From positions 42,587 to 106,586 of the forward strand of contig PHDD01000014.1 in NCBI GenBank assembly GCA_002840905.1: DNA of 64,000 nt, given 5' to 3'. Origin of the DNA: Bacteroidetes bacterium HGW-Bacteroidetes-4 (GTDB lineage: Bacteria > Bacteroidota > Bacteroidia > Bacteroidales > SZUA-534). This document shows, piece after piece, positions 1 to 64,000 of this stretch (positions within the stretch are counted from its first letter, which is position 1; every line of letters begins with the position of its first letter). The notes beneath the pieces were generated by a model, which was not told where the DNA came from, did no database searches, and saw nothing but the letters and a program-made list of their open reading frames with translations. The position numbers and the translations under genes were made by a program.

Positions 1-500
1 AAAACAATTTTAGTTTTGTCGGGTGATAATGACGCCCACAAATAATAAACTTCACCTAATGGATTCAGTATTTTTTCATCGAAATCGCCACCCAATACTT
101 TAATTATTTTTCCATCGGTAGAAACCCTTATTTCGTTTGCTATTTTAGATTTATGACTAATTACTTTTCCATTAATAAATTTCTTTTCCTCTGTTTGTTT
201 TCGTCCCAGGTTAAAGGTAGTAGTCCGATACAAAACCGAACCATCGGCTTGCATTGAAGCTTTAACACCTGCGCCGGCTTCCCGTGTTATTTGTAGTTCT
301 TTTTGAGTGGCCAGATAATAAATTGACAGGCCTTTATATTGTTCACCTGAAAACAGCAGTACTTCAGCACTATTTCCAAACTTTGGAAAGTAGGCCGGAT
401 GCTCCAATTCAAGTTTCTCTATTTTCGTTACTTTAATTTCCTGAGCATTTAATACCAAACTCAGAAAAATGATAAATAAAAAAGGAATTAAACCTTTCAT
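1..500 (-). CDS. Exported beta-propeller-like protein, N-terminal part only
   Basis: The reading frame is open from an ATG at 498-500 to the left edge of the window, so only about 166 N-terminal residues are visible. It begins with a signal peptide (MKGLIPFLFIIFLSLVLNAQ) followed by a region rich in beta-strand-like blocks. The last visible residues (LWASLSPDKTKIV) match the S-P-D-G/K-x-K-I-V/A signature of WD40-like PD40/TolB propeller blades. I infer a periplasmic or surface propeller protein; the function is unknown. It is followed downstream in this window by a terminator that belongs to the next gene rather than to this one. Confidence 0.7.
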   Translation of the reverse strand, partial: MKGLIPFLFIIFLSLVLNAQEIKVTKIEKLELEHPAYFPKFGNSAEVLLFSGEQYKGLSIYYLATQKELQITREAGAGVKASMQADGSVLYRTTTFNLGRKQTEEKKFINGKVISHKSKIANEIRVSTDGKIIKVLGGDFDEKILNPLGEVYYLWASLSPDKTKIV

Positions 501-629
501 AGCATTAGGTTTTAAATCGGGTTAAAACTTCAGTAGGTAAAAATTACACTTAGTTAAACGCTCAAAACACGTTACAATTTGTATTCAAAATAACTCCTGT
601 GAGTTTTTAATAATTTAAGAAAAAAGAAT

Positions 630-660
630 AAAAGAGCAGGCTATTTAAACCTGCTCTTTT
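630..660 (-). terminator. Rho-independent terminator after the 1367-aa secreted protein
   Basis: An 11-bp perfect stem (AAAAGAGCAGG / CCTGCTCTTTT) with a 9-nt loop, followed on the minus strand by a T-rich run. It lies 10 bp past the stop codon of the gene at 671-4774. Confidence 0.85.
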
Positions 661-670
661 AATATCTGGA

Positions 671-3600
671 TTAATTTTTAACAATCCGTTTCACAGCCGA
701 TTGGCCATTTGAATCAACAGCTTGAATCATGTAAACACCAGCTTTAAATGAACTCATATTTAATCTCATTTCGCTTAATCCGGCATTTTCCTGAGTCATA
801 ATTATGCGACCGGTAAAGTCAACTACCTGTATCCTGGTTACATTATCAGTTCCTTTAATGGTTAACTGATTGTTAACCGGGTTTGGATACATTGAAATAG
901 CAGCTGCCAGGTTATCGGCAACACCAACAGGCTTAACAAGCACAAACGCTGATAATACAGGTTCACCAACCAGGAAGTCGAGACCGCCTGATACAGCAAC
1001 CGGAGTTACTTCAAAGGCAACAAATTTGTCTGTCATCTCGGCATCAACCACCCATGAATCGGTAGTTGCACCCAGTATTTTCAGTTTATCTGTTCCTTCA
1101 GCATCGGTTGCATACCACCATTGGTATTTGCTTCCACCTTCCAGGTCACCATCAGCATCAGTATAAGTGTATGAGCCCTCAAGTGTTATTCCCACAACCG
1201 GATTACCAACAATAGCAACATCGGTAGCCGTAGGAGCCGCAACTCCTACAATATTTACTACTTCTTCAGCTTCGAAAGCACTTAATGGCATAGCATCAAA
1301 AGCAGCAGTTGTACCGGTACCATCGTAAGCAATGGTAACAGCCTGGCCATTGGTAATTGCTGTGGCCAATTCAAAGGTTACCACATTTGCATCGGTTCCT
1401 GTTCCGTAAAGGGTATCTATGGCAATCTCAACATCATCAGCCATCACGGTCCATCCGGTAGAAATACCTAAAGAATCGGGCATGTTTTTGCTAAACCATA
1501 CAAATATCTTATCTCCCGCATCATTGGTTTCAGCGTACTCAAACATTGGTAATTCAAGCAGGCCTTTAAAGCGGGCAATACCTTGGTTGGCACTTAACAT
1601 ATAAATGTGGAAGAATTCTTCATCGGCTTCAACATGTACCCCACCTAATTCCTGATTTGCAGTTGACATGGTTTCGGATACACCAACTGTTACATAAGGA
1701 GCAGTAGTAATATCTTTAACTATGGTGTTCCATACGCCCGCGTCGTTCTTTTGATAGAATGCGGCCAACGTACGTCCTTTGTATGTAAAGACATTGGGTG
1801 AGTTCGACTGGTTATTAGTCATTCCAACACCTTCAATAGCACCCAGGTACATGCCGTCTTTATCAAAAATCTGCGGTTGCATACCCCGTCCGTCAACCAG
1901 GAATTTGGAATCGGCACTCGCCTCGAATGGAGCAACAGCTGCGGTAGAACCAATTGAAGTGGTATTCTGAAGTTCGATTACTGTAGGATCTCCAACAATA
2001 CCTCCGGTTACCACCCAACGAATTACATATTTATTGGCTGATGCAGCAGCAAATATTACCGCATTGCCTGAAACATCGCCTTTAACGGTAAACTTATCGC
2101 CCAAACGCATGGGTACTGTACTTGTAAACTCAATCCACTTAACAGGGGCTGCCAATTCATCGGTCCATTTGTAAATTACAAAAGGAGCTCCACTGGCATC
2201 GGTTACTAATGGACAAGCTAAAATCTGACCATCATCGGATACTTCAACATCGCTAATTTTGAACAAACCTGCATCCATTCCCTCGGTATTCATCTGAGCA
2301 ACTTCAGAACCACTGGTTTTGTCGAGCACAACCAGCTTGGTACCACCCAAACGGCTGGCCAGATAAATATGATCAGTTCCTAAAGCAAATCCTCGTTCGG
2401 TGCTTCCTGTTCCAATATATGAAGGAACAGCAGCCATCTTTGCTCCACGCATCCATACGCGTTCAAAGTCGCCATCATTAGTTGATTCAATGGTTGCGGC
2501 ACTTGAAACAGCATCAACAGCTTCACCGGTTAATAAACCTCCTGAAACAGCTACCGGAGTAACTTCAAAAATCAGGAATTTACCAATCTGGGCATCAGTA
2601 ACCAGGAAATCTTTATGGTTTGCACCATCGATGACGGTTTTATTGGTTCCGGCTGCATCGTCGGCAACATACCATTTAAATAATGATGCGCCTTCAGGAT
2701 CGTCGGTATAATCGAAATAGGTATATTTTCCATAAACCACGGCACCCACTTCAGGATTACCCACAAATGCTACATTTTGAGCTTCAGGAGCACCTTCTGG
2801 TGGAGCAGGAGCAATAATACCTGTGGTATCGAAAGCTTCAACACCGTTTTCATCAGCTACTGTAACAGGTAATACACCAAAGAAAATGTATTTATCCTGA
2901 TCGGCAGCTACCAATTGATACCTGTTGGTGTCGTTCGCAACGGCAGTTTTAATTCCATCCACTGCATCGGCACGATACCAGGTTAATACAGTATTTCCCT
3001 CTTCGTCTTCATTCAAGTCAGAATAAGTGTATGACCCGGTTAAGATACGTCCAACTTCCTGAATACCTGAAATAGCTACATTTTTAGCTTCAGGCACATA
3101 AGCCGGGAAAACCACAGCAGTAGCCGTTGCCACTGCAACAGAATCGCCCGTTGAGAAGTTTGGAGAACTTGAAACAGGAATTACGCTAAATAAGATAAAC
3201 TTACCTTCGTCGGCAGGAAGCGGCATGTATTTCAATGTATCTTCAGCCACTTTAACTGCATTTGTTCCGGCTGCATCATCAGCACGCCACCATTTCAGAA
3301 TTGATTCTGCTTCGGTATCGCCATCAGCATCGGTAAAGGTATAAGATCCGGTTAACAAGCCGTAAACATTAGGATCTCCTGCTATTACCAAATCAGAAGC
3401 CACCGGTTTAACTGCGGTTGAAGTTACCGGACCATAATAACCCGATTCAACCCAGTTGGTTTCGGCAGATAGAGTTCCAGTTTTAGCCACAGCCAATACA
3501 CTAAACGACAGGTATTTATTCAGATGCTCATAAGCAACGGTTATTTCAGCATCGGTAGCAAATTCTGTTTTATTGGTTCCCTGATTGTCATCAGAAACAT

Positions 3601-4774
3601 ACCATTTATAGAGTGAAGTATCTTCTTCATCACCATTCACATCAATATAGGTATAACTCACCTGAGCGTTTGACCCCACCATGGCAAAACCAGTCATCAT
3701 TAGGTTGGTTGCCAAAGGAGCCGCTTCAGGCGCCAGAGCTTTGATGTAATTTCCACCTGATAATGAATAAATAATATAGGTGTCAGTAAAAGGATAAGAT
3801 ACTACCACTTGTTCTTGTCCATTACCATAAACATGAGGCCATACACTTTCCAACACTGGGGCAGTGCCTTCAATTTCAACCACATCGGCAACAGTAACGT
3901 CTGATAAATCGGCGGCTTTCCCGGTAATATCAATTAAAAGAATTTTTCCAACGTTTGAAACAACTAAATAGTTTTTATCTCCCGAAGCAAATTCCTTTAC
4001 ATCCTGATTTACACCAGTAATAACGCCTGCAGGAATTTGAGCTACAATATTACCGGTTCCGTTAAACTTAACAGGTCCGGTAAGTTCTACGTTATTATAC
4101 CAAAAACCATCGGTAATTTTAGTTCCCAGCGCCTGAACAGTAGGGGTTCTGACAGCTCCAAGACCAGTTAAATCCAAAGTATTAACAGCTCCCAAAACTC
4201 CATTAACCACTTCAAAATAGTATACCTTGGGAACATTTACAAAAGGTATAATTATCAAAGCTTCAGTTTGAAAATCCCCAAAAACACTAAAAGAACCGCC
4301 AAAATCATCGGCTGTACCTGAAGCATCTTTCCACAATAATTCTGGAACTGCATCTTCGTCCGCCCAATAATACAATTGAACAGGATTAAATTGATTGCTT
4401 GTACCGGTAGTAGCAAATAATGCTCCGCCATCGTCAACTTCCACGTCCCGAATACCATAACCCCAAGCGGGATCCAGCACTGTAGAAGGACTGATTGTCT
4501 TAATCAACTCTCCAGTAGATCCATCCAGGATGCGAATCATATTATCTTCAGCAACTGTTGAGCCATCGCCAGTATAAGCTCCTTCTGTCCCGGCCACATA
4601 CAAATGATTGTTCTCGGGATTAAAATCCATTCCACGGTAATACCGATCGGCATTCCATGTATAATCTGTATTTGTTTTCTTCCACAGCTCGGAAGGCTGC
4701 GCATGGGCTATCAGGTTCCCAAAGAGGAACATGATAAGCAACAAACTTGTAAAAAATGTAGTTTTTCTTTTCAT
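671..4774 (-). CDS. Large secreted DUF4623 / Ig-like repeat protein with T9SS sorting domain
   Basis: 1367 residues with an N-terminal signal peptide (LLLIMFLFGNLIAHAQ). Visible layout: DUF4623-like domain about 25-330; four Ig-like repeats starting near 351, 455, 560 and 661; a second DUF4623-like domain about 766-1075; a SwmB-like domain about 1078-1178 (IFVWFSKNMPDS, TIAYDGTGTTA); a fifth Ig-like repeat about 1181-1275; and a C-terminal type IX secretion sorting domain about 1295-1367 (MYPNPVNNQLTI ... GVYMIQ). The repeats share the pattern G-x-Y-T-x-x-D-x-x-x-D-x-E followed by K-W-Y/W and D-A-x-G-T. The family implies T9SS export and surface anchoring or release. Substrate and role are unknown. 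The gene lies 34 bp downstream of the shorter DUF4623 gene at 4809-6233 and is probably cotranscribed with it. Confidence 0.85.
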   Translation of the reverse strand: MKRKTTFFTSLLLIMFLFGNLIAHAQPSELWKKTNTDYTWNADRYYRGMDFNPENNHLYVAGTEGAYTGDGSTVAEDNMIRILDGSTGELIKTISPSTVLDPAWGYGIRDVEVDDGGALFATTGTSNQFNPVQLYYWADEDAVPELLWKDASGTADDFGGSFSVFGDFQTEALIIIPFVNVPKVYYFEVVNGVLGAVNTLDLTGLGAVRTPTVQALGTKITDGFWYNNVELTGPVKFNGTGNIVAQIPAGVITGVNQDVKEFASGDKNYLVVSNVGKILLIDITGKAADLSDVTVADVVEIEGTAPVLESVWPHVYGNGQEQVVVSYPFTDTYIIYSLSGGNYIKALAPEAAPLATNLMMTGFAMVGSNAQVSYTYIDVNGDEEDTSLYKWYVSDDNQGTNKTEFATDAEITVAYEHLNKYLSFSVLAVAKTGTLSAETNWVESGYYGPVTSTAVKPVASDLVIAGDPNVYGLLTGSYTFTDADGDTEAESILKWWRADDAAGTNAVKVAEDTLKYMPLPADEGKFILFSVIPVSSSPNFSTGDSVAVATATAVVFPAYVPEAKNVAISGIQEVGRILTGSYTYSDLNEDEEGNTVLTWYRADAVDGIKTAVANDTNRYQLVAADQDKYIFFGVLPVTVADENGVEAFDTTGIIAPAPPEGAPEAQNVAFVGNPEVGAVVYGKYTYFDYTDDPEGASLFKWYVADDAAGTNKTVIDGANHKDFLVTDAQIGKFLIFEVTPVAVSGGLLTGEAVDAVSSAATIESTNDGDFERVWMRGAKMAAVPSYIGTGSTERGFALGTDHIYLASRLGGTKLVVLDKTSGSEVAQMNTEGMDAGLFKISDVEVSDDGQILACPLVTDASGAPFVIYKWTDELAAPVKWIEFTSTVPMRLGDKFTVKGDVSGNAVIFAAASANKYVIRWVVTGGIVGDPTVIELQNTTSIGSTAAVAPFEASADSKFLVDGRGMQPQIFDKDGMYLGAIEGVGMTNNQSNSPNVFTYKGRTLAAFYQKNDAGVWNTIVKDITTAPYVTVGVSETMSTANQELGGVHVEADEEFFHIYMLSANQGIARFKGLLELPMFEYAETNDAGDKIFVWFSKNMPDSLGISTGWTVMADDVEIAIDTLYGTGTDANVVTFELATAITNGQAVTIAYDGTGTTAAFDAMPLSAFEAEEVVNIVGVAAPTATDVAIVGNPVVGITLEGSYTYTDADGDLEGGSKYQWWYATDAEGTDKLKILGATTDSWVVDAEMTDKFVAFEVTPVAVSGGLDFLVGEPVLSAFVLVKPVGVADNLAAAISMYPNPVNNQLTIKGTDNVTRIQVVDFTGRIIMTQENAGLSEMRLNMSSFKAGVYMIQAVDSNGQSAVKRIVKN

Positions 4775-4808
4775 GTTGTTTTGTTTTAGGTAAAATAATA
4801 TGCTCTTC

Positions 4809-6233
4809 TTATTCTATTATTAGTTTTTCGACACCTATTTTATTACCGTAAACCACCTGATACACATAAGTACCTGGTGCCAACCCGGCTGTATTTATTT
4901 CCATTTCCTGTGAACCACCCATTGCCCTGTCGGCTGTTATTCCCATAAAACGCCCGCTTAAATCGAACACTTTTACAGAAACTACCCCACTTGCATTTTG
5001 TGGCAACTCAAAACGAACTTTTGTGTAATCGTTTGCAGGATTTGGGAAAGCAGAAAGTTTGAAAGCTGAAGTTTGTTCCCGTTTAATTGAATTTGCCTGA
5101 ATTCCGTCAATTCGATAGGCTGCAATACCATTTGAAGGGGCACAAACAAAAATATGCAATTGATTATCTAACACACCAAAATCAACAGCTCCTTCGCCAT
5201 AAGCATTATCGAATTTTGTTCCAAAAGTGGGCGTGAATCCTATTACATCAGCATCGGTAACATTCTCGCCGTGTTTTGAGATATTAAAAACAAAAGCGCT
5301 TTGGTCGCCACTAAACATTCCCATATACAATGAGCCTCCAAATTCAAAAGTACGTCCAGCCAAAACCGATGAGGGAAATAATCCGGGTGAAAAAGCAACC
5401 TGAGTTAGATTGACACCACTGGTGGTAAACAAAGTGGGCAAAAAGCCTTTTCCACTCACATACATCCAGTCATTTTTTCCCGGAACACCGGCCACTGTAG
5501 GCGAGGTTCCTGCGTTAGTGATATCAGCCAGAGTAATAATTTGGGGTGCGGCATCAACAATACCTGCAGTTACTTTCCAGCGCATTACCTTGTTGCTTTC
5601 ACCTGGAGCGGCATAAATATAAGCTTCGGTATCCCAGTTACCAATAACACTGAATTTATCTCCCATACGGTATCCTCCTTCAGTATAATTAATAATCATG
5701 GTTGGTATATCCTGTTCCCAACTCCATCGGTAAACCCGAAATGCTTTAACAGTTACTGAGCCATTTTCATTAGGAATATCAGGACCTGTAGCTAAGGTCA
5801 TATTGCAGGCAAAAATACTTCCATCTTCAGTACAAACTATATTATTTAAGGGGTATCCTCCCCCATAATTCTGATCAGATGAAGTTATTCCTGCAGTTAA
5901 AAGTTTTGAAACACTAAATGCAGGAGCTTGCCCTGTTAAAGGATCCAAAACGTAAACATGTGGTTCACCGGTATCTAAAACCCCATTATCATCCGTATCC
6001 TCGGCATGGCGACTCGAAACGTATAAATGACCTGAGTATTCGCTGTAGGCAATACCACGTTCTACGGCAGCATAAGCAGGACTACCATCGTCAACTTCAG
6101 AGCCATCGGTAAACCATACCGGGGCATTTTCTCCGTAATGCGCCCAAATTTCAACAAAAGCCGTATCCTGAGCGGATAGTTTTGTGAAAATTGCAGCGAT
6201 TACAATAAAAACAAAGAGTACAAGTTTTTTCAT
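4809..6233 (-). CDS. Secreted DUF4623 protein with T9SS sorting domain
   Basis: 474 residues: a signal peptide (MKKLVLFVFIVIAAIFTKLSAQ), one DUF4623-like domain of about 350 residues (ERGIAYSEYSGHLYVSSRH, then a region resembling both DUF4623 domains of the downstream protein), and a C-terminal sorting domain (FPNPANDYTKVRF ... GTYVYQVVYG). The shared phrase MGDKFSVIGNW corresponds to LGDKFTVKGDV in the 1367-aa neighbour, so the two are paralogous over this domain. It is probably the first gene of a two-gene minus-strand unit. A TAnnTTTG box (TAAATTTG) sits about 160 bp upstream. I infer cell-surface or extracellular location; no enzymatic motif is recognised. Confidence 0.85.
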   Translation of the reverse strand: MKKLVLFVFIVIAAIFTKLSAQDTAFVEIWAHYGENAPVWFTDGSEVDDGSPAYAAVERGIAYSEYSGHLYVSSRHAEDTDDNGVLDTGEPHVYVLDPLTGQAPAFSVSKLLTAGITSSDQNYGGGYPLNNIVCTEDGSIFACNMTLATGPDIPNENGSVTVKAFRVYRWSWEQDIPTMIINYTEGGYRMGDKFSVIGNWDTEAYIYAAPGESNKVMRWKVTAGIVDAAPQIITLADITNAGTSPTVAGVPGKNDWMYVSGKGFLPTLFTTSGVNLTQVAFSPGLFPSSVLAGRTFEFGGSLYMGMFSGDQSAFVFNISKHGENVTDADVIGFTPTFGTKFDNAYGEGAVDFGVLDNQLHIFVCAPSNGIAAYRIDGIQANSIKREQTSAFKLSAFPNPANDYTKVRFELPQNASGVVSVKVFDLSGRFMGITADRAMGGSQEMEINTAGLAPGTYVYQVVYGNKIGVEKLIIE

Positions 6234-6392
6234 AAATCATTTTGTTTTATTGATTAGTAATTAGCTTGTTTGTAAAACCAGCAACCAAAAACATTGTTGC
6301 TGCCTCAATAATTTGAGCTATTGGGATAAACTTTTTAGCGTTTATTGCAACTTTTTTAGAGTCCATTAGCTTTGTTTTGTATTTTTGTATTA

Positions 6393-6400
6393 CAAATTTA
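6393..6400 (-). promoter_or_regulatory. Candidate -7 box TAAATTTG for the DUF4623 pair
   Basis: Exact match to the Bacteroidota TAnnTTTG -7 consensus on the minus strand, about 160 bp upstream of the 4809-6233 start codon. No clear TTTG -33 element at normal spacing, so this is tentative. Confidence 0.35.
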
Positions 6401-6610
6401 CATTTTTTTGTGAAGCACCTAACATTTTTTCATTTTTTTTATCATACATCCTACTCTTTGATAAAAATAATGTCGCAAAATGGTCTTCTGTTTAAAAAAC
6501 AATCAATTACAATTGGCTGATACACAAAAATTAAGGTTATTATTGCATTTGTATGACAAATACAAGGTGTTTTTTCACCTGCTGTGCAACACACTATTAT
6601 ACTATGAATG

Positions 6611-6630
6611 ATGTATGACCTATTGTTTAT
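6611..6630 (+). promoter_or_regulatory. Candidate GntR operator, GHL10 promoter
   Basis: ATGTATGACCTATTGTTTAT agrees at 12 of the 15 fixed positions of the motif ATGTANNANNTATTANACAT seen at 11013-11032 and 40198-40217. It ends 7 bp before the candidate -7 box at 6638-6645, so it would cover the -33 region, as expected for a repressor site. Assignment to the GntR regulator at 8423 is inference. Confidence 0.5.
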
Positions 6631-6637
6631 ATTGTTA

Positions 6638-6645
6638 TAATTTTG
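6638..6645 (+). promoter_or_regulatory. Candidate -7 box TAATTTTG for the GHL10 gene
   Basis: Exact TAnnTTTG match 60 bp upstream of the chosen ATG at 6705. No good -33 TTTG was found upstream. Confidence 0.45.
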
Positions 6646-6704
6646 TTGGAATCAAGCCTCTTTTTATTACAAAAAATGAATTATTACTCAAAAAAATATG
6701 CTTT

Positions 6705-8198
6705 ATGAAACGATTGTTTATAATCCCTTTACTCTTTTATTCCTTTTCTCTTTTGGCTCAAAGTCCTAAATATGAATTTAGGGCCGTATGGGTTTCAACA
6801 GTAGCAAACATTGACTGGCCATCGAAAACTGGACTTACCAATGAACAACTCAAATCAGAAGTTATCAGAATCCTTGACAAGCAAAAAACCCTGGGAACCA
6901 ATGCCATCATTCTGCAGGTTCGTCCTACCAGCGATGCTATTTACCCTTCAGAACTGGAGCCCTGGAGTCGTTATTTATCCGGCAAACAAGGCCAGGCTCC
7001 TGAATATAGTTTTGATCCGTTGCAATTTTGGATTGAAGAGGCACACAAGCGCGCCATGGAACTTCACGCCTGGTTTAATCCTTATCGAATTCAACAAAAC
7101 ATTAACGATGAGCTGGTAGAAAATCATATTTTTAAACAGCATCCTGATTGGGGATGGGTTTATGGCAATCGCAGCTATTTTGAACCTGGCAATCCGAATG
7201 TCTGGGATTTTATTAGCAAAGTGGTTACTGATGTGGTTTCCCGATACGATGTTGATGCCATTCATTTTGATGATTATTTTTATCCCTATCAGGTAAACAA
7301 AGAAGAATTTCCCGACTCATTAGCTTTTAAAAAGTTTGGCGGCAATTTTTATCCTGACAATTTGCACGCCTGGCGTCGCCATAATGTTGATACCATCATT
7401 CAAATTCTTAGTTCAGCTATAAAAAATGAAAAGCCCTGGGTAAAATTTGGAATAAGCCCATTTGGTGTTTGGCGCAATCGCTCGCAAGATATATTTGGTT
7501 CGGAAACTTCTGCAGGAACTACAAACTACGACGCCCTTTATGCTAATATTATTAAATGGCAACAAAACGGTTGGGTAGATTATACCATGCCGCAATTGTA
7601 TTGGCGTGACGATCATCCTGCAGCAAATTTTACCACCTTAGCCTATTGGTGGAGCGACTTTACATTTGGACGGGCGATGTATCTGGGATTAGCCCCTTAC
7701 CGGATCGATAAAAAATCGGATCACAAACTATGGCGAAAACCTAAATACTTTATAAAGCAAATTGAATTACTTCGTCAAATTGAAGGTATCGACGGATTTG
7801 GATATTTTAGCAGCAAACATTTTTTTAGAGAAGATTTTAAGCGCCTCAATAAAAAACTGCAAACCAAACTTTGCGTAACCCCAGCTATTGTGCCTCCCAT
7901 GCCGTGGATTGACAATCAGGCGCCATTGCCACCGGTTAACCTCACTTTGAATGGAACCACATTGTACTGGACCGCAAGCGAAGCTTCCAACGAATTTGAT
8001 AAAGCCCGGTTTTATGTGGTTTACTATTTCCCAACAAAACAGATAAAGCAGGTTAAAGATGACAGGTATATTATTTATAGTACCGGTGAATTAAAATACA
8101 CTTTTGACAAGCTTCCTTCTGGTGGAGTAATTCGTGTAACATCGCTCGACCGGCTGAATAACGAAAGCCCGCTAAGCGATCCTATTGTTTTTCCTTAG
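6705..8198 (+). CDS. GHL10 (DUF187/YngK-like) family glycoside hydrolase, exported
   Basis: 497 residues from the ATG at 6705, chosen because a signal peptide starts there (MKRLFIIPLLFYSFSLLAQ); the in-frame ATG at 6615 would add 30 residues in front of it. The body matches GHL10 (Pfam DUF187): FRAVWVSTVANIDWPS near the N-terminus, LQVRPTSDAIYPSELEPWS, HAWFNPYR, VDAIHFDDYFYPY and WVDYTMPQLYWRDD in a TIM-barrel order. A beta-sandwich-like segment follows (PLPPVNLTLNGTTLYWT). The E. coli relative DigH (YddW) cleaves denuded peptidoglycan glycan strands, so I infer a periplasmic or outer-membrane wall hydrolase. The neighbouring regulator, murQ, kinase and amidase support this. The exact bond cleaved is not shown by the sequence. 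Confidence 0.88.
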   Translation: MKRLFIIPLLFYSFSLLAQSPKYEFRAVWVSTVANIDWPSKTGLTNEQLKSEVIRILDKQKTLGTNAIILQVRPTSDAIYPSELEPWSRYLSGKQGQAPEYSFDPLQFWIEEAHKRAMELHAWFNPYRIQQNINDELVENHIFKQHPDWGWVYGNRSYFEPGNPNVWDFISKVVTDVVSRYDVDAIHFDDYFYPYQVNKEEFPDSLAFKKFGGNFYPDNLHAWRRHNVDTIIQILSSAIKNEKPWVKFGISPFGVWRNRSQDIFGSETSAGTTNYDALYANIIKWQQNGWVDYTMPQLYWRDDHPAANFTTLAYWWSDFTFGRAMYLGLAPYRIDKKSDHKLWRKPKYFIKQIELLRQIEGIDGFGYFSSKHFFREDFKRLNKKLQTKLCVTPAIVPPMPWIDNQAPLPPVNLTLNGTTLYWTASEASNEFDKARFYVVYYFPTKQIKQVKDDRYIIYSTGELKYTFDKLPSGGVIRVTSLDRLNNESPLSDPIVFP

Positions 8199-8260
8199 CA
8201 AAAAACCAACTTTAAACAGTTAAAATTTTATAATAAAAGGTAAAGGCGTATATTTATATG

Positions 8261-8280
8261 ATGTAATACCTAAGTATAAG
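8261..8280 (+). promoter_or_regulatory. Half-match of the GntR-type motif upstream of gntR
   Basis: ATGTAATACCTA matches the left half of ATGTANNANNTATTANACAT, but the right half is not conserved. It lies about 160 bp upstream of the GntR start and about 100 bp upstream of the candidate -7 box. Autoregulation is possible but weakly supported. Confidence 0.25.
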
Positions 8281-8381
8281 ACCTGATAAATAGTTCCTAA
8301 GCAAACAATTAAAAACTAATAGATTATTTTTCAACAATTTGTAAAAATCAGAACCCTTAGATAATTATAAAAGATTATTTC

Positions 8382-8389
8382 TATTTTTG
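8382..8389 (+). promoter_or_regulatory. Candidate -7 box TATTTTTG for gntR
   Basis: Exact TAnnTTTG match 33 bp upstream of the ATG at 8423, giving a short leader of about 26 nt. Confidence 0.5.
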
Positions 8390-8422
8390 CATCACGAACA
8401 ATTAACCTAACTGTAAAATTAA

Positions 8423-9145
8423 ATGGACGATATATTTCAGAATCTGGGCAACAGACAAACCTTAAGCCAAAAAATTGAAAGGACCATCGAAAATGCCATC
8501 CGCGAGAAAAAGCTTTTGGTAGGCTCAAAACTCCCTACTGAGCGTGAAATGTGTGCGGCTTTTGGGGTAAGTCGTACAGCTTTGCGTGAGGCCTTACGTC
8601 GATTAAGTGCCCGGGGGCTTATCAATATTCAAAAAGGAAGTGGCATGTATGTTTCTGAAATACGTATTGAGGATGCCATAAATACCCTGAACTTGTATTA
8701 CGATCTCAAATTCGACAACAATTTGTTATCACAAATTATTGAAGTTCGCCGTTTATTTGAACCTGAAATTGCTAAGCTGGCTGCTAAAAACCGTTCTGAG
8801 GAGAACATTAAAGAACTCGATAAAAACCTTGTTGATTTTAAAAAATGCAACCACGACAATACGCAATTAGAAGCCGATTTAGATAATAAGTTTCACCTGA
8901 TAATTGCCAAATCGTCGGGCAATCCCATTATGCAAATTACCATGGAACCCATTTATTCGCTGCTTCCGCGGATGCGTAATTATATTTACGGAAACATTGA
9001 AGGAGAAAAAGAGAACACCTTAAAATTACATGCCCTAATTATTGAAGCCATCCGTAAAAAAGATGTGAATGAAACCTACAATCTTATGAAACAACACCTG
9101 GATCGAACACAGGAAATTTACGATAAACACTTAAAATTCTTTTAA
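8423..9145 (+). CDS. FadR-subfamily GntR transcriptional regulator (FCD domain)
   Basis: 240 residues. A winged helix at about 11-78 carries the GntR signature (KLPTEREMCAAFGVSRTALREALRRL, here split as KLPTEREMCAAFG and VSRTALREALRRL). An all-helical FCD ligand domain spans about 95-235. Residues D154, H158, H203 and H225 are placed like the metal ligands of metal-binding FCD domains, a group that often senses small carboxylates (LldR senses lactate). It sits between the GHL10 gene and murQ. The candidate operators around the kinase/amidase, NamZ/D-lactate dehydrogenase and GHL10 promoters suggest that it controls MurNAc use and may respond to D-lactate or a MurNAc phosphate. The family call is firm; regulon and effector are inference. 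Confidence 0.9.
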   Translation: MDDIFQNLGNRQTLSQKIERTIENAIREKKLLVGSKLPTEREMCAAFGVSRTALREALRRLSARGLINIQKGSGMYVSEIRIEDAINTLNLYYDLKFDNNLLSQIIEVRRLFEPEIAKLAAKNRSEENIKELDKNLVDFKKCNHDNTQLEADLDNKFHLIIAKSSGNPIMQITMEPIYSLLPRMRNYIYGNIEGEKENTLKLHALIIEAIRKKDVNETYNLMKQHLDRTQEIYDKHLKFF

Positions 9146-9148
9146 GAA

Positions 9149-9171
9149 AAAGGCTCCAAATTGGAGCCTTT
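9149..9171. terminator. Terminator between convergent gntR and murQ
   Basis: A 10-bp perfect stem (AAAGGCTCCA / TGGAGCCTTT) with a 3-nt loop, directly after the gntR stop at 9145 and 33 bp from the murQ stop. It can serve either strand. Confidence 0.75.
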
Positions 9172-9203
9172 ATTGTTTATAGGTATACCCAAAGGAACAA
9201 CAT

Positions 9204-10022
9204 TTACACAGTTTTTATATTCTGATAATTCTCAATAGCATTGCGAACAGAACCATGCAATAAGAGCAAACGTTTTGATTCATCAATACTCAAACCCAAT
9301 TCATCCATTATCATTCGGGAACCTCTTTCAATCAGTTTTTTATTGGTTAACTGCATGTCAATCATTTTATTTCCTTTAACCCGGCCCAGTTTAATCATAA
9401 CCGAAGTGGTTATCATATTCAATACCAGTTTTTGAGCAGTTCCGGCTTTCATGCGGGTACTACCGGTTACAAACTCAGGACCAACAATGGCTTCTAAAGC
9501 AATATCCACTTCTTTTGCCAATTGGGTTTCAGGATTACAGGTAATGCAAGCGGTAAAAAGCCCCGATTTTCGGGCTTCACGAACTGCACCAATAACATAA
9601 GGAGTTCGTCCCGATGCGGCAATGCCAATAACCGAATCGTTAGCATGGGGTTCGTATTGCGCCATATCGCGCCAGGCTCCCTGTTCATCATCCTCGGCCG
9701 ACTCTACTGCTTTGCGAATGGCCTGATCACCACCTGCAATCAAACCAATAACAATATCGTAAGGAACGCCAAAAGTAGGCGGAATTTCTGAAGCGTCAAC
9801 AATGCCTAAACGGCCGCTGGTTCCCGCTCCCACATAAAACAATCGCCCCCCTTTTTTAATTCGAGGTATAATTTGATCAACTACTCGCTCAATTTCGGGA
9901 ATAATTTTATTCACGGCCATATGCACAGTACTATCCTCCCGGTTAATATTCTCAAGCAATTCCTTAACCGTCATTTTTTCCAGATTGTCGTAGCGCGACG
10001 ATGATTCTGTAATATTTATCAT
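9204..10022 (-). CDS. murQ: N-acetylmuramic acid 6-phosphate etherase MurQ
   Basis: 272 residues, a little shorter than E. coli MurQ (298). MurQ splits the lactyl ether of MurNAc-6-phosphate, giving GlcNAc-6-phosphate and D-lactate in the cytoplasm. The SIS-domain signature VGAGTSGRLGIVDASEIPPTFG is present (residues 64-85, cited in parts as VGAGTSGRLG and ASEIPPTFG). Glutamates E79 and E110 are spaced as the catalytic pair of E. coli MurQ (E83/E114). GSTRMKAGTAQKLVLN follows at about 186-201. It lies 6 bp downstream of the amino-sugar kinase and reads as an operon with it, so the kinase product would feed this enzyme. The start at 10022 gives a normal N-terminus. Confidence 0.95.
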   Translation of the reverse strand: MINITESSSRYDNLEKMTVKELLENINREDSTVHMAVNKIIPEIERVVDQIIPRIKKGGRLFYVGAGTSGRLGIVDASEIPPTFGVPYDIVIGLIAGGDQAIRKAVESAEDDEQGAWRDMAQYEPHANDSVIGIAASGRTPYVIGAVREARKSGLFTACITCNPETQLAKEVDIALEAIVGPEFVTGSTRMKAGTAQKLVLNMITTSVMIKLGRVKGNKMIDMQLTNKKLIERGSRMIMDELGLSIDESKRLLLLHGSVRNAIENYQNIKTV

Positions 10023-10028
10023 AATTTA

Positions 10029-10880
10029 CTAATTCTTGCTTTTTATGGTTTTATGATAGGCCACTAAATCGTCAATGGGTGATTGCACAACTCTGGGTGT
10101 TTCAAATCCTTTAGCTATCATAACCTGATTTAGAACTGCGTTAAAATGAAAAGCTATGGAACCGGCAAAAACAACCGGTAGTTCCTTGCTATGTGGTAGC
10201 TTTAGAATATTTTTAACTACAAAATCTTCCAGTGAATCATAAACTAGCTTATATATCTCCGGCTCATTAAGTTCCGCTTTTAACAAGCGCGTTAAAGATG
10301 CCAGGTAACGATTGGGTAAGGGTTTTTTATACACACTTTCAATTATGGTGTTTAAATCAAATTCACCCAATTTAATAAGTTTCTGAGACAGTTCCGGAGA
10401 AAAATCGCGTTTTAGTAAGGCATTGATAAAACGCTTCCCCATATAGGCTCCGCTTCCCTCGTCACCCAAAATATAACCCAAAGCAGGTATTTTATCAACA
10501 AGCTGCATTCCATCGTACATGCAGGAATTGGAACCCGTACCTAAAATACAAGCGATACCCGGTTTAGTTCCCAGCAAAGCTCTTGCAGCAGCAAGCATAT
10601 CGTCGTTGATAAAGATTTGAGTATTTTCTCCAAAAAACTGAACAAATATTTTAAGCAAGCCCTCTTTAATCTGATTATTTGCCAAACCAGCACCATAAAA
10701 GAAAACTTTCTCGATGGAGCTTCTATACATATTAATGTCTGACTCAGTTAAGACCCGAATAATTTGATCCTTTTCTGAAAACAAGGGATTTATACCAATG
10801 GTGGTTAACGACAGGGTTGAATCACCGTTTATCAATCGCCAATCGGTTTTGGTCGATCCTCCGTCTGCTACTAAAAACAT
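10029..10880 (-). CDS. murK: BadF/BadG-family amino-sugar kinase (MurNAc/GlcNAc kinase-like)
   Basis: 283 residues of the ASKHA kinase fold. The phosphate-1 motif DGGSTKTDW is at residues 6-14, ILGTGSNSCMYDG at about 112-124 and LGDEGSGAYMGKR at about 138-150. The family includes N-acetylglucosamine kinase and Clostridium MurK, which phosphorylates MurNAc and GlcNAc. The gap of only 6 bp to murQ makes MurNAc the likely substrate, with MurNAc-6-phosphate passed to MurQ. No signal peptide, so cytoplasmic. The gene is divergent from the amidase operon, and the shared intergenic region contains the 20-bp palindromic motif at 11013-11032. Substrate is inferred from family and context; the symbol is used by analogy. 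Confidence 0.82.
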   Translation of the reverse strand: MFLVADGGSTKTDWRLINGDSTLSLTTIGINPLFSEKDQIIRVLTESDINMYRSSIEKVFFYGAGLANNQIKEGLLKIFVQFFGENTQIFINDDMLAAARALLGTKPGIACILGTGSNSCMYDGMQLVDKIPALGYILGDEGSGAYMGKRFINALLKRDFSPELSQKLIKLGEFDLNTIIESVYKKPLPNRYLASLTRLLKAELNEPEIYKLVYDSLEDFVVKNILKLPHSKELPVVFAGSIAFHFNAVLNQVMIAKGFETPRVVQSPIDDLVAYHKTIKSKN

Positions 10881-11012
10881 ACGTACTATTTGATTTATAT
10901 TCGTACTATCTCCGAAATTTAGTCCTAAATAAGCCTATCTTTCATGTTATAGTGTACAAAGTCCATTTATAAAATTTTTGTCGCTGCTAAATTACAAAAA
11001 ATATTTTATAAG

Positions 11013-11032
11013 ATGTAATATGTATTACACAT
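11013..11032. promoter_or_regulatory. Candidate GntR operator, kinase/amidase divergent promoter
   Basis: ATGTAATATGTATTACACAT contains the perfect inverted repeat TGTAATA-TG-TATTACA (11014-11029). It matches all fixed positions of the 20-bp motif shared with 40198-40217. It lies 133 bp upstream of the kinase start and 61 bp upstream of the amidase start. A near-consensus -7 box (CATTTTTG, 11037-11044) follows it 4 bp downstream on the plus strand. Confidence 0.65.
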
Positions 11033-11092
11033 TTTGCATTTTTGAATAATATGCCTTACTTTTGGAGGGCAAAATTTGATAAAAATTCAGCA

Positions 11093-14000
11093 ATGAGATT
11101 ACTAAAAACCCCTGTTTTTTTAAGTATCCTGATTATTTGCTCAGTCTTTTTAAACAAGGCGTTTGCTCAAATGCCGGCCTTACCGCACCGCAGCCCTGCC
11201 TATTCAATAATTGAATCGCTTACCAACCAGCATATCAACAGTACATTGCTCAATTATAAAACCGGTTACTATAAAAAAGACTCCACAAAAATTGACACCA
11301 TTATAATTGATGTAAAAAAGAAAACTATTGCGGTTTATTTTGATAAAAACCTTGCCAATGCTCCGTTCAGGCCTGAAACAATTAACTGGCTTGAAACGGA
11401 GGCAAAAAAAGCACTGGGCGAGTTGTATGATAACTACAACATTGAATTCTTTACTAACAAAAAATCGTTTAAATCATACATTCCCAACTACTACAGAACT
11501 TCAAAAAAGGATATCGATAAAACCAGAATTCCAAATAAGTTCAATCGCAATTCAAATCCATTGGTGCATAACAACTCAAAACCTGAGGAATATGAACCCA
11601 TATTACAAGCTATAAATATTGCACTGTGGCACAGTCATGGTTGGTATTACGAACTCACGCTCGACAGGTGGGAATGGCAAAGGGCGCGCTTGTTTCAAAC
11701 CGTTGAAGATTTAAGTACCATGGCCTATGTGCTTCAGGGAGTGGTTCCCATGCTCGAAAATGCTGGAGTTCAGGTATTCCTTCCCCGTGAACGTTCTTTT
11801 CAAACACACGAGGTTATTGTCGATAATAATGGAAGTACAGGAAATAGTATTTATCGCGAAAACATAAAATCAAAATCAGAAAATTCTGGTTTTGCCATAG
11901 GCAATCCACCTTACATTACTGAAAATCCATTTAAGCTGGGAACCTATACCCAATTTACCTCGCACAAACAATCGATGGAATTTATTGAATGGATTCCGGA
12001 GATACCTGAATCGGGCAAATACCCGGTTTACATTGCTTATCATCATCAAAAAGAGAATTCCGACAAAGCACAGTATAAGGTACATCACACCGGAGGAATT
12101 ACTGAGTTTGATGTGAATCAGCAAATAGGTGGAGAAACCTGGATTTATCTGGGCACTTTTCATTTTAATCGGGGAATTCATGCCGACTCCGGTAAAGTAG
12201 TACTGACGGGAAAAACAACTAAAAATAACCAAAACCTCACGGCCGATGCCGTTCGATTTGGTGGTGGAATGGGAAACATTAGCCGGAACGGAAAAACAAG
12301 CGGCCGACCGCGCTACCAGGAAGCTGCCCGATACTACTTACAATATGCGGGCATGCCCGATTCGCTGGTTTGGTTATTGAACCGCGAAAAAGAAAACGAT
12401 TACAGCGACGATGTTCAAAGTCGTGGTGAATGGTTGAATTACCTGATGGGAGCTCCGGCAGGTCCCACAAAAAACCGGAATATTCCCGGATTGCAAATAC
12501 CGGTTGATTTGGCGCTTGCTTTTCATACCGATGCAGGAATTGCTGGTTCTGACAGTGTGATTGGTACGCTGGGAATTTACAGCACAACCCAGGGTAATCC
12601 CGCTTTCCCCAATGGGATTTCGAAAATGGCATCGCGCGATTTGACTGATTTGATTCAAACCCAATTGGTAACCGATATTCGACAAAAATACGACACCAGC
12701 TGGATTCGTCGTGGATTGTGGGACAGGGCTTACAGTGAAGCGTTCCGTCCCAATGTACCCACCATGCTGCTCGAATTGCTTTCGCATCAAAACTTTTTAG
12801 ATGCCCGCTTTGGCTGGGAACCCATGTTCCGCTTCGACGTTTCGCGGGCTATATACAAAGGAATTCACCGGTTTTTATCTGTTCAATACAATATTCCGTA
12901 TGTAATTCAACCCTTACCTGTTTCCCATTTTAACTTACAGATAAAAAACAACAACCAACTCGAACTGAGCTGGAAACCCGTTAGCGATCCGCTGGAACAC
13001 ACCGCTGAACCGGAAGGTTACCTGGTTTACACCCGAAAAAACGGACAGGGCTTCGATAACGGACAATGGACCGATAAACCGTTCTTCCTGATTTCGAATC
13101 CTGAACCTGAAACCATTTATTCTTTTAAAGTAACCGCTGTTAATAAAGGTGGTGAAAGCTTTCCATCGGAAATACTTTCAGCCGGAATTGCTGAAAATGC
13201 ACCCGGAACCGTTCTTATTGTCAATGCTTTTGACCGCATAGCAGGTCCGGCAGCGTTGGATGAAACCCGAATGGCGGGATTCATTAACCGAATGGACGAA
13301 GGCGTTGGATACCATGCAACTATTCATTATACGGGTTCGCAATACGATTATGACCGGAATTCTCCCTGGCTCGATGACGATTCACCGGGGTTTGGTGCTT
13401 CGGGAGCCGAAATGGAAGAAAAAATCATTCCCGGAAATACCTTCGATTATAGTTTTGTTCATGGACAATCGATTCTTAACGCGGGCTATAGTTTTGTTTC
13501 CATAAGCGACGAGGCGTTTACCGAATCGTTAACAGAACCTGAAACTTATTTTATGATAGATTTTTTGGCTGGCGAAGAAAAAACACATTACCTGCCCAAA
13601 AACGATTCTGTTGCCCATTTCACTCTTTTTTCCGATGAATTGCTGAAAAATTTACAAAGCTATCTGAATCAGGGAGGTAATTTACTAATCACCGGAGCGC
13701 ACATTGGCAGCGATGTAAAACTCAATCAACAGGATTCATTGATCGGGGCAGCCTTAAAATTTAAATGGCGAACCAATCACGCATCGCGCCTGGGTAAGAC
13801 TTATTTTACCGACACCTCGTTAGCCACACAACTTAACGGCTTACAGTTTAATACCTTTTATCATCCACTGATTTACAAGGTGGAATCGCCCGACGCTATT
13901 GAACCTTACAACAATTCGTCGAAAACCATTATGCGCTATGCTGAAAATAACATGAGTGCAGGAGTTTTATACACGGGAAATTATAAAGTTGCTGCCTTTG

Positions 14001-14095
14001 GCTTTCCGTTTGAAACCATTCTGCTAAAAAACGATAGGGATGCTTTTATAAAATTGATTATTAACACATTTACAAAAGAAACAAATAAACAATAA
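11093..14095 (+). CDS. Exported N-acetylmuramoyl-L-alanine amidase with golvesin/Xly-type insert
   Basis: 1000 residues from the ATG at 11093, where a signal peptide begins ([26 protein letters not shown]); an upstream TTG at 11042 would place 17 residues before it. Amidase_3-like elements are split along the chain: [20 protein letters not shown] and [22 protein letters not shown], then ALAFHTDAG, then [13 protein letters not shown], consistent with metal-binding and catalytic residues of that fold. Between the first and second blocks sits a golvesin/xanthan-lyase C-terminal-like beta domain (YPVYIAYHH ... GKVVLTG). A fibronectin III-like segment and a long C-terminal region follow. Homologues are often labelled xanthan lyase. 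I infer that it cuts the stem peptide from MurNAc in the periplasm. It is the first gene of the plus-strand operon. Confidence 0.78.
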
Positions 14096-14115
14096 ACCTG
14101 AAAAACAAACTATTT

Positions 14116-15579
14116 ATGAAAACCATTACTTGTTTTATTCCCTACCAGACTCCCGAAATTTGGGAAAATTTTTTGAAGGATTTAGAGCAAAACGATCATA
14201 TAAAAACCATTTATTTATTAGGTAAGCCAGATGCAAAAACCCAATGGAATAAAGCAAAAGCGCTGAAAACTGAGAGCATTTCTAAAACAACTACTTTAAA
14301 AAAAACTGCCGATGTTGTAGATACCGATTACGTGCTTTTAATTACTAAAGAAACCGAAATAAAACTGGGCCAGTTTGCCCTGGAACGTTTTATCAGTATG
14401 GCTGATGATACCGGCGCCGGGATGGTTTACTCTGATTACCTGCAAGTTGCCGATGGCAAACAAAGCAATCATCCGGTAATTGATTACCAGGAGGGCAGTT
14501 TACGCGACGATTTCAATTTTGGCCCGCTTTGGTTTATCAACAATGACGTTTTTAAGAATGCTGTAAACAGTTTTAGCGAGTCCTATGATTTTGCCGGTTT
14601 GTATCAACTTCGTCTGGCCATTAGCCGAAATCAGGAATTATTTCACATTCCTGAACCGCTCTATTCACAAATTGAATGGGATACGCGTGCTTCAGGAAAA
14701 AAGATTTTCGATTATGTTGACCCAAAAAACCGGCAGGTTCAAATTGAAATGGAAAAAGCCGCAACTACACATTTAAAAGCCATCGGCGGATACTTAAAGC
14801 CTGATTTTAAAGCCGTAAACCTTAACGAAGGTAATTTTCCGGTGGAAGCTTCGGTTATTATCCCGGTTCGTAACCGAGAAAAAACCATTGCCGACGCCAT
14901 TGATTCGGTGATGAAACAAAAAACGCGTTTTGACTTCAACCTAATCATTGTTGATAATCATTCAAGCGATCGAACCACTGAAATTATTCAATCGTATGCA
15001 GCAAAATACAAAAACCTGATTCATGTTATTCCCGAGCGCACCGATTTGGGTATTGGTGGCTGCTGGAACCTGGCTGTTCATCACGAACTTTGCGGAAAAT
15101 TCGCCATTCAGCTTGACAGCGACGACCTTTACAAAGACGAAACCACCCTGCAACAAATTGTGGATACTTTTTACAAAGAAAAATGCGCTATGGTGATTGG
15201 CTCGTACCAAATGACCAACTTTAAGTTGGAAGAAATTCCACCGGGATTAATTGACCACAAAGAATGGACTCCCGATAACGGACGAAACAATGCATTGCGC
15301 ATTAATGGATTGGGTGCTCCACGAGCTTTTTATACTCCGGTTTTCCGAAGTATTAAAATACCCAATACCAGTTATGGCGAAGATTATGGTTTGGGACTGG
15401 CCATCAGCCGACATTATCAAATTGGCCGAATATATAACTCCCTTTACCTGTGTCGCCGATGGGAGGACAATTCCGATGCTTCGCTCAGCATTGAAGCCAT
15501 GAACAAACACAATTATTACAAAGATAAACTGCGCACCGTGGAACTTAAAGCGCGCATACAACTAAATAAGAGCAAATAA
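14116..15579 (+). CDS. Tandem GT-A (family 2-like) glycosyltransferase
   Basis: 487 residues with no signal peptide or membrane segment. The C-terminal half (about 242-470) is a clear GT2 domain: [46 protein letters not shown] and the DxD-type motif QLDSDD at 332-337. The N-terminal half (about 1-235) has the same GT-A outline ([21 protein letters not shown]) but lacks a good nucleotide-sugar motif and may be degenerate. It lies 20 bp after the amidase gene and 55 bp before the DUF4922 gene. A soluble GT2 in a wall-recycling operon, beside a GalT-like protein, suggests transfer of a sugar to a cytoplasmic acceptor. Donor and acceptor are unknown. Confidence 0.82.
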
Positions 15580-15634
15580 CCTAAGCATTGGAAAGAAACA
15601 ATTATAAAAACTGCATTTATCATTTTATCATTCA

Positions 15635-16582
15635 ATGAATTACCAAAGCAAATCAAAAAATTTATTTCTGGAACAAAAGACCAATTGGCCGCTACTGGCA
15701 GCCAATACAGAAGGTTTAAAAAATGTACAGCTCAAAACTTTTGTGTACGATGGTTTTCAGATAAACCTACAATTTAATCCTAAGCGGATTACCTCATCGG
15801 CAGCAAAAGTGGATAAAGCATCGATTGAGGCGCGAAAATGTTTTTTATGTGCCGCAAATCGCCCCAATGAACAGTGTGGTGTTACATTTGAAAATAAATA
15901 TGAAATACTTTGCAATCCCTTTCCTATTTTTCCGGAGCATTACACCATAGCCCACAACGAACATATACCGCAGGAAATAAAGCATTCGTTTGCCGATATG
16001 TTAGCGCTGAGCAAAGCACTCCCCGATTTAGTGGTTTTTTACAACGCCCCAAATTGCGGGGCTTCGGCTCCCGACCATTTACATTTTCAGGCCGGAAACA
16101 CGGGCTTTTTACCCATTGAAAAAGAGATTGAAACACTTAAAACAACCTATGGTAAAACACGAATCAAAAAGTCAGGTCTTGAACTTACAGCCATTAACGA
16201 TGGTTTGCGAAAAATGCTTGTGCTGGAATCATCAGAAAAAGATTCGTTGATAAAAGCTTTCGAGCCTTGTTATGAATTTACCAGCAGACTGGTTCACAAC
16301 CAAGACCCCATGCTTAACATACTGAGCTGGTACAGCAATGCCTGGCGTGTAATTATTTTTCCCCGCGAAAAACACCGCCCCTGGCAATATTTTGAAGAGG
16401 GCGAAAAAAACATCCTTTTAAGTCCGGCTTCGGTCGATTTTGGGGGAACCCTGATAACTCCACTGGAAAAAGATTTTACAAAAATCAGTCGTGACGATAT
16501 AAGCAACATCATGCAACAATTGACCCTTAACGATAAGAATTTCGAAGAACTGACTGATTATTTAAAAAAAAACATTAAATAA
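15635..16582 (+). CDS. DUF4922 protein, GalT/HIT-like nucleotidyltransferase fold
   Basis: 315 residues, cytoplasmic. It matches the DUF4922 family. The catalytic-type HxHxQ motif is intact (DHLHFQ, H148-L-H150-F-Q152), preceded by CGASAP. CFLC at 69-72 occupies the place of the zinc-binding C-x2-C of galactose-1-phosphate uridylyltransferase, and NKYEILCNPFPIFPEHYTIA resembles the GalT strand region. These residues support a nucleotidyl transfer or phosphorolysis reaction on a sugar phosphate or dinucleotide. It sits 5 bp before the tandem GNAT gene. Given the operon, a MurNAc- or GlcNAc-derived substrate is plausible but unproven. Confidence 0.8.
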   Translation: MNYQSKSKNLFLEQKTNWPLLAANTEGLKNVQLKTFVYDGFQINLQFNPKRITSSAAKVDKASIEARKCFLCAANRPNEQCGVTFENKYEILCNPFPIFPEHYTIAHNEHIPQEIKHSFADMLALSKALPDLVVFYNAPNCGASAPDHLHFQAGNTGFLPIEKEIETLKTTYGKTRIKKSGLELTAINDGLRKMLVLESSEKDSLIKAFEPCYEFTSRLVHNQDPMLNILSWYSNAWRVIIFPREKHRPWQYFEEGEKNILLSPASVDFGGTLITPLEKDFTKISRDDISNIMQQLTLNDKNFEELTDYLKKNIK

Positions 16583-16587
16583 GCAAC

Positions 16588-17499
16588 ATGATTTCGGTGC
16601 AAAACTATACCGACCCTTACTTTCAGCAAGTGTTGGATTTACTCAACCAAAGCAAGTCCTTCGACAGCTTTACCGAGCCCTTGCTTAAAGAAAAAATGTA
16701 CGACGACCCAACCTGGAACCCGGAACACACCTGGATGGCTTTGCATAAAAGTAAAGTAATTGGCTTTATGCAAGGTGTTACCCGAAACATTCGCGGTTCA
16801 AAATTGGGTTATATCAAGTTAATGGCTGTGCACCCCGAATTCCGGCGTCAGGGAATTGCATCAAGGCTTTTTGAACTTTTGGAAAAGCAACTCAGTGAAT
16901 TACAAATGGAAGCCCTGCGGATTTACGATGTCCCCCTTAATTATTTTATGCCAGGTATCGATCCCCGGTACACCCCGGCTGTTTGCTTTGCCGAGAAAAT
17001 GGGATTCAAAAAAACGGGCGATGCCATTAATATGCAGGTTGATTTAATGGCTACAGATTGGGATGCATCAGAAAAAATAGCCGAATTAAAAAAAGCATCC
17101 ATTGAAATTAAACGGGCAACATTAAACGACAAAGAAGAACTTTTCGATTTTATTTCAGAAGATTGGATGCTATGGCAAAATGAGTTGGAAATGGCTTACC
17201 GATTTGCTCAACCAGCTATTTTTATTGCCCGGCAAAATGGCAGACTTAAAGCCTTTGCAGCTTACGAAGGAAACAATCAGGGAACGGGTTGGTTTGGTCC
17301 CATGGGAACACATCGCGACTTACGCGGAAAAGGTGTTGGCAATGTTCTCCTTTATCTTTGCCTGTCCGACATGAAGCATCAAGGACATACAAGCGCCACC
17401 ATTCCCTGGGTTGCCCCCATCGCTTTTTATTCACATTATGCAAATGCAGTTATCGACCGGGTTTTCTGGCGCTACGAAAAAAAACTAAAAAATGAATAA
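16588..17499 (+). CDS. Tandem GNAT acetyltransferase
   Basis: 303 residues with two GNAT domains. The first (about 1-150) has the acetyl-CoA loop in YIKLMAVHPEFRRQGIASRLFE, with the R-x-x-G-x-A motif at 86-91. The second (about 172-300) has RDLRGKGVGNVLLYLC, with R-G-K-G-V-G at 246-251. No signal peptide, so cytoplasmic. The gene starts 5 bp after DUF4922 and overlaps the SGNH gene by 8 bp, which argues for translational coupling. GNAT enzymes N-acetylate amines such as amino sugars or peptides. With an SGNH esterase next to it, it may tune acetylation of imported wall fragments. The substrate cannot be read from the sequence. Confidence 0.85.
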   Translation: MISVQNYTDPYFQQVLDLLNQSKSFDSFTEPLLKEKMYDDPTWNPEHTWMALHKSKVIGFMQGVTRNIRGSKLGYIKLMAVHPEFRRQGIASRLFELLEKQLSELQMEALRIYDVPLNYFMPGIDPRYTPAVCFAEKMGFKKTGDAINMQVDLMATDWDASEKIAELKKASIEIKRATLNDKEELFDFISEDWMLWQNELEMAYRFAQPAIFIARQNGRLKAFAAYEGNNQGTGWFGPMGTHRDLRGKGVGNVLLYLCLSDMKHQGHTSATIPWVAPIAFYSHYANAVIDRVFWRYEKKLKNE

Positions 17500-18025
17500 T
17501 CACATACTTTTTATCGGCGATAGCCTTACGCAATGGGGTAACTGGAACGAATTATTTCCACAATTTACCATTGAAAACCTGGGTCTTGCCGGCGATAAAA
17601 CCATCGACATTATACAACGGATGCCGCTTTACCAAACAAAACAAGCCACAACCATTTTTTTGATGGTTGGAATTAATGATTTAGCCAATGGAATACCCGT
17701 TGCATCGATACTGATGAATTATAATACGTTGCTTAACCAAATGCATCAATACTGGCCAACGGCAAAAATACATCTGTTGAGCTTGCTTCCTGTTGAATAC
17801 GAATCGTTTACCCATACAGCCATCTATCCTCAAAATGTAGAAAAACTAAATGCTGGAATTGCGACTTTGGCGAACGAAATAAATACTTTTTATGTTGATA
17901 TAGCTCCTGCTTTTTCTAATGGAAATGGAAATTTAAACCCAATGTACACCTACGATGGCCTACATTTGAATAATGCGGGATATTTGGTATGGAAAAAGGA
18001 AATTGAGACTTACTTACAAAATTAA
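17492..18025 (+). CDS. SGNH/GDSL-family hydrolase, leaderless
   Basis: 177 residues starting directly at the catalytic block (NNHILFIGDSLTQWG), so there is no room for a signal peptide. All four SGNH blocks are visible: GDS with the nucleophile serine near residue 10, NLGLAGDKT with the block II glycine, VGINDLANG with the block III asparagine, and DGLHLNNAGY with the Asp/His pair. The family hydrolyses acyl esters, including O-acetyl groups on sugars. It overlaps the GNAT gene by 8 bp and lies 9 bp before the SpoIID gene. A cytoplasmic sugar O-deacetylase acting on imported wall fragments is a reasonable inference. A general acylhydrolase remains possible. Confidence 0.85.
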   Translation: MNNHILFIGDSLTQWGNWNELFPQFTIENLGLAGDKTIDIIQRMPLYQTKQATTIFLMVGINDLANGIPVASILMNYNTLLNQMHQYWPTAKIHLLSLLPVEYESFTHTAIYPQNVEKLNAGIATLANEINTFYVDIAPAFSNGNGNLNPMYTYDGLHLNNAGYLVWKKEIETYLQN

Positions 18026-18034
18026 TTACAGCCT

Positions 18035-19360
18035 ATGGAATCGTCACCAAACATACAAATTGGCATAGTAAAACGCGATAAACTGAGTTTTAAACTGGCC
18101 GGAAAATTTAAAATTTCAAATACCGGTAAGAATTGCTTCAATGTTTGCCAGGCCGGCATAAAAAACGGAGCTATTGAACTTACCACTGAAAACGGAACAC
18201 AAACATTTACGAAAGAAGTAAGTTTTCTTCCCTGTAACCTTTCGGCCGATCATTTTGAAATAAAAGCGGTTACCATTGGAATCGATTTTCATTGGGAACA
18301 GGAAGAAGATCAAAGGTTTCAGGGTGCTTTAAAATTATTGGTTCTCGATGGCGCCATTCAGGCTATAAATGTTTTACCCATCGAAAACTATCTGGTCAGT
18401 GTAATTTCGTCGGAAATGAGTGCCAACAGTTCACTAAGTCTGTTAAAAGCTCACGCCATTATTTCGCGTAGCTGGTTGCTTGCACAAATTGAAAAACAAA
18501 AAAACCTAAGCAAAAAAGAAAAAGTTTATAAGCCCATCCAACAAACCGATACTGAATACATTCGTTGGTACGATCGCGAAGACCACAAGCATTTCCACGT
18601 ATGTGCCGACGACCACTGCCAGCGCTATCAGGGAATTACCCGGGCTCATAATCCACAGGTAATAAAAGCTGTACAGGAAACTATGGGAAAAGTGTTGAAA
18701 TACAAGGGAGCAATCTGTGACGCGCGCTTCTCAAAATCGTGCGGCGGGGTTGCCGAACTTTTTGAAAACTGCTGGGAACCAGTACCGCATGCCTACTTAA
18801 GCGCAGTTATTGATTCACCTGAGCCCGACAAAATTTCTACATTGGATTTACGCATCGAAAAAAATACAGAGCAATTTATCAATTCCAATCCCAAGGCCTT
18901 TTGCAATACCAGCAATGTGAAAATACTCAGCCAGGTTTTAAACGATTACGACCAATCGGCCAATGGCTTTTTCCGTTGGAAGCTTGATTATTCCCAGAAA
19001 GAACTCTCGGCACTGGTTCTGCAAAAATCGGGAATCGACTTTGGAACAATAACTGATTTAATTCCTGTGGAAAGGGGAACTTCGGGTCGCTTAATAAAAC
19101 TCAAAATAATTGGAACTAAAAAAGAACTGGTAGTAGGTAAAGAGCTGGAAATTCGCCGCTGGTTAAGCCCTACACATCTTTACAGTTCGGCCATTACCAT
19201 CGAAAAAACCAATGCTGATTTTATAATCCGTGGAGCTGGTTGGGGCCATGGTGTGGGTTTGTGCCAAATTGGAGCCGCAGTTATGGGCGAAAAAGGATAT
19301 TCTTCTGATGAAATTCTAATGCACTACTACCCGGGAGCAAACATTGAAAAAACATATTAA
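18035..19360 (+). CDS. SpoIID/LytB-domain protein without signal peptide
   Basis: 441 residues. The SpoIID core is clear: the catalytic-type glutamate E127 in YLVSVISSEMSANSSLSLLKAHAII (cited as VISSEMSANS and LLKAHAIISRSWLL), SKSCGGVAELFENCW, and near the C-terminus GWGHGVGLCQIGAAVMGEKGY. SpoIID enzymes are lytic transglycosylases that act on denuded glycan and normally work outside the membrane. Here the N-terminus (MESSPNIQIGIVKRDKL) is hydrophilic, with no signal peptide or transmembrane helix, so the protein should be cytoplasmic. It follows the SGNH gene by 9 bp and precedes an AmpG-like permease by 59 bp. I infer action on imported glycan fragments; a non-enzymatic or different role is possible. 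Confidence 0.85.
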   Translation: MESSPNIQIGIVKRDKLSFKLAGKFKISNTGKNCFNVCQAGIKNGAIELTTENGTQTFTKEVSFLPCNLSADHFEIKAVTIGIDFHWEQEEDQRFQGALKLLVLDGAIQAINVLPIENYLVSVISSEMSANSSLSLLKAHAIISRSWLLAQIEKQKNLSKKEKVYKPIQQTDTEYIRWYDREDHKHFHVCADDHCQRYQGITRAHNPQVIKAVQETMGKVLKYKGAICDARFSKSCGGVAELFENCWEPVPHAYLSAVIDSPEPDKISTLDLRIEKNTEQFINSNPKAFCNTSNVKILSQVLNDYDQSANGFFRWKLDYSQKELSALVLQKSGIDFGTITDLIPVERGTSGRLIKLKIIGTKKELVVGKELEIRRWLSPTHLYSSAITIEKTNADFIIRGAGWGHGVGLCQIGAAVMGEKGYSSDEILMHYYPGANIEKTY

Positions 19361-19419
19361 GATTATAGTTAATTAAAGTTGAACTTTACAAATAATTAAA
19401 ACCGGAAACAGAACTAAAC

Positions 19420-21288
19420 ATGCTGAAAACAAAAAAAACAGATAACAAAGGAGCCTGGTTCTGGGTTCCACCGCTTTATTTTGCCGAGGGAATTCCCTAT
19501 ATAATTGTGATGACTCTTTCGGTAATTTTCTACAAACGGATGGGCATTTCAAACACCGAAATTGCACTATATACCAGTTGGTTGTACTTACCATGGGTAA
19601 TTAAACCTTTATGGAGCCCCATGGTTGACATACTAAAAACCAAACGTTTCTGGATTATCGCCATGCAATTACTTATTGGTGCCGGACTGGCCGGAGTAGC
19701 TTTTACCATTCCGTTGCCAAACTTTTTCCAATATACCCTGGCTTTTTTCTGGCTACTGGCATTTAGTTCGGCCACACACGACATTGCTGCCGATGGTTTT
19801 TATATGTTGGGACTCTCAAAACACGACCAGGCATTTTTTGTGGGAATCCGCAGTACATTTTACCGCATGGCCATGCTTACCGGGCAAGGCTTGCTGGTTA
19901 TTCTGGCCGGTCACTTTGAAGCAAAAACCGGTCTCCCTCCGGTAAAAATACAGGTAAATGCTGTTTCCACCGCTGATTCGTTATACTTTAACCCTTTGGG
20001 TATCAATATACAAAGCGATTCATCAAAAACTTTCTTTTTTACTAAGGAACAGGTAGTAATCAGCCATCAGAAAATTGATAAAAAACAAGCTACGCAATTT
20101 TTAGATTCACTGGAGCAATGGAACCTGAAACACAATTTTTACCAGCCCGATACCGAAGTTAGCTTCGATAAAAACAAACAAAGCTGGTGGCAAAATAATG
20201 TTGCTTTACCTTTAAAAACGAGCCTGAGCAAACTCTTTAACACCCCAAATGCTGACCTTAACTTAAGTACAAGCGGAAATATAGGATACACTTATTTTTA
20301 CCTGAGTCGGCAACCTGCTGACAACGAAAAGGTAATTCTAAACTTTAGCCACGAACAAGGCGACAAAAGCTTATCGCTGGCAAAAAGTTACCGCTACGAG
20401 TTCACTTCTCAAAACTGGAACATACCTGCCTTTGCCGCATTTGTTGTCGACCCCAAGCTTGAAAAAGAAGCATCGGCTTTATTTGTAGGCTTATCGGGTA
20501 ATATTTCACTGGCCTGGACCATTGTATTTGCCATTATTGCCGTTGTTTTTGTCGGGTTTTTTATTTATCACCGCATGATATTACCCAAACCCCTTACCGA
20601 TCAACCCAACTTAAACGAAAACGGAAACCTGCTGAAAGAATTCGGACTCACCTTTCTGGAATTCTTTAAAAAGAAAAACATTGGAGTCATTCTTTTCTTT
20701 CTTTTAGTTTATCGACTTGGTGAATCACAACTGGTAAAACTGGCTTCACCCTTTTTATTGGATGCCCGCGAACTAAACGGACTGGGCCTCACTACCGGCG
20801 ATTTGGGGCTTATTTACGGAACCATTGGCATTGTAGCTTTAACACTGGGCGGTATAATTGGTGGAATAGCTGCATCGCGTAAAGGATTAAAATACTGGCT
20901 TTGGTGGATGGTATTGGCCATGAACCTGCCCAACCTGATGTACGTTTACCTCTCGTTTACCTTGCCCTCGTCGCTTTGGATAGTGGGCGCATCGGTAGCC
21001 GTTGAACAATTTGGCTACGGTTTTGGATTTACCGCTTACATGCTTTACATGATTTATGTTAGCGACGGAAAATACAAAACAGCCCATTTTGCCATAACCA
21101 CCGCATTTATGGCTTTAGGAATGATGATACCGGGAATGATTAGCGGTTGGCTTCAGGATATAATTGGTTATCAGAACTTTTTTGTTTGGGTAATGTTTTG
21201 CACCATCCCAAGTTTTATTATTATTCCTTTTTTAAATGTTGACCCCCAATTTGGGAAAAAAATAACAACACAAGACACTGCAAACTAA
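19420..21288 (+). CDS. AmpG-like MFS permease with large periplasmic insertion
   Basis: 622 residues, about 12 membrane helices. The N-terminal half matches AmpG-type muropeptide permeases: PPLYFAEGIPYIIVMTLSVIFYKRMG, LPWVIKPLWSPMVDI, ATHDIAADGFYM and RSTFYRMAMLTGQG (each 26 residues or fewer in the protein, quoted in part). AmpG imports GlcNAc-anhydroMurNAc muropeptides with proton symport. Residues about 166-362 between helices 5 and 6 are hydrophilic, an extra domain of about 195 residues that topology places in the periplasm; E. coli AmpG has no such domain. Helix 6 starts at about 363 (NISLAWTIVF). It is the likely import step for the surrounding operon. The exact substrate is inferred. 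Confidence 0.82.
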   Translation: MLKTKKTDNKGAWFWVPPLYFAEGIPYIIVMTLSVIFYKRMGISNTEIALYTSWLYLPWVIKPLWSPMVDILKTKRFWIIAMQLLIGAGLAGVAFTIPLPNFFQYTLAFFWLLAFSSATHDIAADGFYMLGLSKHDQAFFVGIRSTFYRMAMLTGQGLLVILAGHFEAKTGLPPVKIQVNAVSTADSLYFNPLGINIQSDSSKTFFFTKEQVVISHQKIDKKQATQFLDSLEQWNLKHNFYQPDTEVSFDKNKQSWWQNNVALPLKTSLSKLFNTPNADLNLSTSGNIGYTYFYLSRQPADNEKVILNFSHEQGDKSLSLAKSYRYEFTSQNWNIPAFAAFVVDPKLEKEASALFVGLSGNISLAWTIVFAIIAVVFVGFFIYHRMILPKPLTDQPNLNENGNLLKEFGLTFLEFFKKKNIGVILFFLLVYRLGESQLVKLASPFLLDARELNGLGLTTGDLGLIYGTIGIVALTLGGIIGGIAASRKGLKYWLWWMVLAMNLPNLMYVYLSFTLPSSLWIVGASVAVEQFGYGFGFTAYMLYMIYVSDGKYKTAHFAITTAFMALGMMIPGMISGWLQDIIGYQNFFVWVMFCTIPSFIIIPFLNVDPQFGKKITTQDTAN

Positions 21289-21364
21289 TATTTTATACCA
21301 ACTACTAAACTAACTAATTAATGAAGAACAGCATTTATTATCTCAAAACTTAAATAGTAGCGTT

Positions 21365-23686
21365 ATGAAATTTGAGTCAAGCGTTGAACAAAAGTTCTTT
21401 GAACTCAGTGGTCAAAACAACATGACCAGCAACATTCCTTATATTACTGTTGATAATTTTCCAAAACTTGGGTTTTTTACAGCCTTACGTTTTTTAGAAT
21501 GGGCGAATGAAAATCCCAACGGAGTAATCAGCTTACCTACCGGTAAAACCCCCGAGTATTTTATTAAATGGACCCGGTATTTGTTAGAAAACTGGACCAG
21601 TAAAAAAGTGTCGGAATACAAAGAAATGTACGGCCTTAACTTTGGGAAAAAACCGGTATTAAAAGATTTGTCGTTTGTTCAGATTGATGAGTTTTACCCC
21701 ATCAGCTCCAAACAGCACAATAGTTTTTATCATTATGTAAATAATTTTTACATCGACGGTTTTGGTCTCGATCCTGCCAATGCTTTGCTGATAAACTGCG
21801 ACAAAATTTCCTTGTACGAAAACCGTCATTTTACCGATGTCTTTCCCGACAATCGGGTCGATTTAAGTTTACGCTACCGCGAAGCCAAATCGTCGGTGGA
21901 ACTCATGCAACAAAAATCGATTTTTATGATTGACGACTGGTGCACCGAATACGAAGAAAAAATACGGGCAAAAGGAGGCATTGGATTCTTTTTAGGAGGC
22001 ATTGGCCCCGATGGTCATGTGGCTTTTAATACCCGCGGTTCCGACCGATATTCTACTACACGGCTCACCCCAACCAACTTCGAAACCCAGGCTCAGGCAG
22101 CTGGCGATTTGGGAGGAATTGAAGTATCGAAAAACCGCCTGGTAATTACCATCGGTCTTGAAACTATAGCCTACAATCCCGATGCCGTAGCCCTTATTTT
22201 TGCGGCAGGTGAAGCCAAAGCCGATGTAATTAAAGACGCACTCGAAAACCAACCCTCCAATATTTATCCGGCTACCGTACTCAAAAAATTAAAAAACAGC
22301 CGCTTTTACATTACCAAAGGAGCCGGTGTTAAACTTACCGATTCAACTAAACGCTTTTACATTACCGGCCCATGGACTCAGGATAAAAGCGAACGGGCTA
22401 TTCTTGAACTCTGCAAAAAACTGGGTAAATATGCACATCACCTTACGCTCGACGATTTAAAAAACGATACCTATTGTAAGCTGATTCCCAATTTGAGTCT
22501 TAATACGGTTAAGGATGTAATTAAAAGTCTTGAAGCCAAACTCTTGAAAGGATGCACAGCCGAACACCACCAAATGTATTATCATACCGGTCCGCATCAC
22601 GACGATATTATGTTGGGGATTTTACCCCATGTGCATCGCTTGTCGCGAAACGAAACCAACGATGCTCATTTTTCGGTGCTCACTTCTGGATTTACAGCGG
22701 TAACCAATCAGTTTATTATTGATGTACTAAAAGACACCAAAACTTTTCTGAACATCGACCAGATACAAATGGTAAAATATCCTGACTTTTTTGAAGTCGG
22801 CTATAAGCACAAATGGGATAAAGATGTTTATCATTATTTAAATAAAGTAGCATCGGGCGAACCACACGAACGACGCCGTGGACTTTGCCACCGGATAGTT
22901 CGGGCAATTGTAGCCATTTATCAGGTGAAAAACCAGAATGAACTGCGCGATAAAATTGACGACATACTATCGGTATTGCGTAACAGCTACGACGGACAAA
23001 AGAATCCACCGGAAGTTCAAAAACTAAAAGGCATGGTGCGTGAGTTTGAAGAAGAAATGGTTTGGGCTCATTTTGGTTTTCAGGTAAAAAACGTACATCA
23101 CCTTCGACTGGGTTTTTACACCGGTGACATTTTTACCGAACAACCCGAACGCGAACGCGATGTTCAGCCAATTTTACAACAATTCCGCGATTTAAAACCC
23201 ACGGTAATAAGCCTGGCTCTCGACCCCGAAGGCAGTGGCCCTGACACCCACTACAAAGTATTGCAGGCCATTGCCGATGCGGTTAAGCTTTGGGAAAAAG
23301 AAGAAGATTTATCGAATCTCCGCATCTGGGGTTATCGTAATGTATGGTTTAAATTTCACGCGTCCGAAGCCAATGTAATTGTACCGGTATCCTTAAACGC
23401 CATGGCTGTTCTCGACACCTCGTTTACCAACTGTTACCTTAGTCAGGTCGATGCCTCATTCCCCAGCTACATGCTCGATGGAAAATTCAGCGATTTAGCA
23501 AAAAACATCTGGGTTGATCAATTGAAAGACATTCAGTTGATTCTGGGTAAAGACTATTTCTATCAAAACGAAAGTCCCCGGATACGGACTACTCATGGAC
23601 TTATCTTTTATCGCGAGATGAGTGTTAAAGAATTCCTGCAGGAAGCCCGCGAACTGGAAAAATCGATGGAAGGAGTTATTTCCTAA
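21365..23686 (+). CDS. nagB: NagB-PIG-L fusion: glucosamine-6-phosphate deaminase with deacetylase-like domain
   Basis: 773 residues, nearly three times E. coli NagB (266). Residues about 25-340 are NagB-like: SLPTGKTP (57-64), FVQIDEFYPI with D108, and GIGPDGHVAFN with D216 and H218. The position of E. coli Glu148 is T223 here (AFNTRG instead of AFNEP). Residues about 400-700 resemble a PIG-L/LmbE N-deacetylase: GPHHDDIMLG (409-418) retains the His/Asp-Asp zinc motif, with LRLGFYTG (580-587) and GPDTHYK with H629 in the place of the late His ligand. The fusion could deacetylate GlcNAc-6-phosphate and then deaminate it to fructose-6-phosphate. Lies 76 bp after the permease and ends at a strong terminator. 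The family call is firm; the double activity is inferred. Confidence 0.85.
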   Translation: MKFESSVEQKFFELSGQNNMTSNIPYITVDNFPKLGFFTALRFLEWANENPNGVISLPTGKTPEYFIKWTRYLLENWTSKKVSEYKEMYGLNFGKKPVLKDLSFVQIDEFYPISSKQHNSFYHYVNNFYIDGFGLDPANALLINCDKISLYENRHFTDVFPDNRVDLSLRYREAKSSVELMQQKSIFMIDDWCTEYEEKIRAKGGIGFFLGGIGPDGHVAFNTRGSDRYSTTRLTPTNFETQAQAAGDLGGIEVSKNRLVITIGLETIAYNPDAVALIFAAGEAKADVIKDALENQPSNIYPATVLKKLKNSRFYITKGAGVKLTDSTKRFYITGPWTQDKSERAILELCKKLGKYAHHLTLDDLKNDTYCKLIPNLSLNTVKDVIKSLEAKLLKGCTAEHHQMYYHTGPHHDDIMLGILPHVHRLSRNETNDAHFSVLTSGFTAVTNQFIIDVLKDTKTFLNIDQIQMVKYPDFFEVGYKHKWDKDVYHYLNKVASGEPHERRRGLCHRIVRAIVAIYQVKNQNELRDKIDDILSVLRNSYDGQKNPPEVQKLKGMVREFEEEMVWAHFGFQVKNVHHLRLGFYTGDIFTEQPERERDVQPILQQFRDLKPTVISLALDPEGSGPDTHYKVLQAIADAVKLWEKEEDLSNLRIWGYRNVWFKFHASEANVIVPVSLNAMAVLDTSFTNCYLSQVDASFPSYMLDGKFSDLAKNIWVDQLKDIQLILGKDYFYQNESPRIRTTHGLIFYREMSVKEFLQEARELEKSMEGVIS

Positions 23687-23696
23687 ATAATCTACC

Positions 23697-23736
23697 ACTC
23701 ATCCTCAACAAAATGAGGATGAGTTCCTTTTTTTTT
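23697..23736 (+). terminator. Terminator of the amidase-to-nagB operon
   Basis: An 11-bp perfect stem (ACTCATCCTCA / TGAGGATGAGT) with a 6-nt loop, then TCC and a run of nine T. It lies 11 bp past the nagB fusion stop codon. Confidence 0.9.
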
Positions 23737-23762
23737 GAAAAGAATCGATAAAACTTGCCTTT

Positions 23763-26198
23763 ATGAAAAACCTACAAACATTATTATTGCTGGCTTTGCA
23801 ATTCTTTTGGGCTGCAACAGTATGGGCACAACTCAACTATGATACCGTTCATGTAATAACAGCTGGTTCGGGAATGGTACTCACAAAAATTAATGAAACA
23901 ACCCAACCATGGACTATACAGGTTTTTGAAATTGATTTAAACAACCCCTACCTTGCTTTTGAAACGGTAAAAGCTACCGATAAACTCGTAGGACTAGAAA
24001 AAACCTCGAAAATGGCCATACGCAAAGAAACGGCCCAGCGAAAAGTAGTTGGTGCCATTAACGGTGATTTTTATAGCGGAACCGGTGTGCCTACAAATGT
24101 CCAGGTGGTTAACGGTGAGATGTTGCGAACACCAAACGGACGAATTACTTTTGGTTTTGCCGATACAAAAACCCCGCTCTTTGCCACACCATCGTTTACC
24201 GGAAAACTAATTTGTAAAAATCAGGAGCATATCATCAACAATGTAAATGCAAGCCGAAATACCGATCAACTCATTTTATATAATTCGTATGAGGGCACCA
24301 GTACCGGTACCAATGAGCATGGAACCGAAATTTATTGCATCCCTATTTCTGACTGGACTGTGAACGACACAGTTTGGTGCATTGCCAGCAATAAGGAAGA
24401 AAATGTGGGCAATATGAACCTCACCAAAGGGAATGCCGTTCTTTCAGGACATGGAACGGCAGCAGCATTTCTTTCCTCTGCCGTAAATATCGACGATACC
24501 ATAGGGATTATTTTACAATTGAGCAATGCCCCGGATCACATTACTCAACTTATTGGTGGAAACCCGCTTTTGGTAAGCGAAGGCTTAAATAAAACCGATG
24601 CCAATTTGCCCAGCCATGGCTATGAAAGGCATCCACGAACTGCCGTTGGCTTTTCGGCAGATAGTAGCAAACTTTATTGGATTACTGTTGATGGCCGGCA
24701 GGCCTCAAGCATTGGAATGACTATGTATGAACTGGCAGAGTTCATGTTGGGAATTGGTATTTATCACGGTATAAATCTCGATGGTGGTGGCTCAACTACC
24801 CTGGTAGTAAATCATCAGTTAGAAAATTCACCATCGGATGCTTCGGGTGAACGAAATGTAGCGAACGCGTTTTTAGCCATTTCAACCGCTCCCCAAGGCG
24901 ATTTGAATTACATAAAAATTCAACCCGACCCGCTTCATATAAAATATGGTGCTACTCAGACCATTTCCCTTACAGCTTACAATCAATACAATAATGTAAT
25001 GGAAATGGATAGCGCACAAATTACCTGGCATCAAAGCAACAATGCCGGAACTTTACTAAACGGTTCTCTGTTCAAAGCCAACGGAACGGCAAAATCGGGC
25101 TATTTAAAAGCTGGATATCAAAATTTATCGGACAGCATTGCCATTAACATAGTTCCCATGGATAGTTTATGGATTGAACCCGAAGGAAGCGTTACCGATT
25201 CCATTCAACCGGTGGCTTTTACAGCAAAATCGAAAAATACAAACAGGACGGTTTATCAGATTCTGCCCGAAGTTATCAGTTGGTCGGTTGCCGATGAATC
25301 TATTGGCACCATTACACAAAAAGGAGTTTTTACAGGCTTAAAAAACGGAACCACCGAAGTTATTGCTACCGTTGACGGTGTAATTGCCCGCCGCGAGGTT
25401 ACGGTGCAGATTATCCGCGGTACAGTGCTGCTCGACCCCATGGAAACTCCCGAAAGCTGGAATATCAGCTCTGAATTTATGGATACGGTGATACTAAAAT
25501 TAACGAATGAAAGTTTTACCGAAGGTACCGGTTCAACCGAAGTGGAATATAAATTTACCTATATGGGTCGTATTCCGGCCTTTATACTTTCAAAAACCAT
25601 TGAAACAGCGGGAATGCCTGATTCGGCCTGGGTTGATATGTTGTTCGACGGGAAAGAACAACGTGTATCGTTCCGGTTTACCACTCAAAGTTTTGATAAT
25701 GTTTTTTCCTATTCGCCCATAAAAGAACGAACCAACTGGGGAATTATGGGAGGTGAAATTTTACAAAAGGAAACTAGTGAATATCCCTTAAGGTTTGAGC
25801 AGGTAAAAATTGAATTCTGGAAAAATCCCGATTGGGTTATGAATCAGGTTTATTCTGGAAAAATATACCTCGACAACCTCAGGCTTAGTTACCCGGGACA
25901 CGAACCCATAATGGTTAGCATTAAACCTGAGAATCCTTTGATTGAAGGCTTGCGTATTTTTCCCAATCCGGCAAAACAAACAATTACCTTGGAATTTGAA
26001 GCAAAAGAAAATGATATCTTATTTCTAAAAATCTTTGATTTGCAAGGTCGGCTGGTCAACAATTCAAAAATCAATGTGCTGCCGGAAACCGCTGAGTTTT
26101 CACATACCATAGCCCTGCAAAACCTAAAGCCGGGGATGTATTTTATTCACCTAAACTTCGAAAATCAAAGCGTGGTAAAAAGTTTTGTTGTACAATAA
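23763..26198 (+). CDS. Secreted phosphodiester glycosidase (NAGPA domain) with T9SS sorting domain
   Basis: 811 residues with a signal peptide (LLLLALQFFWAATVWAQ). The NAGPA-type domain spans about 40-380: GAINGDFYSGTGVPTNVQV, GGNPLLVSEG, ERHPRTAVGFSADSSKLYWITVDGR (cited as RHPRTAVGFS and ITVDGR) and GINLDGGGSTTLVV. The family removes GlcNAc-1-phosphodiester caps; bacterial members act on polymers such as teichoic-type chains. Big_2-like Ig domains follow at about 380-560 (VISWSVADESIGTI, GVFTGLKNGTTEVIATVDG), then a beta-rich carbohydrate-binding-like segment and a C-terminal type IX sorting domain (IFPNPAKQTITLEF ... KPGMYFIHL). It is flanked by terminators, so it is probably a separate unit. 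Its place beside the wall-sugar genes suggests extracellular glycan processing. Confidence 0.85.
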   Translation: MKNLQTLLLLALQFFWAATVWAQLNYDTVHVITAGSGMVLTKINETTQPWTIQVFEIDLNNPYLAFETVKATDKLVGLEKTSKMAIRKETAQRKVVGAINGDFYSGTGVPTNVQVVNGEMLRTPNGRITFGFADTKTPLFATPSFTGKLICKNQEHIINNVNASRNTDQLILYNSYEGTSTGTNEHGTEIYCIPISDWTVNDTVWCIASNKEENVGNMNLTKGNAVLSGHGTAAAFLSSAVNIDDTIGIILQLSNAPDHITQLIGGNPLLVSEGLNKTDANLPSHGYERHPRTAVGFSADSSKLYWITVDGRQASSIGMTMYELAEFMLGIGIYHGINLDGGGSTTLVVNHQLENSPSDASGERNVANAFLAISTAPQGDLNYIKIQPDPLHIKYGATQTISLTAYNQYNNVMEMDSAQITWHQSNNAGTLLNGSLFKANGTAKSGYLKAGYQNLSDSIAINIVPMDSLWIEPEGSVTDSIQPVAFTAKSKNTNRTVYQILPEVISWSVADESIGTITQKGVFTGLKNGTTEVIATVDGVIARREVTVQIIRGTVLLDPMETPESWNISSEFMDTVILKLTNESFTEGTGSTEVEYKFTYMGRIPAFILSKTIETAGMPDSAWVDMLFDGKEQRVSFRFTTQSFDNVFSYSPIKERTNWGIMGGEILQKETSEYPLRFEQVKIEFWKNPDWVMNQVYSGKIYLDNLRLSYPGHEPIMVSIKPENPLIEGLRIFPNPAKQTITLEFEAKENDILFLKIFDLQGRLVNNSKINVLPETAEFSHTIALQNLKPGMYFIHLNFENQSVVKSFVVQ

Positions 26199-26213
26199 AT
26201 AAGTTTTATACAG

Positions 26214-26260
26214 GTGGAAAACAACCTTTTTTTTCATGTTTGTTTTCCACTTGGTTTTTT
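26214..26260 (+). terminator. Terminator after the NAGPA-domain gene
   Basis: An 11-bp perfect stem (GTGGAAAACAA / TTGTTTTCCAC, 26214-26224 and 26240-26250) followed by TTGG and a T run. Confidence 0.8.
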
Positions 26261-26316
26261 ATTATAAGCAGAAAACCTAAGCTTTTATACCTATAAACCA
26301 TTCTGCAAATTGTTTT

Positions 26317-26324
26317 TATCTTTG
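26317..26324 (+). promoter_or_regulatory. Candidate -7 box TATCTTTG for the DUF819 gene
   Basis: Exact TAnnTTTG match 57 bp upstream of the ATG at 26382 and after the previous terminator, so it is well placed to start a separate transcript. Confidence 0.5.
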
Positions 26325-26381
26325 ACAGGATGGGAATTCTCAGCAACACATTTTACAGAAGCATAATTTAAAACTGGTCTT

Positions 26382-27533
26382 ATGGAACTGAAATACATTA
26401 TTCTTTTGCTTTTCTTTATACTAACCCCCATAGCGGTTATTTACATCGAAAAACGGTACGACATTGTTAAAAAAGTGGGAGCCGTGCTGCTTTGCTATGC
26501 CATTGGTTTGCTTATTGGCAATCTGAATATGTTACCCGACGGTGTGCAGCGCTACCAGGAATTATTGTCGAACCTTACCATACCCTTAGCCTTACCGCTG
26601 ATTCTGTTTTCGATAAATGTAAAACGCTGGTTTACTTATGCCCGCGAAACCATGGTGTCGTTGCTTATTGGCTTGTTTACGGTAATACTAATGGTTGCCG
26701 TAGGCTTTTATATGTTTGGCGATGATATTCCCGATGCCTGGAAAGTTTCAGGTATGTTGGTAGGAATTTATACCGGAGGCACGCCCAATCTGGCGGCCAT
26801 GAAAACTGCACTGAATGTAGAACACGAGCTCTATATCATGACCCATACTTACGAATTGGTATTTGGAGCCATTTATCTGGTTTTTATCCTTTCTATAGGT
26901 CAAAAAGTATTTCTCAAATTCCTGCCGCCTTTTAAAAAGGCTGAAGTGGATTCTGCTGTACTTAACGGTGAGGTTGAAGATGAATTTGGTTCTTATGAAG
27001 GGATCGGAACCCGTAAAGTAATTTGGCCTTTGATGGGAGCTTTTGGACTATCGGTTGCTATTGTGGGAATCAGTGTTTTATTAAGTAAACTGTTTCCCAA
27101 AGATTTTGAAACGGCAGCCATAATTTTGCTAATTACTACCATCAGCATCGGGTTTTCATTTATTCCCCGCATCAATCAAATAAAAAAAACGTTTCAGGGA
27201 GGCATGTACCTCATTCTTATTTTTTGTTTAGTGGTAGCATCCATGGCTGATGTAAGCCAACTGGCAAACATTTCATTTTCACTTTTCTGGTATGTTGGAC
27301 TGGCTATGTTTGGCTCGCATATTCTACATGCATTTATTGCCAAATTCTTTAAAATTGACGCCGATACTGTCATCATTTCGGGAAGTGCGTTGATATGCTC
27401 CCCTCCTTTTGTTCCGGTTGTTGCCGGCGCGCTTAAGAATAAAGAAGTTATTCTGTCGGGCTTAATTATTGGAATTGCCGGATACGCCATCGGCAATTAC
27501 CTGGGTGTTTTTATGGCTTATTTATTAAAATAA
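26382..27533 (+). CDS. DUF819 family integral membrane protein
   Basis: 383 residues with about ten hydrophobic segments in two halves, starting at once with a helix (YIILLLFFILTPIAVIYI). Family-like motifs are GIYTGGTPNLAAMKTAL near residues 128-144 and SGSALICSPPFVPVVAGAL near 335-353; the two inverted halves resemble an ion-gradient transporter fold. DUF819 (YjcL-like) has no assigned substrate that I know of. It has its own candidate promoter and follows the secreted glycosidase. Because the region is devoted to wall sugars, uptake of an amino sugar or lactate is possible, but that is guesswork from position. Confidence 0.85.
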   Translation: MELKYIILLLFFILTPIAVIYIEKRYDIVKKVGAVLLCYAIGLLIGNLNMLPDGVQRYQELLSNLTIPLALPLILFSINVKRWFTYARETMVSLLIGLFTVILMVAVGFYMFGDDIPDAWKVSGMLVGIYTGGTPNLAAMKTALNVEHELYIMTHTYELVFGAIYLVFILSIGQKVFLKFLPPFKKAEVDSAVLNGEVEDEFGSYEGIGTRKVIWPLMGAFGLSVAIVGISVLLSKLFPKDFETAAIILLITTISIGFSFIPRINQIKKTFQGGMYLILIFCLVVASMADVSQLANISFSLFWYVGLAMFGSHILHAFIAKFFKIDADTVIISGSALICSPPFVPVVAGALKNKEVILSGLIIGIAGYAIGNYLGVFMAYLLK

Positions 27534-27620
27534 GCAAACCGCTGCGAATAGATTTTTTTAGCCAAAAAAAAAGTTGCTTACGAGACAAATTGCATACAAC
27601 CTTCTGATGCATCAATAAAA

Positions 27621-27651
27621 AAAAAGTGCTTTTGGTCGGAAAGCACTTTTT
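27621..27651. terminator. Bidirectional terminator between DUF819 and acyl-CoA ligase genes
   Basis: Stem AAAAAGTGCTT / AAGCACTTTTT with T runs on both strands, between two convergent genes. Confidence 0.85.
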
Positions 27652-27672
27652 TTATTTTTATTTTATCTGAGA

Positions 27673-29352
27673 TTAAAAATACAAATATCGTTTAATTTTT
27701 TTGGTGGCAGTTTTCTGGAAAGGTTCCGGATATGGAATCAACATTTGAATTCGGGAAACTTTGTTGACTCTGGTATTCACGTAGTGTTGCAATTCACGAG
27801 ATAAATCTTCGATTACTACATCTACTTTTTTTGATAGTTCTTCAAACTTATCATCCACTTTTTGACTAAAATCGGCACGCATCTCTCGCACCTTTTGCTC
27901 CAATTCCTCACGATTAAAATGAACCATGGCTACCAGTTTCCCTTTCTTTTCAACCACAATGGATTCCACCACGTGACGGAAATTATTTATCACCGATTCT
28001 ATTTCTTCAGGATAGATATTTTCTCCATTAGACCCCACAATCATATTTTTAAGTCGCCCTTTATGGCTTAACCATCCATCTTTATCGAACACTCCTAAAT
28101 CGCCAGTTTTAAACCAGCCGTCTTCGGTAAGCACTTCGCGGGTCCGTTCTTCGTTTTTATAGTAGCCCAACATTACGTTTGGCCCTTTGGCCCAGATTTC
28201 ACCTTCGCCAGTATGAGGATCGGGATTATTGATTATTACTTCACAATCGACTACTTTGGGGCCGATAGCCTGGAAACGGGTAAACTGAGGATTGGCTCCG
28301 GCTAGCAAGGGAGCCGTTTCAGTAAGTCCGTAACCAATAGCATAAGGAAATTTAGCATCGCGTAAGAACTGTTCTACCACACCATCGAGTTTGGAACCGC
28401 CAATTCCGAAGAATTTCAGGTGACCTCCAAAAGTCTGGTAAAGTTTTTTCCCGGCAAGGTAATAAAGTAGTTTGCGCGTTGGTTTAAAACCATGCAAAAT
28501 ACGGGTAATTGCTTTCTTTTTAATCTGGGGCAATACGCTGTTGCGATACACTTTTTCAATAATCATAGGTACCGTAAGCATAAACTCGGGCTTAACCAGC
28601 TTTAAAGCAGGTAAAAGCACACTAGGTGTTGGTGGTTTTCGCAGGTAAGTTACACTTGCCCCATTTAAAATGGGAAGAATTAAGCCGATGGTATTTTCGT
28701 AAGTATGCGATAAGGGCAAAACCGACAAGAACTTATCACTTGGTTCAATTGGTTGTACCATGCCCGATTGGTATGCATTGTAAATAATGTTTTTTTGCGA
28801 GAGCATCACCCCTTTTGAATCGCCTGTAGTACCCGAAGTGTACAAAAGAACAGACAACTCATCGGGATTGGGATGATAGGTATTGCTGCTTTTTGCCTGT
28901 GGCTGATAATTTATACTTTTATCACCCTCTAATATTTCAAAAGAATCGAGTCGAACTATAGTATGTACAAAATCCATTTTTACCTCACTCAGCTTGTATT
29001 CCAGGCTTTCTGAAACAAAAATGGCTTTCGATTCAGAATGTTGCAACACGTTTTCCAATTCAAAGGCATTAAAATCGGGTAAAACAGGAACCGCAACAAC
29101 TCCCATGCATTGCATGGCAAAATACATTACTCCCCAGTTGGGCATATTTTGGCTGTAAATTACGGCTTTATCGCCGGGTTGCAATCCCAGTTTTTCCATA
29201 AAAACAATTGTAGCCTGAATTGCCTGCCCTAATTCAGCGTAAGTAAGTGGCCTCTCGCCCACAAAACTTAATGCAGCATTATTTCCGAATTTAGCTACCA
29301 CATCGGGTATAACCGATGCGAAGCTTTGATTTTTGTATGCTTCCATATCCAA
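27673..29352 (-). CDS. Long-chain fatty acid--CoA ligase / AMP-dependent synthetase
   Basis: 559 residues. The ANL superfamily motifs are in order: LLYTSGTTGDSKGVMLSQKN (P-loop-like, about 170-190), IGYGLTETAPL, GEIWAKGPNVMLGYY, DGWFKTGDLG and the lysine hinge region SHKGRLKNMIVGSNGENIYPEEIE. The family activates fatty acids to acyl-AMP and then acyl-CoA in the cytoplasm. The C-terminal part carries an extended charged stretch (EELEQKVREMRADF ... VDVVIEDLSREL) before the final KKIKRY lysine region, in the manner of FadD15/AAE-type enzymes that feed lipid synthesis. It is monocistronic by layout, with a candidate -7 box just upstream. Substrate chain length is not readable. Confidence 0.9.
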   Translation of the reverse strand: MDMEAYKNQSFASVIPDVVAKFGNNAALSFVGERPLTYAELGQAIQATIVFMEKLGLQPGDKAVIYSQNMPNWGVMYFAMQCMGVVAVPVLPDFNAFELENVLQHSESKAIFVSESLEYKLSEVKMDFVHTIVRLDSFEILEGDKSINYQPQAKSSNTYHPNPDELSVLLYTSGTTGDSKGVMLSQKNIIYNAYQSGMVQPIEPSDKFLSVLPLSHTYENTIGLILPILNGASVTYLRKPPTPSVLLPALKLVKPEFMLTVPMIIEKVYRNSVLPQIKKKAITRILHGFKPTRKLLYYLAGKKLYQTFGGHLKFFGIGGSKLDGVVEQFLRDAKFPYAIGYGLTETAPLLAGANPQFTRFQAIGPKVVDCEVIINNPDPHTGEGEIWAKGPNVMLGYYKNEERTREVLTEDGWFKTGDLGVFDKDGWLSHKGRLKNMIVGSNGENIYPEEIESVINNFRHVVESIVVEKKGKLVAMVHFNREELEQKVREMRADFSQKVDDKFEELSKKVDVVIEDLSRELQHYVNTRVNKVSRIQMLIPYPEPFQKTATKKIKRYLYF

Positions 29353-29365
29353 ATAATTCTGCAGG

Positions 29366-29373
29366 CAAAGGTA
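29366..29373 (-). promoter_or_regulatory. Candidate -7 box TACCTTTG for the acyl-CoA ligase
   Basis: Exact TAnnTTTG match on the minus strand, only 13 bp before the start codon at 29352, implying a very short leader. Confidence 0.4.
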
Positions 29374-29448
29374 ATGATTAAAATGAAAATATGTAGAATT
29401 GTTAATATTTTGATTTGAATCCAGTTAAATAATTCAATAAAGAAAAAA

Positions 29449-29480
29449 AAGCACTTACCCAATGTATTGGGTAAGTGCTT
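29449..29480 (-). terminator. Terminator of the DUF3078 gene
   Basis: A 14-bp perfect stem (AAGCACTTACCCAA / TTGGGTAAGTGCTT) with a TGTA loop, followed on the minus strand by eight T. It lies 40 bp past the DUF3078 stop. Confidence 0.9.
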
Positions 29481-29520
29481 TAGAATAAATAAAAAACCTT
29501 AAAAAAATAAACCTGAGTAT

Positions 29521-30507
29521 TTAAAATTTATAAGAGAAACCTACAGCCAGAATTTCCTTAAACTGTATGCGGTCTTTAATTTCGCCGGGTTCTATGATAT
29601 TGTTATTGTTTTCATCTTTCTTAATCTTAATATCGTAATCGTACAATAAGTGCGTATTAATATTCACAGTTATGTATTTATTTACTTTAAGTGCAATTTG
29701 AGTTTCCCAGCTAACATCTATGCGTTGAGGATCTTTCAGGTAATTGGTAAATAAGTCAATTTTAGTTGTAAAGGCAACATCTTTAAGCAGTTCCTGTTTA
29801 AAATCGTTTTTAGAATAAATGGCTCGCAGGTAAGCTCCAAACTCACTTTTACTCTTGGCTCCGTGTTCAAGTAAAATATTGTTACCATCGTACACCGCAG
29901 GATCGACACCAAAAGCACCTGCATCGGCCAGGTTCTGATCATTAACTACGGTTAGCTTTCCGGTTAATGGAGCAATAAAAGCACTAAAATAGGCATTGGG
30001 TTTATAGTCCATACCCACAGCACCTAATAAGTAGGCCGGAGCCAAAAAATTTGAGATAGTAGCAGTGTCTGCACTATTGTAATCTTTACCCACGGTCATT
30101 TGGGTTTTGAAATTCAGCAAAGCAGAATAATACCAGCCTTTTCCGGCTTTCTGACCGTATTTTGATAACAAATCAATCTTATCGTCGGTTTTTATAAAAT
30201 CAGTTCCCTTGCCTTGACGCATCAGGCCATAACCTATGTCGAGTGAATTATCCCAAACCGACTTGTTTATTGCGTAATTGGCAATCAAACTCACTACACC
30301 TCCTACAGCTACCGAGTTTTGACCCCCCGCCGACCAGTTGGTTAACGAAGTTTGCGCCAGATTAATACCTATAACAGCACCTTTTTTCCATCCTTCTATG
30401 GTATCAATTTTTTGTGTACGTAACGCAGCTTCCGGTTCAGTTACCTGCGACATAACCGGCACCATATAAGCTATCAATGCTAAAAGAAGAGTTACTTTTG
30501 TTCTCAT
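29521..30507 (-). CDS. DUF3078 outer-membrane-type protein
   Basis: 328 residues with a signal peptide (LLLALIAYMVPVMSQ). The family signature region GWKKGAVIGINLAQTSLTNWSAGG is at about 39-62 (cited as GAVIGINLAQTSLTNWSAGG). The remainder alternates polar and apolar residues as in outer-membrane beta-strands and ends in an aromatic residue (AVGFSYKF), typical of a barrel. No function is established for DUF3078 that I can name. It is divergent from the RND efflux operon and has its own terminator. I infer an outer-membrane beta-barrel. Confidence 0.85.
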   Translation of the reverse strand: MRTKVTLLLALIAYMVPVMSQVTEPEAALRTQKIDTIEGWKKGAVIGINLAQTSLTNWSAGGQNSVAVGGVVSLIANYAINKSVWDNSLDIGYGLMRQGKGTDFIKTDDKIDLLSKYGQKAGKGWYYSALLNFKTQMTVGKDYNSADTATISNFLAPAYLLGAVGMDYKPNAYFSAFIAPLTGKLTVVNDQNLADAGAFGVDPAVYDGNNILLEHGAKSKSEFGAYLRAIYSKNDFKQELLKDVAFTTKIDLFTNYLKDPQRIDVSWETQIALKVNKYITVNINTHLLYDYDIKIKKDENNNNIIEPGEIKDRIQFKEILAVGFSYKF

Positions 30508-30699
30508 GGTAATAAATTTTAGTTGTTAAAATTTGGATATGACAAGTACCGTCTTTTTTCTGTAATCTCAAAGAAGAATTTATGCTACAGGAAATGTTTT
30601 TCATTTCAGTATCAAAATTTATCATTTTGGAAAAAAATTGCCCGACCACACGAAAAAAAAACACGTCTTTTGCTCAATCACTCATTAAAAAGCAAAAAA

Positions 30700-31767
30700 A
30701 TGAAGCATGTAAATTGGATTATCGTGGTAGTAATCATCGTTATATTTTCAGGATGTAACCAATTAGAAGAGCATTCAGAAAAGGTAATTCCAAAAGTAAA
30801 AACCCAAAAAGTAAGCGTCACCTCCAAAAAAATTCAACACGAGTTCCCGGGTCTGTTAAAAGAATCCCGAAATGTAAATCTTGCTTTTCGTGTAGCTGGA
30901 CCTGTTCAATCGATAAAGATTAAGGAGGGCGATTTTGTGCAAAAAGGGCAACTCATTGCCACCATCGATCCACGCGATTACCAGGTACAGTATAATGTTG
31001 CCAAAGCCGAATACGATAAAGTAATAACTGAAACGCAACGCGTAAAACAACTTTATCAGAAACAAAGTGTCACCGATGTTGACTATCAAAAAGCCCTGGC
31101 AGGTGAAAAAATGATTAGCGAAAAACTTAATCATGCCACAAACCAGCTCAACGATACCAAGCTCATAGCTCCGTTTTCGGGTTATATTCAAAAAATAAAT
31201 TTTGAGGTCGGTGAACTCATCAATACCGGAATGCCTCTGGCAACACTTATTGATATTAATTCCTTTGTGGTAGAATGCGATGTTCCGGCTTCGGTGCTAG
31301 CCCAAATAAATAATGAAACCCAATATCAGGTTCAAAGCAATCTTCTCAATCAGGCCCCAGTAAAGGTAACCCTGATAAATTACTTGAAAAAAGCCAATTC
31401 AAGCCAACTATACCGTTTTCAGTTCGAATTATCGAAAAATGAATTAACCCGGGTACAAGCAGGAATAACTGTTACCGTTCTGATAAATTGCCAATGCAAA
31501 AATGAGCAACAACTTTCGGTCCCTGTTGAAGCGGTATTTAACAGAAACAGTAAACCCCAGGTGTGGGTTTACAACACCGAAACTTCGACCATTCAGGCCC
31601 ACGAGGTAAAAACCGGGGCATTGCTTCAGAATGGCTATATTGAGATTCAGAAAGGACTTAAACCCGAAGATACCGTTGTTGTGGCCGGAGTAAATAATCT
31701 TAACCACAACGATACAGTAAAGGTGATTCAGCCAATATCTGAAACTAACCAGGGAGGGCTCTTGTAA
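30700..31767 (+). CDS. RND efflux periplasmic adaptor (membrane fusion protein), lipoprotein
   Basis: 355 residues from the ATG at 30700. This start is chosen because it gives a lipoprotein signal (IIVVVIIVIFSGC, lipobox cysteine near residue 19); the longer frame from 30523 adds 59 unlikely residues. Visible parts: a lipoyl/barrel-sandwich half (VAGPVQSIKIKEGDFVQKGQLIATIDPRDYQ), an alpha-hairpin (about 80-125), the second half (LIAPFSGYIQKINFEVGELI) and beta-barrel and proximal domains. It links an inner-membrane RND pump to an outer-membrane channel. Its stop codon overlaps the pump start by 1 bp, so the three efflux genes are translationally coupled. Confidence 0.9.
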   Translation: MKHVNWIIVVVIIVIFSGCNQLEEHSEKVIPKVKTQKVSVTSKKIQHEFPGLLKESRNVNLAFRVAGPVQSIKIKEGDFVQKGQLIATIDPRDYQVQYNVAKAEYDKVITETQRVKQLYQKQSVTDVDYQKALAGEKMISEKLNHATNQLNDTKLIAPFSGYIQKINFEVGELINTGMPLATLIDINSFVVECDVPASVLAQINNETQYQVQSNLLNQAPVKVTLINYLKKANSSQLYRFQFELSKNELTRVQAGITVTVLINCQCKNEQQLSVPVEAVFNRNSKPQVWVYNTETSTIQAHEVKTGALLQNGYIEIQKGLKPEDTVVVAGVNNLNHNDTVKVIQPISETNQGGLL

Positions 31768-34700
31768 TGCATTTGTCGGAACTTATTTTTAAAAAGAAAA
31801 ATATTTTCTTCTTTTTAATGATATGCATCATTGCCGGTGGAATCATGTCGTACCAAAGCATCAGTAAACTTGAAGACCCTGAAATTGTGGTGATGTTAGC
31901 CAAAGTGGTTACGGTTTATCCGGGCGCATCGGCACACGAAGTTGAAATGCAAGTAACCAATGTGCTGGAAGATGCTATTAGCGAACTGGCCGATATTGAA
32001 AGCATTAAATCGCAATCGGCAGCCAATGTTTCGGTGATCGATGTGGAACTAAAAATGACCGTTCCCCAAAAAGAAATTCCGCAACGTTGGGAGTTTCTTC
32101 GCCGAAAAATTCAAAGCGCCCTTCCAAAACTGCCCCCGGGTGCTCAAACACCAATGGTACTCGATGATATTGGCGATGTGTACGGAATGTTCTACGCCAT
32201 GACAGCCGAAGGGTATTCGTATAAGGAAATGGCCGACCGGGCCGACTTTATGAAACGCGCTTTTCTTACCATCGACGGCGTACGTAAAGTATCAATTTAT
32301 GGCTTGCAACAATCGACCATTGATATTATTTTAACCCCTGAAAAAATGGCCCAATTGGGTATTATGCCCATTCAGGTAATGGCTGCCATTAACGATAACA
32401 ACTCCCCGGTTTATGGAGGTGTGTATAATGCCGGTGAAAACCAGCTCAGGGTTTCAGTGAGCGACAAAATAAAACAACCTTCCGATTTAGAAAACCTGCT
32501 CATTAAAGGATCGAATCAGGAGTTAATAAAACTTGGTGATTTGGCTACCCTGAGAATGGGTTATAACGACCCGCTACGAAATACCTTACATATAAATAAC
32601 CAAAAAGCACTGGGCATTTCCCTGTCGATGGAAAGCGGTGAAAACATTATAGAACTGGGTAAACGTGTCGATAAAAAACTGGCCGAACTGGAAAAGGAAA
32701 TGCCTAATGGATTCAAATTCACAAAGGTGTTTTTCCAGCCCGAAAAAGTTGAACATGCCATAAACAGTTTTCTGCTGAACCTGCTAATGTCGGTAGCCAT
32801 TGTTATTTTGGTTTTAATGCTTACCATGGGACTCCGAAGCGGAATAATTATTGGCGTTGGCCTTTTACTCACAATTTTAGCAACATTCCCCTTTCTTTCG
32901 ATGGCAGGCGGAACCCTGCAACGCATTTCACTGGGGGCTTTTATTGTAGCTATGGGAATGCTGGTTGATAATGCCATTGTTGTAATCGATGGCATTTTGG
33001 TAAATCTGAATAAACGAAAACGCAACAAGCAGGTTTTTGTAAATCCACCCAAACGAACCGCATGGCCCTTATTGGGAGCAACACTTATTGCCATCGCAGC
33101 ATTTTTGCCGGCCGTGTTATCGCAAGATACGGCCGGAACTTATGTACACGACTTATTTTTGGTTTTATGTATTTCATTATTCATTAGCTGGATTCTGGCA
33201 CTCACGCAGGTTCCTTTGTTTTCGGCTATCTTTTTAAAGACAGGCAAAATAAACAAACAAAATAATTCTTACGATGGATTTATGTTTAAAGCCGTGCGCC
33301 GGATTCTTTCCTCCTTATTAGAGCACAAAGTTCCTACCATAGCTTTGGCTACACTATTGTTATTTGCAGCAGCTTTTGGATTCACCAGAGTGAAACAAAC
33401 CTTTTTCCCCGATTTTAATTACAACCAGGCTTACATTGAATACAAACTTCCGTATGGAACCACGCCTGATAAGGTTCGGAAAGATTTGGACTCCATCACC
33501 CGGCATTTTTTATCATTTAACGAAGTAAAAATGGTGGTTACCAGTCAGGGAATGTCTCCAACCCGCTATTGCCTTGTACGCTCTTTGGGCGAAGTAGCCG
33601 ATAACTATGGAGAACTTATTGTCGATTTTGCCGATTATGAAACCATGATTCGGATGAAACCACAATTCGAAAAATACCTTCGAAACAATTATCCTGATGC
33701 GTACACCCGCATCCGTAAATACAATCTGTCGGTAAAATCGTCTCACCTGGTCGAAGTCGAGTTTTCAGGTCCCGACCCGGCTATATTACGCAAACTAAGC
33801 ACTCAGGTTCAGGAGATTATGCATAGCAGCCCTTATGCCGACCAAAACACCATTGCCGACAACTGGGAACCTATGGGCAAAATGCTTCAGGCCCAATACT
33901 ACCAAGAAGCAGCCCGAAGAAACGGAACCATGCGATCCGATATCAGCAATGCGTTACTGGCAGCAACGGAAGGGCTACCTTTGGGAACGATTTACGACGG
34001 AGAAAACCCGGTTGAAATGCGTTTAAAGCTCAGAAAATCTGATTATTCACCACTGCAAAAACTCGATCACATTCCGGTTTGGAACATGATTCCTAATATT
34101 AATGCAGTAAACGAAGAACAAATTCAAAACCTAATGTACGGGGTAACATCGTTTGACGAAGTTAAAAGTGAAGTCATCCGTTCGGTACCTCTCAGCGCGG
34201 TAACTCACGGCGTTTCCATGCAATGGGAAGAACAGGTAGTGCACCGCACCGGGGGAAACCGGACCATTCAGGCCGAATGCGACCCTATTGACGGCTACAG
34301 CCCGGCACTTCTTCGATCAGACATTCAAAAGTCGGTTGAAAACCTGCCGCTTCCCGAAGGATACACCATGAAATGGATGGGCGAATACGAATTACAAAGT
34401 ACAGCTTTGCATAACATCTTTCGCTTTTTACCCATTTCGCTCATGATAATTATTTTTATTCTGATTCTGCTTTTTAACGATTATAAACGGCCAATCATTG
34501 TACTGTTAACCATACCCATGGCCATTATCGGAATTGTACCTGCACTTATATTAACAGGGAAACCGTTTACCTTTATCGCAATAATAGGAACCTTTGGATT
34601 AATAGGTATGCTTATTAAAAATGCCATTGTATTGCTCGACGAAATCGACAAACAAATAAAAGAAGGCAACCGCCCTTATCAGGCAATAATTGATGCTACC

Positions 34701-34919
34701 ATTATGCGAACTCGTCCGGTAATAATGGCTTCGTTTACAACTATTTTAGGTATGGTCCCCCTGTTAACCGATCCTATGTATAGCAGTATGGCGGTAGCTA
34801 TCATTAGTGGTTTACTCATTGGAACCGTAATTACACTCATTTTTATTCCTATTCTTTATGCTGTATTTTATGGCATTAAGAACGATTCGTTTAACCCTAC
34901 AAATAAGGCTATATTATGA
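31767..34919 (+). CDS. RND-family efflux permease (AcrB-like)
   Basis: 1050 residues, the normal RND length. Helix 1 follows a short basic N-terminus (LIFKKKNIFFFLMICIIAGG). Periplasmic porter regions precede helices 2-6 (about 330-480), and the second half repeats the arrangement (helices at about 540 and 880-1030). RND motifs include GMLVDNAIVVIDGILVN (helix 4, Asp in the proton relay) and GTFGLIGMLIKNAIVLLDEID. It forms an inner-membrane trimer driving proton-coupled export through the adaptor and TolC-like protein. The N-terminal sequence is closer to the acriflavine/HAE-type than to the CusA metal group as far as I can judge. The substrate is unknown. Confidence 0.92.
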   Translation: MHLSELIFKKKNIFFFLMICIIAGGIMSYQSISKLEDPEIVVMLAKVVTVYPGASAHEVEMQVTNVLEDAISELADIESIKSQSAANVSVIDVELKMTVPQKEIPQRWEFLRRKIQSALPKLPPGAQTPMVLDDIGDVYGMFYAMTAEGYSYKEMADRADFMKRAFLTIDGVRKVSIYGLQQSTIDIILTPEKMAQLGIMPIQVMAAINDNNSPVYGGVYNAGENQLRVSVSDKIKQPSDLENLLIKGSNQELIKLGDLATLRMGYNDPLRNTLHINNQKALGISLSMESGENIIELGKRVDKKLAELEKEMPNGFKFTKVFFQPEKVEHAINSFLLNLLMSVAIVILVLMLTMGLRSGIIIGVGLLLTILATFPFLSMAGGTLQRISLGAFIVAMGMLVDNAIVVIDGILVNLNKRKRNKQVFVNPPKRTAWPLLGATLIAIAAFLPAVLSQDTAGTYVHDLFLVLCISLFISWILALTQVPLFSAIFLKTGKINKQNNSYDGFMFKAVRRILSSLLEHKVPTIALATLLLFAAAFGFTRVKQTFFPDFNYNQAYIEYKLPYGTTPDKVRKDLDSITRHFLSFNEVKMVVTSQGMSPTRYCLVRSLGEVADNYGELIVDFADYETMIRMKPQFEKYLRNNYPDAYTRIRKYNLSVKSSHLVEVEFSGPDPAILRKLSTQVQEIMHSSPYADQNTIADNWEPMGKMLQAQYYQEAARRNGTMRSDISNALLAATEGLPLGTIYDGENPVEMRLKLRKSDYSPLQKLDHIPVWNMIPNINAVNEEQIQNLMYGVTSFDEVKSEVIRSVPLSAVTHGVSMQWEEQVVHRTGGNRTIQAECDPIDGYSPALLRSDIQKSVENLPLPEGYTMKWMGEYELQSTALHNIFRFLPISLMIIIFILILLFNDYKRPIIVLLTIPMAIIGIVPALILTGKPFTFIAIIGTFGLIGMLIKNAIVLLDEIDKQIKEGNRPYQAIIDATIMRTRPVIMASFTTILGMVPLLTDPMYSSMAVAIISGLLIGTVITLIFIPILYAVFYGIKNDSFNPTNKAIL

Positions 34920-36337
34920 TGAAAATAAAAATAAAAACGACGCTGTTAATACTCACTTACTTAATGGCATCCGGGAAACTAGCGGCTCAGCCCGAAGTAT
35001 CGCTGCAACAATGTCGTAAAATGGCTTTAAAAAACAGCGAGAACCTGCAAATAGCTGATAAAACACTGGAAAAAGCACAGGCAGAAAAAGCCGCCGCCCG
35101 ATCCTGGTACCTGCCTTCAGTTTCTGGCTCGGCAACACTCGTTTACCTGCAAAAAGATTTTTCGGCCGATATGTATTTGCCCACTTATACCCCAAACCTT
35201 ACTACAGGCGAACTGGAACCCAACCTGTACATACACCCCGATTTAGGAATGCCCATAACTGGGGCCGATGGGAATCCGGTTTTTAACATGTATGCCTACA
35301 TGCCTGTAGCATTGAGTTTAAAAGGAGCTTACCTGGCGGGCATTAACCTTGAACAGGCGCTTTTTGCCGGTGGAAAAATTAAAGCTGCCAACCAAATGGC
35401 AAAATTGGGCGAAACCATGGCACAAACTAACCTGGAACTGGTTCAACTAAACACCATTTTAGAAGTTGACCAAATTTATTGGCTATTTGTGTCAGTGGGC
35501 GAAAAGGTAAAAATAGCTGAATTGGCCGTGCAACTTCTCGACAGTTTGGTACAACGCGTTAACAACAGCTATACTACGGGTATGGTACAATACAACGAAC
35601 TCTTAAAAGTTCAGGTGCAATACAACCAGGCGGTGCTCGATTTGCAAAAGGCCAACAGCGGGCTGTCATTAACCCGCATGGGACTTTGCCGAATTATTGG
35701 GCTCCCTTTAAACACGCCGCTGGTTGCTACCGATACTACTATTGTTTGTACTCCAAAGCTAATTGGCGAAATGGGATCCGTAGATGTCACTCAGCTTCCC
35801 GAATACCGGCTTATGGATAAGCAGGTTAAACTCAACGAAGAACAAATTAAACTTGCCCGGGCCGACTTTCTACCTACACTGGGCCTAAGCGCCGGATATT
35901 CAAGAATTGGCAGGATTGAATTTTCGGGAAGCGAACTTGCCAACAACAACCTAAGTCTTATTGGTTCGTTAAAAATACCCCTGTTTCATTGGGGCGAAGG
36001 CAAAAATAAAATTGCATCGGCAAAAATAAACCGCGACATGACAGCACTGGAAATGCAAAAAAATATGCAACTACTGCAATTACAGATTGAACAGTCGGGG
36101 TTGAACCTTCAGGATGCTTTTTTGCGAATTGAAATGGCAGAAACCGCATTAAAACAAGCCGATGAAAACCTGCGCCTGAGTAAAAACAACTATGCTGCGG
36201 GTGCTGAATTAATTACCGATTTACTGTTGGCACAAACTCATTGGCAGCAAGCTCACAGTCAGCTTATTGAAGCAAAAACCGATTATAAATTTAAAGAAAC
36301 ACAGCACTTAAAGGCTATTGGAAAAATGCCTGAATAA
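34916..36337 (+). CDS. TolC-family outer-membrane efflux channel
   Basis: 473 residues, signal peptide MKIKIKTTLLILTYLMASGKLAAQ (cited as TTLLILTYLMASGKLAAQ). Two copies of the outer-membrane efflux protein repeat are visible: the first around LQQCRKMALKNSENLQIADKTLEK, the second around DKQVKLNEEQIKLARADFLPTLGLSAGYS (both cited as landmarks, trimmed: LQQCRKMALKNSENLQI; IKLARADFLPTLGLSAGY). Coiled-coil-like helices lie between. It overlaps the pump stop by 4 bp (ATGA). It completes the tripartite pump. The family is exported across the outer membrane as a trimeric channel. Confidence 0.92.
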   Translation: MMKIKIKTTLLILTYLMASGKLAAQPEVSLQQCRKMALKNSENLQIADKTLEKAQAEKAAARSWYLPSVSGSATLVYLQKDFSADMYLPTYTPNLTTGELEPNLYIHPDLGMPITGADGNPVFNMYAYMPVALSLKGAYLAGINLEQALFAGGKIKAANQMAKLGETMAQTNLELVQLNTILEVDQIYWLFVSVGEKVKIAELAVQLLDSLVQRVNNSYTTGMVQYNELLKVQVQYNQAVLDLQKANSGLSLTRMGLCRIIGLPLNTPLVATDTTIVCTPKLIGEMGSVDVTQLPEYRLMDKQVKLNEEQIKLARADFLPTLGLSAGYSRIGRIEFSGSELANNNLSLIGSLKIPLFHWGEGKNKIASAKINRDMTALEMQKNMQLLQLQIEQSGLNLQDAFLRIEMAETALKQADENLRLSKNNYAAGAELITDLLLAQTHWQQAHSQLIEAKTDYKFKETQHLKAIGKMPE

Positions 36338-36523
36338 TTTTGGTTAATACCGGGTTTGAATTGTTGGCTTTTAAAAAGCCAGGGTTCAAACCCTTTTTAC
36401 AACAAAGGATTAACTGAACTTTTGGCTGTTTTGAATCGAAGAATCATGAGCAAACAATTTCGTATATTTAAACGCTTTTCGGATGCCTTTAAATCCAGAA
36501 AAGTTTGTTTAAATTATAAATCA

Positions 36524-37561
36524 ATGAACGAAAATAAACTGCATTTCCTCAGTCGTCTTTCAACATACAATGTAAAAAACACCCTGATACGTATTCTTCT
36601 GGTCGGACTTACCGGAGCTTTCTTTTTGGTGCTTGCAACCAACGTAACTTCCAAAATGGAACTGCACATTCCTTTCAAAATTTACATGCAGGTAATACTT
36701 ACGTTTATTATTCTGGCCGAAGTAAATGTTTTATTCGATAATCTGGCCGAACGATTTTTCCCTATTCCTGAAAAAATAAAAACCCGTGTATTAATTCATA
36801 TTTTTATTAGTTTAACCCTGGGCCTTCTAGCCATTGCTTATTTTGATCGCATCAGCATTTTCGAAAACCTGCTCAAACAGCGAATTGTTTGGCTGCTCAT
36901 TGTTTTGGGACTTATATTCATTTTTATACTCATTATGGTTTCCATCAGCCTGCGTATAGTAGAAAAGTGGATTTGGAGTTTGAAAGAGATTGACTGGCTA
37001 AAGCAAGCCAAACTAAAAAGCGATTACAGCTCGTTACAAGACCAGTTGAATCCGCATTTTTTATTCAATAACCTGAGTGTATTAAAGTCGATGATAACCT
37101 TTGACCCGCAAGCTGCGGTTAAATTTACACAGAATTTTACCGATGTTTACCGATACGTGCTGCAAAGCAATGGCAAAACTACTGTAAAACTCAGCGACGA
37201 AGTAGATTTTATTCAGGCTTATCTCGACATTTATAAAGAACGTTTTGGTGATACCCTACTGATTAATCTGAATATTAATCCACAAATGCTCCATCGCGAA
37301 ATTCCACCTTTAGCCCTTCAATTGCTGGTCGAAAACGCCATAAAACATAATGTTGCCAGCAAAAAAAATCCATTGCAGATTGATATTGATGCCGACAACT
37401 TTTTGCTTACGGTAAAAAATAACATCAACCCCAAAGAAACCACTTACAGCACACAAAAAGGGCTGTCGAACCTGGCCATGCGCTACCGGCTTATCACCGA
37501 CCGGGGTATAGCGGTAAACAATTCCGGAACATTTTTTACCGTAACTTTACCCTTATTGTAA
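36524..37561 (+). CDS. LytS-type sensor histidine kinase
   Basis: 345 residues from the ATG at 36524; upstream in-frame candidates (36446 ATG, 36356 TTG) are possible but lie in sequence without protein-like character. Four hydrophobic segments span about 20-140. The His_kinase (PF06580) block DQLNPHFLFNNLSVLKSMI carries the phospho-accepting histidine. An HATPase region follows: LALQLLVENAIKHN (N box) and KGLSNLAMRYRLI. The cognate LytTR regulator starts 2 bp after its stop. It follows the efflux operon by 186 bp, so it may regulate the pump, but no binding site is visible. Membrane-bound; the signal is unknown. Confidence 0.88.
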   Translation: MNENKLHFLSRLSTYNVKNTLIRILLVGLTGAFFLVLATNVTSKMELHIPFKIYMQVILTFIILAEVNVLFDNLAERFFPIPEKIKTRVLIHIFISLTLGLLAIAYFDRISIFENLLKQRIVWLLIVLGLIFIFILIMVSISLRIVEKWIWSLKEIDWLKQAKLKSDYSSLQDQLNPHFLFNNLSVLKSMITFDPQAAVKFTQNFTDVYRYVLQSNGKTTVKLSDEVDFIQAYLDIYKERFGDTLLINLNINPQMLHREIPPLALQLLVENAIKHNVASKKNPLQIDIDADNFLLTVKNNINPKETTYSTQKGLSNLAMRYRLITDRGIAVNNSGTFFTVTLPLL

Positions 37562-37563
37562 TT

Positions 37564-38319
37564 ATGAAAGTTTTAATTGTTGAAGATGAATTATACAACC
37601 AGCGCATGCTGCAGGGAATGCTCAAGCAATTGCGACCCCACTGGACCATTGCAGCCATTACCGATAGCGTTGCCGATACCGTAGCGTGGTTGCAAAATAA
37701 CCATCCCGATCTGATTTTTATGGATATTCAATTGGTTGATGGTATTTGCTTCTCAATATTTGAGCGCATCCAAATTAACCAACCCATTGTTTTTACCACA
37801 GCTTACGATAATTATGCCATCCAGGCTTTTAAAGTAAACAGCATTCACTATTTATTAAAGCCCATTAAAGAGTTGGAACTGGAACAAGCCATCAATAAAT
37901 TTGAACGCAACCAAAAAGTTATTCGGCATGAAACCGATTATAGTGAGTTGTTAAAAGCCATTCGCGATGGCGAAAAAAAATACCGAACCCGCTTTATGAT
38001 TCAGGCGGGAACCGCTTACTACAAATTAGAGGTAAGCGATATTGCTTATTTTTACAGTGAGAATAAAATCACATTTGGCGTAATGTTTCAGGGTAAAGAA
38101 CACAGCATCGACTTTACACTCGATGCCCTGGAAGAAGAATTGAATCCTGATACTTTTTTTCGTGCCAATCGGCAACTTATGGTGAATATTAATGCAGTAC
38201 AAAAATTTGAAGACTATTTTGGGGGAAAACTCGCACTAAAACTCACTCCGCCATTTAAAGAAAGTATTACCGTTAGCCGATTAAAAAATGCAGCTTTTAA
38301 AACCTGGATTGGTAAGTAA
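37564..38319 (+). CDS. LytTR-family response regulator
   Basis: 251 residues: a receiver domain (about 1-120) with the acidic pocket in LIVEDE and the phospho-acceptor aspartate in DLIFMDIQLVDG, then FTTAYDNYAIQAFKVNSIHYLLKP with the conserved Thr/Lys pair (cited as FTTAYDNYA and HYLLKP). A LytTR DNA-binding domain occupies about 145-251 (YFYSENKITFGV, FFRANRQLMVNI, ESITVSRLK). It is the partner of the kinase 2 bp upstream. Cytoplasmic; targets unknown. Confidence 0.92.
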   Translation: MKVLIVEDELYNQRMLQGMLKQLRPHWTIAAITDSVADTVAWLQNNHPDLIFMDIQLVDGICFSIFERIQINQPIVFTTAYDNYAIQAFKVNSIHYLLKPIKELELEQAINKFERNQKVIRHETDYSELLKAIRDGEKKYRTRFMIQAGTAYYKLEVSDIAYFYSENKITFGVMFQGKEHSIDFTLDALEEELNPDTFFRANRQLMVNINAVQKFEDYFGGKLALKLTPPFKESITVSRLKNAAFKTWIGK

Positions 38320-38751
38320 CTATTTCTTTTCAAGTTCGCGCAAATCGCTAATTTTTAGTTGTAGTTGGGCTACCTTGTTTTCTTTTTCCTGCGAAAAGGT
38401 TTTCGATTCTTTTACCACAAACTGCAGCACTACCAAAGCTTTTTCATAAAACACCAAACTCTCCTCGTTTTTCCCCTGACGGTAATAAAGTTCGGCCTGT
38501 GTGTTAAAAAGTTCAGCTAAAACCTCCAAATGGCCATAAGAATAATTGTGTTCTTTTAATAAATGGTGGGTCAGTTTTTCGATCGGCAAATTATTAAAAT
38601 AGGCAGCATCCTGTTTCAAAAAATCGGTGAAAGCCGCTTCTATCATTTCGTTTACCCGGTTAAACTCTCCTTTTTTTAAAAAACTCATCATTCCAGCAAC
38701 AAATTCGCCAAGCATTTCGAGCATCTTCATTATATAATCTTTTTGGTACAT
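38320..38751 (-). CDS. DUF6483-like small helical protein
   Basis: 143 residues, mostly alpha-helical, with no signal peptide. The N-terminus MYQKDYIMKMLEMLGEFVAGMMSFLKKGEF matches the DUF6483 family as I remember it (cited as MYQKDYIMKMLEMLGEF). A TPR-like helix pair follows (LAELFNTQAELYYRQGKNEE, YEKALVVLQFV) and a coiled-coil tail (KENKVAQLQLKISDLRELEK). Its stop is adjacent to the LytTR stop (convergent). The role is unknown; the TPR-like helices suggest protein binding. Confidence 0.75.
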   Translation of the reverse strand: MYQKDYIMKMLEMLGEFVAGMMSFLKKGEFNRVNEMIEAAFTDFLKQDAAYFNNLPIEKLTHHLLKEHNYSYGHLEVLAELFNTQAELYYRQGKNEESLVFYEKALVVLQFVVKESKTFSQEKENKVAQLQLKISDLRELEKK

Positions 38752-38865
38752 GGCTGGATGATCTAAATTAAAAGTAATTAAAGCCCTGTTAATAAACTAA
38801 TTTTTAAAAACTTAAAGATAAACAATAAAAGTAAAACGGCGCAAAACCTAAGTGCATCAAAATCA

Positions 38866-40137
38866 TTAATACAAATAATACTTTTGCGATTCAGCTTTAA
38901 ATTTTGCCGCATCGCGCTCCCATAGGGGTTTTATACGGTCAAAATTAAAATCTTCCATCAAAGCTTTACGGATAGTATCGGTACCACAACCCAAATCGAA
39001 CATTCGGTAGCGGCTTTCCTTTCCTTTAAAAATATCGAACGATGGATTGAGTTGATGGGCTACCTGTAAAAAGTAAAACTGTATTTGCGTGAGATTGGCT
39101 TTTTTAAAATCGGTGATATGCACCTGAACACCTTGCAATTCCTGTCCTTTTTTTGCCTGATAATACGGTTTAAAATAAATAGGCCTGAATAACACTCCTT
39201 CAAAGTTTAATGCATTCATGGCATCGGCCAGACTATCGGCATTAATGTTTTCGGTGGCCAGGGTCTGAAACGGCAGGGTGTAACCAATACCAATCAGGTT
39301 GGGATCAATTTCACCAATAATACCGCTAACTGCGTAATAAAAAGCCGACTCATAATGCGGAATATGTGGCGAAGTTGGAACCCACTGCAAACCGGTTTCT
39401 GCAAAAGTCATTTCGCGTGCGTACCCCTGCATGGGAACTACTTGTAAGCTGCATTGTTTTCCTTCGGAAAGCAAACCCTCGTAATTCAGCATACGCGTAA
39501 GTTCACCCGCTGTAAGCCCATACAAATAAGGAATTTTAAACTGACTGACAAACGAAAAAAAACCCTCGCTCACCAAAGGCCCTTCAACACGCTCACCTCC
39601 CAACGGGTTTGGGCGATCGAGCACCACCACTTCTTTTCCAAAATCGGCAGCGGCTTCCATTACAAGTCCCAACGTGCTGATGTAGGTATAGGAACGTGCT
39701 CCGATATCCTGAATATCGTACACCATCACTTCGATCAGAGCCATTGCTTCAGCATTGGGTTTGCGGTCTTTTCCGTAGAGCGAAAAAACAGGAAGGCCGG
39801 TTTTGCTATCGGTTTGGTTCCCTACCTTATCGCCAGCCGAAAAGTTACCGCGTACGCCATGTTCGGGGCCAAAAAGAGCAACCAGGTTTACCAACTCACT
39901 TTCGTGTAAAATATCGATAGTCGATTTTAGATGGCTGTCAACTCCGGTGGGATTGGTGACCAATCCTACGCGTTTACCCTGCAAAATCGAAAAGTTGTCT
40001 TGTTGTAAGACTTCGAGTCCCAATAAAAATGGTATTTCGGCTTTCGTTTCCTCAGGGGTTAAAACTACCGTTTCGCTTGTTTTACATCCTGCAAAAGCCA
40101 ATAAAAAAAACACCAATACCTGAGCATAATTTTTCAT
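38866..40137 (-). CDS. namZ: NamZ-type exo-beta-N-acetylmuramidase (DUF1343, GH171), lipoprotein
   Basis: 423 residues from the ATG at 40137, chosen because it starts a lipoprotein signal (YAQVLVFFLLAFAGC). DUF1343 signatures are clear: GKRVGLVTNPTGVDSH, VALFGPEHGVRG, GLPVFSLYGKDRKP, VYDIQDIGARSYTYISTL, VLDRPNPLGG and LQWVPTSPHIP. B. subtilis NamZ of this family releases MurNAc from the non-reducing end of glycan strands. Here it would act in the periplasm or at the outer membrane and supply MurNAc for the kinase and MurQ. It is divergent from the D-lactate dehydrogenase gene, sharing the candidate operator at 40198-40217. Enzymatic function is by family. Confidence 0.9.
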   Translation of the reverse strand: MKNYAQVLVFFLLAFAGCKTSETVVLTPEETKAEIPFLLGLEVLQQDNFSILQGKRVGLVTNPTGVDSHLKSTIDILHESELVNLVALFGPEHGVRGNFSAGDKVGNQTDSKTGLPVFSLYGKDRKPNAEAMALIEVMVYDIQDIGARSYTYISTLGLVMEAAADFGKEVVVLDRPNPLGGERVEGPLVSEGFFSFVSQFKIPYLYGLTAGELTRMLNYEGLLSEGKQCSLQVVPMQGYAREMTFAETGLQWVPTSPHIPHYESAFYYAVSGIIGEIDPNLIGIGYTLPFQTLATENINADSLADAMNALNFEGVLFRPIYFKPYYQAKKGQELQGVQVHITDFKKANLTQIQFYFLQVAHQLNPSFDIFKGKESRYRMFDLGCGTDTIRKALMEDFNFDRIKPLWERDAAKFKAESQKYYLY

Positions 40138-40164
40138 AGCAATTCCGTATTTTATTTCGGAAAA

Positions 40165-40172
40165 CAAATATA
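40165..40172 (-). promoter_or_regulatory. Candidate -7 box TATATTTG for namZ
   Basis: Exact TAnnTTTG match on the minus strand, 28 bp upstream of the namZ start. The candidate GntR operator lies 25-45 bp further upstream, at and beyond the -33 region. Confidence 0.5.
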
Positions 40173-40197
40173 ATATTTAATTTTACAAGCCTATAAG

Positions 40198-40217
40198 ATG
40201 TATGACATATTATACAT
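40198..40217. promoter_or_regulatory. Candidate GntR operator, namZ/D-lactate dehydrogenase divergent promoter
   Basis: ATGTATGACATATTATACAT is an imperfect palindrome (ATGTAT / ATACAT arms). It is identical to the kinase/amidase site at 15 of 20 positions, defining ATGTANNANNTATTANACAT. It ends 17 bp before the dehydrogenase start and overlaps a near-consensus -7 box (TACATTTA, 40213-40220). Confidence 0.65.
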
Positions 40218-40233
40218 TTAAGTTTTACATGCC

Positions 40234-43080
40234 ATGATAACAACAATAGCTAAAGATACCATTAAAACACTGCTAAAAAAGCTCGATAAAAAACAATTTT
40301 TGAGCAGTGAACTCATGCGGATAGCCTATGCTGCCGATGCCGGATGTTACCAAAAAATTCCCCAATTGGTAATAAAAAGTAAAAACGATGAGGAAGTTCG
40401 CTTTATTTTAGCCCACCTAAACAGTAAAGGCATTCCGGTAACTTTCCGGGCAGCCGGAACCAGCCTTTCGGGACAGGCTATCAGCGACTCGGTGCTACTT
40501 GAGGCTCGTGGCGACAATTGGAGTAAAGTTTCGGTGTTAGACGACGGAAAACGGGTGAAAACACAAATTGGTATTACAGGCAACCGGCTCAATCAGTTGC
40601 TTAAACCCTATAAACGAAAATTTGGTCCCGACCCTGCATCGATAAACTCAGCGCTTATTGGCGGAATTATTGCCAACAATGCCAGTGGTATGAGCTGTGG
40701 AACACATGCCAACAGTTATGCAACCATCGAAAGTGCACGCATTATTTTTTCCGATGGCACGTTGCTCGATACCGCCGACCCGGAAAGTTGTGCATCGTTT
40801 TTAAAAAACAAAGCTGAGATGGTAGAAACGCTGCAGAATTTAAAGAAAGAAATAGAATCACATCCCGATCTAAAAGCAAAGATTACGGAAAAATATCAGA
40901 TAAAAAACACCACGGGCTACGGGCTCAATGCATTAGTCGACTTTGACGACCCAATGGATATTATTCTACATTTGATGGTTGGTTCCGAAGGAACGCTGGG
41001 ATTTGTTTCTGAAGCAGTATTTAAAACTGTTCCGGTACTACCCCATAGGGCCTCGGCTATGATTTACTTCCACTCCCTAAAAGATGCCTGCGATGCAGTT
41101 CCGGAATTAAAAAAAGCCCGGGTTTCAGCCATTGAATTACTCGATCGCGAAGCCCTGCGTTCTGTGGAAAATCAAAGCGGAATACCTGAATACCTAAAAT
41201 CTTTTGAAAAAGGCGTTACCGCACTGCTTATCGATTTGGAAGCAGCAACCGAAAGTGAACTGGAACTCTTGATGCATAATACCCACCAGGCGCTGTCGAA
41301 TTATAATTTGGTGCGTAATTTTGAACTGTCTCAGAACATCAAACAAATAAACGATTACTGGAAAATTCGTAAAGGGGTTTTTCCCTCGGTTGGTGGCACC
41401 CGAAAAAACGGAACTACGGTAATTATTGAAGATGTGGCCGTAAAAATGGAGCACCTCACACAGGCTGTACTCGACTTGCGCCAAATGCTCGACGACAATG
41501 GCTACGCCGACGCAGTAATTTACGGTCACGCGTTGGAAGGAAACCTGCATTTTATTTTTGCTCCCGATTTTACCGATGCGCACGAATTGGATAACTACGA
41601 AAACCTGATCACCAAACTAGTGCATCTTATCATCGATAAATACAAAGGTTCGCTGAAAGCTGAGCACGGAACCGGAATAAATATGGCCCCTTTTGTTCGC
41701 TACGAATGGGGCGAAGAATTATACCGTATGATGCAGACCATAAAAAAGGTTTTCGATCCAAATCACATTTTAAATCCCGGAGTAATAATAAACGACGATC
41801 CCAAAGCACATCTGAAGCATTTTAAACCTCTTCCGCTGGTCGACGAAACCGTTGATAAGTGCATTGAATGCGGATTCTGCGAAATAAACTGCCTGTCGAC
41901 CGGCTACACCCTTTCAGCAAGGCAACGAATTGTAGTGTTGCGCGAAGTAAATCGATTGAAAGCAACTCAGGATAACCCAAAAATGCTTGCAGCCATCGAA
42001 AAACAGTTTCAGTTCCTGGGCAACGAAACCTGCGCCGCCGACGGTCTCTGTGCTACCTCCTGCCCGCTCTCCATCGACACCGGAATATTAATAAAAAAAC
42101 TCCGCGACCAGCATAATAGCAAAAATAAATCGGCGCAAAAATGGGCCTTGCGTATTGCCGGTAATTTTGATACCACACAAAGTGTTTTGCGCAAAGGACT
42201 GGGTTTTGTAGCTTTTTCGCAGAGCTTGTTGGGAAACCAAGTGATGCAGGGCCTTGCTTCTACTGTTCGTGCAGCGTCGTTTAACACCATTCCAGCCTGG
42301 AACCCTTACCTACCGCAAGCTGCAAAAATTAAAAACATAAAACCCAGACAAGCCCATAACAATAAACTCAAAGTGGTGTATTTTCCCAGTTGTATTAACC
42401 AAACCATGGGACCAGCCAAATACGACTCCGACCAGAAACCATTAATACAGGTAACTATAGAAGTGCTGGAACGAGCCGGTTATCAGGTACTTTTTCCGGA
42501 AGCTATGAACCAGCTTTGTTGCGGAACTCCCTGGGAAAGCAAGGGTTTTATTCAGGTAGCCAATCAAAAATCGGAAGAACTGGAAAAAGCCCTGTTAAAA
42601 ACTTCAAACAATGGAGAATACCCGGTATTATGCGATACCAGCCCATGCATTTACCGAATGAAAAAAGTAATGGACTCCCGCTTGAAACTTTACGAACCGG
42701 TTGAATTTGCCCACGATTTTTTGCTGGATAAACTGACTTTCGAAATATCGAATCAAAAATTGGCCTTTCACATAACCTGCAGCAGCACCAAAATGGAATT
42801 GACCGATAAATTCGTTAAAGTAGCCCAGTCCTGTACCAGTAAGGCTATTTTTCCTGAAGAAGTGGGATGCTGTGGCTTTGCCGGCGACAAAGGTTTTTCG
42901 CATCCCAAACTAAACGACTGGGCACTGCGCAAATTAAAACCAGCCATTAACGGATGTCAAACCGGCTATTCAAACAGCAGAACCTGCGAAATCGGCTTGT
43001 CAAAAAACAGCGGTATCAACTACAAATCGATAATGTACCTGATTGATGCGGTAACAAAACAAAAGGTAAACAAGGCTTAG
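40234..43080 (+). CDS. FAD/Fe-S D-lactate dehydrogenase (GlcD-GlcF fusion type)
   Basis: 948 residues. The N-terminal FAD_binding_4 region (about 40-240) has TFRAAGTSLSGQAISD and FGPDPASINSALIGGIIANNASGM (cited as FGPDPASINSALIGG). A linked oxidase C-terminal domain follows, with YGHALEGNLHF and EHGTGINMAPFVR. Two Fe-S cysteine clusters come next: CIECGFCEINC near 542 and CAADGLCATSCP near 598. Two CCG-type half domains follow (FPSCINQTMGP, LCCGTPW; GCCGFAGDKG near 878). This layout is that of respiratory D-lactate or glycolate dehydrogenases. D-lactate is favoured because MurQ produces it and because the gene shares a promoter region and operator with namZ. The product would be pyruvate with electrons to quinone. 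Confidence 0.85.
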   Translation: MITTIAKDTIKTLLKKLDKKQFLSSELMRIAYAADAGCYQKIPQLVIKSKNDEEVRFILAHLNSKGIPVTFRAAGTSLSGQAISDSVLLEARGDNWSKVSVLDDGKRVKTQIGITGNRLNQLLKPYKRKFGPDPASINSALIGGIIANNASGMSCGTHANSYATIESARIIFSDGTLLDTADPESCASFLKNKAEMVETLQNLKKEIESHPDLKAKITEKYQIKNTTGYGLNALVDFDDPMDIILHLMVGSEGTLGFVSEAVFKTVPVLPHRASAMIYFHSLKDACDAVPELKKARVSAIELLDREALRSVENQSGIPEYLKSFEKGVTALLIDLEAATESELELLMHNTHQALSNYNLVRNFELSQNIKQINDYWKIRKGVFPSVGGTRKNGTTVIIEDVAVKMEHLTQAVLDLRQMLDDNGYADAVIYGHALEGNLHFIFAPDFTDAHELDNYENLITKLVHLIIDKYKGSLKAEHGTGINMAPFVRYEWGEELYRMMQTIKKVFDPNHILNPGVIINDDPKAHLKHFKPLPLVDETVDKCIECGFCEINCLSTGYTLSARQRIVVLREVNRLKATQDNPKMLAAIEKQFQFLGNETCAADGLCATSCPLSIDTGILIKKLRDQHNSKNKSAQKWALRIAGNFDTTQSVLRKGLGFVAFSQSLLGNQVMQGLASTVRAASFNTIPAWNPYLPQAAKIKNIKPRQAHNNKLKVVYFPSCINQTMGPAKYDSDQKPLIQVTIEVLERAGYQVLFPEAMNQLCCGTPWESKGFIQVANQKSEELEKALLKTSNNGEYPVLCDTSPCIYRMKKVMDSRLKLYEPVEFAHDFLLDKLTFEISNQKLAFHITCSSTKMELTDKFVKVAQSCTSKAIFPEEVGCCGFAGDKGFSHPKLNDWALRKLKPAINGCQTGYSNSRTCEIGLSKNSGINYKSIMYLIDAVTKQKVNKA

Positions 43081-43799
43081 TTTTCAGCCATTAAATCGCG
43101 GATAACCTGCGAAGCGCAAAAGATACCAAAAAGCGGAGGCAGATAACTTATGGTTCCCACCATCGATTTTTTGTTTTGTTCGCCTTCGGTTTCCACCACG
43201 GCATCTTCGGCAACCGGCTCCGAAGAATAAACTACCGGAAAGCCTCCATGAATATTGAGTTTACGAAGCCGCTTGCGTATAATGCGCGCCAGTTTGCAAT
43301 TGTACGACTTGCTTAAATCGGCAATATGAACCTTTGTTGGATCAATTTTACCTCCGGCTCCCATAGAACTTACCAGTTTTAATCCACGCTGCATGCAATG
43401 ATAAATCAGGTAAATCTTTGGTGATAAGGTATCGATAGCGTCCACCACGTAATTAAAATCTTCGGTTAAGAGTTCAATCATAAACTCATCGCGGATAAAG
43501 CGATCAACTACGGTCAATTCCAGTTTGGGATTTATATCTTTTAATCGCTGACCCATTAATCCGGCTTTGCTTTTTCCCAAATTACTCAATATGGCAGGTA
43601 GCTGCCGGTTCAGGTTGGTTAAATTTACCACATCACCATCAACAATAGTCATTTTTCCAATACCGGCACGAACTATCATTTCAGCAGCATAGGATCCAAC
43701 TCCACCCAAACCAACCACCAATACATTTTTTTCAGCCAATCGGGCAACCTGTTCTTTTCCCAACAATAATTCGGTGCGTTCTAACCAGTTTTCGTGCAT
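43077..43799 (-). CDS. tcdA: tRNA threonylcarbamoyladenosine dehydratase TcdA
   Basis: 240 residues from the ATG at 43799 (the longer frame to 43859 adds 20 residues before the conserved WLERTELLLG). The ThiF/E1-like Rossmann motif VLVVGLGGVGSYAAEMIVRAG is near residues 25-45 (cited as GLGGVGSYAAE). MTIVDGDVVNLTNLNRQ and VDAIDTLSPKIYL follow. TcdA cyclises t6A37 of tRNA to ct6A using ATP. The start overlaps the end of the TatD-family gene by 19 bp, and the stop overlaps the dehydrogenase stop by 4 bp in convergent orientation. Cytoplasmic or membrane-associated. Confidence 0.92.
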   Translation of the reverse strand: MHENWLERTELLLGKEQVARLAEKNVLVVGLGGVGSYAAEMIVRAGIGKMTIVDGDVVNLTNLNRQLPAILSNLGKSKAGLMGQRLKDINPKLELTVVDRFIRDEFMIELLTEDFNYVVDAIDTLSPKIYLIYHCMQRGLKLVSSMGAGGKIDPTKVHIADLSKSYNCKLARIIRKRLRKLNIHGGFPVVYSSEPVAEDAVVETEGEQNKKSMVGTISYLPPLFGIFCASQVIRDLMAEN

Positions 43800-44476
43800 C
43801 GCGTTCCAAAAACTTTTACAAAATTCGTATAAACAATGTCCTTCAATTCGTCGATGCAAATATGGCGCAATTCGGCGGCTTTTTGATAAATGTTTTCAAT
43901 TTTTTCATCGGAATCATCGGTCTCTAAAAACAAATATTCGGCCGGTATTTTCTGAAAAACTTCTTTCACTTTTGCCTGTTGCAAAAGTGCTGTGCCAAAC
44001 GAAAGATAACATCCCAGCTTAATCAATTGCTGTGCCGTTTGTAAGCTTCCGTTAAAACCATGGAAAATCCAGGGAACTTTAGGATTCATCTGCTTGTGCA
44101 GGGCCGCCAAATCGCTCCAGGCACGCACACAATGCAAAATCACCGGCAACCGATGCTTTTCGGCAATATGGTGCTGTGCATTAAAAACCCTGATTTGTAT
44201 TTCAAGCGAAGTGGCAATTGCCCGGTCGATACCAATTTCACCCACAGCACAGATTGCCTGATTTCCGGCTTGTTTATCCAACATTTTAAGCGCTTCTTCC
44301 AGCCGGGTTTCGGCAATATGCCAGGGATGCAATCCCAAACTAAAGGTTACCCCCGAATTCACCGGAGCGCCAATGTTTGCATTAAGTAATTCGATGCCCA
44401 AATTCCGGATCTTATGCGTATGTATATTAACCCATGGATGCATAAACGAAAATACATAATCCGGAGGAATAGCCAT
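43781..44476 (-). CDS. TatD-family metal-dependent hydrolase
   Basis: 231 residues from the ATG at 44476; a longer frame begins at 44527, but the family begins close to the HxH motif. Metal-binding landmarks: NIHTHK near the N-terminus, GEIGID, PVILHCVRAWSDL, WIFHGFNGS and FLETDDSD. Members are Mg-dependent deoxyribonucleases or phosphoesterases; it is a little short compared with E. coli TatD (260). It overlaps tcdA by 19 bp, so the two are coupled. Substrate not known from sequence. Confidence 0.88.
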   Translation of the reverse strand: MAIPPDYVFSFMHPWVNIHTHKIRNLGIELLNANIGAPVNSGVTFSLGLHPWHIAETRLEEALKMLDKQAGNQAICAVGEIGIDRAIATSLEIQIRVFNAQHHIAEKHRLPVILHCVRAWSDLAALHKQMNPKVPWIFHGFNGSLQTAQQLIKLGCYLSFGTALLQQAKVKEVFQKIPAEYLFLETDDSDEKIENIYQKAAELRHICIDELKDIVYTNFVKVFGTRCTKTG

Positions 44477-44603
44477 GAGATTGTTTGGAATTTTAATATT
44501 AATGCAAACCAAAAAAACAGGATACAAGTTAAAATCGTTAACTTTTTTTTAGCTAAACGCAACCAATTACCCTGCAAATAGCCTCGTATTAATTGATTTT
44601 AAT

Positions 44604-44611
44604 TATTTTTG
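44604..44611 (+). promoter_or_regulatory. Candidate -7 box TATTTTTG for the DUF6588 gene
   Basis: Exact TAnnTTTG match 59 bp upstream of the ATG at 44671. The leader is AT-rich with no further recognisable site. Confidence 0.45.
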
Positions 44612-44670
44612 ATTAAACCAATAGACGCTGCAATTGTAGTATTATGTAACTAAATTAAAATTAAAATACC

Positions 44671-45771
44671 ATGAAGAAGATTTTTACACTAAGCCTTATT
44701 GCTTTGGCTTTACTTTTGAATCAAGCCAAAGCCCAGGTAGCTACCTTTAGTTTAAGCGATTTAAACAGCTATGTAAACGCCTACACCTCGCCTTTTGCCA
44801 AAGCTATGCCCATTGGTTTAAGCAGTGGCTGGGCAACCACAGCAAAAACCCACAACATGTTGGGTTTCGATTTAACCTTGAGTACATCGCTGGTAATGAT
44901 TCCCGGTTCTGAAGGAACCGTTACAGCGAGCAGTATTGACCTGCCGGCAAGTTTCAGTTTTTCAAACCCGGGTGCCGAAGTTCCTACCATCCGGGGCGAC
45001 AAAGACCTTACTCCTCCCGATATCAATATCTTATTGCAATCAGGAAGCCAGTCACAAACGTTAAGTTTCCCTGCTTTTAAAGGCTTAAATATGGGCATTG
45101 TTCCGTCGGCGGCCATTCAGATAGGTTTTGGCCTGCCCAAAGGAACCGATATTATGGTGCGTTTTATCCCCGATTTCAGTGGAACGGTAAACAAACTGGT
45201 TCCCGACAATGTGGATGTTTCGCTCGAAAAAACCGGCATGTGGGGTTTGGGAGTTAAACACGATATTAAACAATGGATTCCCGTAATTAGTAAGGTTCCT
45301 TTTTTACAGATTTCGGGATTATTGGGCTATTCAAAATTTAAAACCGGTTTTTCAGGAGGTGCATTGGCGGTTAACCCTGATATATTGGGAATTACCAATG
45401 GTACCCTGGCCAATAACGATGCTTTATGGAACGACCAAAGTTTTAACATGAATGCCTCGTCGTTCTCAGCAAATCTTTTGGTTGGAGCCAGCTTACCCGT
45501 ATTTCAGCCTTTTATTGGATTGGGTTTAAACCGTGGAAGTTTTGAAAGTGGTTTTTACGGAACTTACCCCATTGTTGAAATTAACAGTACTAACGGAAAT
45601 CTCGAAATCAATGATTCAGAAAGTGATCCTTTGGTAGTAAAACAAACCGTGAACAATTTTAATTTCCAGGCGGGTGCCCGGCTAAAACTGGGACCCATTG
45701 TGTTCCATTACGCCCTGAGTATGCAAAAATACACAATGCATACAGCAGGTTTGGCGGTAACTTTACGTTAA
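44671..45771 (+). CDS. DUF6588 family exported protein, probable outer-membrane barrel
   Basis: 366 residues with a signal peptide (LSLIALALLLNQAKAQ). The region after it (YVNAYTSPFAKAMPIGLSSGWATTAKTH, cited as PFAKAMPIGLSSGWATTAK) matches the DUF6588 family as I know it. The remainder is glycine- and aromatic-rich alternating sequence (GLGVKHDIKQWIP, LVGASLPVFQPFIGLGLNRG, FNFQAGARLKLGPIVFHY) that suggests an outer-membrane beta-barrel. It stands alone between divergent TatD and the convergent respiratory operon. Function unknown. Confidence 0.75.
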   Translation: MKKIFTLSLIALALLLNQAKAQVATFSLSDLNSYVNAYTSPFAKAMPIGLSSGWATTAKTHNMLGFDLTLSTSLVMIPGSEGTVTASSIDLPASFSFSNPGAEVPTIRGDKDLTPPDINILLQSGSQSQTLSFPAFKGLNMGIVPSAAIQIGFGLPKGTDIMVRFIPDFSGTVNKLVPDNVDVSLEKTGMWGLGVKHDIKQWIPVISKVPFLQISGLLGYSKFKTGFSGGALAVNPDILGITNGTLANNDALWNDQSFNMNASSFSANLLVGASLPVFQPFIGLGLNRGSFESGFYGTYPIVEINSTNGNLEINDSESDPLVVKQTVNNFNFQAGARLKLGPIVFHYALSMQKYTMHTAGLAVTLR

Positions 45772-45787
45772 AAAAGTATCATTTATA

Positions 45788-45871
45788 AAAACCTGCGCAG
45801 GTTTTGCTCAAAAGCTGCTGTGGTTTTGCCAAAGATCTGCGCAGGTTTCCGGTAAAAGCTGCGCAGCTTTT
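45788..45871. repeat. Three CTGCGCAG palindromes, including two 18-bp perfect ones
   Basis: AAAACCTGCGCAGGTTTT (45788-45805), a CTGCGCAG core in GATCTGCGCAGGTTT (45837-45844) and AAAAGCTGCGCAGCTTTT (45854-45871) lie in 84 bp after the DUF6588 gene. The last is followed by seven T. Confidence 0.75.
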
Positions 45872-45874
45872 TTT
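45854..45874 (+). terminator. Probable terminator of the DUF6588 gene
   Basis: A palindrome with a terminal run of seven T, 83 bp past the stop codon. The hairpin must open a few central bases to form a loop, so its strength is moderate. Confidence 0.55.
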
Positions 45875-45935
45875 AATCCATTCTTTTATTCGGTTTTTTA
45901 TGCTGATTTCAGGAAAAGCAAAAAGGCCGGCTTTT

Positions 45936-46811
45936 TTATTTCCAGAACTGCTGAATTACCAGAAGGAGCATGACGCCTATCAGAAATAAGTTTATAGCCA
46001 TAAAAGCCAAAAAGTAATTCACCTTTTTAGCTGAAGCGTAAAGACTTTTGTAGGCATAGTAAACATAAGTAAGGGTTACCATCACCAATAAAATTTTTAA
46101 TACCAATACCTGAACCAAATTAAATGCCGGCAGTAACAAGGCCGAAACGCCGGTTGCCAGCATCCAGATAAAAGTAATGCTCTTTAATTGTCGTGCATCC
46201 CAGATGTCGGTTATAGAGGGCAAGCCTGCTTTGCTGTATTGCTCACCAAATTTTAGCAAAATCAGCCAAAAGTGGGGAATTTGCCATACAAAAAAGAAAA
46301 GTGCCAGAATAATAATTTTTGGATGCAAAACGTCGCCGCCGGCTGCTGTCCAGCCCATCATGGGTGGAAGCGCTCCGCAAACACCTCCCGGAATAGCTGC
46401 AAAGGCCGACTTTCGTTTTAAGGGGGTATAAATGGCATTGTACCAAACCACATTTAACCAACCCAAAAACAGGGTAAGTGGTGTAGTTAGCCACCAAAGA
46501 ATCAGGCTGCCAACAATCAGTAAAAAAAACACACCTCGCAATGCTTTGCCTTCGGAAATGATACCTGCAGGTATAGGCCGGTCACTAGTCCGCTCCATAC
46601 GGCTATCGGAATGGCGCTCCTGGTATTGATTTAAGGCCGCCACACCCAGGGCCAGAAATAAAGTTCCCACAAAAACACCCATTAATTCGGCCGTTTCTAT
46701 TTGACCATACATGAAATAACCGGCTACCGGTGATAAAGCTACCGCAAAAGAAAGCTTGAACTTGGTAAGTTCAAGCCAACTATTCCAATCAATAAGTTTT
46801 GTATTACTCAA
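45936..46811 (-). CDS. ctaB: Protoheme IX farnesyltransferase (CtaB/CyoE)
   Basis: 291 residues with about nine hydrophobic segments. The prenyltransferase motifs are present: NQYQERHSDSRMERTSDRPIPAG (first aspartate-rich region, cited as DSRMERTSDRP) and WYNAIYTPLKRKSAFA (second). CtaB converts heme b to heme O for the oxidase active site. The UbiA fold sits in the inner membrane. It is the last gene of the minus-strand respiratory operon, starting 1 bp after the subunit II stop. No heme A synthase (CtaA) is visible in this window. Confidence 0.93.
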   Translation of the reverse strand: MSNTKLIDWNSWLELTKFKLSFAVALSPVAGYFMYGQIETAELMGVFVGTLFLALGVAALNQYQERHSDSRMERTSDRPIPAGIISEGKALRGVFFLLIVGSLILWWLTTPLTLFLGWLNVVWYNAIYTPLKRKSAFAAIPGGVCGALPPMMGWTAAGGDVLHPKIIILALFFFVWQIPHFWLILLKFGEQYSKAGLPSITDIWDARQLKSITFIWMLATGVSALLLPAFNLVQVLVLKILLVMVTLTYVYYAYKSLYASAKKVNYFLAFMAINLFLIGVMLLLVIQQFWK

Positions 46812-47738
46812 TTACTCAATTGTTTTAAGGTAGTCAACTATGTGATTAATGTCTTCTTCGGCAATAATCTTCTTGTAGCTTTGCATCAAATTGGGCTGAA
46901 AACCTGCTACCACTTCTTTATTCGGATCGGTAATAGCTCTTTTCATGTAATCCTCATCGGCAACGACGGTAGTTGTTTTTCCGTCAACAATAACCGTTCG
47001 TTCACTGCCAAAAATACCTTTAAACGAAGGCCCTACCAATTTGGCACCGTCTAACGAATGACAGCCCATACAAGCGTTGGCCCGCATTATTTCAAGTCCT
47101 TTCGGATCTTTTACCTCCGGATCGAAATCAGCTAACCAGGCCAAGTATTCTTCTTCCGGGACCACAATAGCCTGAGCTTCCATGTACGAGTGACGAAGTC
47201 CGCAATATTCAGCACAAAGTATATCGTAACTTCCTTCGAGTTGGGCAATAAACCACATGTAGTTAGCAACACCCGGAACAGCATCTTCTTTAACCCGGAA
47301 AGCCGGAATATAAAGACTGTGAATTACGTCGAGCGAGGTAAGTTCAAGCTTTACTGCTTTATTTAAGGGAACATACAGGTCTTTCGATAATTTCCCGTTT
47401 TCGTATTCAAAATCCCAGTCCCACATATACGAAATAACTTTAACGGTAATAGCATCCTCGGGAACTTCACGCATAACAGCGTATCCTTTGTAACCATAAT
47501 AAAACATCACCAGCACTATAATCAGGGGAATAACCGTCCAGATTACCTCTAGCGTATTGCTCCCCTCAATCTGGGTAGCTACCGGGTTTCGTGATTTGTG
47601 ATACTTGTAAATAAAATAAATCATAACAGCGGTAATGCCAAACAGGAAGAAGAACGAAACGCCAAAAATGAGTACAAATGCGGTATCTACTCCTTCAACA
47701 AAGTTCGAAGCACCTGAAAATATCTGTAAAATAGTCAT
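46812..47738 (-). CDS. ctaC: caa3-type cytochrome c oxidase subunit II with fused cytochrome c
   Basis: 308 residues from the ATG at 47738; the frame to 47780 would overlap the end of the subunit IV gene. Two N-terminal helices (about 20-95) anchor the protein. The CuA domain follows, with CAEYCGLRHSYM near residue 174 supplying Cys, Glu, Cys, His and Met ligands. A C-terminal cytochrome c domain has CMGCH near 221 and a plausible distal Met near the end (NLMQSYK). The fusion defines a caa3-type oxidase, with electrons passing from the cytochrome c domain to CuA. Last oxidase subunit in the operon, 11 bp after subunit IV. Confidence 0.93.
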   Translation of the reverse strand: MTILQIFSGASNFVEGVDTAFVLIFGVSFFFLFGITAVMIYFIYKYHKSRNPVATQIEGSNTLEVIWTVIPLIIVLVMFYYGYKGYAVMREVPEDAITVKVISYMWDWDFEYENGKLSKDLYVPLNKAVKLELTSLDVIHSLYIPAFRVKEDAVPGVANYMWFIAQLEGSYDILCAEYCGLRHSYMEAQAIVVPEEEYLAWLADFDPEVKDPKGLEIMRANACMGCHSLDGAKLVGPSFKGIFGSERTVIVDGKTTTVVADEDYMKRAITDPNKEVVAGFQPNLMQSYKKIIAEEDINHIVDYLKTIE

Positions 47739-47748
47739 AGTGTAAGTT

Positions 47749-48048
47749 TTATCTAAAAGCGTAATCGAAGAATGTGACAATAATTATCAATGCAAATAAA
47801 AGAAAAACTCCCAGAACCATGTATCGGAAAACAGGTAATTCAAATTTTAAATGCATAAACCAGGTTAAAACAATACCACCTTTCACGCAAGCAATAATAA
47901 GCGCAACGGCCACCGTTAAAGGACCCAAATGGATTCCGGTTACCGCTACCGTTATAAAAGTTAAAAAAAGCAAACCTATCAGCACTTTCGCTAAAGTGGT
48001 ATAGGAAGTTATGTGATTTTCGTGTGGCTCGTGTTCGTGATTCTCCAT
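47749..48048 (-). CDS. Cytochrome c oxidase subunit IV-like protein
   Basis: 99 residues. A His/Glu-rich N-terminus (MENHEHEPHENHI) is followed by three hydrophobic helices (VLIGLLFLTFITVAVTGI, LTVAVALIIACVKGGIVL, MVLGVFLLFALIIIVTFF). This is the small prokaryotic COX4 pattern. It lies between subunits III and II, with 6 bp to subunit III. A structural role in oxidase assembly is inferred from family. Confidence 0.85.
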   Translation of the reverse strand: MENHEHEPHENHITSYTTLAKVLIGLLFLTFITVAVTGIHLGPLTVAVALIIACVKGGIVLTWFMHLKFELPVFRYMVLGVFLLFALIIIVTFFDYAFR

Positions 48049-48054
48049 AAAGCA

Positions 48055-48651
48055 TTAAGTAAGTAGGTACAACAAAGGAAACAGAAAAATCCAGATTAAA
48101 TCGACCAGGTGCCAGTATAAACCGCCGTTTTCCAACAAAACAAAACTTCCGGCATTTATAGCACCCGATTTTATCTTGAAAAATACCACGGTAAGCAGAA
48201 TCATTCCCACCACAATATGGAATCCGTGCAGACCGGTCATAAAATAGTAGAGGCCAAAAAACAAAAGTTCTCCCCGTTCCAGTTTGGTGAGCAACTCAGA
48301 GCCGGGGTAAATACCCAGATGAATTTTATGCCCCCATTCAAAATATTTATTTACCAGAAAAAACAGTGCCATCAAAAGGGTTATGGCCACTAAGATCAGT
48401 GCCAGTTTTTTATTCTCTTTCTGAACAGCTGTTATAGCCATGGCAACAGTTGCACTACTCACCAGCAGGATAACTGTATTTAATGCGCCAATAAATGCAT
48501 TAAGTTCGTGTGCTGCGGTATGAAATTCGGCAGAATAATCGGCCCGGTATATGGCATACACCAAAAAAAGGCCGCCAAACAGGAGCAGTTCAGTGAAAAT
48601 GAATATCCACATTCCCATCCGTGATCCTATATCATCTCTATGTTCTTCCAT
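48055..48651 (-). CDS. ctaE: Cytochrome c oxidase subunit III
   Basis: 198 residues, the short form with five helices. Landmarks: RMGMWIFIFTELLLFGGLFLVYAIYRADY (cited as GMWIFIFTELLLFGGL), FYFMTGLHGFHIVVGMILL and ENGGLYWHLVDLIWIFLFPLLYLL (trimmed: GGLYWHLVDLIWIFLFPLLY). The conserved H-x-x-D in WHLVD and GLHGFHV-like block fit the family. It lies 30 bp after subunit I and 6 bp before subunit IV. An inner-membrane structural subunit of the terminal oxidase. Confidence 0.92.
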   Translation of the reverse strand: MEEHRDDIGSRMGMWIFIFTELLLFGGLFLVYAIYRADYSAEFHTAAHELNAFIGALNTVILLVSSATVAMAITAVQKENKKLALILVAITLLMALFFLVNKYFEWGHKIHLGIYPGSELLTKLERGELLFFGLYYFMTGLHGFHIVVGMILLTVVFFKIKSGAINAGSFVLLENGGLYWHLVDLIWIFLFPLLYLLT

Positions 48652-48681
48652 AGGTTTTATTTTTCGATCGTCAAATTTGGT

Positions 48682-50286
48682 TTATTTCTCAAAAGAATAG
48701 GGCGATTTGGTGATGGTTGGAATCTCATCAAAATTCAGGGTGGGTGGTGGTGATGGAACCTGCCACTCAAGGGTAACACCTCCCCAGGGGTTATCGCCCG
48801 CCGGTGTAACATGTTTTTTAGCCCGGTAAATATTGATTATCATTAAGAATAAACCTGACAACAAAATAAATGCACCTATGGTCGAAATTAAATGACCTGC
48901 GTGAAACTCGGGCAGGTAATCGAAGTAACGCCGTGGCATTCCCTGAATTCCGATTACAAACAAGGGGAAATACAATACATTGAAACCCACAAAAGTTATC
49001 AGCCAGGCAATATTAGCCACGCGTTCGTTATACATTTTTCCAAACATTTTTGGCCACCAGTAATGGATAGCTGCAAAAAAGGCAAAACCCATTCCGCCAA
49101 ATATAATGTAGTGGAAATGGGCAACTACAAACGATGTGTCGTGAACATGAACATCGGTAGCCAGCGAACCCAATACCAATCCGGTTAAACCGCCAATCAT
49201 AAATAAGAAAATAAAGGTAGCGGCATATAAAAAGGGCGTTCTGGCATCGATAGAACCTTTGTACATGGTAGCCACCCAGTTAAATACCTTAATAGCACTG
49301 GGAATGGCCACAATAAAGGTTAAAAATGAGAAAAACCAGCGTGCTGTTCCGCTCATACCTGAGGTGTACATGTGGTGTCCCCACACAAAATAACCCACGG
49401 CAGCAATAGCAACACTCGAAAGCGCAATGGCCTTATATCCGAAAATAGATTTTTTTGCAAATGTTGGGATAATCTCAGTAATTACCCCCATGGCGGGTAA
49501 TATCATGATATAAACGGCCGGATGGGAATAAATCCAGAACAAATGCTGATACAAAATTGGGTCGCCACCCAGTGCCGGATCAAAAAAGCCAATCTGAAAA
49601 AGGCGTTCGGCTACAATCATCATCAGGGTAATACCCACAATAGGTGTAGCCAGTACCTGAATCCAGGCGGTAGCATAAAGCGACCAAGGGAAAAGCGGCA
49701 TTTTAAACCAGGTCATTCCCGGGGCCCGCATACGGTGAATAGTAACAATAAAGTTTAATCCGGTTAAGATAGACGAAAAGCCCAGTACAAAGGCAGCAAA
49801 AACTGCAGCTACCACATTGGTACCACTCTCGGTACTATAGGGGGCGTAAAAAGTCCAACCGGTATCTGGTGGTCCATCGCCGGCAAACTGTGAATAAACA
49901 GCTAAAATAGCTCCGGCCATATAAATCCACCACGAAAACAGGTTTAACCGCGGAAAGGCCACATCGCGGGCACCAATCATAATGGGTAAAAAGAAGTTTC
50001 CAAAAACGGCACCCAATCCGGGAATCACTACCAGAAAAATCATGATAATGCCATGTACGGTAAACAACCCATTATAAGTTTGTGCATCCATTATGGTTTC
50101 TCCCGGAGCAATGAGTTCCAGTCGCATTAAGCCGCCCATTAAGGCTGCTAACAGAAAAAAGGTGGTGATAGAAATCAAATACAGGATTCCTATGCGTTTA
50201 TGATCCGTTGAAAATATCCAGGCAAAAATTCCCCATCTTCCCTGAGTATCTTCAATGTAGTTTAATTGATTGTTTTGGGTTTCCAT
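48682..50286 (-). CDS. ctaD: Cytochrome c oxidase subunit I
   Basis: 534 residues with about 12 helices. Heme and CuB ligands are visible in FTVHGIIMIF (low-spin heme His), FWIYSHPAVYIMILPAMGVI (CuB His and the cross-linked Tyr region), WGHHMYTSGM (CuB His pair) and HDTSFVVAHFHYIIFGG (heme a/a3 His). It reduces oxygen to water while pumping protons. The fused cytochrome c on subunit II marks it as caa3. Operon order is I-III-IV-II. Confidence 0.95.
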   Translation of the reverse strand: METQNNQLNYIEDTQGRWGIFAWIFSTDHKRIGILYLISITTFFLLAALMGGLMRLELIAPGETIMDAQTYNGLFTVHGIIMIFLVVIPGLGAVFGNFFLPIMIGARDVAFPRLNLFSWWIYMAGAILAVYSQFAGDGPPDTGWTFYAPYSTESGTNVVAAVFAAFVLGFSSILTGLNFIVTIHRMRAPGMTWFKMPLFPWSLYATAWIQVLATPIVGITLMMIVAERLFQIGFFDPALGGDPILYQHLFWIYSHPAVYIMILPAMGVITEIIPTFAKKSIFGYKAIALSSVAIAAVGYFVWGHHMYTSGMSGTARWFFSFLTFIVAIPSAIKVFNWVATMYKGSIDARTPFLYAATFIFLFMIGGLTGLVLGSLATDVHVHDTSFVVAHFHYIIFGGMGFAFFAAIHYWWPKMFGKMYNERVANIAWLITFVGFNVLYFPLFVIGIQGMPRRYFDYLPEFHAGHLISTIGAFILLSGLFLMIINIYRAKKHVTPAGDNPWGGVTLEWQVPSPPPTLNFDEIPTITKSPYSFEK

Positions 50287-50310
50287 AAAAAATTGCTAAT
50301 TAGTCTGATT

Positions 50311-51081
50311 TTAATTCTTTTTTTTTGGTTTCAGCAATAGCACAAGAAACAGAATAAGTGCAAAAAAGATGATGATGGTAGCGCTGACTTTAGTAATCTG
50401 TAATTTGTATTTTTGTCCTTGCGGATCGTAACTGAAACAATATTCGAGCACCCGGTTTATGGTGGGTCGTGAAATTCCTTTTGAAGCTTCGGTAACCGCC
50501 ATCTTTAAATCGAAAGGTAAAAAGTAAGTTCCATAAAGGTAGCGCGTAATTTTACCTTCGGGGCTGACTAAAATAATGGCCGATGGGTGCAGGTAATCAA
50601 CTCCTACTTTTTTAATTTTGTAACCCACCGCATTTAAAATTTTGTTAACATTGGCGGTATCGCCCACCAGAAAATTCCAGTAAGGCCGGTTTTTATCGGT
50701 TAACACTGTGGCAAAATTCCGCTTTTTATCGGCAGCTTTAGCGGGTGAATCGCCCGGATTGAAGCTAATGGTTACCACATCATAGTGCACTCCTAATTCC
50801 ATGTCAATTTTACCTACGACTTCGTTTACTCCATCGAGCAGCGGATTGCAAAGTCCCGGACAGTCGAAGTAAACAAATGAAAGTACGGTGGGTTTGTTTA
50901 TGTAGTCGCCCAGTTTTACCAGGTTCCCTTCCTCGTTATAAAAGCTTAGTTCGAGTGGAATGGTGTCGTCGAGATGCTCAAAAACGCCAACCTCCGATGG
51001 CTTTGAATTTCCGAACTGGGCAAATGAACTTATTCCAACGAACAGAAAAAGTACAAGTAAAAATGTTTTAATGTAATTCAT
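50311..51081 (-). CDS. SCO1/SenC/PrrC-type copper chaperone
   Basis: 256 residues. Signal or anchor at the N-terminus (TFLLVLFLFVGISSFAQ), thioredoxin-like domain with the copper-binding C-x3-C motif (FDCPGLCNPLLDGVNEV) and the downstream histidine in DYLHPSAIILVSPEG. A C-terminal transmembrane helix (ATIIIFFALILFLVLLL) is unusual for classical SCO and would anchor it at the other end. SCO proteins deliver copper to the CuA site of subunit II. It lies directly upstream of subunit I (24 bp gap). Confidence 0.9.
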   Translation of the reverse strand: MNYIKTFLLVLFLFVGISSFAQFGNSKPSEVGVFEHLDDTIPLELSFYNEEGNLVKLGDYINKPTVLSFVYFDCPGLCNPLLDGVNEVVGKIDMELGVHYDVVTISFNPGDSPAKAADKKRNFATVLTDKNRPYWNFLVGDTANVNKILNAVGYKIKKVGVDYLHPSAIILVSPEGKITRYLYGTYFLPFDLKMAVTEASKGISRPTINRVLEYCFSYDPQGQKYKLQITKVSATIIIFFALILFLVLLLKPKKKN

Positions 51082-51105
51082 ATCTATGTAAAATTCAATT
51101 AGTAA

Positions 51106-51522
51106 TTAGCTTTCTTTTTCGCAAACTCCCAGCAAAAACAGCGAAGCTCCGAGTAAGGAAAGGTCTTTAAACAAGTTTATCCATACAAACATGTTAATAC
51201 GACTTTCGGCCAAAACCTCGTTGTAAATAAAGTTGGGATCCATGGTAGCCGGATTAACAAGGTGAGGAATGTGAATGGTCAGAATAAAGAGGGTCAACAA
51301 AATGGCTAAGGCCATAGCGGCTTCGCGCACAAACTTTTTAAAAATTATTAATGCACTGATAATAATTAGCAGGACTCCGGTAAAAACAATGGTGAAACCA
51401 CCACCTGGGATAAAGGTTGTAAGCATTCCTCCAAAGAAATCTTTCATGAAAAAATGATTCAAACCAAAAATGGCAAATGGCAAGGCAAATAAAATGCGGC
51501 CTAAAATAGTTAACTTGTTCAT
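51106..51522 (-). CDS. DoxX-like integral membrane protein
   Basis: 138 residues from the ATG at 51522; the frame to 51552 runs into the cytochrome c gene. Four hydrophobic segments with a DoxX-like start (LTILGRILFALPFAIFGLNHFF). The family is small and often sits beside oxidoreductase genes, including thiosulfate:quinone oxidoreductase in archaea; bacterial roles vary. It lies between the cytochrome c and SCO genes, so it is part of the respiratory operon. Specific role unknown. Confidence 0.8.
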   Translation of the reverse strand: MNKLTILGRILFALPFAIFGLNHFFMKDFFGGMLTTFIPGGGFTIVFTGVLLIIISALIIFKKFVREAAMALAILLTLFILTIHIPHLVNPATMDPNFIYNEVLAESRINMFVWINLFKDLSLLGASLFLLGVCEKES

Positions 51523-51532
51523 ATGGTAAATT

Positions 51533-52447
51533 TTAGTTTTCTGATGCATCATTCCCTTGGGAATAAACCTTTTTTAGTAACAAAAGAATGTACCCAATAG
51601 TTCCAATTACTGCCAAAACTCCTAAAGGATAAGCCAGTGAAATCCACCAGGGAGCTTTACTTCCTACGTTCCACATGGCGCGTTTTTCGGTAAGCCCCGG
51701 CTTGTTGCTTGGTTCACCGGCAGCAAAAACCCCACTGGCCATCACATCGCCGTAAGTGTCGGTATCCACCACTTTAGCCTGAAGAGTTAATTCGCCTTTT
51801 TCATTGCCCGGGAGCCCTTCAGGTACATCAAAAAAAGCTTCACCTTGGGCATTGGTTGTTTTACTTTCTCCCAATTTCAGCTTTCCAAAATACCTGTTGG
51901 TAAATATTGCCAGTTCCACACCTTCGGCAGGAGTTTCAATTTCATCTTTTACCCCAACAGCCAAAACCTTAAACTTTAATTCATCTTTTAAAAATTCAAG
52001 CGTTAGCTTTAGTGAACTTCCTCCAAATGTTTTAATTACCCGGGGTTCGGGTTGCACATAACCGGTATGAAACGAGCGGATGTAAGCTATCACATTCCAA
52101 ATATCGGTGGCCGATAGGGTATTTTTAAAAGCAGGCATCAACCCTTTACCATGTACAATTTTATAATGCAGGGTTCCATCGCTCTGACTGGCCACACCGG
52201 GCGATGCCAAATCAGAAGGCACTGGGTTCAGCTTGGCTTGGTTATTTTTACCCGGGTCGCCATGACACGAAGTACAGGTTTTCAGATAAACATCCTTCCC
52301 CACTTTTGCCATATCGGGAGTAAACATGGCCGGAGCTGTTTTATTTGCCTGATCTTCGGGAATATCCCAGGGTTTTGTTTCCTGCGCCCACAGCGAAAAG
52401 TTTAAAAAGATGGCAGCAAGTATAATAAGTATATTTATTCTATTCAT
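51533..52447 (-). CDS. Membrane-anchored cytochrome c with single heme site
   Basis: 304 residues. Signal peptide (NILIILAAIFLNFSLWAQ), one CTSCH heme site near residue 57, and a candidate distal Met in GLMPAF of the cytochrome domain (about 45-130). A beta-rich middle region (about 140-250) is not recognised. A C-terminal helix anchors it (PLGVLAVIGTIGYILLLL, about 272-290). It sits immediately downstream of the NrfD gene (2 bp), so it is the likely electron exit of the Fe-S/NrfD module toward the caa3 oxidase. Confidence 0.88.
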   Translation of the reverse strand: MNRINILIILAAIFLNFSLWAQETKPWDIPEDQANKTAPAMFTPDMAKVGKDVYLKTCTSCHGDPGKNNQAKLNPVPSDLASPGVASQSDGTLHYKIVHGKGLMPAFKNTLSATDIWNVIAYIRSFHTGYVQPEPRVIKTFGGSSLKLTLEFLKDELKFKVLAVGVKDEIETPAEGVELAIFTNRYFGKLKLGESKTTNAQGEAFFDVPEGLPGNEKGELTLQAKVVDTDTYGDVMASGVFAAGEPSNKPGLTEKRAMWNVGSKAPWWISLAYPLGVLAVIGTIGYILLLLKKVYSQGNDASEN

Positions 52448-52449
52448 AG

Positions 52450-53805
52450 TTATTCAGCTTTATCGATGGATAATTTTTCTGGTTCATGAATCCCTTTTTC
52501 GTGTGCGGTTTCCCAGATGGTAATTATTGGGAATGCTTTTGAAAGTACAGTAATAATCATCAAAACCAGCACGAAAGAGGCAACGGTAATGGCCGTTTCA
52601 ATAAGTGTAGGCTGATACAGTTTAAAATTTTCCGGTACATTTTGAATGGGTAAAAAGGGATGTTCCTGGGTAGGAACAACAATAAGGTAACGCTTAAACC
52701 ACGAGCCTATCACCACAAACAAACTTATTAGCATTAAAGGCAAAGGTTTGCGGAATTTCTTAAACAGCATTAATACAATAGGGATAAGGAGTCCAAACAA
52801 TTGAACGCTCCAAAACATGGGTGCGTGATGCCCGCTAAATAATGCCTTTAAATGAACCGCATCGTGGGCTTTAAGCTTGTAAGCAGGTACCAAAAATTCA
52901 TTTATGTTAAAATACAGATAAACCAGCGACACCAATACCAATAGCTTACCCAATTTGTCGAAATGAAAATCGGTGAGGTAATCGTGCAGTTTGTAGTTTT
53001 TTCTGAAAAAATACATGGCAATTATTAAAAAAGCTGTTCCCGCCACAAACGCACCGGTAACAAAGTACGGTCCAAATATGGTGCTGTCCCAGCCCACCCG
53101 CGAAGTAGATGCAAAAAGCCACGAGGTTACGGTATGAATAGCCAGTGCCACAGGCACAATCAACACCGACATAATTTTAATGGCCTTGTGGAGCAACTGG
53201 TATTGTTCGTTGGTGCCTTTCCAGTTAATACTCAGTAATTCGTAGGTTTTTTGAAGCCATTTGGGCAACATCGGGTTCCGCGATAAGATTTTTAAATCGG
53301 GAATTAGCGGCAGGTAAAGTAAAATTAAACTTATTAAAACATAAGTGGTTACTACGGTAACATCCCATAATATAGGCGATTGAATACGTCCGTATATAAA
53401 AACATAAACCAGCCGTTCGGGGCGGCCCATGTCTGAAACAATTACCAATCCGGCCACGGCAGCAAATCCTATAGCAATAATTTCGGCAATACGTGCAACG
53501 GGAGTAATCCATTTAACACCCGAAAGTCCCAGTACAGCCGTAATAAGCATCCCGATAAGGCTCGATGCCACAAAAAACACAAAGTTGGCAATATACATAC
53601 CCCACGACACATAATCACGAATTCCGGCAACACCCAATCCGTCGCGTAATTGTATATAATAGGCATACAAACAAACAAAAAGCAGCAGAGTGAGAAAGCC
53701 CATCCAGGCATGGAACTTTTTGTTTATACCAATGTTACGGGCAACATCATCAATTATTTTCTTTAGTGCGCTCTTTTGTGCATCAACAGGTAAAGTACTA
53801 TCCAT
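52450..53805 (-). CDS. NrfD/PsrC-type quinol-interacting membrane protein
   Basis: 451 residues with about ten hydrophobic helices and no cofactor motif, as in NrfD/PsrC subunits that exchange electrons with the quinone pool. Landmarks: IRDYVSWGMYIANFVFFVASSLIGM (cited as VSWGMYIANFVFFVASSLIG), VARIAEIIAIGFAAVAGLVIVSD and RVGWDSTIFGPYFVTGAF. Its start lies 12 bp after the Fe-S gene stop. ActC and ActF of alternative complex III belong to the same family. I infer quinol oxidation with electrons passed to the Fe-S protein. Confidence 0.88.
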   Translation of the reverse strand: MDSTLPVDAQKSALKKIIDDVARNIGINKKFHAWMGFLTLLLFVCLYAYYIQLRDGLGVAGIRDYVSWGMYIANFVFFVASSLIGMLITAVLGLSGVKWITPVARIAEIIAIGFAAVAGLVIVSDMGRPERLVYVFIYGRIQSPILWDVTVVTTYVLISLILLYLPLIPDLKILSRNPMLPKWLQKTYELLSINWKGTNEQYQLLHKAIKIMSVLIVPVALAIHTVTSWLFASTSRVGWDSTIFGPYFVTGAFVAGTAFLIIAMYFFRKNYKLHDYLTDFHFDKLGKLLVLVSLVYLYFNINEFLVPAYKLKAHDAVHLKALFSGHHAPMFWSVQLFGLLIPIVLMLFKKFRKPLPLMLISLFVVIGSWFKRYLIVVPTQEHPFLPIQNVPENFKLYQPTLIETAITVASFVLVLMIITVLSKAFPIITIWETAHEKGIHEPEKLSIDKAE

Positions 53806-53817
53806 AATGATTCAGGA

Positions 53818-54819
53818 TTAAGAATGTTGTTCAGTATTGGTTAAGCTCTCTTCCGGAAAAGGGAACAACCGGTTTTTAGGTGGCAGGTAATATACCCGGG
53901 GTTTGGTTCCTAAATCTTCCATAAGCCGGTATCCGGCATTATCGCGAAGCAGTGCACTCAATTGAACCGTTTCCTTTGTTGTTCCGTTGGTTACTGCATC
54001 TTCGTTCTCATCACCAAAATAATAAACCCCATTCGGACAAGCCGATACGCAGTAAGGTAATTTACCCACACGCAGCCGGTCGGCACTAAACAAACATTTT
54101 GAGATGGTTCCTTTACGCTGGGGAACATTTAATTCCACGTCGTAAGTAACTTTTTTTTCTAATTCTTCAGCCTCCTGGGTGTTTCCTTCGGCAATTAACT
54201 GGCTGTAGCGTTCCTTATTCTCTTCGTATTCCTGATTCTTAAGCGGTTCGTGCCAATGGAAAATACGAGCCGAATACGGACAGGCGGCTACACAAAACCG
54301 GCAACCAATACAACGTTCGTTATCGATCAGAACAATGCCGTCATCGCGTTTAAAAGTGGCATCAACCGGACAAACCGACACACAGGGCGGATTATCGCAA
54401 TGCTGGCAAGGCTTGGGCATGAAATAGGGTGCCGTATTTTCACTGTCCTGCATTTGCAAAACATTTATATGATGTTGCTCGGGACGTAAATCATGCGCTC
54501 CCTGACAAGCCTTCATGCATTGCCGGGCGTTGCGGCATTTGGCCAAATCTATCACCATCACCCAGCGACGGCCTTTTAAACCTTCGCGTCCCTGCATTTG
54601 CAATTCTGTCAACTTATCTTGTACCGGATGGTGTCCGTCAACTTCAATCAATTGATGTTCAGCCGAAAGAGCCTTTATCTTGGATTCGGTTTTTTTTGCT
54701 TTCTCAAATTTAAAACCTGCATACATGGCTGCTCCACCCATTATTGTTCCGGAAGCTATTAACCCCATTTTTTGCAGAAATTCACGCCTTGAGTTGTGCT
54801 TGTTTGTGTTTTCTTCCAT
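53818..54819 (-). CDS. Four-cluster Fe-S protein (NrfC/PsrB-like) with Tat-type signal
   Basis: 333 residues. A twin-arginine-type leader (NSRREFLQKMGLIASGTIMGG) precedes the ferredoxin domain (cited as SRREFLQKMG). Cysteine groups at CRNARQCMKACQGAH, CQHCDNPPCVSVCP, CIGCRFCVAACP and CLFSADRLRVGKLPYCVSACP (trimmed) are those of a four [4Fe-4S] NrfC/DmsB-type protein. It is the first gene of the ten-gene minus-strand respiratory operon, followed by NrfD. No molybdopterin subunit is in the window, which is atypical for this pair. I infer electron transfer between the NrfD protein and the cytochrome c. Confidence 0.9.
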   Translation of the reverse strand: MEENTNKHNSRREFLQKMGLIASGTIMGGAAMYAGFKFEKAKKTESKIKALSAEHQLIEVDGHHPVQDKLTELQMQGREGLKGRRWVMVIDLAKCRNARQCMKACQGAHDLRPEQHHINVLQMQDSENTAPYFMPKPCQHCDNPPCVSVCPVDATFKRDDGIVLIDNERCIGCRFCVAACPYSARIFHWHEPLKNQEYEENKERYSQLIAEGNTQEAEELEKKVTYDVELNVPQRKGTISKCLFSADRLRVGKLPYCVSACPNGVYYFGDENEDAVTNGTTKETVQLSALLRDNAGYRLMEDLGTKPRVYYLPPKNRLFPFPEESLTNTEQHS

Positions 54820-55149
54820 GTAAAAACTGTTTATTTGCAGTTAATCTTTTTTCGATACTTAAATGTTTTAGGCTGTCATTTGTTCAAGACGGGTGCAATT
54901 TAGAAATATTCTAAATAAACACAAGAACCCTATGATAAATTTGTTTTCTGTTAAATATACAATTTATTTTATAAATCTTATTTCAAATTTAAGTACAATA
55001 AATTAATACAAAATACATGGAATTAAAGCATTTAGACAAGAAAATCCTGCTGTTTGTATTTACTTAGAAGGTGTTAGTATGAAAAAATCAGGCATGAAAT
55101 TTAAAACAATTAGATGCTTTATAATATAAAATAAATATAAATTTTAACC
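54820..55149. other. 330-bp divergent intergenic region
   Basis: AT-rich region between the respiratory operon (minus) and aat (plus). It holds the palindrome TTTAGAA-ATA-TTCTAAA at 54899-54915, 80 bp upstream of the Fe-S gene. No TAnnTTTG box is convincing on either strand. A tiny ORF at 55079 is not supported. Confidence 0.6.
54899..54915. promoter_or_regulatory. Candidate operator: TTTAGAA-ATA-TTCTAAA palindrome
   Basis: Perfect 7-bp inverted repeat with a 3-bp spacer, 80 bp upstream of the respiratory operon start codon and 235 bp upstream of aat. It looks like a dimeric regulator site; the regulator is unknown. Confidence 0.45.
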
Positions 55150-55839
55150 GTGCCCATTTATCAATTACCCGAAGAGCCCATTTTTCCGCATCCCAACGAA
55201 GCAACATCCGATGGTTTACTGGCAATTGGCGGCGATTTGTCGGCTCAACGACTTATTGCGGCCTATGCTTCGGGAATTTTTCCCTGGTTTGGTGCAAAGG
55301 ATCCCATATTATGGTGGTCGCCCAATCCTCGCATGGTTTTGTTTCCCGACAAATTCAAAGTTTCAAAGAGTTTAAAACAAACCCTGCGTTCACAAAAATA
55401 CAAGGTTACAACCGATAAAGCCTTTGTGCAGGTTATTGCGCACTGTCGCAGCATATTTCGCCCCGACCAAAACGGTACCTGGATAACCCGCGAAATTGAA
55501 AAAGCTTATATTGAATTACATAAACTGGGTTTGGCCCACTCCTTTGAGGCCTGGCATAACAATGAGCTGGTTGGGGGTTTGTATGGAATTTCGCTGGGGA
55601 ATACCTTTTTTGGAGAATCTATGTTCCATAAAGCGAATGATGCTTCAAAAGTTGCCTTTTATTATTTAAATGCGCTGGCCATTGATTGGGGTTTCCAATT
55701 TATCGATTGTCAGATTCCTAATCCACACCTTATTTCATTGGGAGCTGAAGAAATTTCACGCGATGATTTTTTAGATATGCTTCATGCAGCATTGCTCCAC
55801 AAAACCCGTCAGGGAACCTGGAATCTTTTATTTGAATAG
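55150..55839 (+). CDS. aat: Leucyl/phenylalanyl-tRNA--protein transferase
   Basis: 229 residues starting at a GTG (55150); no ATG is available before the conserved block. Family signatures: FPHPNEATSDGLLAIGGDL (cited as PNEATSDGLLAIGGDL), GIFPWFGAKDPILWWSPNPRMVL (cited as GIFPWF and WWSPNPRMVL), GGLYGISLGNTFFGESMF and DCQIPNPHLISLGAEEISR. The enzyme adds Leu or Phe to N-terminal Arg/Lys of proteins for degradation by the ClpS/ClpAP N-end rule pathway, in the cytoplasm. Convergent with hydF, separated by 33 bp. Confidence 0.95.
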   Translation: MPIYQLPEEPIFPHPNEATSDGLLAIGGDLSAQRLIAAYASGIFPWFGAKDPILWWSPNPRMVLFPDKFKVSKSLKQTLRSQKYKVTTDKAFVQVIAHCRSIFRPDQNGTWITREIEKAYIELHKLGLAHSFEAWHNNELVGGLYGISLGNTFFGESMFHKANDASKVAFYYLNALAIDWGFQFIDCQIPNPHLISLGAEEISRDDFLDMLHAALLHKTRQGTWNLLFE

Positions 55840-55872
55840 CACCTTTTTGTTATTACCCGATACAGAAAAAAA

Positions 55873-57087
55873 CTAGACTACCGGTTTCGGTTTTATAAAA
55901 GGAGCTACTGCCCTGTCGTAAATTCCATGCATATAAGCTATAGCCATACCGTAATTGGTTACCGGTATTCCGGCATCAACTGCAGGTTTTAAACGACTAA
56001 TGATTTGTTTACGTGTAATCATGCAACCACCGCACTGAATTACCATGGCGTATTCCCATATTTCGCCAGGAATGGTATTTAATCCCGAAACCACTTCAAA
56101 ACTTAATTTTTTTCCCGAATATTCTGTGAGCCAGCGGGGAATTTTTACCCGGCCAATATCATCGCAGGCTACATGGTGTGTACACGATTCAAGAATCAGA
56201 ATTTTATCTCCGTCGTTTAGCTTTGAAAGGTGTGGCGTTCCTTTAATATAATTCTGAAAATCGCCTTTATGACGCGCCAGCACCGTACTAAAACTGGTAA
56301 GCGGAATGTGTTGCGGAACCAAAGTATTGGCCAGCTCAAACACCTGACTGTCGGTTATGGCAAGCACCGGTTCCGGTTTTAAGTTCTTAATCAAATCTTC
56401 CAATTGATTTTCTTTACAAAAAACCGGAATGGCATCGTTGTCGAGCACATCGCGCAGTACCTGCACCTGAGGCAAAATCATTCTCCCTTCGGGAGCTTCC
56501 GAATCAATAGGCGTAATAAGTAAAACCATGTCGTTGGCTTTTATCAGGTCGCCCACCAGGGTTTTGGTTATGTAAGCCGACTCGGGGATTCGCTTTCGCA
56601 TGAGTTGTACCAAATCGTCGGCACTGTATCCACTATAGGTACTGAAATTGAGCAGTTCAATATCGAAATCAAGTTTCAGGCGTTCGGCTAAATCGGTATC
56701 AAAGGGAACTTCGTCGGCTTTGTTATGAATGGTTAAAAATGGAACTTCAAAGCGTTGAAGTTCTCTGATGATTTGCTCTTCAGGTTCGCCAAAATCGTTA
56801 TTTGCAATCACCAGCATTGCAAAATCGATAGTGCGGATGGCTTCAAAACTTTTTTTAATGCGCTTGGTTCCCAACTCACCGAAATCGTCAATTCCAGCAG
56901 TGTCGATAAGAATTACGGGACCAATACCGGGAATCTCCATCGACTTTTTTACCGGATCGGTAGTAGTTCCGGCAATATGCGAAACAATGGCCACATCCTG
57001 CTGTGCCAAAAAATTAATCAATGAACTTTTTCCATTGTTTCGGCGGCCAAAAATGCCAATGTGTGGTTTTCCGTCTTTTCCTTTCAT
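55873..57087 (-). CDS. hydF: [FeFe]-hydrogenase H-cluster maturation GTPase HydF
   Basis: 404 residues. The GTPase domain (about 1-170) has the P-loop GRRNNGKSS (14-22), AGTTTDPVKK and DTAGIDD, then a switch region and NKADE. A dimerisation region is followed by the Fe-S site: CTHHVACDDIGRVKIPRWL and CGGCMITR, consistent with the C-x-H ... C-x2-C cluster of HydF. HydF carries and delivers the [2Fe] precursor to HydA. HydE, HydG and HydA are not in this window. It lies 22 bp downstream of the thioesterase gene and appears cotranscribed with it. Confidence 0.93.
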   Translation of the reverse strand: MKGKDGKPHIGIFGRRNNGKSSLINFLAQQDVAIVSHIAGTTTDPVKKSMEIPGIGPVILIDTAGIDDFGELGTKRIKKSFEAIRTIDFAMLVIANNDFGEPEEQIIRELQRFEVPFLTIHNKADEVPFDTDLAERLKLDFDIELLNFSTYSGYSADDLVQLMRKRIPESAYITKTLVGDLIKANDMVLLITPIDSEAPEGRMILPQVQVLRDVLDNDAIPVFCKENQLEDLIKNLKPEPVLAITDSQVFELANTLVPQHIPLTSFSTVLARHKGDFQNYIKGTPHLSKLNDGDKILILESCTHHVACDDIGRVKIPRWLTEYSGKKLSFEVVSGLNTIPGEIWEYAMVIQCGGCMITRKQIISRLKPAVDAGIPVTNYGMAIAYMHGIYDRAVAPFIKPKPVV

Positions 57088-57109
57088 ATACTATAAACTC
57101 CTGTATGGC

Positions 57110-57508
57110 TTAAATGGATAATGCTTTATCGAATTCGGGGAGCACTTTTAGTTTACCTCCTATAGTTATTACGGTAGTTATGCAGGCTTTAATGCATAAT
57201 TTTTCATCGGGCAGGCGGTAAATGTCCTGGTAAAAAAGGTACTTGATTCCTTCGCGCTCCGTATTGAGTCGGCAAACAAACCTATCACCACTTTTTAAAG
57301 GATATTTGTATTGGATGTCGGCACGGGCTACCACAGCCAGTATTCCCTGCTCATACATTTGTGCAAAATTTAATCCGGCAGTGTCAAGAAACTCATGCCG
57401 GGTATGTTCCAGATAATTCTGATAGACTGAATTATTTACCACACCCTGAAGATCGCATTCGTAATCGCGAACTTTAAACTCGAGTTCAAATTGATAGTTT
57501 TTTTTCAT
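57110..57508 (-). CDS. Hotdog-fold acyl-CoA thioesterase (4HBT, YbgC-like)
   Basis: 132 residues, a typical single hotdog. The catalytic-type block D-Y-E-C-D-L-Q-G-V-V-N-N near residues 14-25 (VRDYECDLQGVVNNSVYQNYLEHTR, cited in part) matches the 4HBT family aspartate/asparagine region. No signal peptide. It hydrolyses acyl-CoA thioesters of unknown acyl group. It precedes hydF by 22 bp in the same direction, though no functional link is evident. Confidence 0.88.
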   Translation of the reverse strand: MKKNYQFELEFKVRDYECDLQGVVNNSVYQNYLEHTRHEFLDTAGLNFAQMYEQGILAVVARADIQYKYPLKSGDRFVCRLNTEREGIKYLFYQDIYRLPDEKLCIKACITTVITIGGKLKVLPEFDKALSI

Positions 57509-57633
57509 CAGTAGTTAAGGCTTAAGTGTTTTTTTGAAATCAGTTTTGGTTAAAAAACAATCAAATAAAACAAGTATTCCAAAAAAATATCGCGATGCTA
57601 ATTTAAAACAAAGAATGGTACCTGCCATAAAAA

Positions 57634-57673
57634 AAAGGATTGCTTTAACTTTTTGTTTATTAAGCAATCCTTT
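57634..57673 (-). terminator. Terminator of the gene at 57788-58444
   Basis: A 12-bp perfect stem (AAAGGATTGCTT / AAGCAATCCTTT) with a 16-nt loop, followed on the minus strand by a run of T from the A run at 57629-57636. Confidence 0.85.
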
Positions 57674-57690
57674 CAATAATTTGGAGATTT

Positions 57691-57728
57691 CGGATTAGGC
57701 AGTAATCGCTATCGCGATGATTAATCCG
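57691..57728. repeat. Nested inverted repeat downstream of the 57788-58444 gene
   Basis: Outer arms CGGATTA / TAATCCG (57691-57697 and 57722-57728) enclose inner arms ATCGC / GCGAT. On the plus strand a short T run follows. It may be an extra terminator or a structured 3' end of the minus-strand transcript. Confidence 0.4.
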
Positions 57729-57787
57729 GTTTTTGATTGTCGTTTCCGACAGAGGAAAGAGGCTGTTCTGGTTAAGCCCTGTTCTTT

Positions 57788-58444
57788 TTACTTTTGGTTG
57801 GAGAAATTGTAAGAGAACTCACGGGCTTTTGATGAAACCAGAATTTTGTAATTACCAGCTTCTACCTGAGAAAAATCGAAAAGTTTTTTGATGCTGTTGG
57901 CACTTTCCACTCCGTGAAAAAGTTCCTCACCATTCTCGTTGTAAATACGAATGGAATAATCTAACCCCAACGAATTTGGCAGGGTAAAAAGCGCTTTTTG
58001 ACCCACTGTTTTAAACATTGGAGCCTCTTTTTCGGCATAGTAAACTTTAATTTTTCCGTTTGAAATGGTAAAAAAACGCTCGGTTATACCTTGCTTTCCA
58101 TCTAAACGCAGGGTGTAATCACCATCAGATAATTTTGAAAAATCGAAAACTTTTGAAAAATTCTCGGATGATTCCAGCAAGGTATTGTAATACACATTCA
58201 TTCCATTACCACTTTCGACGGTTAAGGTGTATTTCCCCTCAGCCAGATTAGCAATGGTAACTGTAGCATGGTAATCTTTGTTTAGCGGCTGCATGTAAAG
58301 TTTACCAGGGTTCGTGAATTTTTCGCGGCCTTTTGCGTGTGTAAATAAAGGCAACAACAGCAAAGCACTTATTAGCATGCTGAATAATACGGTGAGCGCT
58401 CTTGATCTAATCAAGTTCTTCTCGTTAATTTTTACTTTGTTCAT
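57788..58444 (-). CDS. Exported protein of unknown function, two beta-sandwich-like repeats
   Basis: 218 residues. A basic N-terminus leads into a signal peptide or anchor (VLFSMLISALLLLPLFTHA). The rest contains two related segments: one around KVFDFSKLSDGDYTLRLDGK and one around KLFDFSQVEAGNYKILVSSK, so an internal duplication of about 90 residues is likely. Each unit resembles the build of secretion-linked beta-sandwich domains, but the protein lacks a full type IX sorting domain. I do not recognise the family. It has a candidate -7 box and an unusual upstream repeat array at 58591-58687, suggesting tight regulation. Periplasmic or outer-membrane location is inferred. Confidence 0.75.
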   Translation of the reverse strand: MNKVKINEKNLIRSRALTVLFSMLISALLLLPLFTHAKGREKFTNPGKLYMQPLNKDYHATVTIANLAEGKYTLTVESGNGMNVYYNTLLESSENFSKVFDFSKLSDGDYTLRLDGKQGITERFFTISNGKIKVYYAEKEAPMFKTVGQKALFTLPNSLGLDYSIRIYNENGEELFHGVESANSIKKLFDFSQVEAGNYKILVSSKAREFSYNFSNQK

Positions 58445-58475
58445 CGTTTAAAAATTTAGTTAAACATTTCACTGA

Positions 58476-58483
58476 CAAAATTA
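58476..58483 (-). promoter_or_regulatory. Candidate -7 box TAATTTTG for the exported protein at 57788
   Basis: Exact TAnnTTTG match on the minus strand, 32 bp upstream of the start codon at 58444. Confidence 0.5.
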
Positions 58484-58590
58484 CGCCCGAACCCCATTAC
58501 ATGTTATGAGTATTTGGAAAGAATTGTGAAAATTGGTTATAATTAACATAATTTATAAATCACAAGTGCCTGAAATACTGTGGCTTTTGT

Positions 58591-58687
58591 TTATGCAAAC
58601 GTTGCGTAAAATTTGCATAAATATTTTACAAGTAGTTGTTTTGTAATCGTTTGCGTAATATAATTGTAACAAAAAACTTATGCAAAC
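58591..58687. repeat. Array of GTTTGCRTAA-like boxes
   Basis: Five related 10-bp boxes lie in 97 bp: minus-strand copy 58591-58600, plus-strand degenerate copy 58600-58609, plus 58611-58620, plus 58649-58658 and minus 58678-58687. The first and third form a perfect 9-bp inverted repeat (TTATGCAAA ... TTTGCATAA). They lie 110-210 bp upstream of the candidate -7 box at 58476. Confidence 0.65.
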
Positions 58688-58818
58688 TCCTCCCATTTTC
58701 AAATAGAAAAGGAGCAACAAGTAAAAAAGAAGTGAAAATTAATGTCGTAATGTAAAAGTAAGGGGTACTTTCAATTGAAAGTAAAATTCAGGAATCAAAG
58801 CCGCCAGATAAAAAAGAA

Positions 58819-59859
58819 TTAATAATCCCCATCCTGGCGTTTAACCAGTTCTTTGGTCGACAATAATCCGCAAGCAGCAAATATATCCTGTCCCCGCGAG
58901 GCGCGTAAGGTAGTCAGGATGCCTTTTTTATTCAGTGCATCTTTAAATTTTATGATGGTGGCATCGTCGGAGCCCAATAAAGGCGAATCGGGTATGGGAT
59001 GGAAGCGAATCAGGTTTAAACGGCAGCGAATACCACTGAGCAAGCGGGTTAATTCTTTAACATGAGCCGGTGTATCGTTTACATCTTTAAACATAATGTA
59101 TTCGAACGAAACCCGACGTTGCAATCCGAAATCAAAATCTTTGAGGTGTTGCAATACTTCCTTAATGGGATACACTTGTTCAATGGGCATCAGGGTTTTA
59201 CGTTCGTTGTCGAAAGGAGTATGCATACTCACGGCCAGGTGGCAGTTGCTTTTTTCAAGAAAAGTCTTCATTCCAGGAATAATTCCAATGGTTGAAACGG
59301 TGATCCGCTTTGGACTCAAGGCATAGCCCCAATCGGCGGTTAAAATTTCGAGACTTTTCAACACCTCGCTCAGGTTATCGAGTGGTTCGCCCATGCCCAT
59401 GTAGACCAAATTTGTAATGGAAGACCATTCGGAAATGCTCCGGTATTGGTTCAGAATTTCGCCTGCTGAAAGATTCGATTGAAAACCCTGACGGCCGGTC
59501 ATGCAAAACAAACACCCCATTTTGCATCCTACCTGCGACGAAACACACACCGTTTTCCTGTCCTTGTCGGGAATCATAGCGGTTTCGATATAATTACCGC
59601 CCCGAGCCGTAAACAAATACTTTTTTGTTCCGTCGGCACTTTCCTGAACCTTTAGGGGAGCCGATAAACCCACTTCGTAATGCTGAGCAAGTACTTCACG
59701 GTTTTTTAACGAAATATTGGTCATTTCGTCAATTGAAGCAATCTCTTTTTGATAGAGCCATTGAGTCAATTGTTTGGCCGTAAAACCCGGTAAATTATGA
59801 TTGGCACAAAGCTCCTGAAGTTCGCTCAGGGTTTTTCCGTAAAGTTTTTCTTTGTTCAT
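58819..59859 (-). CDS. rlmN: 23S rRNA (A2503-C2) methyltransferase RlmN
   Basis: 346 residues. The radical-SAM motif C-x3-C-x2-C is at C112-C116-C119 (GCKMGCLFCMTGRQGF). The GEPLDN block (YMGMGEPLDNLSEV) and SVSTIGIIPGM-like (TVSTIGIIPGM) follow. The C-terminal methyl-carrier cysteine is in RGQDIFAACGLLS. RlmN methylates A2503 of 23S rRNA and A37 of some tRNAs. N-terminal helical domain about 1-95. It starts 2 bp after the FNR-like reductase gene stop, so the two are probably one transcript. Confidence 0.95.
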   Translation of the reverse strand: MNKEKLYGKTLSELQELCANHNLPGFTAKQLTQWLYQKEIASIDEMTNISLKNREVLAQHYEVGLSAPLKVQESADGTKKYLFTARGGNYIETAMIPDKDRKTVCVSSQVGCKMGCLFCMTGRQGFQSNLSAGEILNQYRSISEWSSITNLVYMGMGEPLDNLSEVLKSLEILTADWGYALSPKRITVSTIGIIPGMKTFLEKSNCHLAVSMHTPFDNERKTLMPIEQVYPIKEVLQHLKDFDFGLQRRVSFEYIMFKDVNDTPAHVKELTRLLSGIRCRLNLIRFHPIPDSPLLGSDDATIIKFKDALNKKGILTTLRASRGQDIFAACGLLSTKELVKRQDGDY

Positions 59860-59861
59860 TT

Positions 59862-60503
59862 TTAAAAATAGATTTCGGTTATGATGTTTGCAAACCCAAC
59901 CCCTTTTTGAATCAACAGGTTACGCACATCAACCACCATTTCGGCATTGCCGCAAAGGTAGTAATTAATTGTTTTAGGCAATTCGTCGAGCGATTCAAGA
60001 TAAGTTGATAAGCGGCCTGCATAAATTCCTTCACCCGCATCCTGCGAACAGCATTTTACATAGTCAATTAACGATTCTAAATCGGTTCTGAAATAGATTT
60101 CATCTTCTTTTCTTCCCCCCTGGATCAGCTTAAGCGGTTTTTTCCCGCTTAAAAACATGGAATAAAAAGGCGCAATACCTGTACCGGTTGCTATCCACCA
60201 TGCGGGTTCGTTCTGAAACAGGAATTTTCCCTGAACTTCGCCCACCCAAAGCATGTCACCGGGTTTTGCATCGGCCAGGCGGGGCGTTAGCAAGCCATTG
60301 TCTTTACGGGTAAATAAGATTGTCATGAGCGCATCATCGGGACTGCTGCACAAAGAATACAAGCGAAAAGGAATGTCCGGGTCAATGGTAACTCCAATAA
60401 TCTGACCCGGGAAAAAGGGTTCTGTTTTTATAAAACTCAACAAATATGCCTGTTGAGTAAGTTGTTGATTGGAAACTATTTTAACTTTTTGCAGGTAGCT
60501 CAT
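59862..60503 (-). CDS. Ferredoxin/flavodoxin-NADP+ reductase-like flavoprotein
   Basis: 213 residues. The FAD domain has PFRLYSLCSSPDD (R-x-Y-S flavin motif), and the NAD(P) domain has WWIATGTGIAPFYSMF (G-T-G-I-A-P) and YYLCGNAEMV. The C-terminus lacks a ferredoxin domain. It resembles E. coli Fpr-type reductases that recycle ferredoxin or flavodoxin. RlmN, directly downstream (2 bp), needs low-potential electrons for radical SAM chemistry, so this reductase may help supply them. That link is inference. Cytoplasmic. Confidence 0.88.
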   Translation of the reverse strand: MSYLQKVKIVSNQQLTQQAYLLSFIKTEPFFPGQIIGVTIDPDIPFRLYSLCSSPDDALMTILFTRKDNGLLTPRLADAKPGDMLWVGEVQGKFLFQNEPAWWIATGTGIAPFYSMFLSGKKPLKLIQGGRKEDEIYFRTDLESLIDYVKCCSQDAGEGIYAGRLSTYLESLDELPKTINYYLCGNAEMVVDVRNLLIQKGVGFANIITEIYF

Positions 60504-60691
60504 TTAACCGTTGGTTTGTTCGACCAAAACAAGCTTTACCACAGAAAGTTCAACGTTTGCTAAGTTTTATCATATGCACTCCCTCAGTATTTCGGTCAAT
60601 AAAGCTTCGAGCTGCCTTTTGATAAGCCTGTTATTTCATGCTGAGTTGTTTTCTGATTTGCTTTTGTTTTTTAATCGGCTGTATGTTTTGC

Positions 60692-60802
60692 TTAAGCTCT
60701 CTGCTTATTTCCGGTTTTTCTTACTTCTTTGGGTTTTGGGAATGAAACAGATAAACTAACAGCCAGTACACTCGTAAAAAATATTCCAGTTAATGTTTTC
60801 AT
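60692..60802 (-). CDS. Possible 36-aa peptide or decayed exported-protein remnant
   Basis: ATG at 60800-60802, stop TAA at 60692-60694. The product starts like a signal peptide (MKTLTGIFFTSVLAVSLSVS) and ends in a short basic tail (KPKEVRKTGNKQRA). Downstream frames are stop-rich. It is either a small peptide or the start of a decayed gene; no homologue is recognised. Confidence 0.3.
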   Translation of the reverse strand: MKTLTGIFFTSVLAVSLSVSFPKPKEVRKTGNKQRA

Positions 60803-60826
60803 CATCTATATTTTTTATTTTTAAAA

Positions 60827-60860
60827 AAAGGCTGCTCCTTTTTTGGTTGAAGCAGCCTTT
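60827..60860 (-). terminator. Terminator of the lipoprotein gene
   Basis: A 10-bp perfect stem (AAAGGCTGCT / AGCAGCCTTT) with a 14-nt loop, followed on the minus strand by a run of T. It lies 35 bp past the stop codon of 60895-61776. Confidence 0.85.
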
Positions 60861-60894
60861 GAACAAACAAACCAACGGTTTTTACCAGAAAAGA

Positions 60895-61776
60895 TTAGAT
60901 GCTTTTGTTGCATTTGCGTTGTAATTCAACCACTACCGATACACCATCCTGCGTTACTGTAGCCAGGTTATCGCATTCGCCATTTCCGTAATCAATAGTG
61001 ATGGGAGATGCTTCGCCATGAACAATTTGCAATACACCCTGAACAATGTACATGAAGCAGTTCATTTCGTGTTTGCGAACCAGCGGCGAAAGTATGTCGG
61101 TGGTAACCACAGTACCGTCGGCCAGTATAACCGTTGAATTACCGGTAGTTTCGATGGCATCGTCGCGTTTGGTTTTAGTATCAGAACCCACTACAATGGT
61201 ACGCACTTTTTCAGCCACCAGGCTAATGGTTCCGCTTCCGTCGGCAAGAATCAAACTTCCGTTAATACTTATTACACTTTCGCGATTGCCATCGTTGTTA
61301 ATAGTTTGCATTACTTGCTTTTCGCCAACTACCTGATTATCGTCGACAAAGAAATTATCAAAAGCAAAGTCGATGTAAACGGTTCCATCCCAATAATGAC
61401 CTTCGTGAGTCATGATTATTTTACCCCGACGCTCGCGGCCGTCGTTACATAAACAATTTACTTCGCCAAAGTCGATGGTGGTAGTAATCAGGGTGTCGGT
61501 AATTACTTTGGTAACCGTAACACACTCGCTTAAACGGCTGTAGCCAAAAACGACTCCTGTTTTTAAGTTCGACTCATTGGTTTCGGCCAAATCAAGGGCT
61601 TCGTCGCCAATTTCAGCAATCTCGTCGAATACTTCGGCGGTGTACAATTCACCATCCACATTTGCCGTTAATGCTGATGTATCCAAAGCTTCTTCTTTGT
61701 TACACGAGGTGGTAACCAAAAATATACCCAGTATTACCAAGGCTGCTAATCCGATTTTTTTTGTTGCTGTTTTCAT
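60895..61776 (-). CDS. Lipoprotein of unknown function
   Basis: 293 residues from the ATG at 61776, where a lipoprotein signal starts (IGLAALVILGIFLVTTSC); the frame to 61803 adds nine residues. After the lipobox an acidic linker is followed by a long beta-rich region with many T/V alternations (GKIIMTHEGHYWDGTVYIDF, SLILADGSGTISLVAEKVRT). It resembles outer-membrane-associated beta-sandwich lipoproteins, but no family is recognised. Four cysteines in the mature part (SECVT, NCLCND) could form disulfides. It has a candidate -7 box and a perfect distant inverted repeat upstream. Confidence 0.8.
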   Translation of the reverse strand: MKTATKKIGLAALVILGIFLVTTSCNKEEALDTSALTANVDGELYTAEVFDEIAEIGDEALDLAETNESNLKTGVVFGYSRLSECVTVTKVITDTLITTTIDFGEVNCLCNDGRERRGKIIMTHEGHYWDGTVYIDFAFDNFFVDDNQVVGEKQVMQTINNDGNRESVISINGSLILADGSGTISLVAEKVRTIVVGSDTKTKRDDAIETTGNSTVILADGTVVTTDILSPLVRKHEMNCFMYIVQGVLQIVHGEASPITIDYGNGECDNLATVTQDGVSVVVELQRKCNKSI

Positions 61777-61831
61777 AATCATCCGTTTTAAATTTATTTT
61801 CAATTGCTATTTATTAAAAAACCTTACCCTG

Positions 61832-61839
61832 CAAAACTA
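61832..61839 (-). promoter_or_regulatory. Candidate -7 box TAGTTTTG for the lipoprotein gene
   Basis: Exact TAnnTTTG match on the minus strand, 56 bp upstream of the start codon at 61776. Confidence 0.5.
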
Positions 61840-61841
61840 TG

Positions 61842-61890
61842 CGTTGTACATGAAGCGAATATGAAGGATGAAAAAAAAGTATGTACAACG
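61842..61890. promoter_or_regulatory. Split operator candidate: CGTTGTACAT-N29-ATGTACAACG
   Basis: A perfect 10-bp inverted repeat (61842-61851 and 61881-61890). The near arm sits 2 bp upstream of the -7 box at 61832-61839 and the far arm beyond the -33 position, so a regulator could bridge the promoter. Confidence 0.5.
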
Positions 61891-61914
61891 TTAAAATGAG
61901 AAAAGTTAAGTCAG

Positions 61915-62027
61915 CAGTGGGCAATTTTCAGCCAATGAACAATGGGCTAAAAGGCGGCGGTTTTCAGCTCGCAGTGCACAGCTAAAGTACAATTGTCAAT
62001 GAACAATGTGCAATTAACAATGAGCAA
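61915..62027. repeat. Degenerate CAATGAACAATG-type repeat tract
   Basis: Several diverged units such as CCAATGAACAATGGGC, GTCAATGAACAATGTGC and TTAACAATGAGCAA lie in about 110 bp. This looks like decayed intergenic repeat DNA. Confidence 0.45.
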
Positions 62028-62128
62028 ATATGAATGAAAATAAATGATTTAGACTACTTGCCGATTAATTAATTCCCGACTGATACTATTTTACCAGCCG
62101 GGATTTTTGAAATCACAGCCTCACTAAC

Positions 62129-63667
62129 TTAACGCGAACTCTCTTTATCAGTAAGGAAAAGATTGTAGAAATCGAGGCGCCGGTTTCTTAAATTGGTTAC
62201 AGCGCCATGTGAATGCAACTCTTTTAATAAATCGAGATCCACATCAACTATCAAAGTCATTTCGGTATTGGGTGTGGCTTCAGCTTTTACCCCGTTGGTT
62301 GGAAAAGCAAAATCGGATGGAGTAAACACGGCCGATTGCGCGTACTGAATGTCCATGTTATTAACTTTTGGCAAATTACCCACGCTACCGGCAATAGCCA
62401 CATAACATTCGTTCTCAATGGCACGTGCCTGTGCGCAGCGGCGAACACGGGTGTATCCGTTTTGTGTATCGGTTAAAAAAGGTACAAAAATAAGCTGAAC
62501 CCCCTGGTCGCTCATGATACGAGATAATTCGGGAAATTCAATATCGTAACAAATCTGAACACCAATTTTACCTGCATCGGTTTCAAAAACCTTAAGCTTA
62601 TTACCCCCCGACAAGCCCCAGTAACTTAACTCGTTGGGCGTTATGTGAATTTTCTCGTACTGTTCCCAGGTTCCGTTTCGACGACAGAGGTAACCCACAT
62701 TATACAATTTTTCATCAATCATGTAAGGCATGCTCCCGGTAATGATATTCACATTATATGAAATAGCAAACTCTATGAATTTATCGCGCAATTGTTCGGT
62801 ATATTGCGCCAACTCGCGAACTGCTTCCGATTCCTTTAAGTGATTGTAAATTGACATTAAAGGAGCATTGAAGAATTCGGGAAAAAGAATAAAATCGCTT
62901 TTGTAATCGGACACCGCATCAACAAAAAACTCAATTTGCTCATACAGCGAATCCAGGTTATTAAAGGTGCGCATTTGCCATTGCACCAGTCCCAGCCGTA
63001 CCACCGATTTGGGATTATTGATAAGCTTTTCGCTCTGGGTGTAGTAAATATTGTTCCAGGCCAGCAGGGTAGCAAACTCCATCGACTCCTTATCGCCTTT
63101 CAAATAATTTTTAAGCACCTTGCGTACGTGAAAATCGTTCGACAATTGAAAATGAAGAACGGGATCGTGTATCTCGGTAAGTTTTACTTTTTGAATGTAC
63201 TCTTTGGGCGACAATTCGTGGGCATAATTGCTGTAATTAGGGATGCGTCCGCCCGCTACAATAGCCCGCAAATTCAGGTTTTCGCAGATTTGTTTGCGCC
63301 CTTCATACAGCCTTCGTCCTAAACGTAACCCGCGATAATCGGGGTGAATAAAAATTTCTATTCCATAAAGTACATCACCATTGGGATCGTGAGTGTTGAA
63401 GGTGTAATTCCCTGTAATTTGTTCATAGGTATGTTCGTCGCCAAATTTATTGTAATCGACAATTATGGATAGCGCGCTTCCGGCAATTTTTCCGTTCACC
63501 AAAACGCAAATTTGACCGTCGGGGAACTTATCGAGCAAAATTTTAATGTGATTTTCGCGCCAGTAGTATTCGGGCATCTGCTCATAAGCTTCAATCATTG
63601 ACGATTTTAATTGCTGGTAATCTTCAATTCTGAGATTACGCATTTCAATTTGTTGAATATCCATCAT
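62129..63667 (-). CDS. GNAT-nitrilase fusion (N-acetyltransferase plus carbon-nitrogen hydrolase)
   Basis: 512 residues. A GNAT domain spans about 8-160 (IEIFIHPDYRGLRLGRRLYE, acetyl-CoA loop). A carbon-nitrogen hydrolase domain spans about 222-500 with the Glu-Lys-Cys catalytic set: E in ILFPEFFNAP, K in YEKIHITPNE and C in GVQICYDIEFPELSR. Such fusions are widespread; the nitrilase part hydrolyses an amide bond and the GNAT part acetylates an amine. The natural substrate is unknown. Two start codons are adjacent (MMDIQQ). Cytoplasmic. Confidence 0.88.
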   Translation of the reverse strand: MMDIQQIEMRNLRIEDYQQLKSSMIEAYEQMPEYYWRENHIKILLDKFPDGQICVLVNGKIAGSALSIIVDYNKFGDEHTYEQITGNYTFNTHDPNGDVLYGIEIFIHPDYRGLRLGRRLYEGRKQICENLNLRAIVAGGRIPNYSNYAHELSPKEYIQKVKLTEIHDPVLHFQLSNDFHVRKVLKNYLKGDKESMEFATLLAWNNIYYTQSEKLINNPKSVVRLGLVQWQMRTFNNLDSLYEQIEFFVDAVSDYKSDFILFPEFFNAPLMSIYNHLKESEAVRELAQYTEQLRDKFIEFAISYNVNIITGSMPYMIDEKLYNVGYLCRRNGTWEQYEKIHITPNELSYWGLSGGNKLKVFETDAGKIGVQICYDIEFPELSRIMSDQGVQLIFVPFLTDTQNGYTRVRRCAQARAIENECYVAIAGSVGNLPKVNNMDIQYAQSAVFTPSDFAFPTNGVKAEATPNTEMTLIVDVDLDLLKELHSHGAVTNLRNRRLDFYNLFLTDKESSR

Positions 63668-64000
63668 GTATGTTCTATTTATCGTTTAAATCTAAGTAAT
63701 AAACACGTATAATTTACTCCATATGTTTAATTCCTGTAATTTTTTATTTATACAAATTTTTGCTATTGCGAAGATATGCTGATTTAGCTACCAATAAAGG
63801 CAAAGAATTAAAAATTTGCTTTAACCTGATGCCGTTTATGATTAATTACTCTACATTACTCCATGAGGACTTCGCTAAGTTACTCACTCCGTACGTGAGC
63901 TCGAAACTCTGTTTCTCGGGACGAACCCGGTTCTCATCCCTATGATTTAGTATAATGAAGTATTAAAAAAAGGCTTACCAATTTTCTGATAAGCCTTTTG
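63668..64000. other. 333-bp region with consecutive hairpins, no gene
   Basis: AT-rich to about 63860, then a GC-richer block of three short hairpins (63883-63929) and a terminator hairpin (63968-63999) that belongs to a gene beyond the right edge or ends a plus-strand transcript. The frame at 63760-63945 is not supported as a gene. Confidence 0.55.
63968..63999. terminator. Terminator hairpin at the right edge
   Basis: A 10-bp perfect stem (AAAAGGCTTA / TAAGCCTTTT) with a 12-nt loop. On the minus strand it is followed by a T run, so it most likely ends a minus-strand gene lying beyond the window. Confidence 0.7.

Follow-up and report, generated by a model that had tools for sequence, protein, structure and literature searches.

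Background

The catabolism of N-acetylmuramic acid (MurNAc) in Escherichia coli is under the control of MurR, an RpiR-type protein. MurR represses the murQ operon when MurNAc-6-phosphate is absent (PMC5061867). The locus described here lies in a window of 64,000 nucleotides (the whole stretch of DNA analysed) from Bacteroidetes bacterium HGW-Bacteroidetes-4, contig PHDD01000014.1. It resembles the MurR system in that murQ and MurNAc catabolism are predicted to be controlled locally and in that a regulator gene adjoins murQ in many relatives; however, its predicted regulator is an FCD-type GntR protein unrelated to MurR, and the regulon, as predicted, covers more functions and is scattered. NanR of E. 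coli, the FCD-type GntR regulator for sialic acid, likewise concerns an N-acetylated sugar acid and provides both the nearest NCBIfam model and the best Foldseek match (a NanR crystal structure with sialic acid), but the window protein scores only 146 bits against the NanR cut-off of 260. The operators differ as well, NanR having direct repeats of TGGTATAW (PMC4494728) and the window a single GT-N3-AC box. The hydroxy-acid regulators LldR, GlcC and DhdR belong to the same family, have the GT-N3-AC operator core and give weaker profile matches, whereas the gene context in the window is murQ with wall genes and a whole clade of the orthologs has lost metal-site residues. Tannerella forsythia murTKQ and NamZ comprise the same kinds of kinase, MurQ and exo-muramidases, but no GntR regulator is named in the passages of their description that were covered (PMC10465942).

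A compendium of 634 FadR-subfamily regulators contains none from Bacteroidetes (PMC4494728), and in the portions of the open-licence PMC literature seen, no paper was found naming such a regulator of peptidoglycan-sugar catabolism in Bacteroidota.

Methods

The scoring matrix was derived from the kinase promoters of gntR-linked loci in relatives, with the window sequence excluded, and a box was called at kinase promoters at a score of at least 14. Relatives carrying gntR numbered 111, of which 80 were kept. Among the genomes lacking gntR, 48 have murQ; with G071 and G099 set aside as partial matches, 46 were fetched and 45 scored, L188 having no upstream DNA. For namZ, 39 of 40 genomes were searched (all but L033), and of the weaker rows only nine were taken. 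The structure model of the GntR protein (pTM 0.58) was used for fold comparison only.

Results and discussion

A 13-bp box in three promoters of the window

The unit common to the promoters at 6611, 11020 and 40198 is a FadR-type box of 13 bp, ATGTATKACMYAT, and an exact search of the whole genome (4.32 Mb) returned these three window sites and no fourth match. The relatives-only matrix places 40198, 6611 and 11020 as the top three scores in the window (Table 1). The ATGTATKAC portion carries the GT-N3-AC core of the FadR-subfamily operators, as judged against the published consensus (PMC4494728), and the box appears to be the operator of the GntR protein encoded in the window. Two other matrix matches, at 6385 and 6549, both within the GHL10 intergenic region, were absent from the initial annotation.

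That annotation had proposed a 20-bp motif, ATGTANNANNTATTANACAT, which matches without mismatches at 11013-11032 and 40198-40217 and with 3 of 15 mismatched at 6611-6630. The sites and their promoter positions stand, while the register does not: the box at the first site begins at 11020 and not at 11013, and therefore the alignment was off by 7 bp there. With up to 3 mismatches the 20-mer gives 10 matches against 4.2 +/- 1.9 expected, a number reached by 0 of 100 shuffles; across the whole genome, with up to 2 mismatches allowed, there are 25 matches against 27 for the reversed pattern, hence no signal beyond its two defining sites, and it was ruled out as a search unit. The 13-mer at 2 mismatches (600 matches against 666 reversed) was dropped for the same use. 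A half site reported upstream of gntR at 8261 finds no support, since its score of 9.0 is at chance level, with 7.2 matches of at least 9 expected per 64 kb.

Table 1. Boxes, promoter element and genes in the window
Feature	Position	Strand	Evidence and remarks
Candidate second box TTGTATTACAAAT	6385..6397	+	GHL10 intergenic region; matrix 15.4
Candidate third box TTGTATGACAAAT	6549..6561	+	GHL10 intergenic region; matrix 13.8
Box ATGTATGACCTAT	6611..6623	+	5' of GHL10; matrix 18.3; box before GHL10 in 7 relatives
GHL10 protein, homolog of lytic transglycosylase Cwp19	6705..8198	+	Pfam GHL10; PDB Cwp19 E 3e-88
Earlier half site	8261..8273	+	Upstream of gntR; matrix 9.0; unsupported
gntR, FCD-type GntR regulator, 240 aa, predicted box binder	8423..9145	+	Pfam FCD 2e-22, GntR 1e-20
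murQ, MurNAc-6-phosphate etherase	9204..10022	-	NCBIfam TIGR00274 311.8 bits, cut-off 302
Sugar kinase, predicted MurNAc kinase	10029..10880	-	PDB homologs including 8ow9 'Putative novel MurNAc kinase', E 4e-55
Box ATGTATTACACAT	11020..11032	+	Between kinase-murQ and amidase-like operon; matrix 15.6; kept in relatives
Predicted -7 element TACTTTTG of amidase-direction promoter	11057..11064	+	37 bp past box start; spacing recurs in relatives
Secreted amidase-like protein, Golvesin_C and fn3	11093..14095	+	Amidase_3 match weak, E 0.006, below cut-off
GT2, DUF4922, GNAT and GDSL genes	14116..18025	+	Predicted in operon of amidase-like gene
SpoIID/LytB-domain protein	18035..19360	+	TIGR02669 178 bits, cut-off 83
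AmpG-like muropeptide transporter	19420..21288	+	TIGR00901 178 bits, under cut-off 350
Glucosamine-6-phosphate-deaminase-like protein, PIG-L-like region	21365..23686	+	NF002557 201 bits, under cut-off; weak Pfam matches
namZ, exo-beta-N-acetylmuramidase	38866..40137	-	Pfam NamZ_N and NamZ_C
Box ATGTATGACATAT	40198..40210	+	Between namZ and FAD/Fe-S dehydrogenase; matrix 19.0, window maximum
FAD/Fe-S D-2-hydroxyacid dehydrogenase, presumed D-lactate substrate	40234..43080	+	Profile and homology matches

Association of the box with gntR in relatives

In the relatives, gntR tends to occur together with murQ and the box. Out of 80 gntR loci, 46 contain murQ; at 40 of them the kinase promoter was scored, and 39 of these have the box, these being the same loci from which the matrix was derived. 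Five of the other six were scored over 1600 bp before murQ and all reach at least 15.6, and one had no DNA. The association persists where the two genes are not neighbours: murQ occurs in 31 of 35 such gntR-positive genomes (it was not seen in the other 4), and 26 of the 30 kinase promoters scored reach 14, as a raw count over related genomes; the 31st genome is G027, treated below. The misses comprise G267 and G268, in which the kinase stands behind another gene, one promoter of 103 bp only and one weak variant. In genomes without gntR, on the other hand, a box of at least 14 was found at 0 of 45 kinase or murQ promoters, again as a raw count; a looser regular expression matches two of the 45, with matrix scores of only 11.0 and 10.6. 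As the box is present in most of the genomes scored with gntR and in none of the 45 without it, GntR likely switches these genes together, and the proposal of the initial annotation that an operator-like box joins scattered wall-sugar genes is supported.

An origin of the sites by chance, from the AT-richness of promoter DNA, is hardly credible: the lack of genome-wide enrichment of the 20-mer alone and the 600 against 666 matches of the loose 13-mer agree with it, but it is contradicted by the contrast between the gntR-positive promoters (39 of 40, and 26 of 30) and the gntR-negative ones (0 of 45). Moreover, when random 400-bp pieces were taken from the same loci with the real boxes left in, only 35 of 1540 scored at or above the threshold. 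Whole-genome searches of 28 gntR-positive genomes placed 12 of 18 box matches at kinase-murQ or GHL10, so that clustering at wall genes holds for the refined box, as does conservation of the sites in relatives. The reversed pattern gave 6 matches in these genomes, and 28 gntR-negative genomes gave 8 box matches, 0 at murQ, with 11 for the reversed pattern; 6 of the 18 matches in the positive genomes are therefore about background.

In an evenly drawn sample of 247 genomes of the order, murQ is present in 56, namely 8 of 8 with gntR and 48 of 239 without, and the box was found at the kinase in 5 of the 8, the window included. G027 and G136 have only about 140 bp before murQ (139 bp in G027), with no box in it, and G084, with a matrix score of 1.7, is an unexplained exception. 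The last genome, having gntR and no box, would suit a different regulator binding the box with gntR merely co-inherited, as would the fact that GntR-box binding is a prediction. This alternative is nevertheless very improbable, for the box is missing in 45 of 45 scored gntR-negative murQ promoters, it does occur in genomes that carry gntR and murQ apart from each other, and its core is of the FadR type.

Box position in the promoters and the sign of control

In the amidase direction, the box centre lies 31-33 bp 5' of the -7 element TANNTTTG in 50 of 64 promoters (28 of the 39 at linked loci, 22 of the 25 at unlinked ones); the window has 32 bp. Such a fixed distance is as an activator would have. 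FadR activates fabA from a site immediately 5' of the -33 element, and the same regulator and box might act likewise at the amidase promoter. This activator role is rather unlikely, as the box is 14-16 bp 5' of the -7 element in 10 of the 64 promoters and overlaps a -7-like element at namZ (3 of 13 promoters) and at gntR (4 of 9). Because the distance from box to promoter varies, with the overlap at namZ and gntR promoters, repression is the preferred sign of control, which we infer from this geometry. The overlap itself may arise by chance, since the box end ACAAAT gives the ATTTG of a -7 element on the other strand.

Extent of the predicted regulon

The box is present in 13 of 21 promoters of namZ of the window's type and in 0 of 9 of the paralogous type. 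The neighbouring dehydrogenase, presumably a D-lactate enzyme from its homology and context, has the box in common with namZ in the window's genus, as the initial annotation held for the window; however, just 3 of 24 scored dehydrogenase promoters, all in that genus, reach 14. In L257, one of the three, the best match is another site, and in L100 the box common to namZ and the dehydrogenase reaches 15.3; two Marinifilum/Labilibaculum loci reach 11.7, a middle clade has variants and little is seen elsewhere. The dehydrogenase is thus a predicted member of the regulon in some clades only and was ruled out as a constant one. Autoregulation of gntR was likewise rejected as a rule, a box of at least 13 preceding gntR in only 9 of 80 loci.

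The predicted regulator and its probable ligand

The window protein matches the Pfam GntR (73 bits) and FCD (80 bits) domains, both over cut-off, and no RpiR or SIS domain of Pfam; the LldR model gives 94 bits, under its cut-off of 311. Foldseek searches with the predicted model (pTM only 0.58) matched NanR (best), FadR and DhdR, the last a D-2-hydroxyglutarate regulator. In the sequence alignment, D154, H158, H203 and H225, presumed to be the metal ligands of the FCD domain, are all present in the window protein and are retained by 50 of 81 orthologs. D154 and H225 are missing in the other 31, in 19 cases together with H203. The loss of D154 and H225 is one change on the tree, with the box and the linkage to murQ kept, and this argues against a ligand bound chiefly through the metal.

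D-lactate, suggested as the likely signal in the initial annotation, or another small hydroxy acid is for this reason an unlikely ligand. In its favour, D-lactate is a product of MurQ, the D-2-hydroxyacid dehydrogenase has the 40198 box in common with namZ, the four aligned residues are retained in the window protein and most orthologs, DhdR is among the structural matches, and carboxylate sensing is frequent among FadR-subfamily proteins (PMC4494728). Against it stand the 31 orthologs that retain the box without two or three of the four residues, and the scarcity of boxes at dehydrogenase promoters. MurNAc-6-phosphate is favoured as the more likely ligand, because one clade lost these residues and kept the box.

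Proposed mechanism

Taken together, ATGTATKACMYAT is probably the operator of a GntR protein predicted to repress a peptidoglycan-scavenging regulon and to be released by a wall-sugar product, of which MurNAc-6-phosphate is the likeliest. GntR would bind the box at the three window promoters and repress the scavenging genes until a wall-sugar breakdown product appears; MurNAc-6-phosphate would then release it. From homology, the regulon would provide for the cutting of wall glycan (Cwp19-like GHL10, SpoIID, NamZ and the amidase-like protein), uptake (AmpG-like transporter), phosphorylation and lactyl-ether cleavage (kinase and MurQ), deamination (NagB-like protein) and, in part of the clades, oxidation of the D-lactate that MurQ sets free. 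A more specific proposal, offered tentatively and with less than even confidence, is that the FCD-type GntR protein is a non-orthologous replacement of MurR in Bacteroidales, sensing MurNAc-6-phosphate not by way of the metal but with conserved arginines and polar residues, and commanding the pathway from glycan cutting to sugar phosphate and lactate. If MurNAc-6-phosphate is sensed without the FCD metal, a clade could therefore lose the metal-site residues and keep the regulon.

Conclusion

The box makes the GntR regulator directly testable and links genes whose function is unclear (GT2, DUF4922, GDSL, amidase-like and GHL10) to a likely pathway. The orthologs with and without the metal-site residues constitute a natural experiment on ligand sensing by FCD domains.

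Sequence and register of the box

The 20-bp motif of the initial annotation occurs exactly at 11013-11032 and 40198-40217 and with three mismatches at 6611-6630. Its register was revised, as the two exact sites are misaligned relative to each other by seven bases at the first site, and a seven-base shift of that site lines up ATGTATTACACAT, ATGTATGACATAT and ATGTATGACCTAT as a 13-bp box. The box has a GT-N3-AC core, shared with the operators of the FadR-subfamily GntR regulators, which are described in PMC4494728 as TKGT and ACMA boxes usually spaced by 3 nt. The half site proposed upstream of gntR was not upheld. Exact matches to ATGTATKACMYAT, the consensus derived from the three sites, are confined in the 4.32-Mb genome to those three sites, with no fourth, while the broader ATGTAWKACMNAT has seven matches (the three sites, one intergenic and three that fall inside coding sequence or at its end).

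A 15-position matrix was built from 27 distinct box sequences located 5' of the kinase genes of relatives, with no window sequence included. The three boxes were the best matches in a scan of both strands of the window, where a score of at least 14 is expected by chance 0.4 times per 64 kb.

Boxes, matrix matches and associated features in the window
Position	Feature	Matrix score	Remark
6385	match	15.4	same intergenic region as 6611
6549	match	13.8	also upstream of GHL10
6611	box, ATGTATGACCTAT	18.3	before GHL10
8423..9145 (+)	gntR		FCD-type regulator
11020	box, ATGTATTACACAT	15.6	kinase-murQ versus amidase-like operon
11057	TACTTTTG		predicted -7 element, amidase direction
14116-17499	GT2 glycosyltransferase, DUF4922 (weakly Ap4A-phosphorylase-like), GNAT		accompany wall-degradation genes in many relatives
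23763-26198	phosphodiester glycosidase (NAGPA), Por secretion tail		immediately after predicted operon
40198	box, ATGTATGACATAT	19.0	namZ versus dehydrogenase
40566	match	14.6	within dehydrogenase gene

Association of the box with gntR

The GntR protein was found in 8 of 247 genomes of the order, and a search of named genomes found 111 stretches, of which 80 were retained. In 46 of these 80 gntR loci murQ is present, and gntR is often accompanied there by murQ together with the kinase gene, that of the amidase-like protein and other members of the cluster. Kinase promoters near gntR scored at least 14 in 39 of 40 loci, the remaining one having 124 bp of upstream DNA; since these sites are the source of the matrix, fair tests must come from other promoters. 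Among 30 genomes with gntR in which murQ lies outside the fetched gntR flank, 26 kinase promoters reached this score, and the four misses comprise two kinases behind another gene, one locus with 103 bp and one weak variant (8.9). Of 45 kinase promoters from genomes of this order that carry murQ and lack gntR, none did so (highest 11.0).

In the evenly drawn sample of the order, the box was found in five of the eight genomes with gntR, including that of the window (scores 15.6 to 22.2); G084 showed no box (1.7), nor did G027 and G136, in which no more than about 140 bp of DNA precedes murQ. All eight carry murQ, against 48 of the 239 genomes without gntR (Fisher 5e-6, shared ancestry ignored); in a separate set with gntR, murQ was not detected in 4 of 35 genomes. 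Whole-genome matches to ATGTAWKACMWATWTT numbered 18 in 28 genomes with gntR (ten kinase-murQ promoters, two GHL10 and others; reversed pattern 6), and eight in 28 genomes without it, none at murQ (reversed pattern 11). In this genome-wide check 12 of the 18 matches fall at kinase-murQ or GHL10. The joint regulon proposed initially is borne out, in that wall-gene promoters carry a common box that goes with gntR. Judged by sequence comparison, the box is real, conserved and operator-like, and goes with one FCD-type GntR gene and with genes for peptidoglycan scavenging, an association that may in part reflect shared ancestry.

The two types of namZ serve as an internal control, the box being present in 13 of 21 orthologs of the window's type versus none of the nine fetched of the paralogous type (Fisher 0.003, shared ancestry ignored). 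Four of the eight misses have TTGTATGACGTATTAT between namZ and the dehydrogenase gene, as judged by visual inspection. Towards the dehydrogenase, no TANNTTTG was found downstream of the 40198 box, and few dehydrogenase promoters of other genomes carry a box. In one relative (locus L022), SpoIID, a transporter, a NagB-like gene, the dehydrogenase and gntR are consecutive, directly linking the dehydrogenase to wall genes; a box looked for upstream of this dehydrogenase was not found.

Other boxes were also observed. A strong intergenic one in the window's own genome, ATGTAATACCAATTTT (C10:42085-42100; L091, L250), is found roughly 370 bp upstream of a gene that resembles bile-acid symporters and has no clear wall role; this box may be an extra target or a chance match. 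Those upstream of an HGSNAT-type gene in Draconibacterium orientale (L254) and, judged by eye, between serine-hydrolase-like and SusC/TonB-receptor-like genes in Mangrovibacterium lignilyticum (L248) are possibly additional wall or amino-sugar targets.

Promoter geometry

Bacteroides promoters are described in PMC7366714 as having a -7 element, TAnnTTTG, and TTTG around -33. For promoters reading towards the amidase-like gene, the distance from the box centre to the downstream TANNTTTG is 31-33 bp in 50 of 64 (28/39 linked, 22/25 unlinked) and 32 bp to TACTTTTG in the window, while a spacing of 14-16 bp is seen in 10 of 64. Given this constant distance, the GntR protein may be an activator at the amidase promoter; however, the box position differs among promoters and is sometimes on the -7, overlapping a -7-like element in three of 13 namZ and four of nine gntR promoters. 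Such overlap may itself be chance, because the ACAAAT end of the box forms part of a -7 on the opposite strand. The variable positions, some over the -7, favour a repressor, and the GntR protein would most likely act as one at the box.

Metal-site residues and predicted ligand

The closest NCBIfam model of the GntR protein is NanR (146 bits, under the cut-off), also the closest in a fold search with a modest structure model. The metal-site positions identified by alignment (D154, H158, H203 and H225) are all kept in 50 of 81 rows; in the other 31, among L024 and L028-L090 (loci of relatives), D154 is replaced by Ile and H225 by Leu or Gln, with H203 also replaced in 19. On the tree this loss maps to a single change (support 98/85), with the box and the murQ linkage retained. 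R109, E113, D145, Q148, E150, D152, H158, R183, R185, Y189 and E195 are invariant in all 81 rows. The pattern favours a ligand bound by more than a metal. D-lactate as the ligand is not sustained, as these 31 orthologs still keep the box. MurNAc-6-P, reported in PMC5061867 as the ligand of MurR, a regulator unrelated to this GntR protein, is proposed here too, and we infer a ligand of such a kind.

Predicted regulon content

GHL10 is a homologue (E 3e-88) of C. difficile Cwp19, described as a lytic transglycosylase (PMC6016235). The gene row from 11093, a putative operon from its strand and spacing, opens with a gene for a Golvesin_C protein, which matches Amidase_3 weakly. GT2, DUF4922, GNAT, GDSL and SpoIID/LytB genes follow, and the row also includes a transporter of AmpG type and a NagB-like protein that carries a PIG-L-like region, these two scoring under the curated cut-offs. 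On the divergent side are a kinase with homology to MurNAc/GlcNAc kinases of solved structure and then MurQ. In one relative (G267, L208:637-2304) the two form a single 555-residue frame with MurQ at residues 289-540, and G024 has a similar 560-residue frame at murQ; this natural fusion supports MurNAc as the kinase substrate. NamZ, 29 kb off, is divergent from a FAD/Fe-S dehydrogenase whose relatives are the D-2-hydroxyglutarate dehydrogenase YdiJ and LctD, and whose putative substrate is D-lactate. Jointly, the regulon genes would cut wall glycan, import the products and convert MurNAc to a sugar phosphate and lactate.
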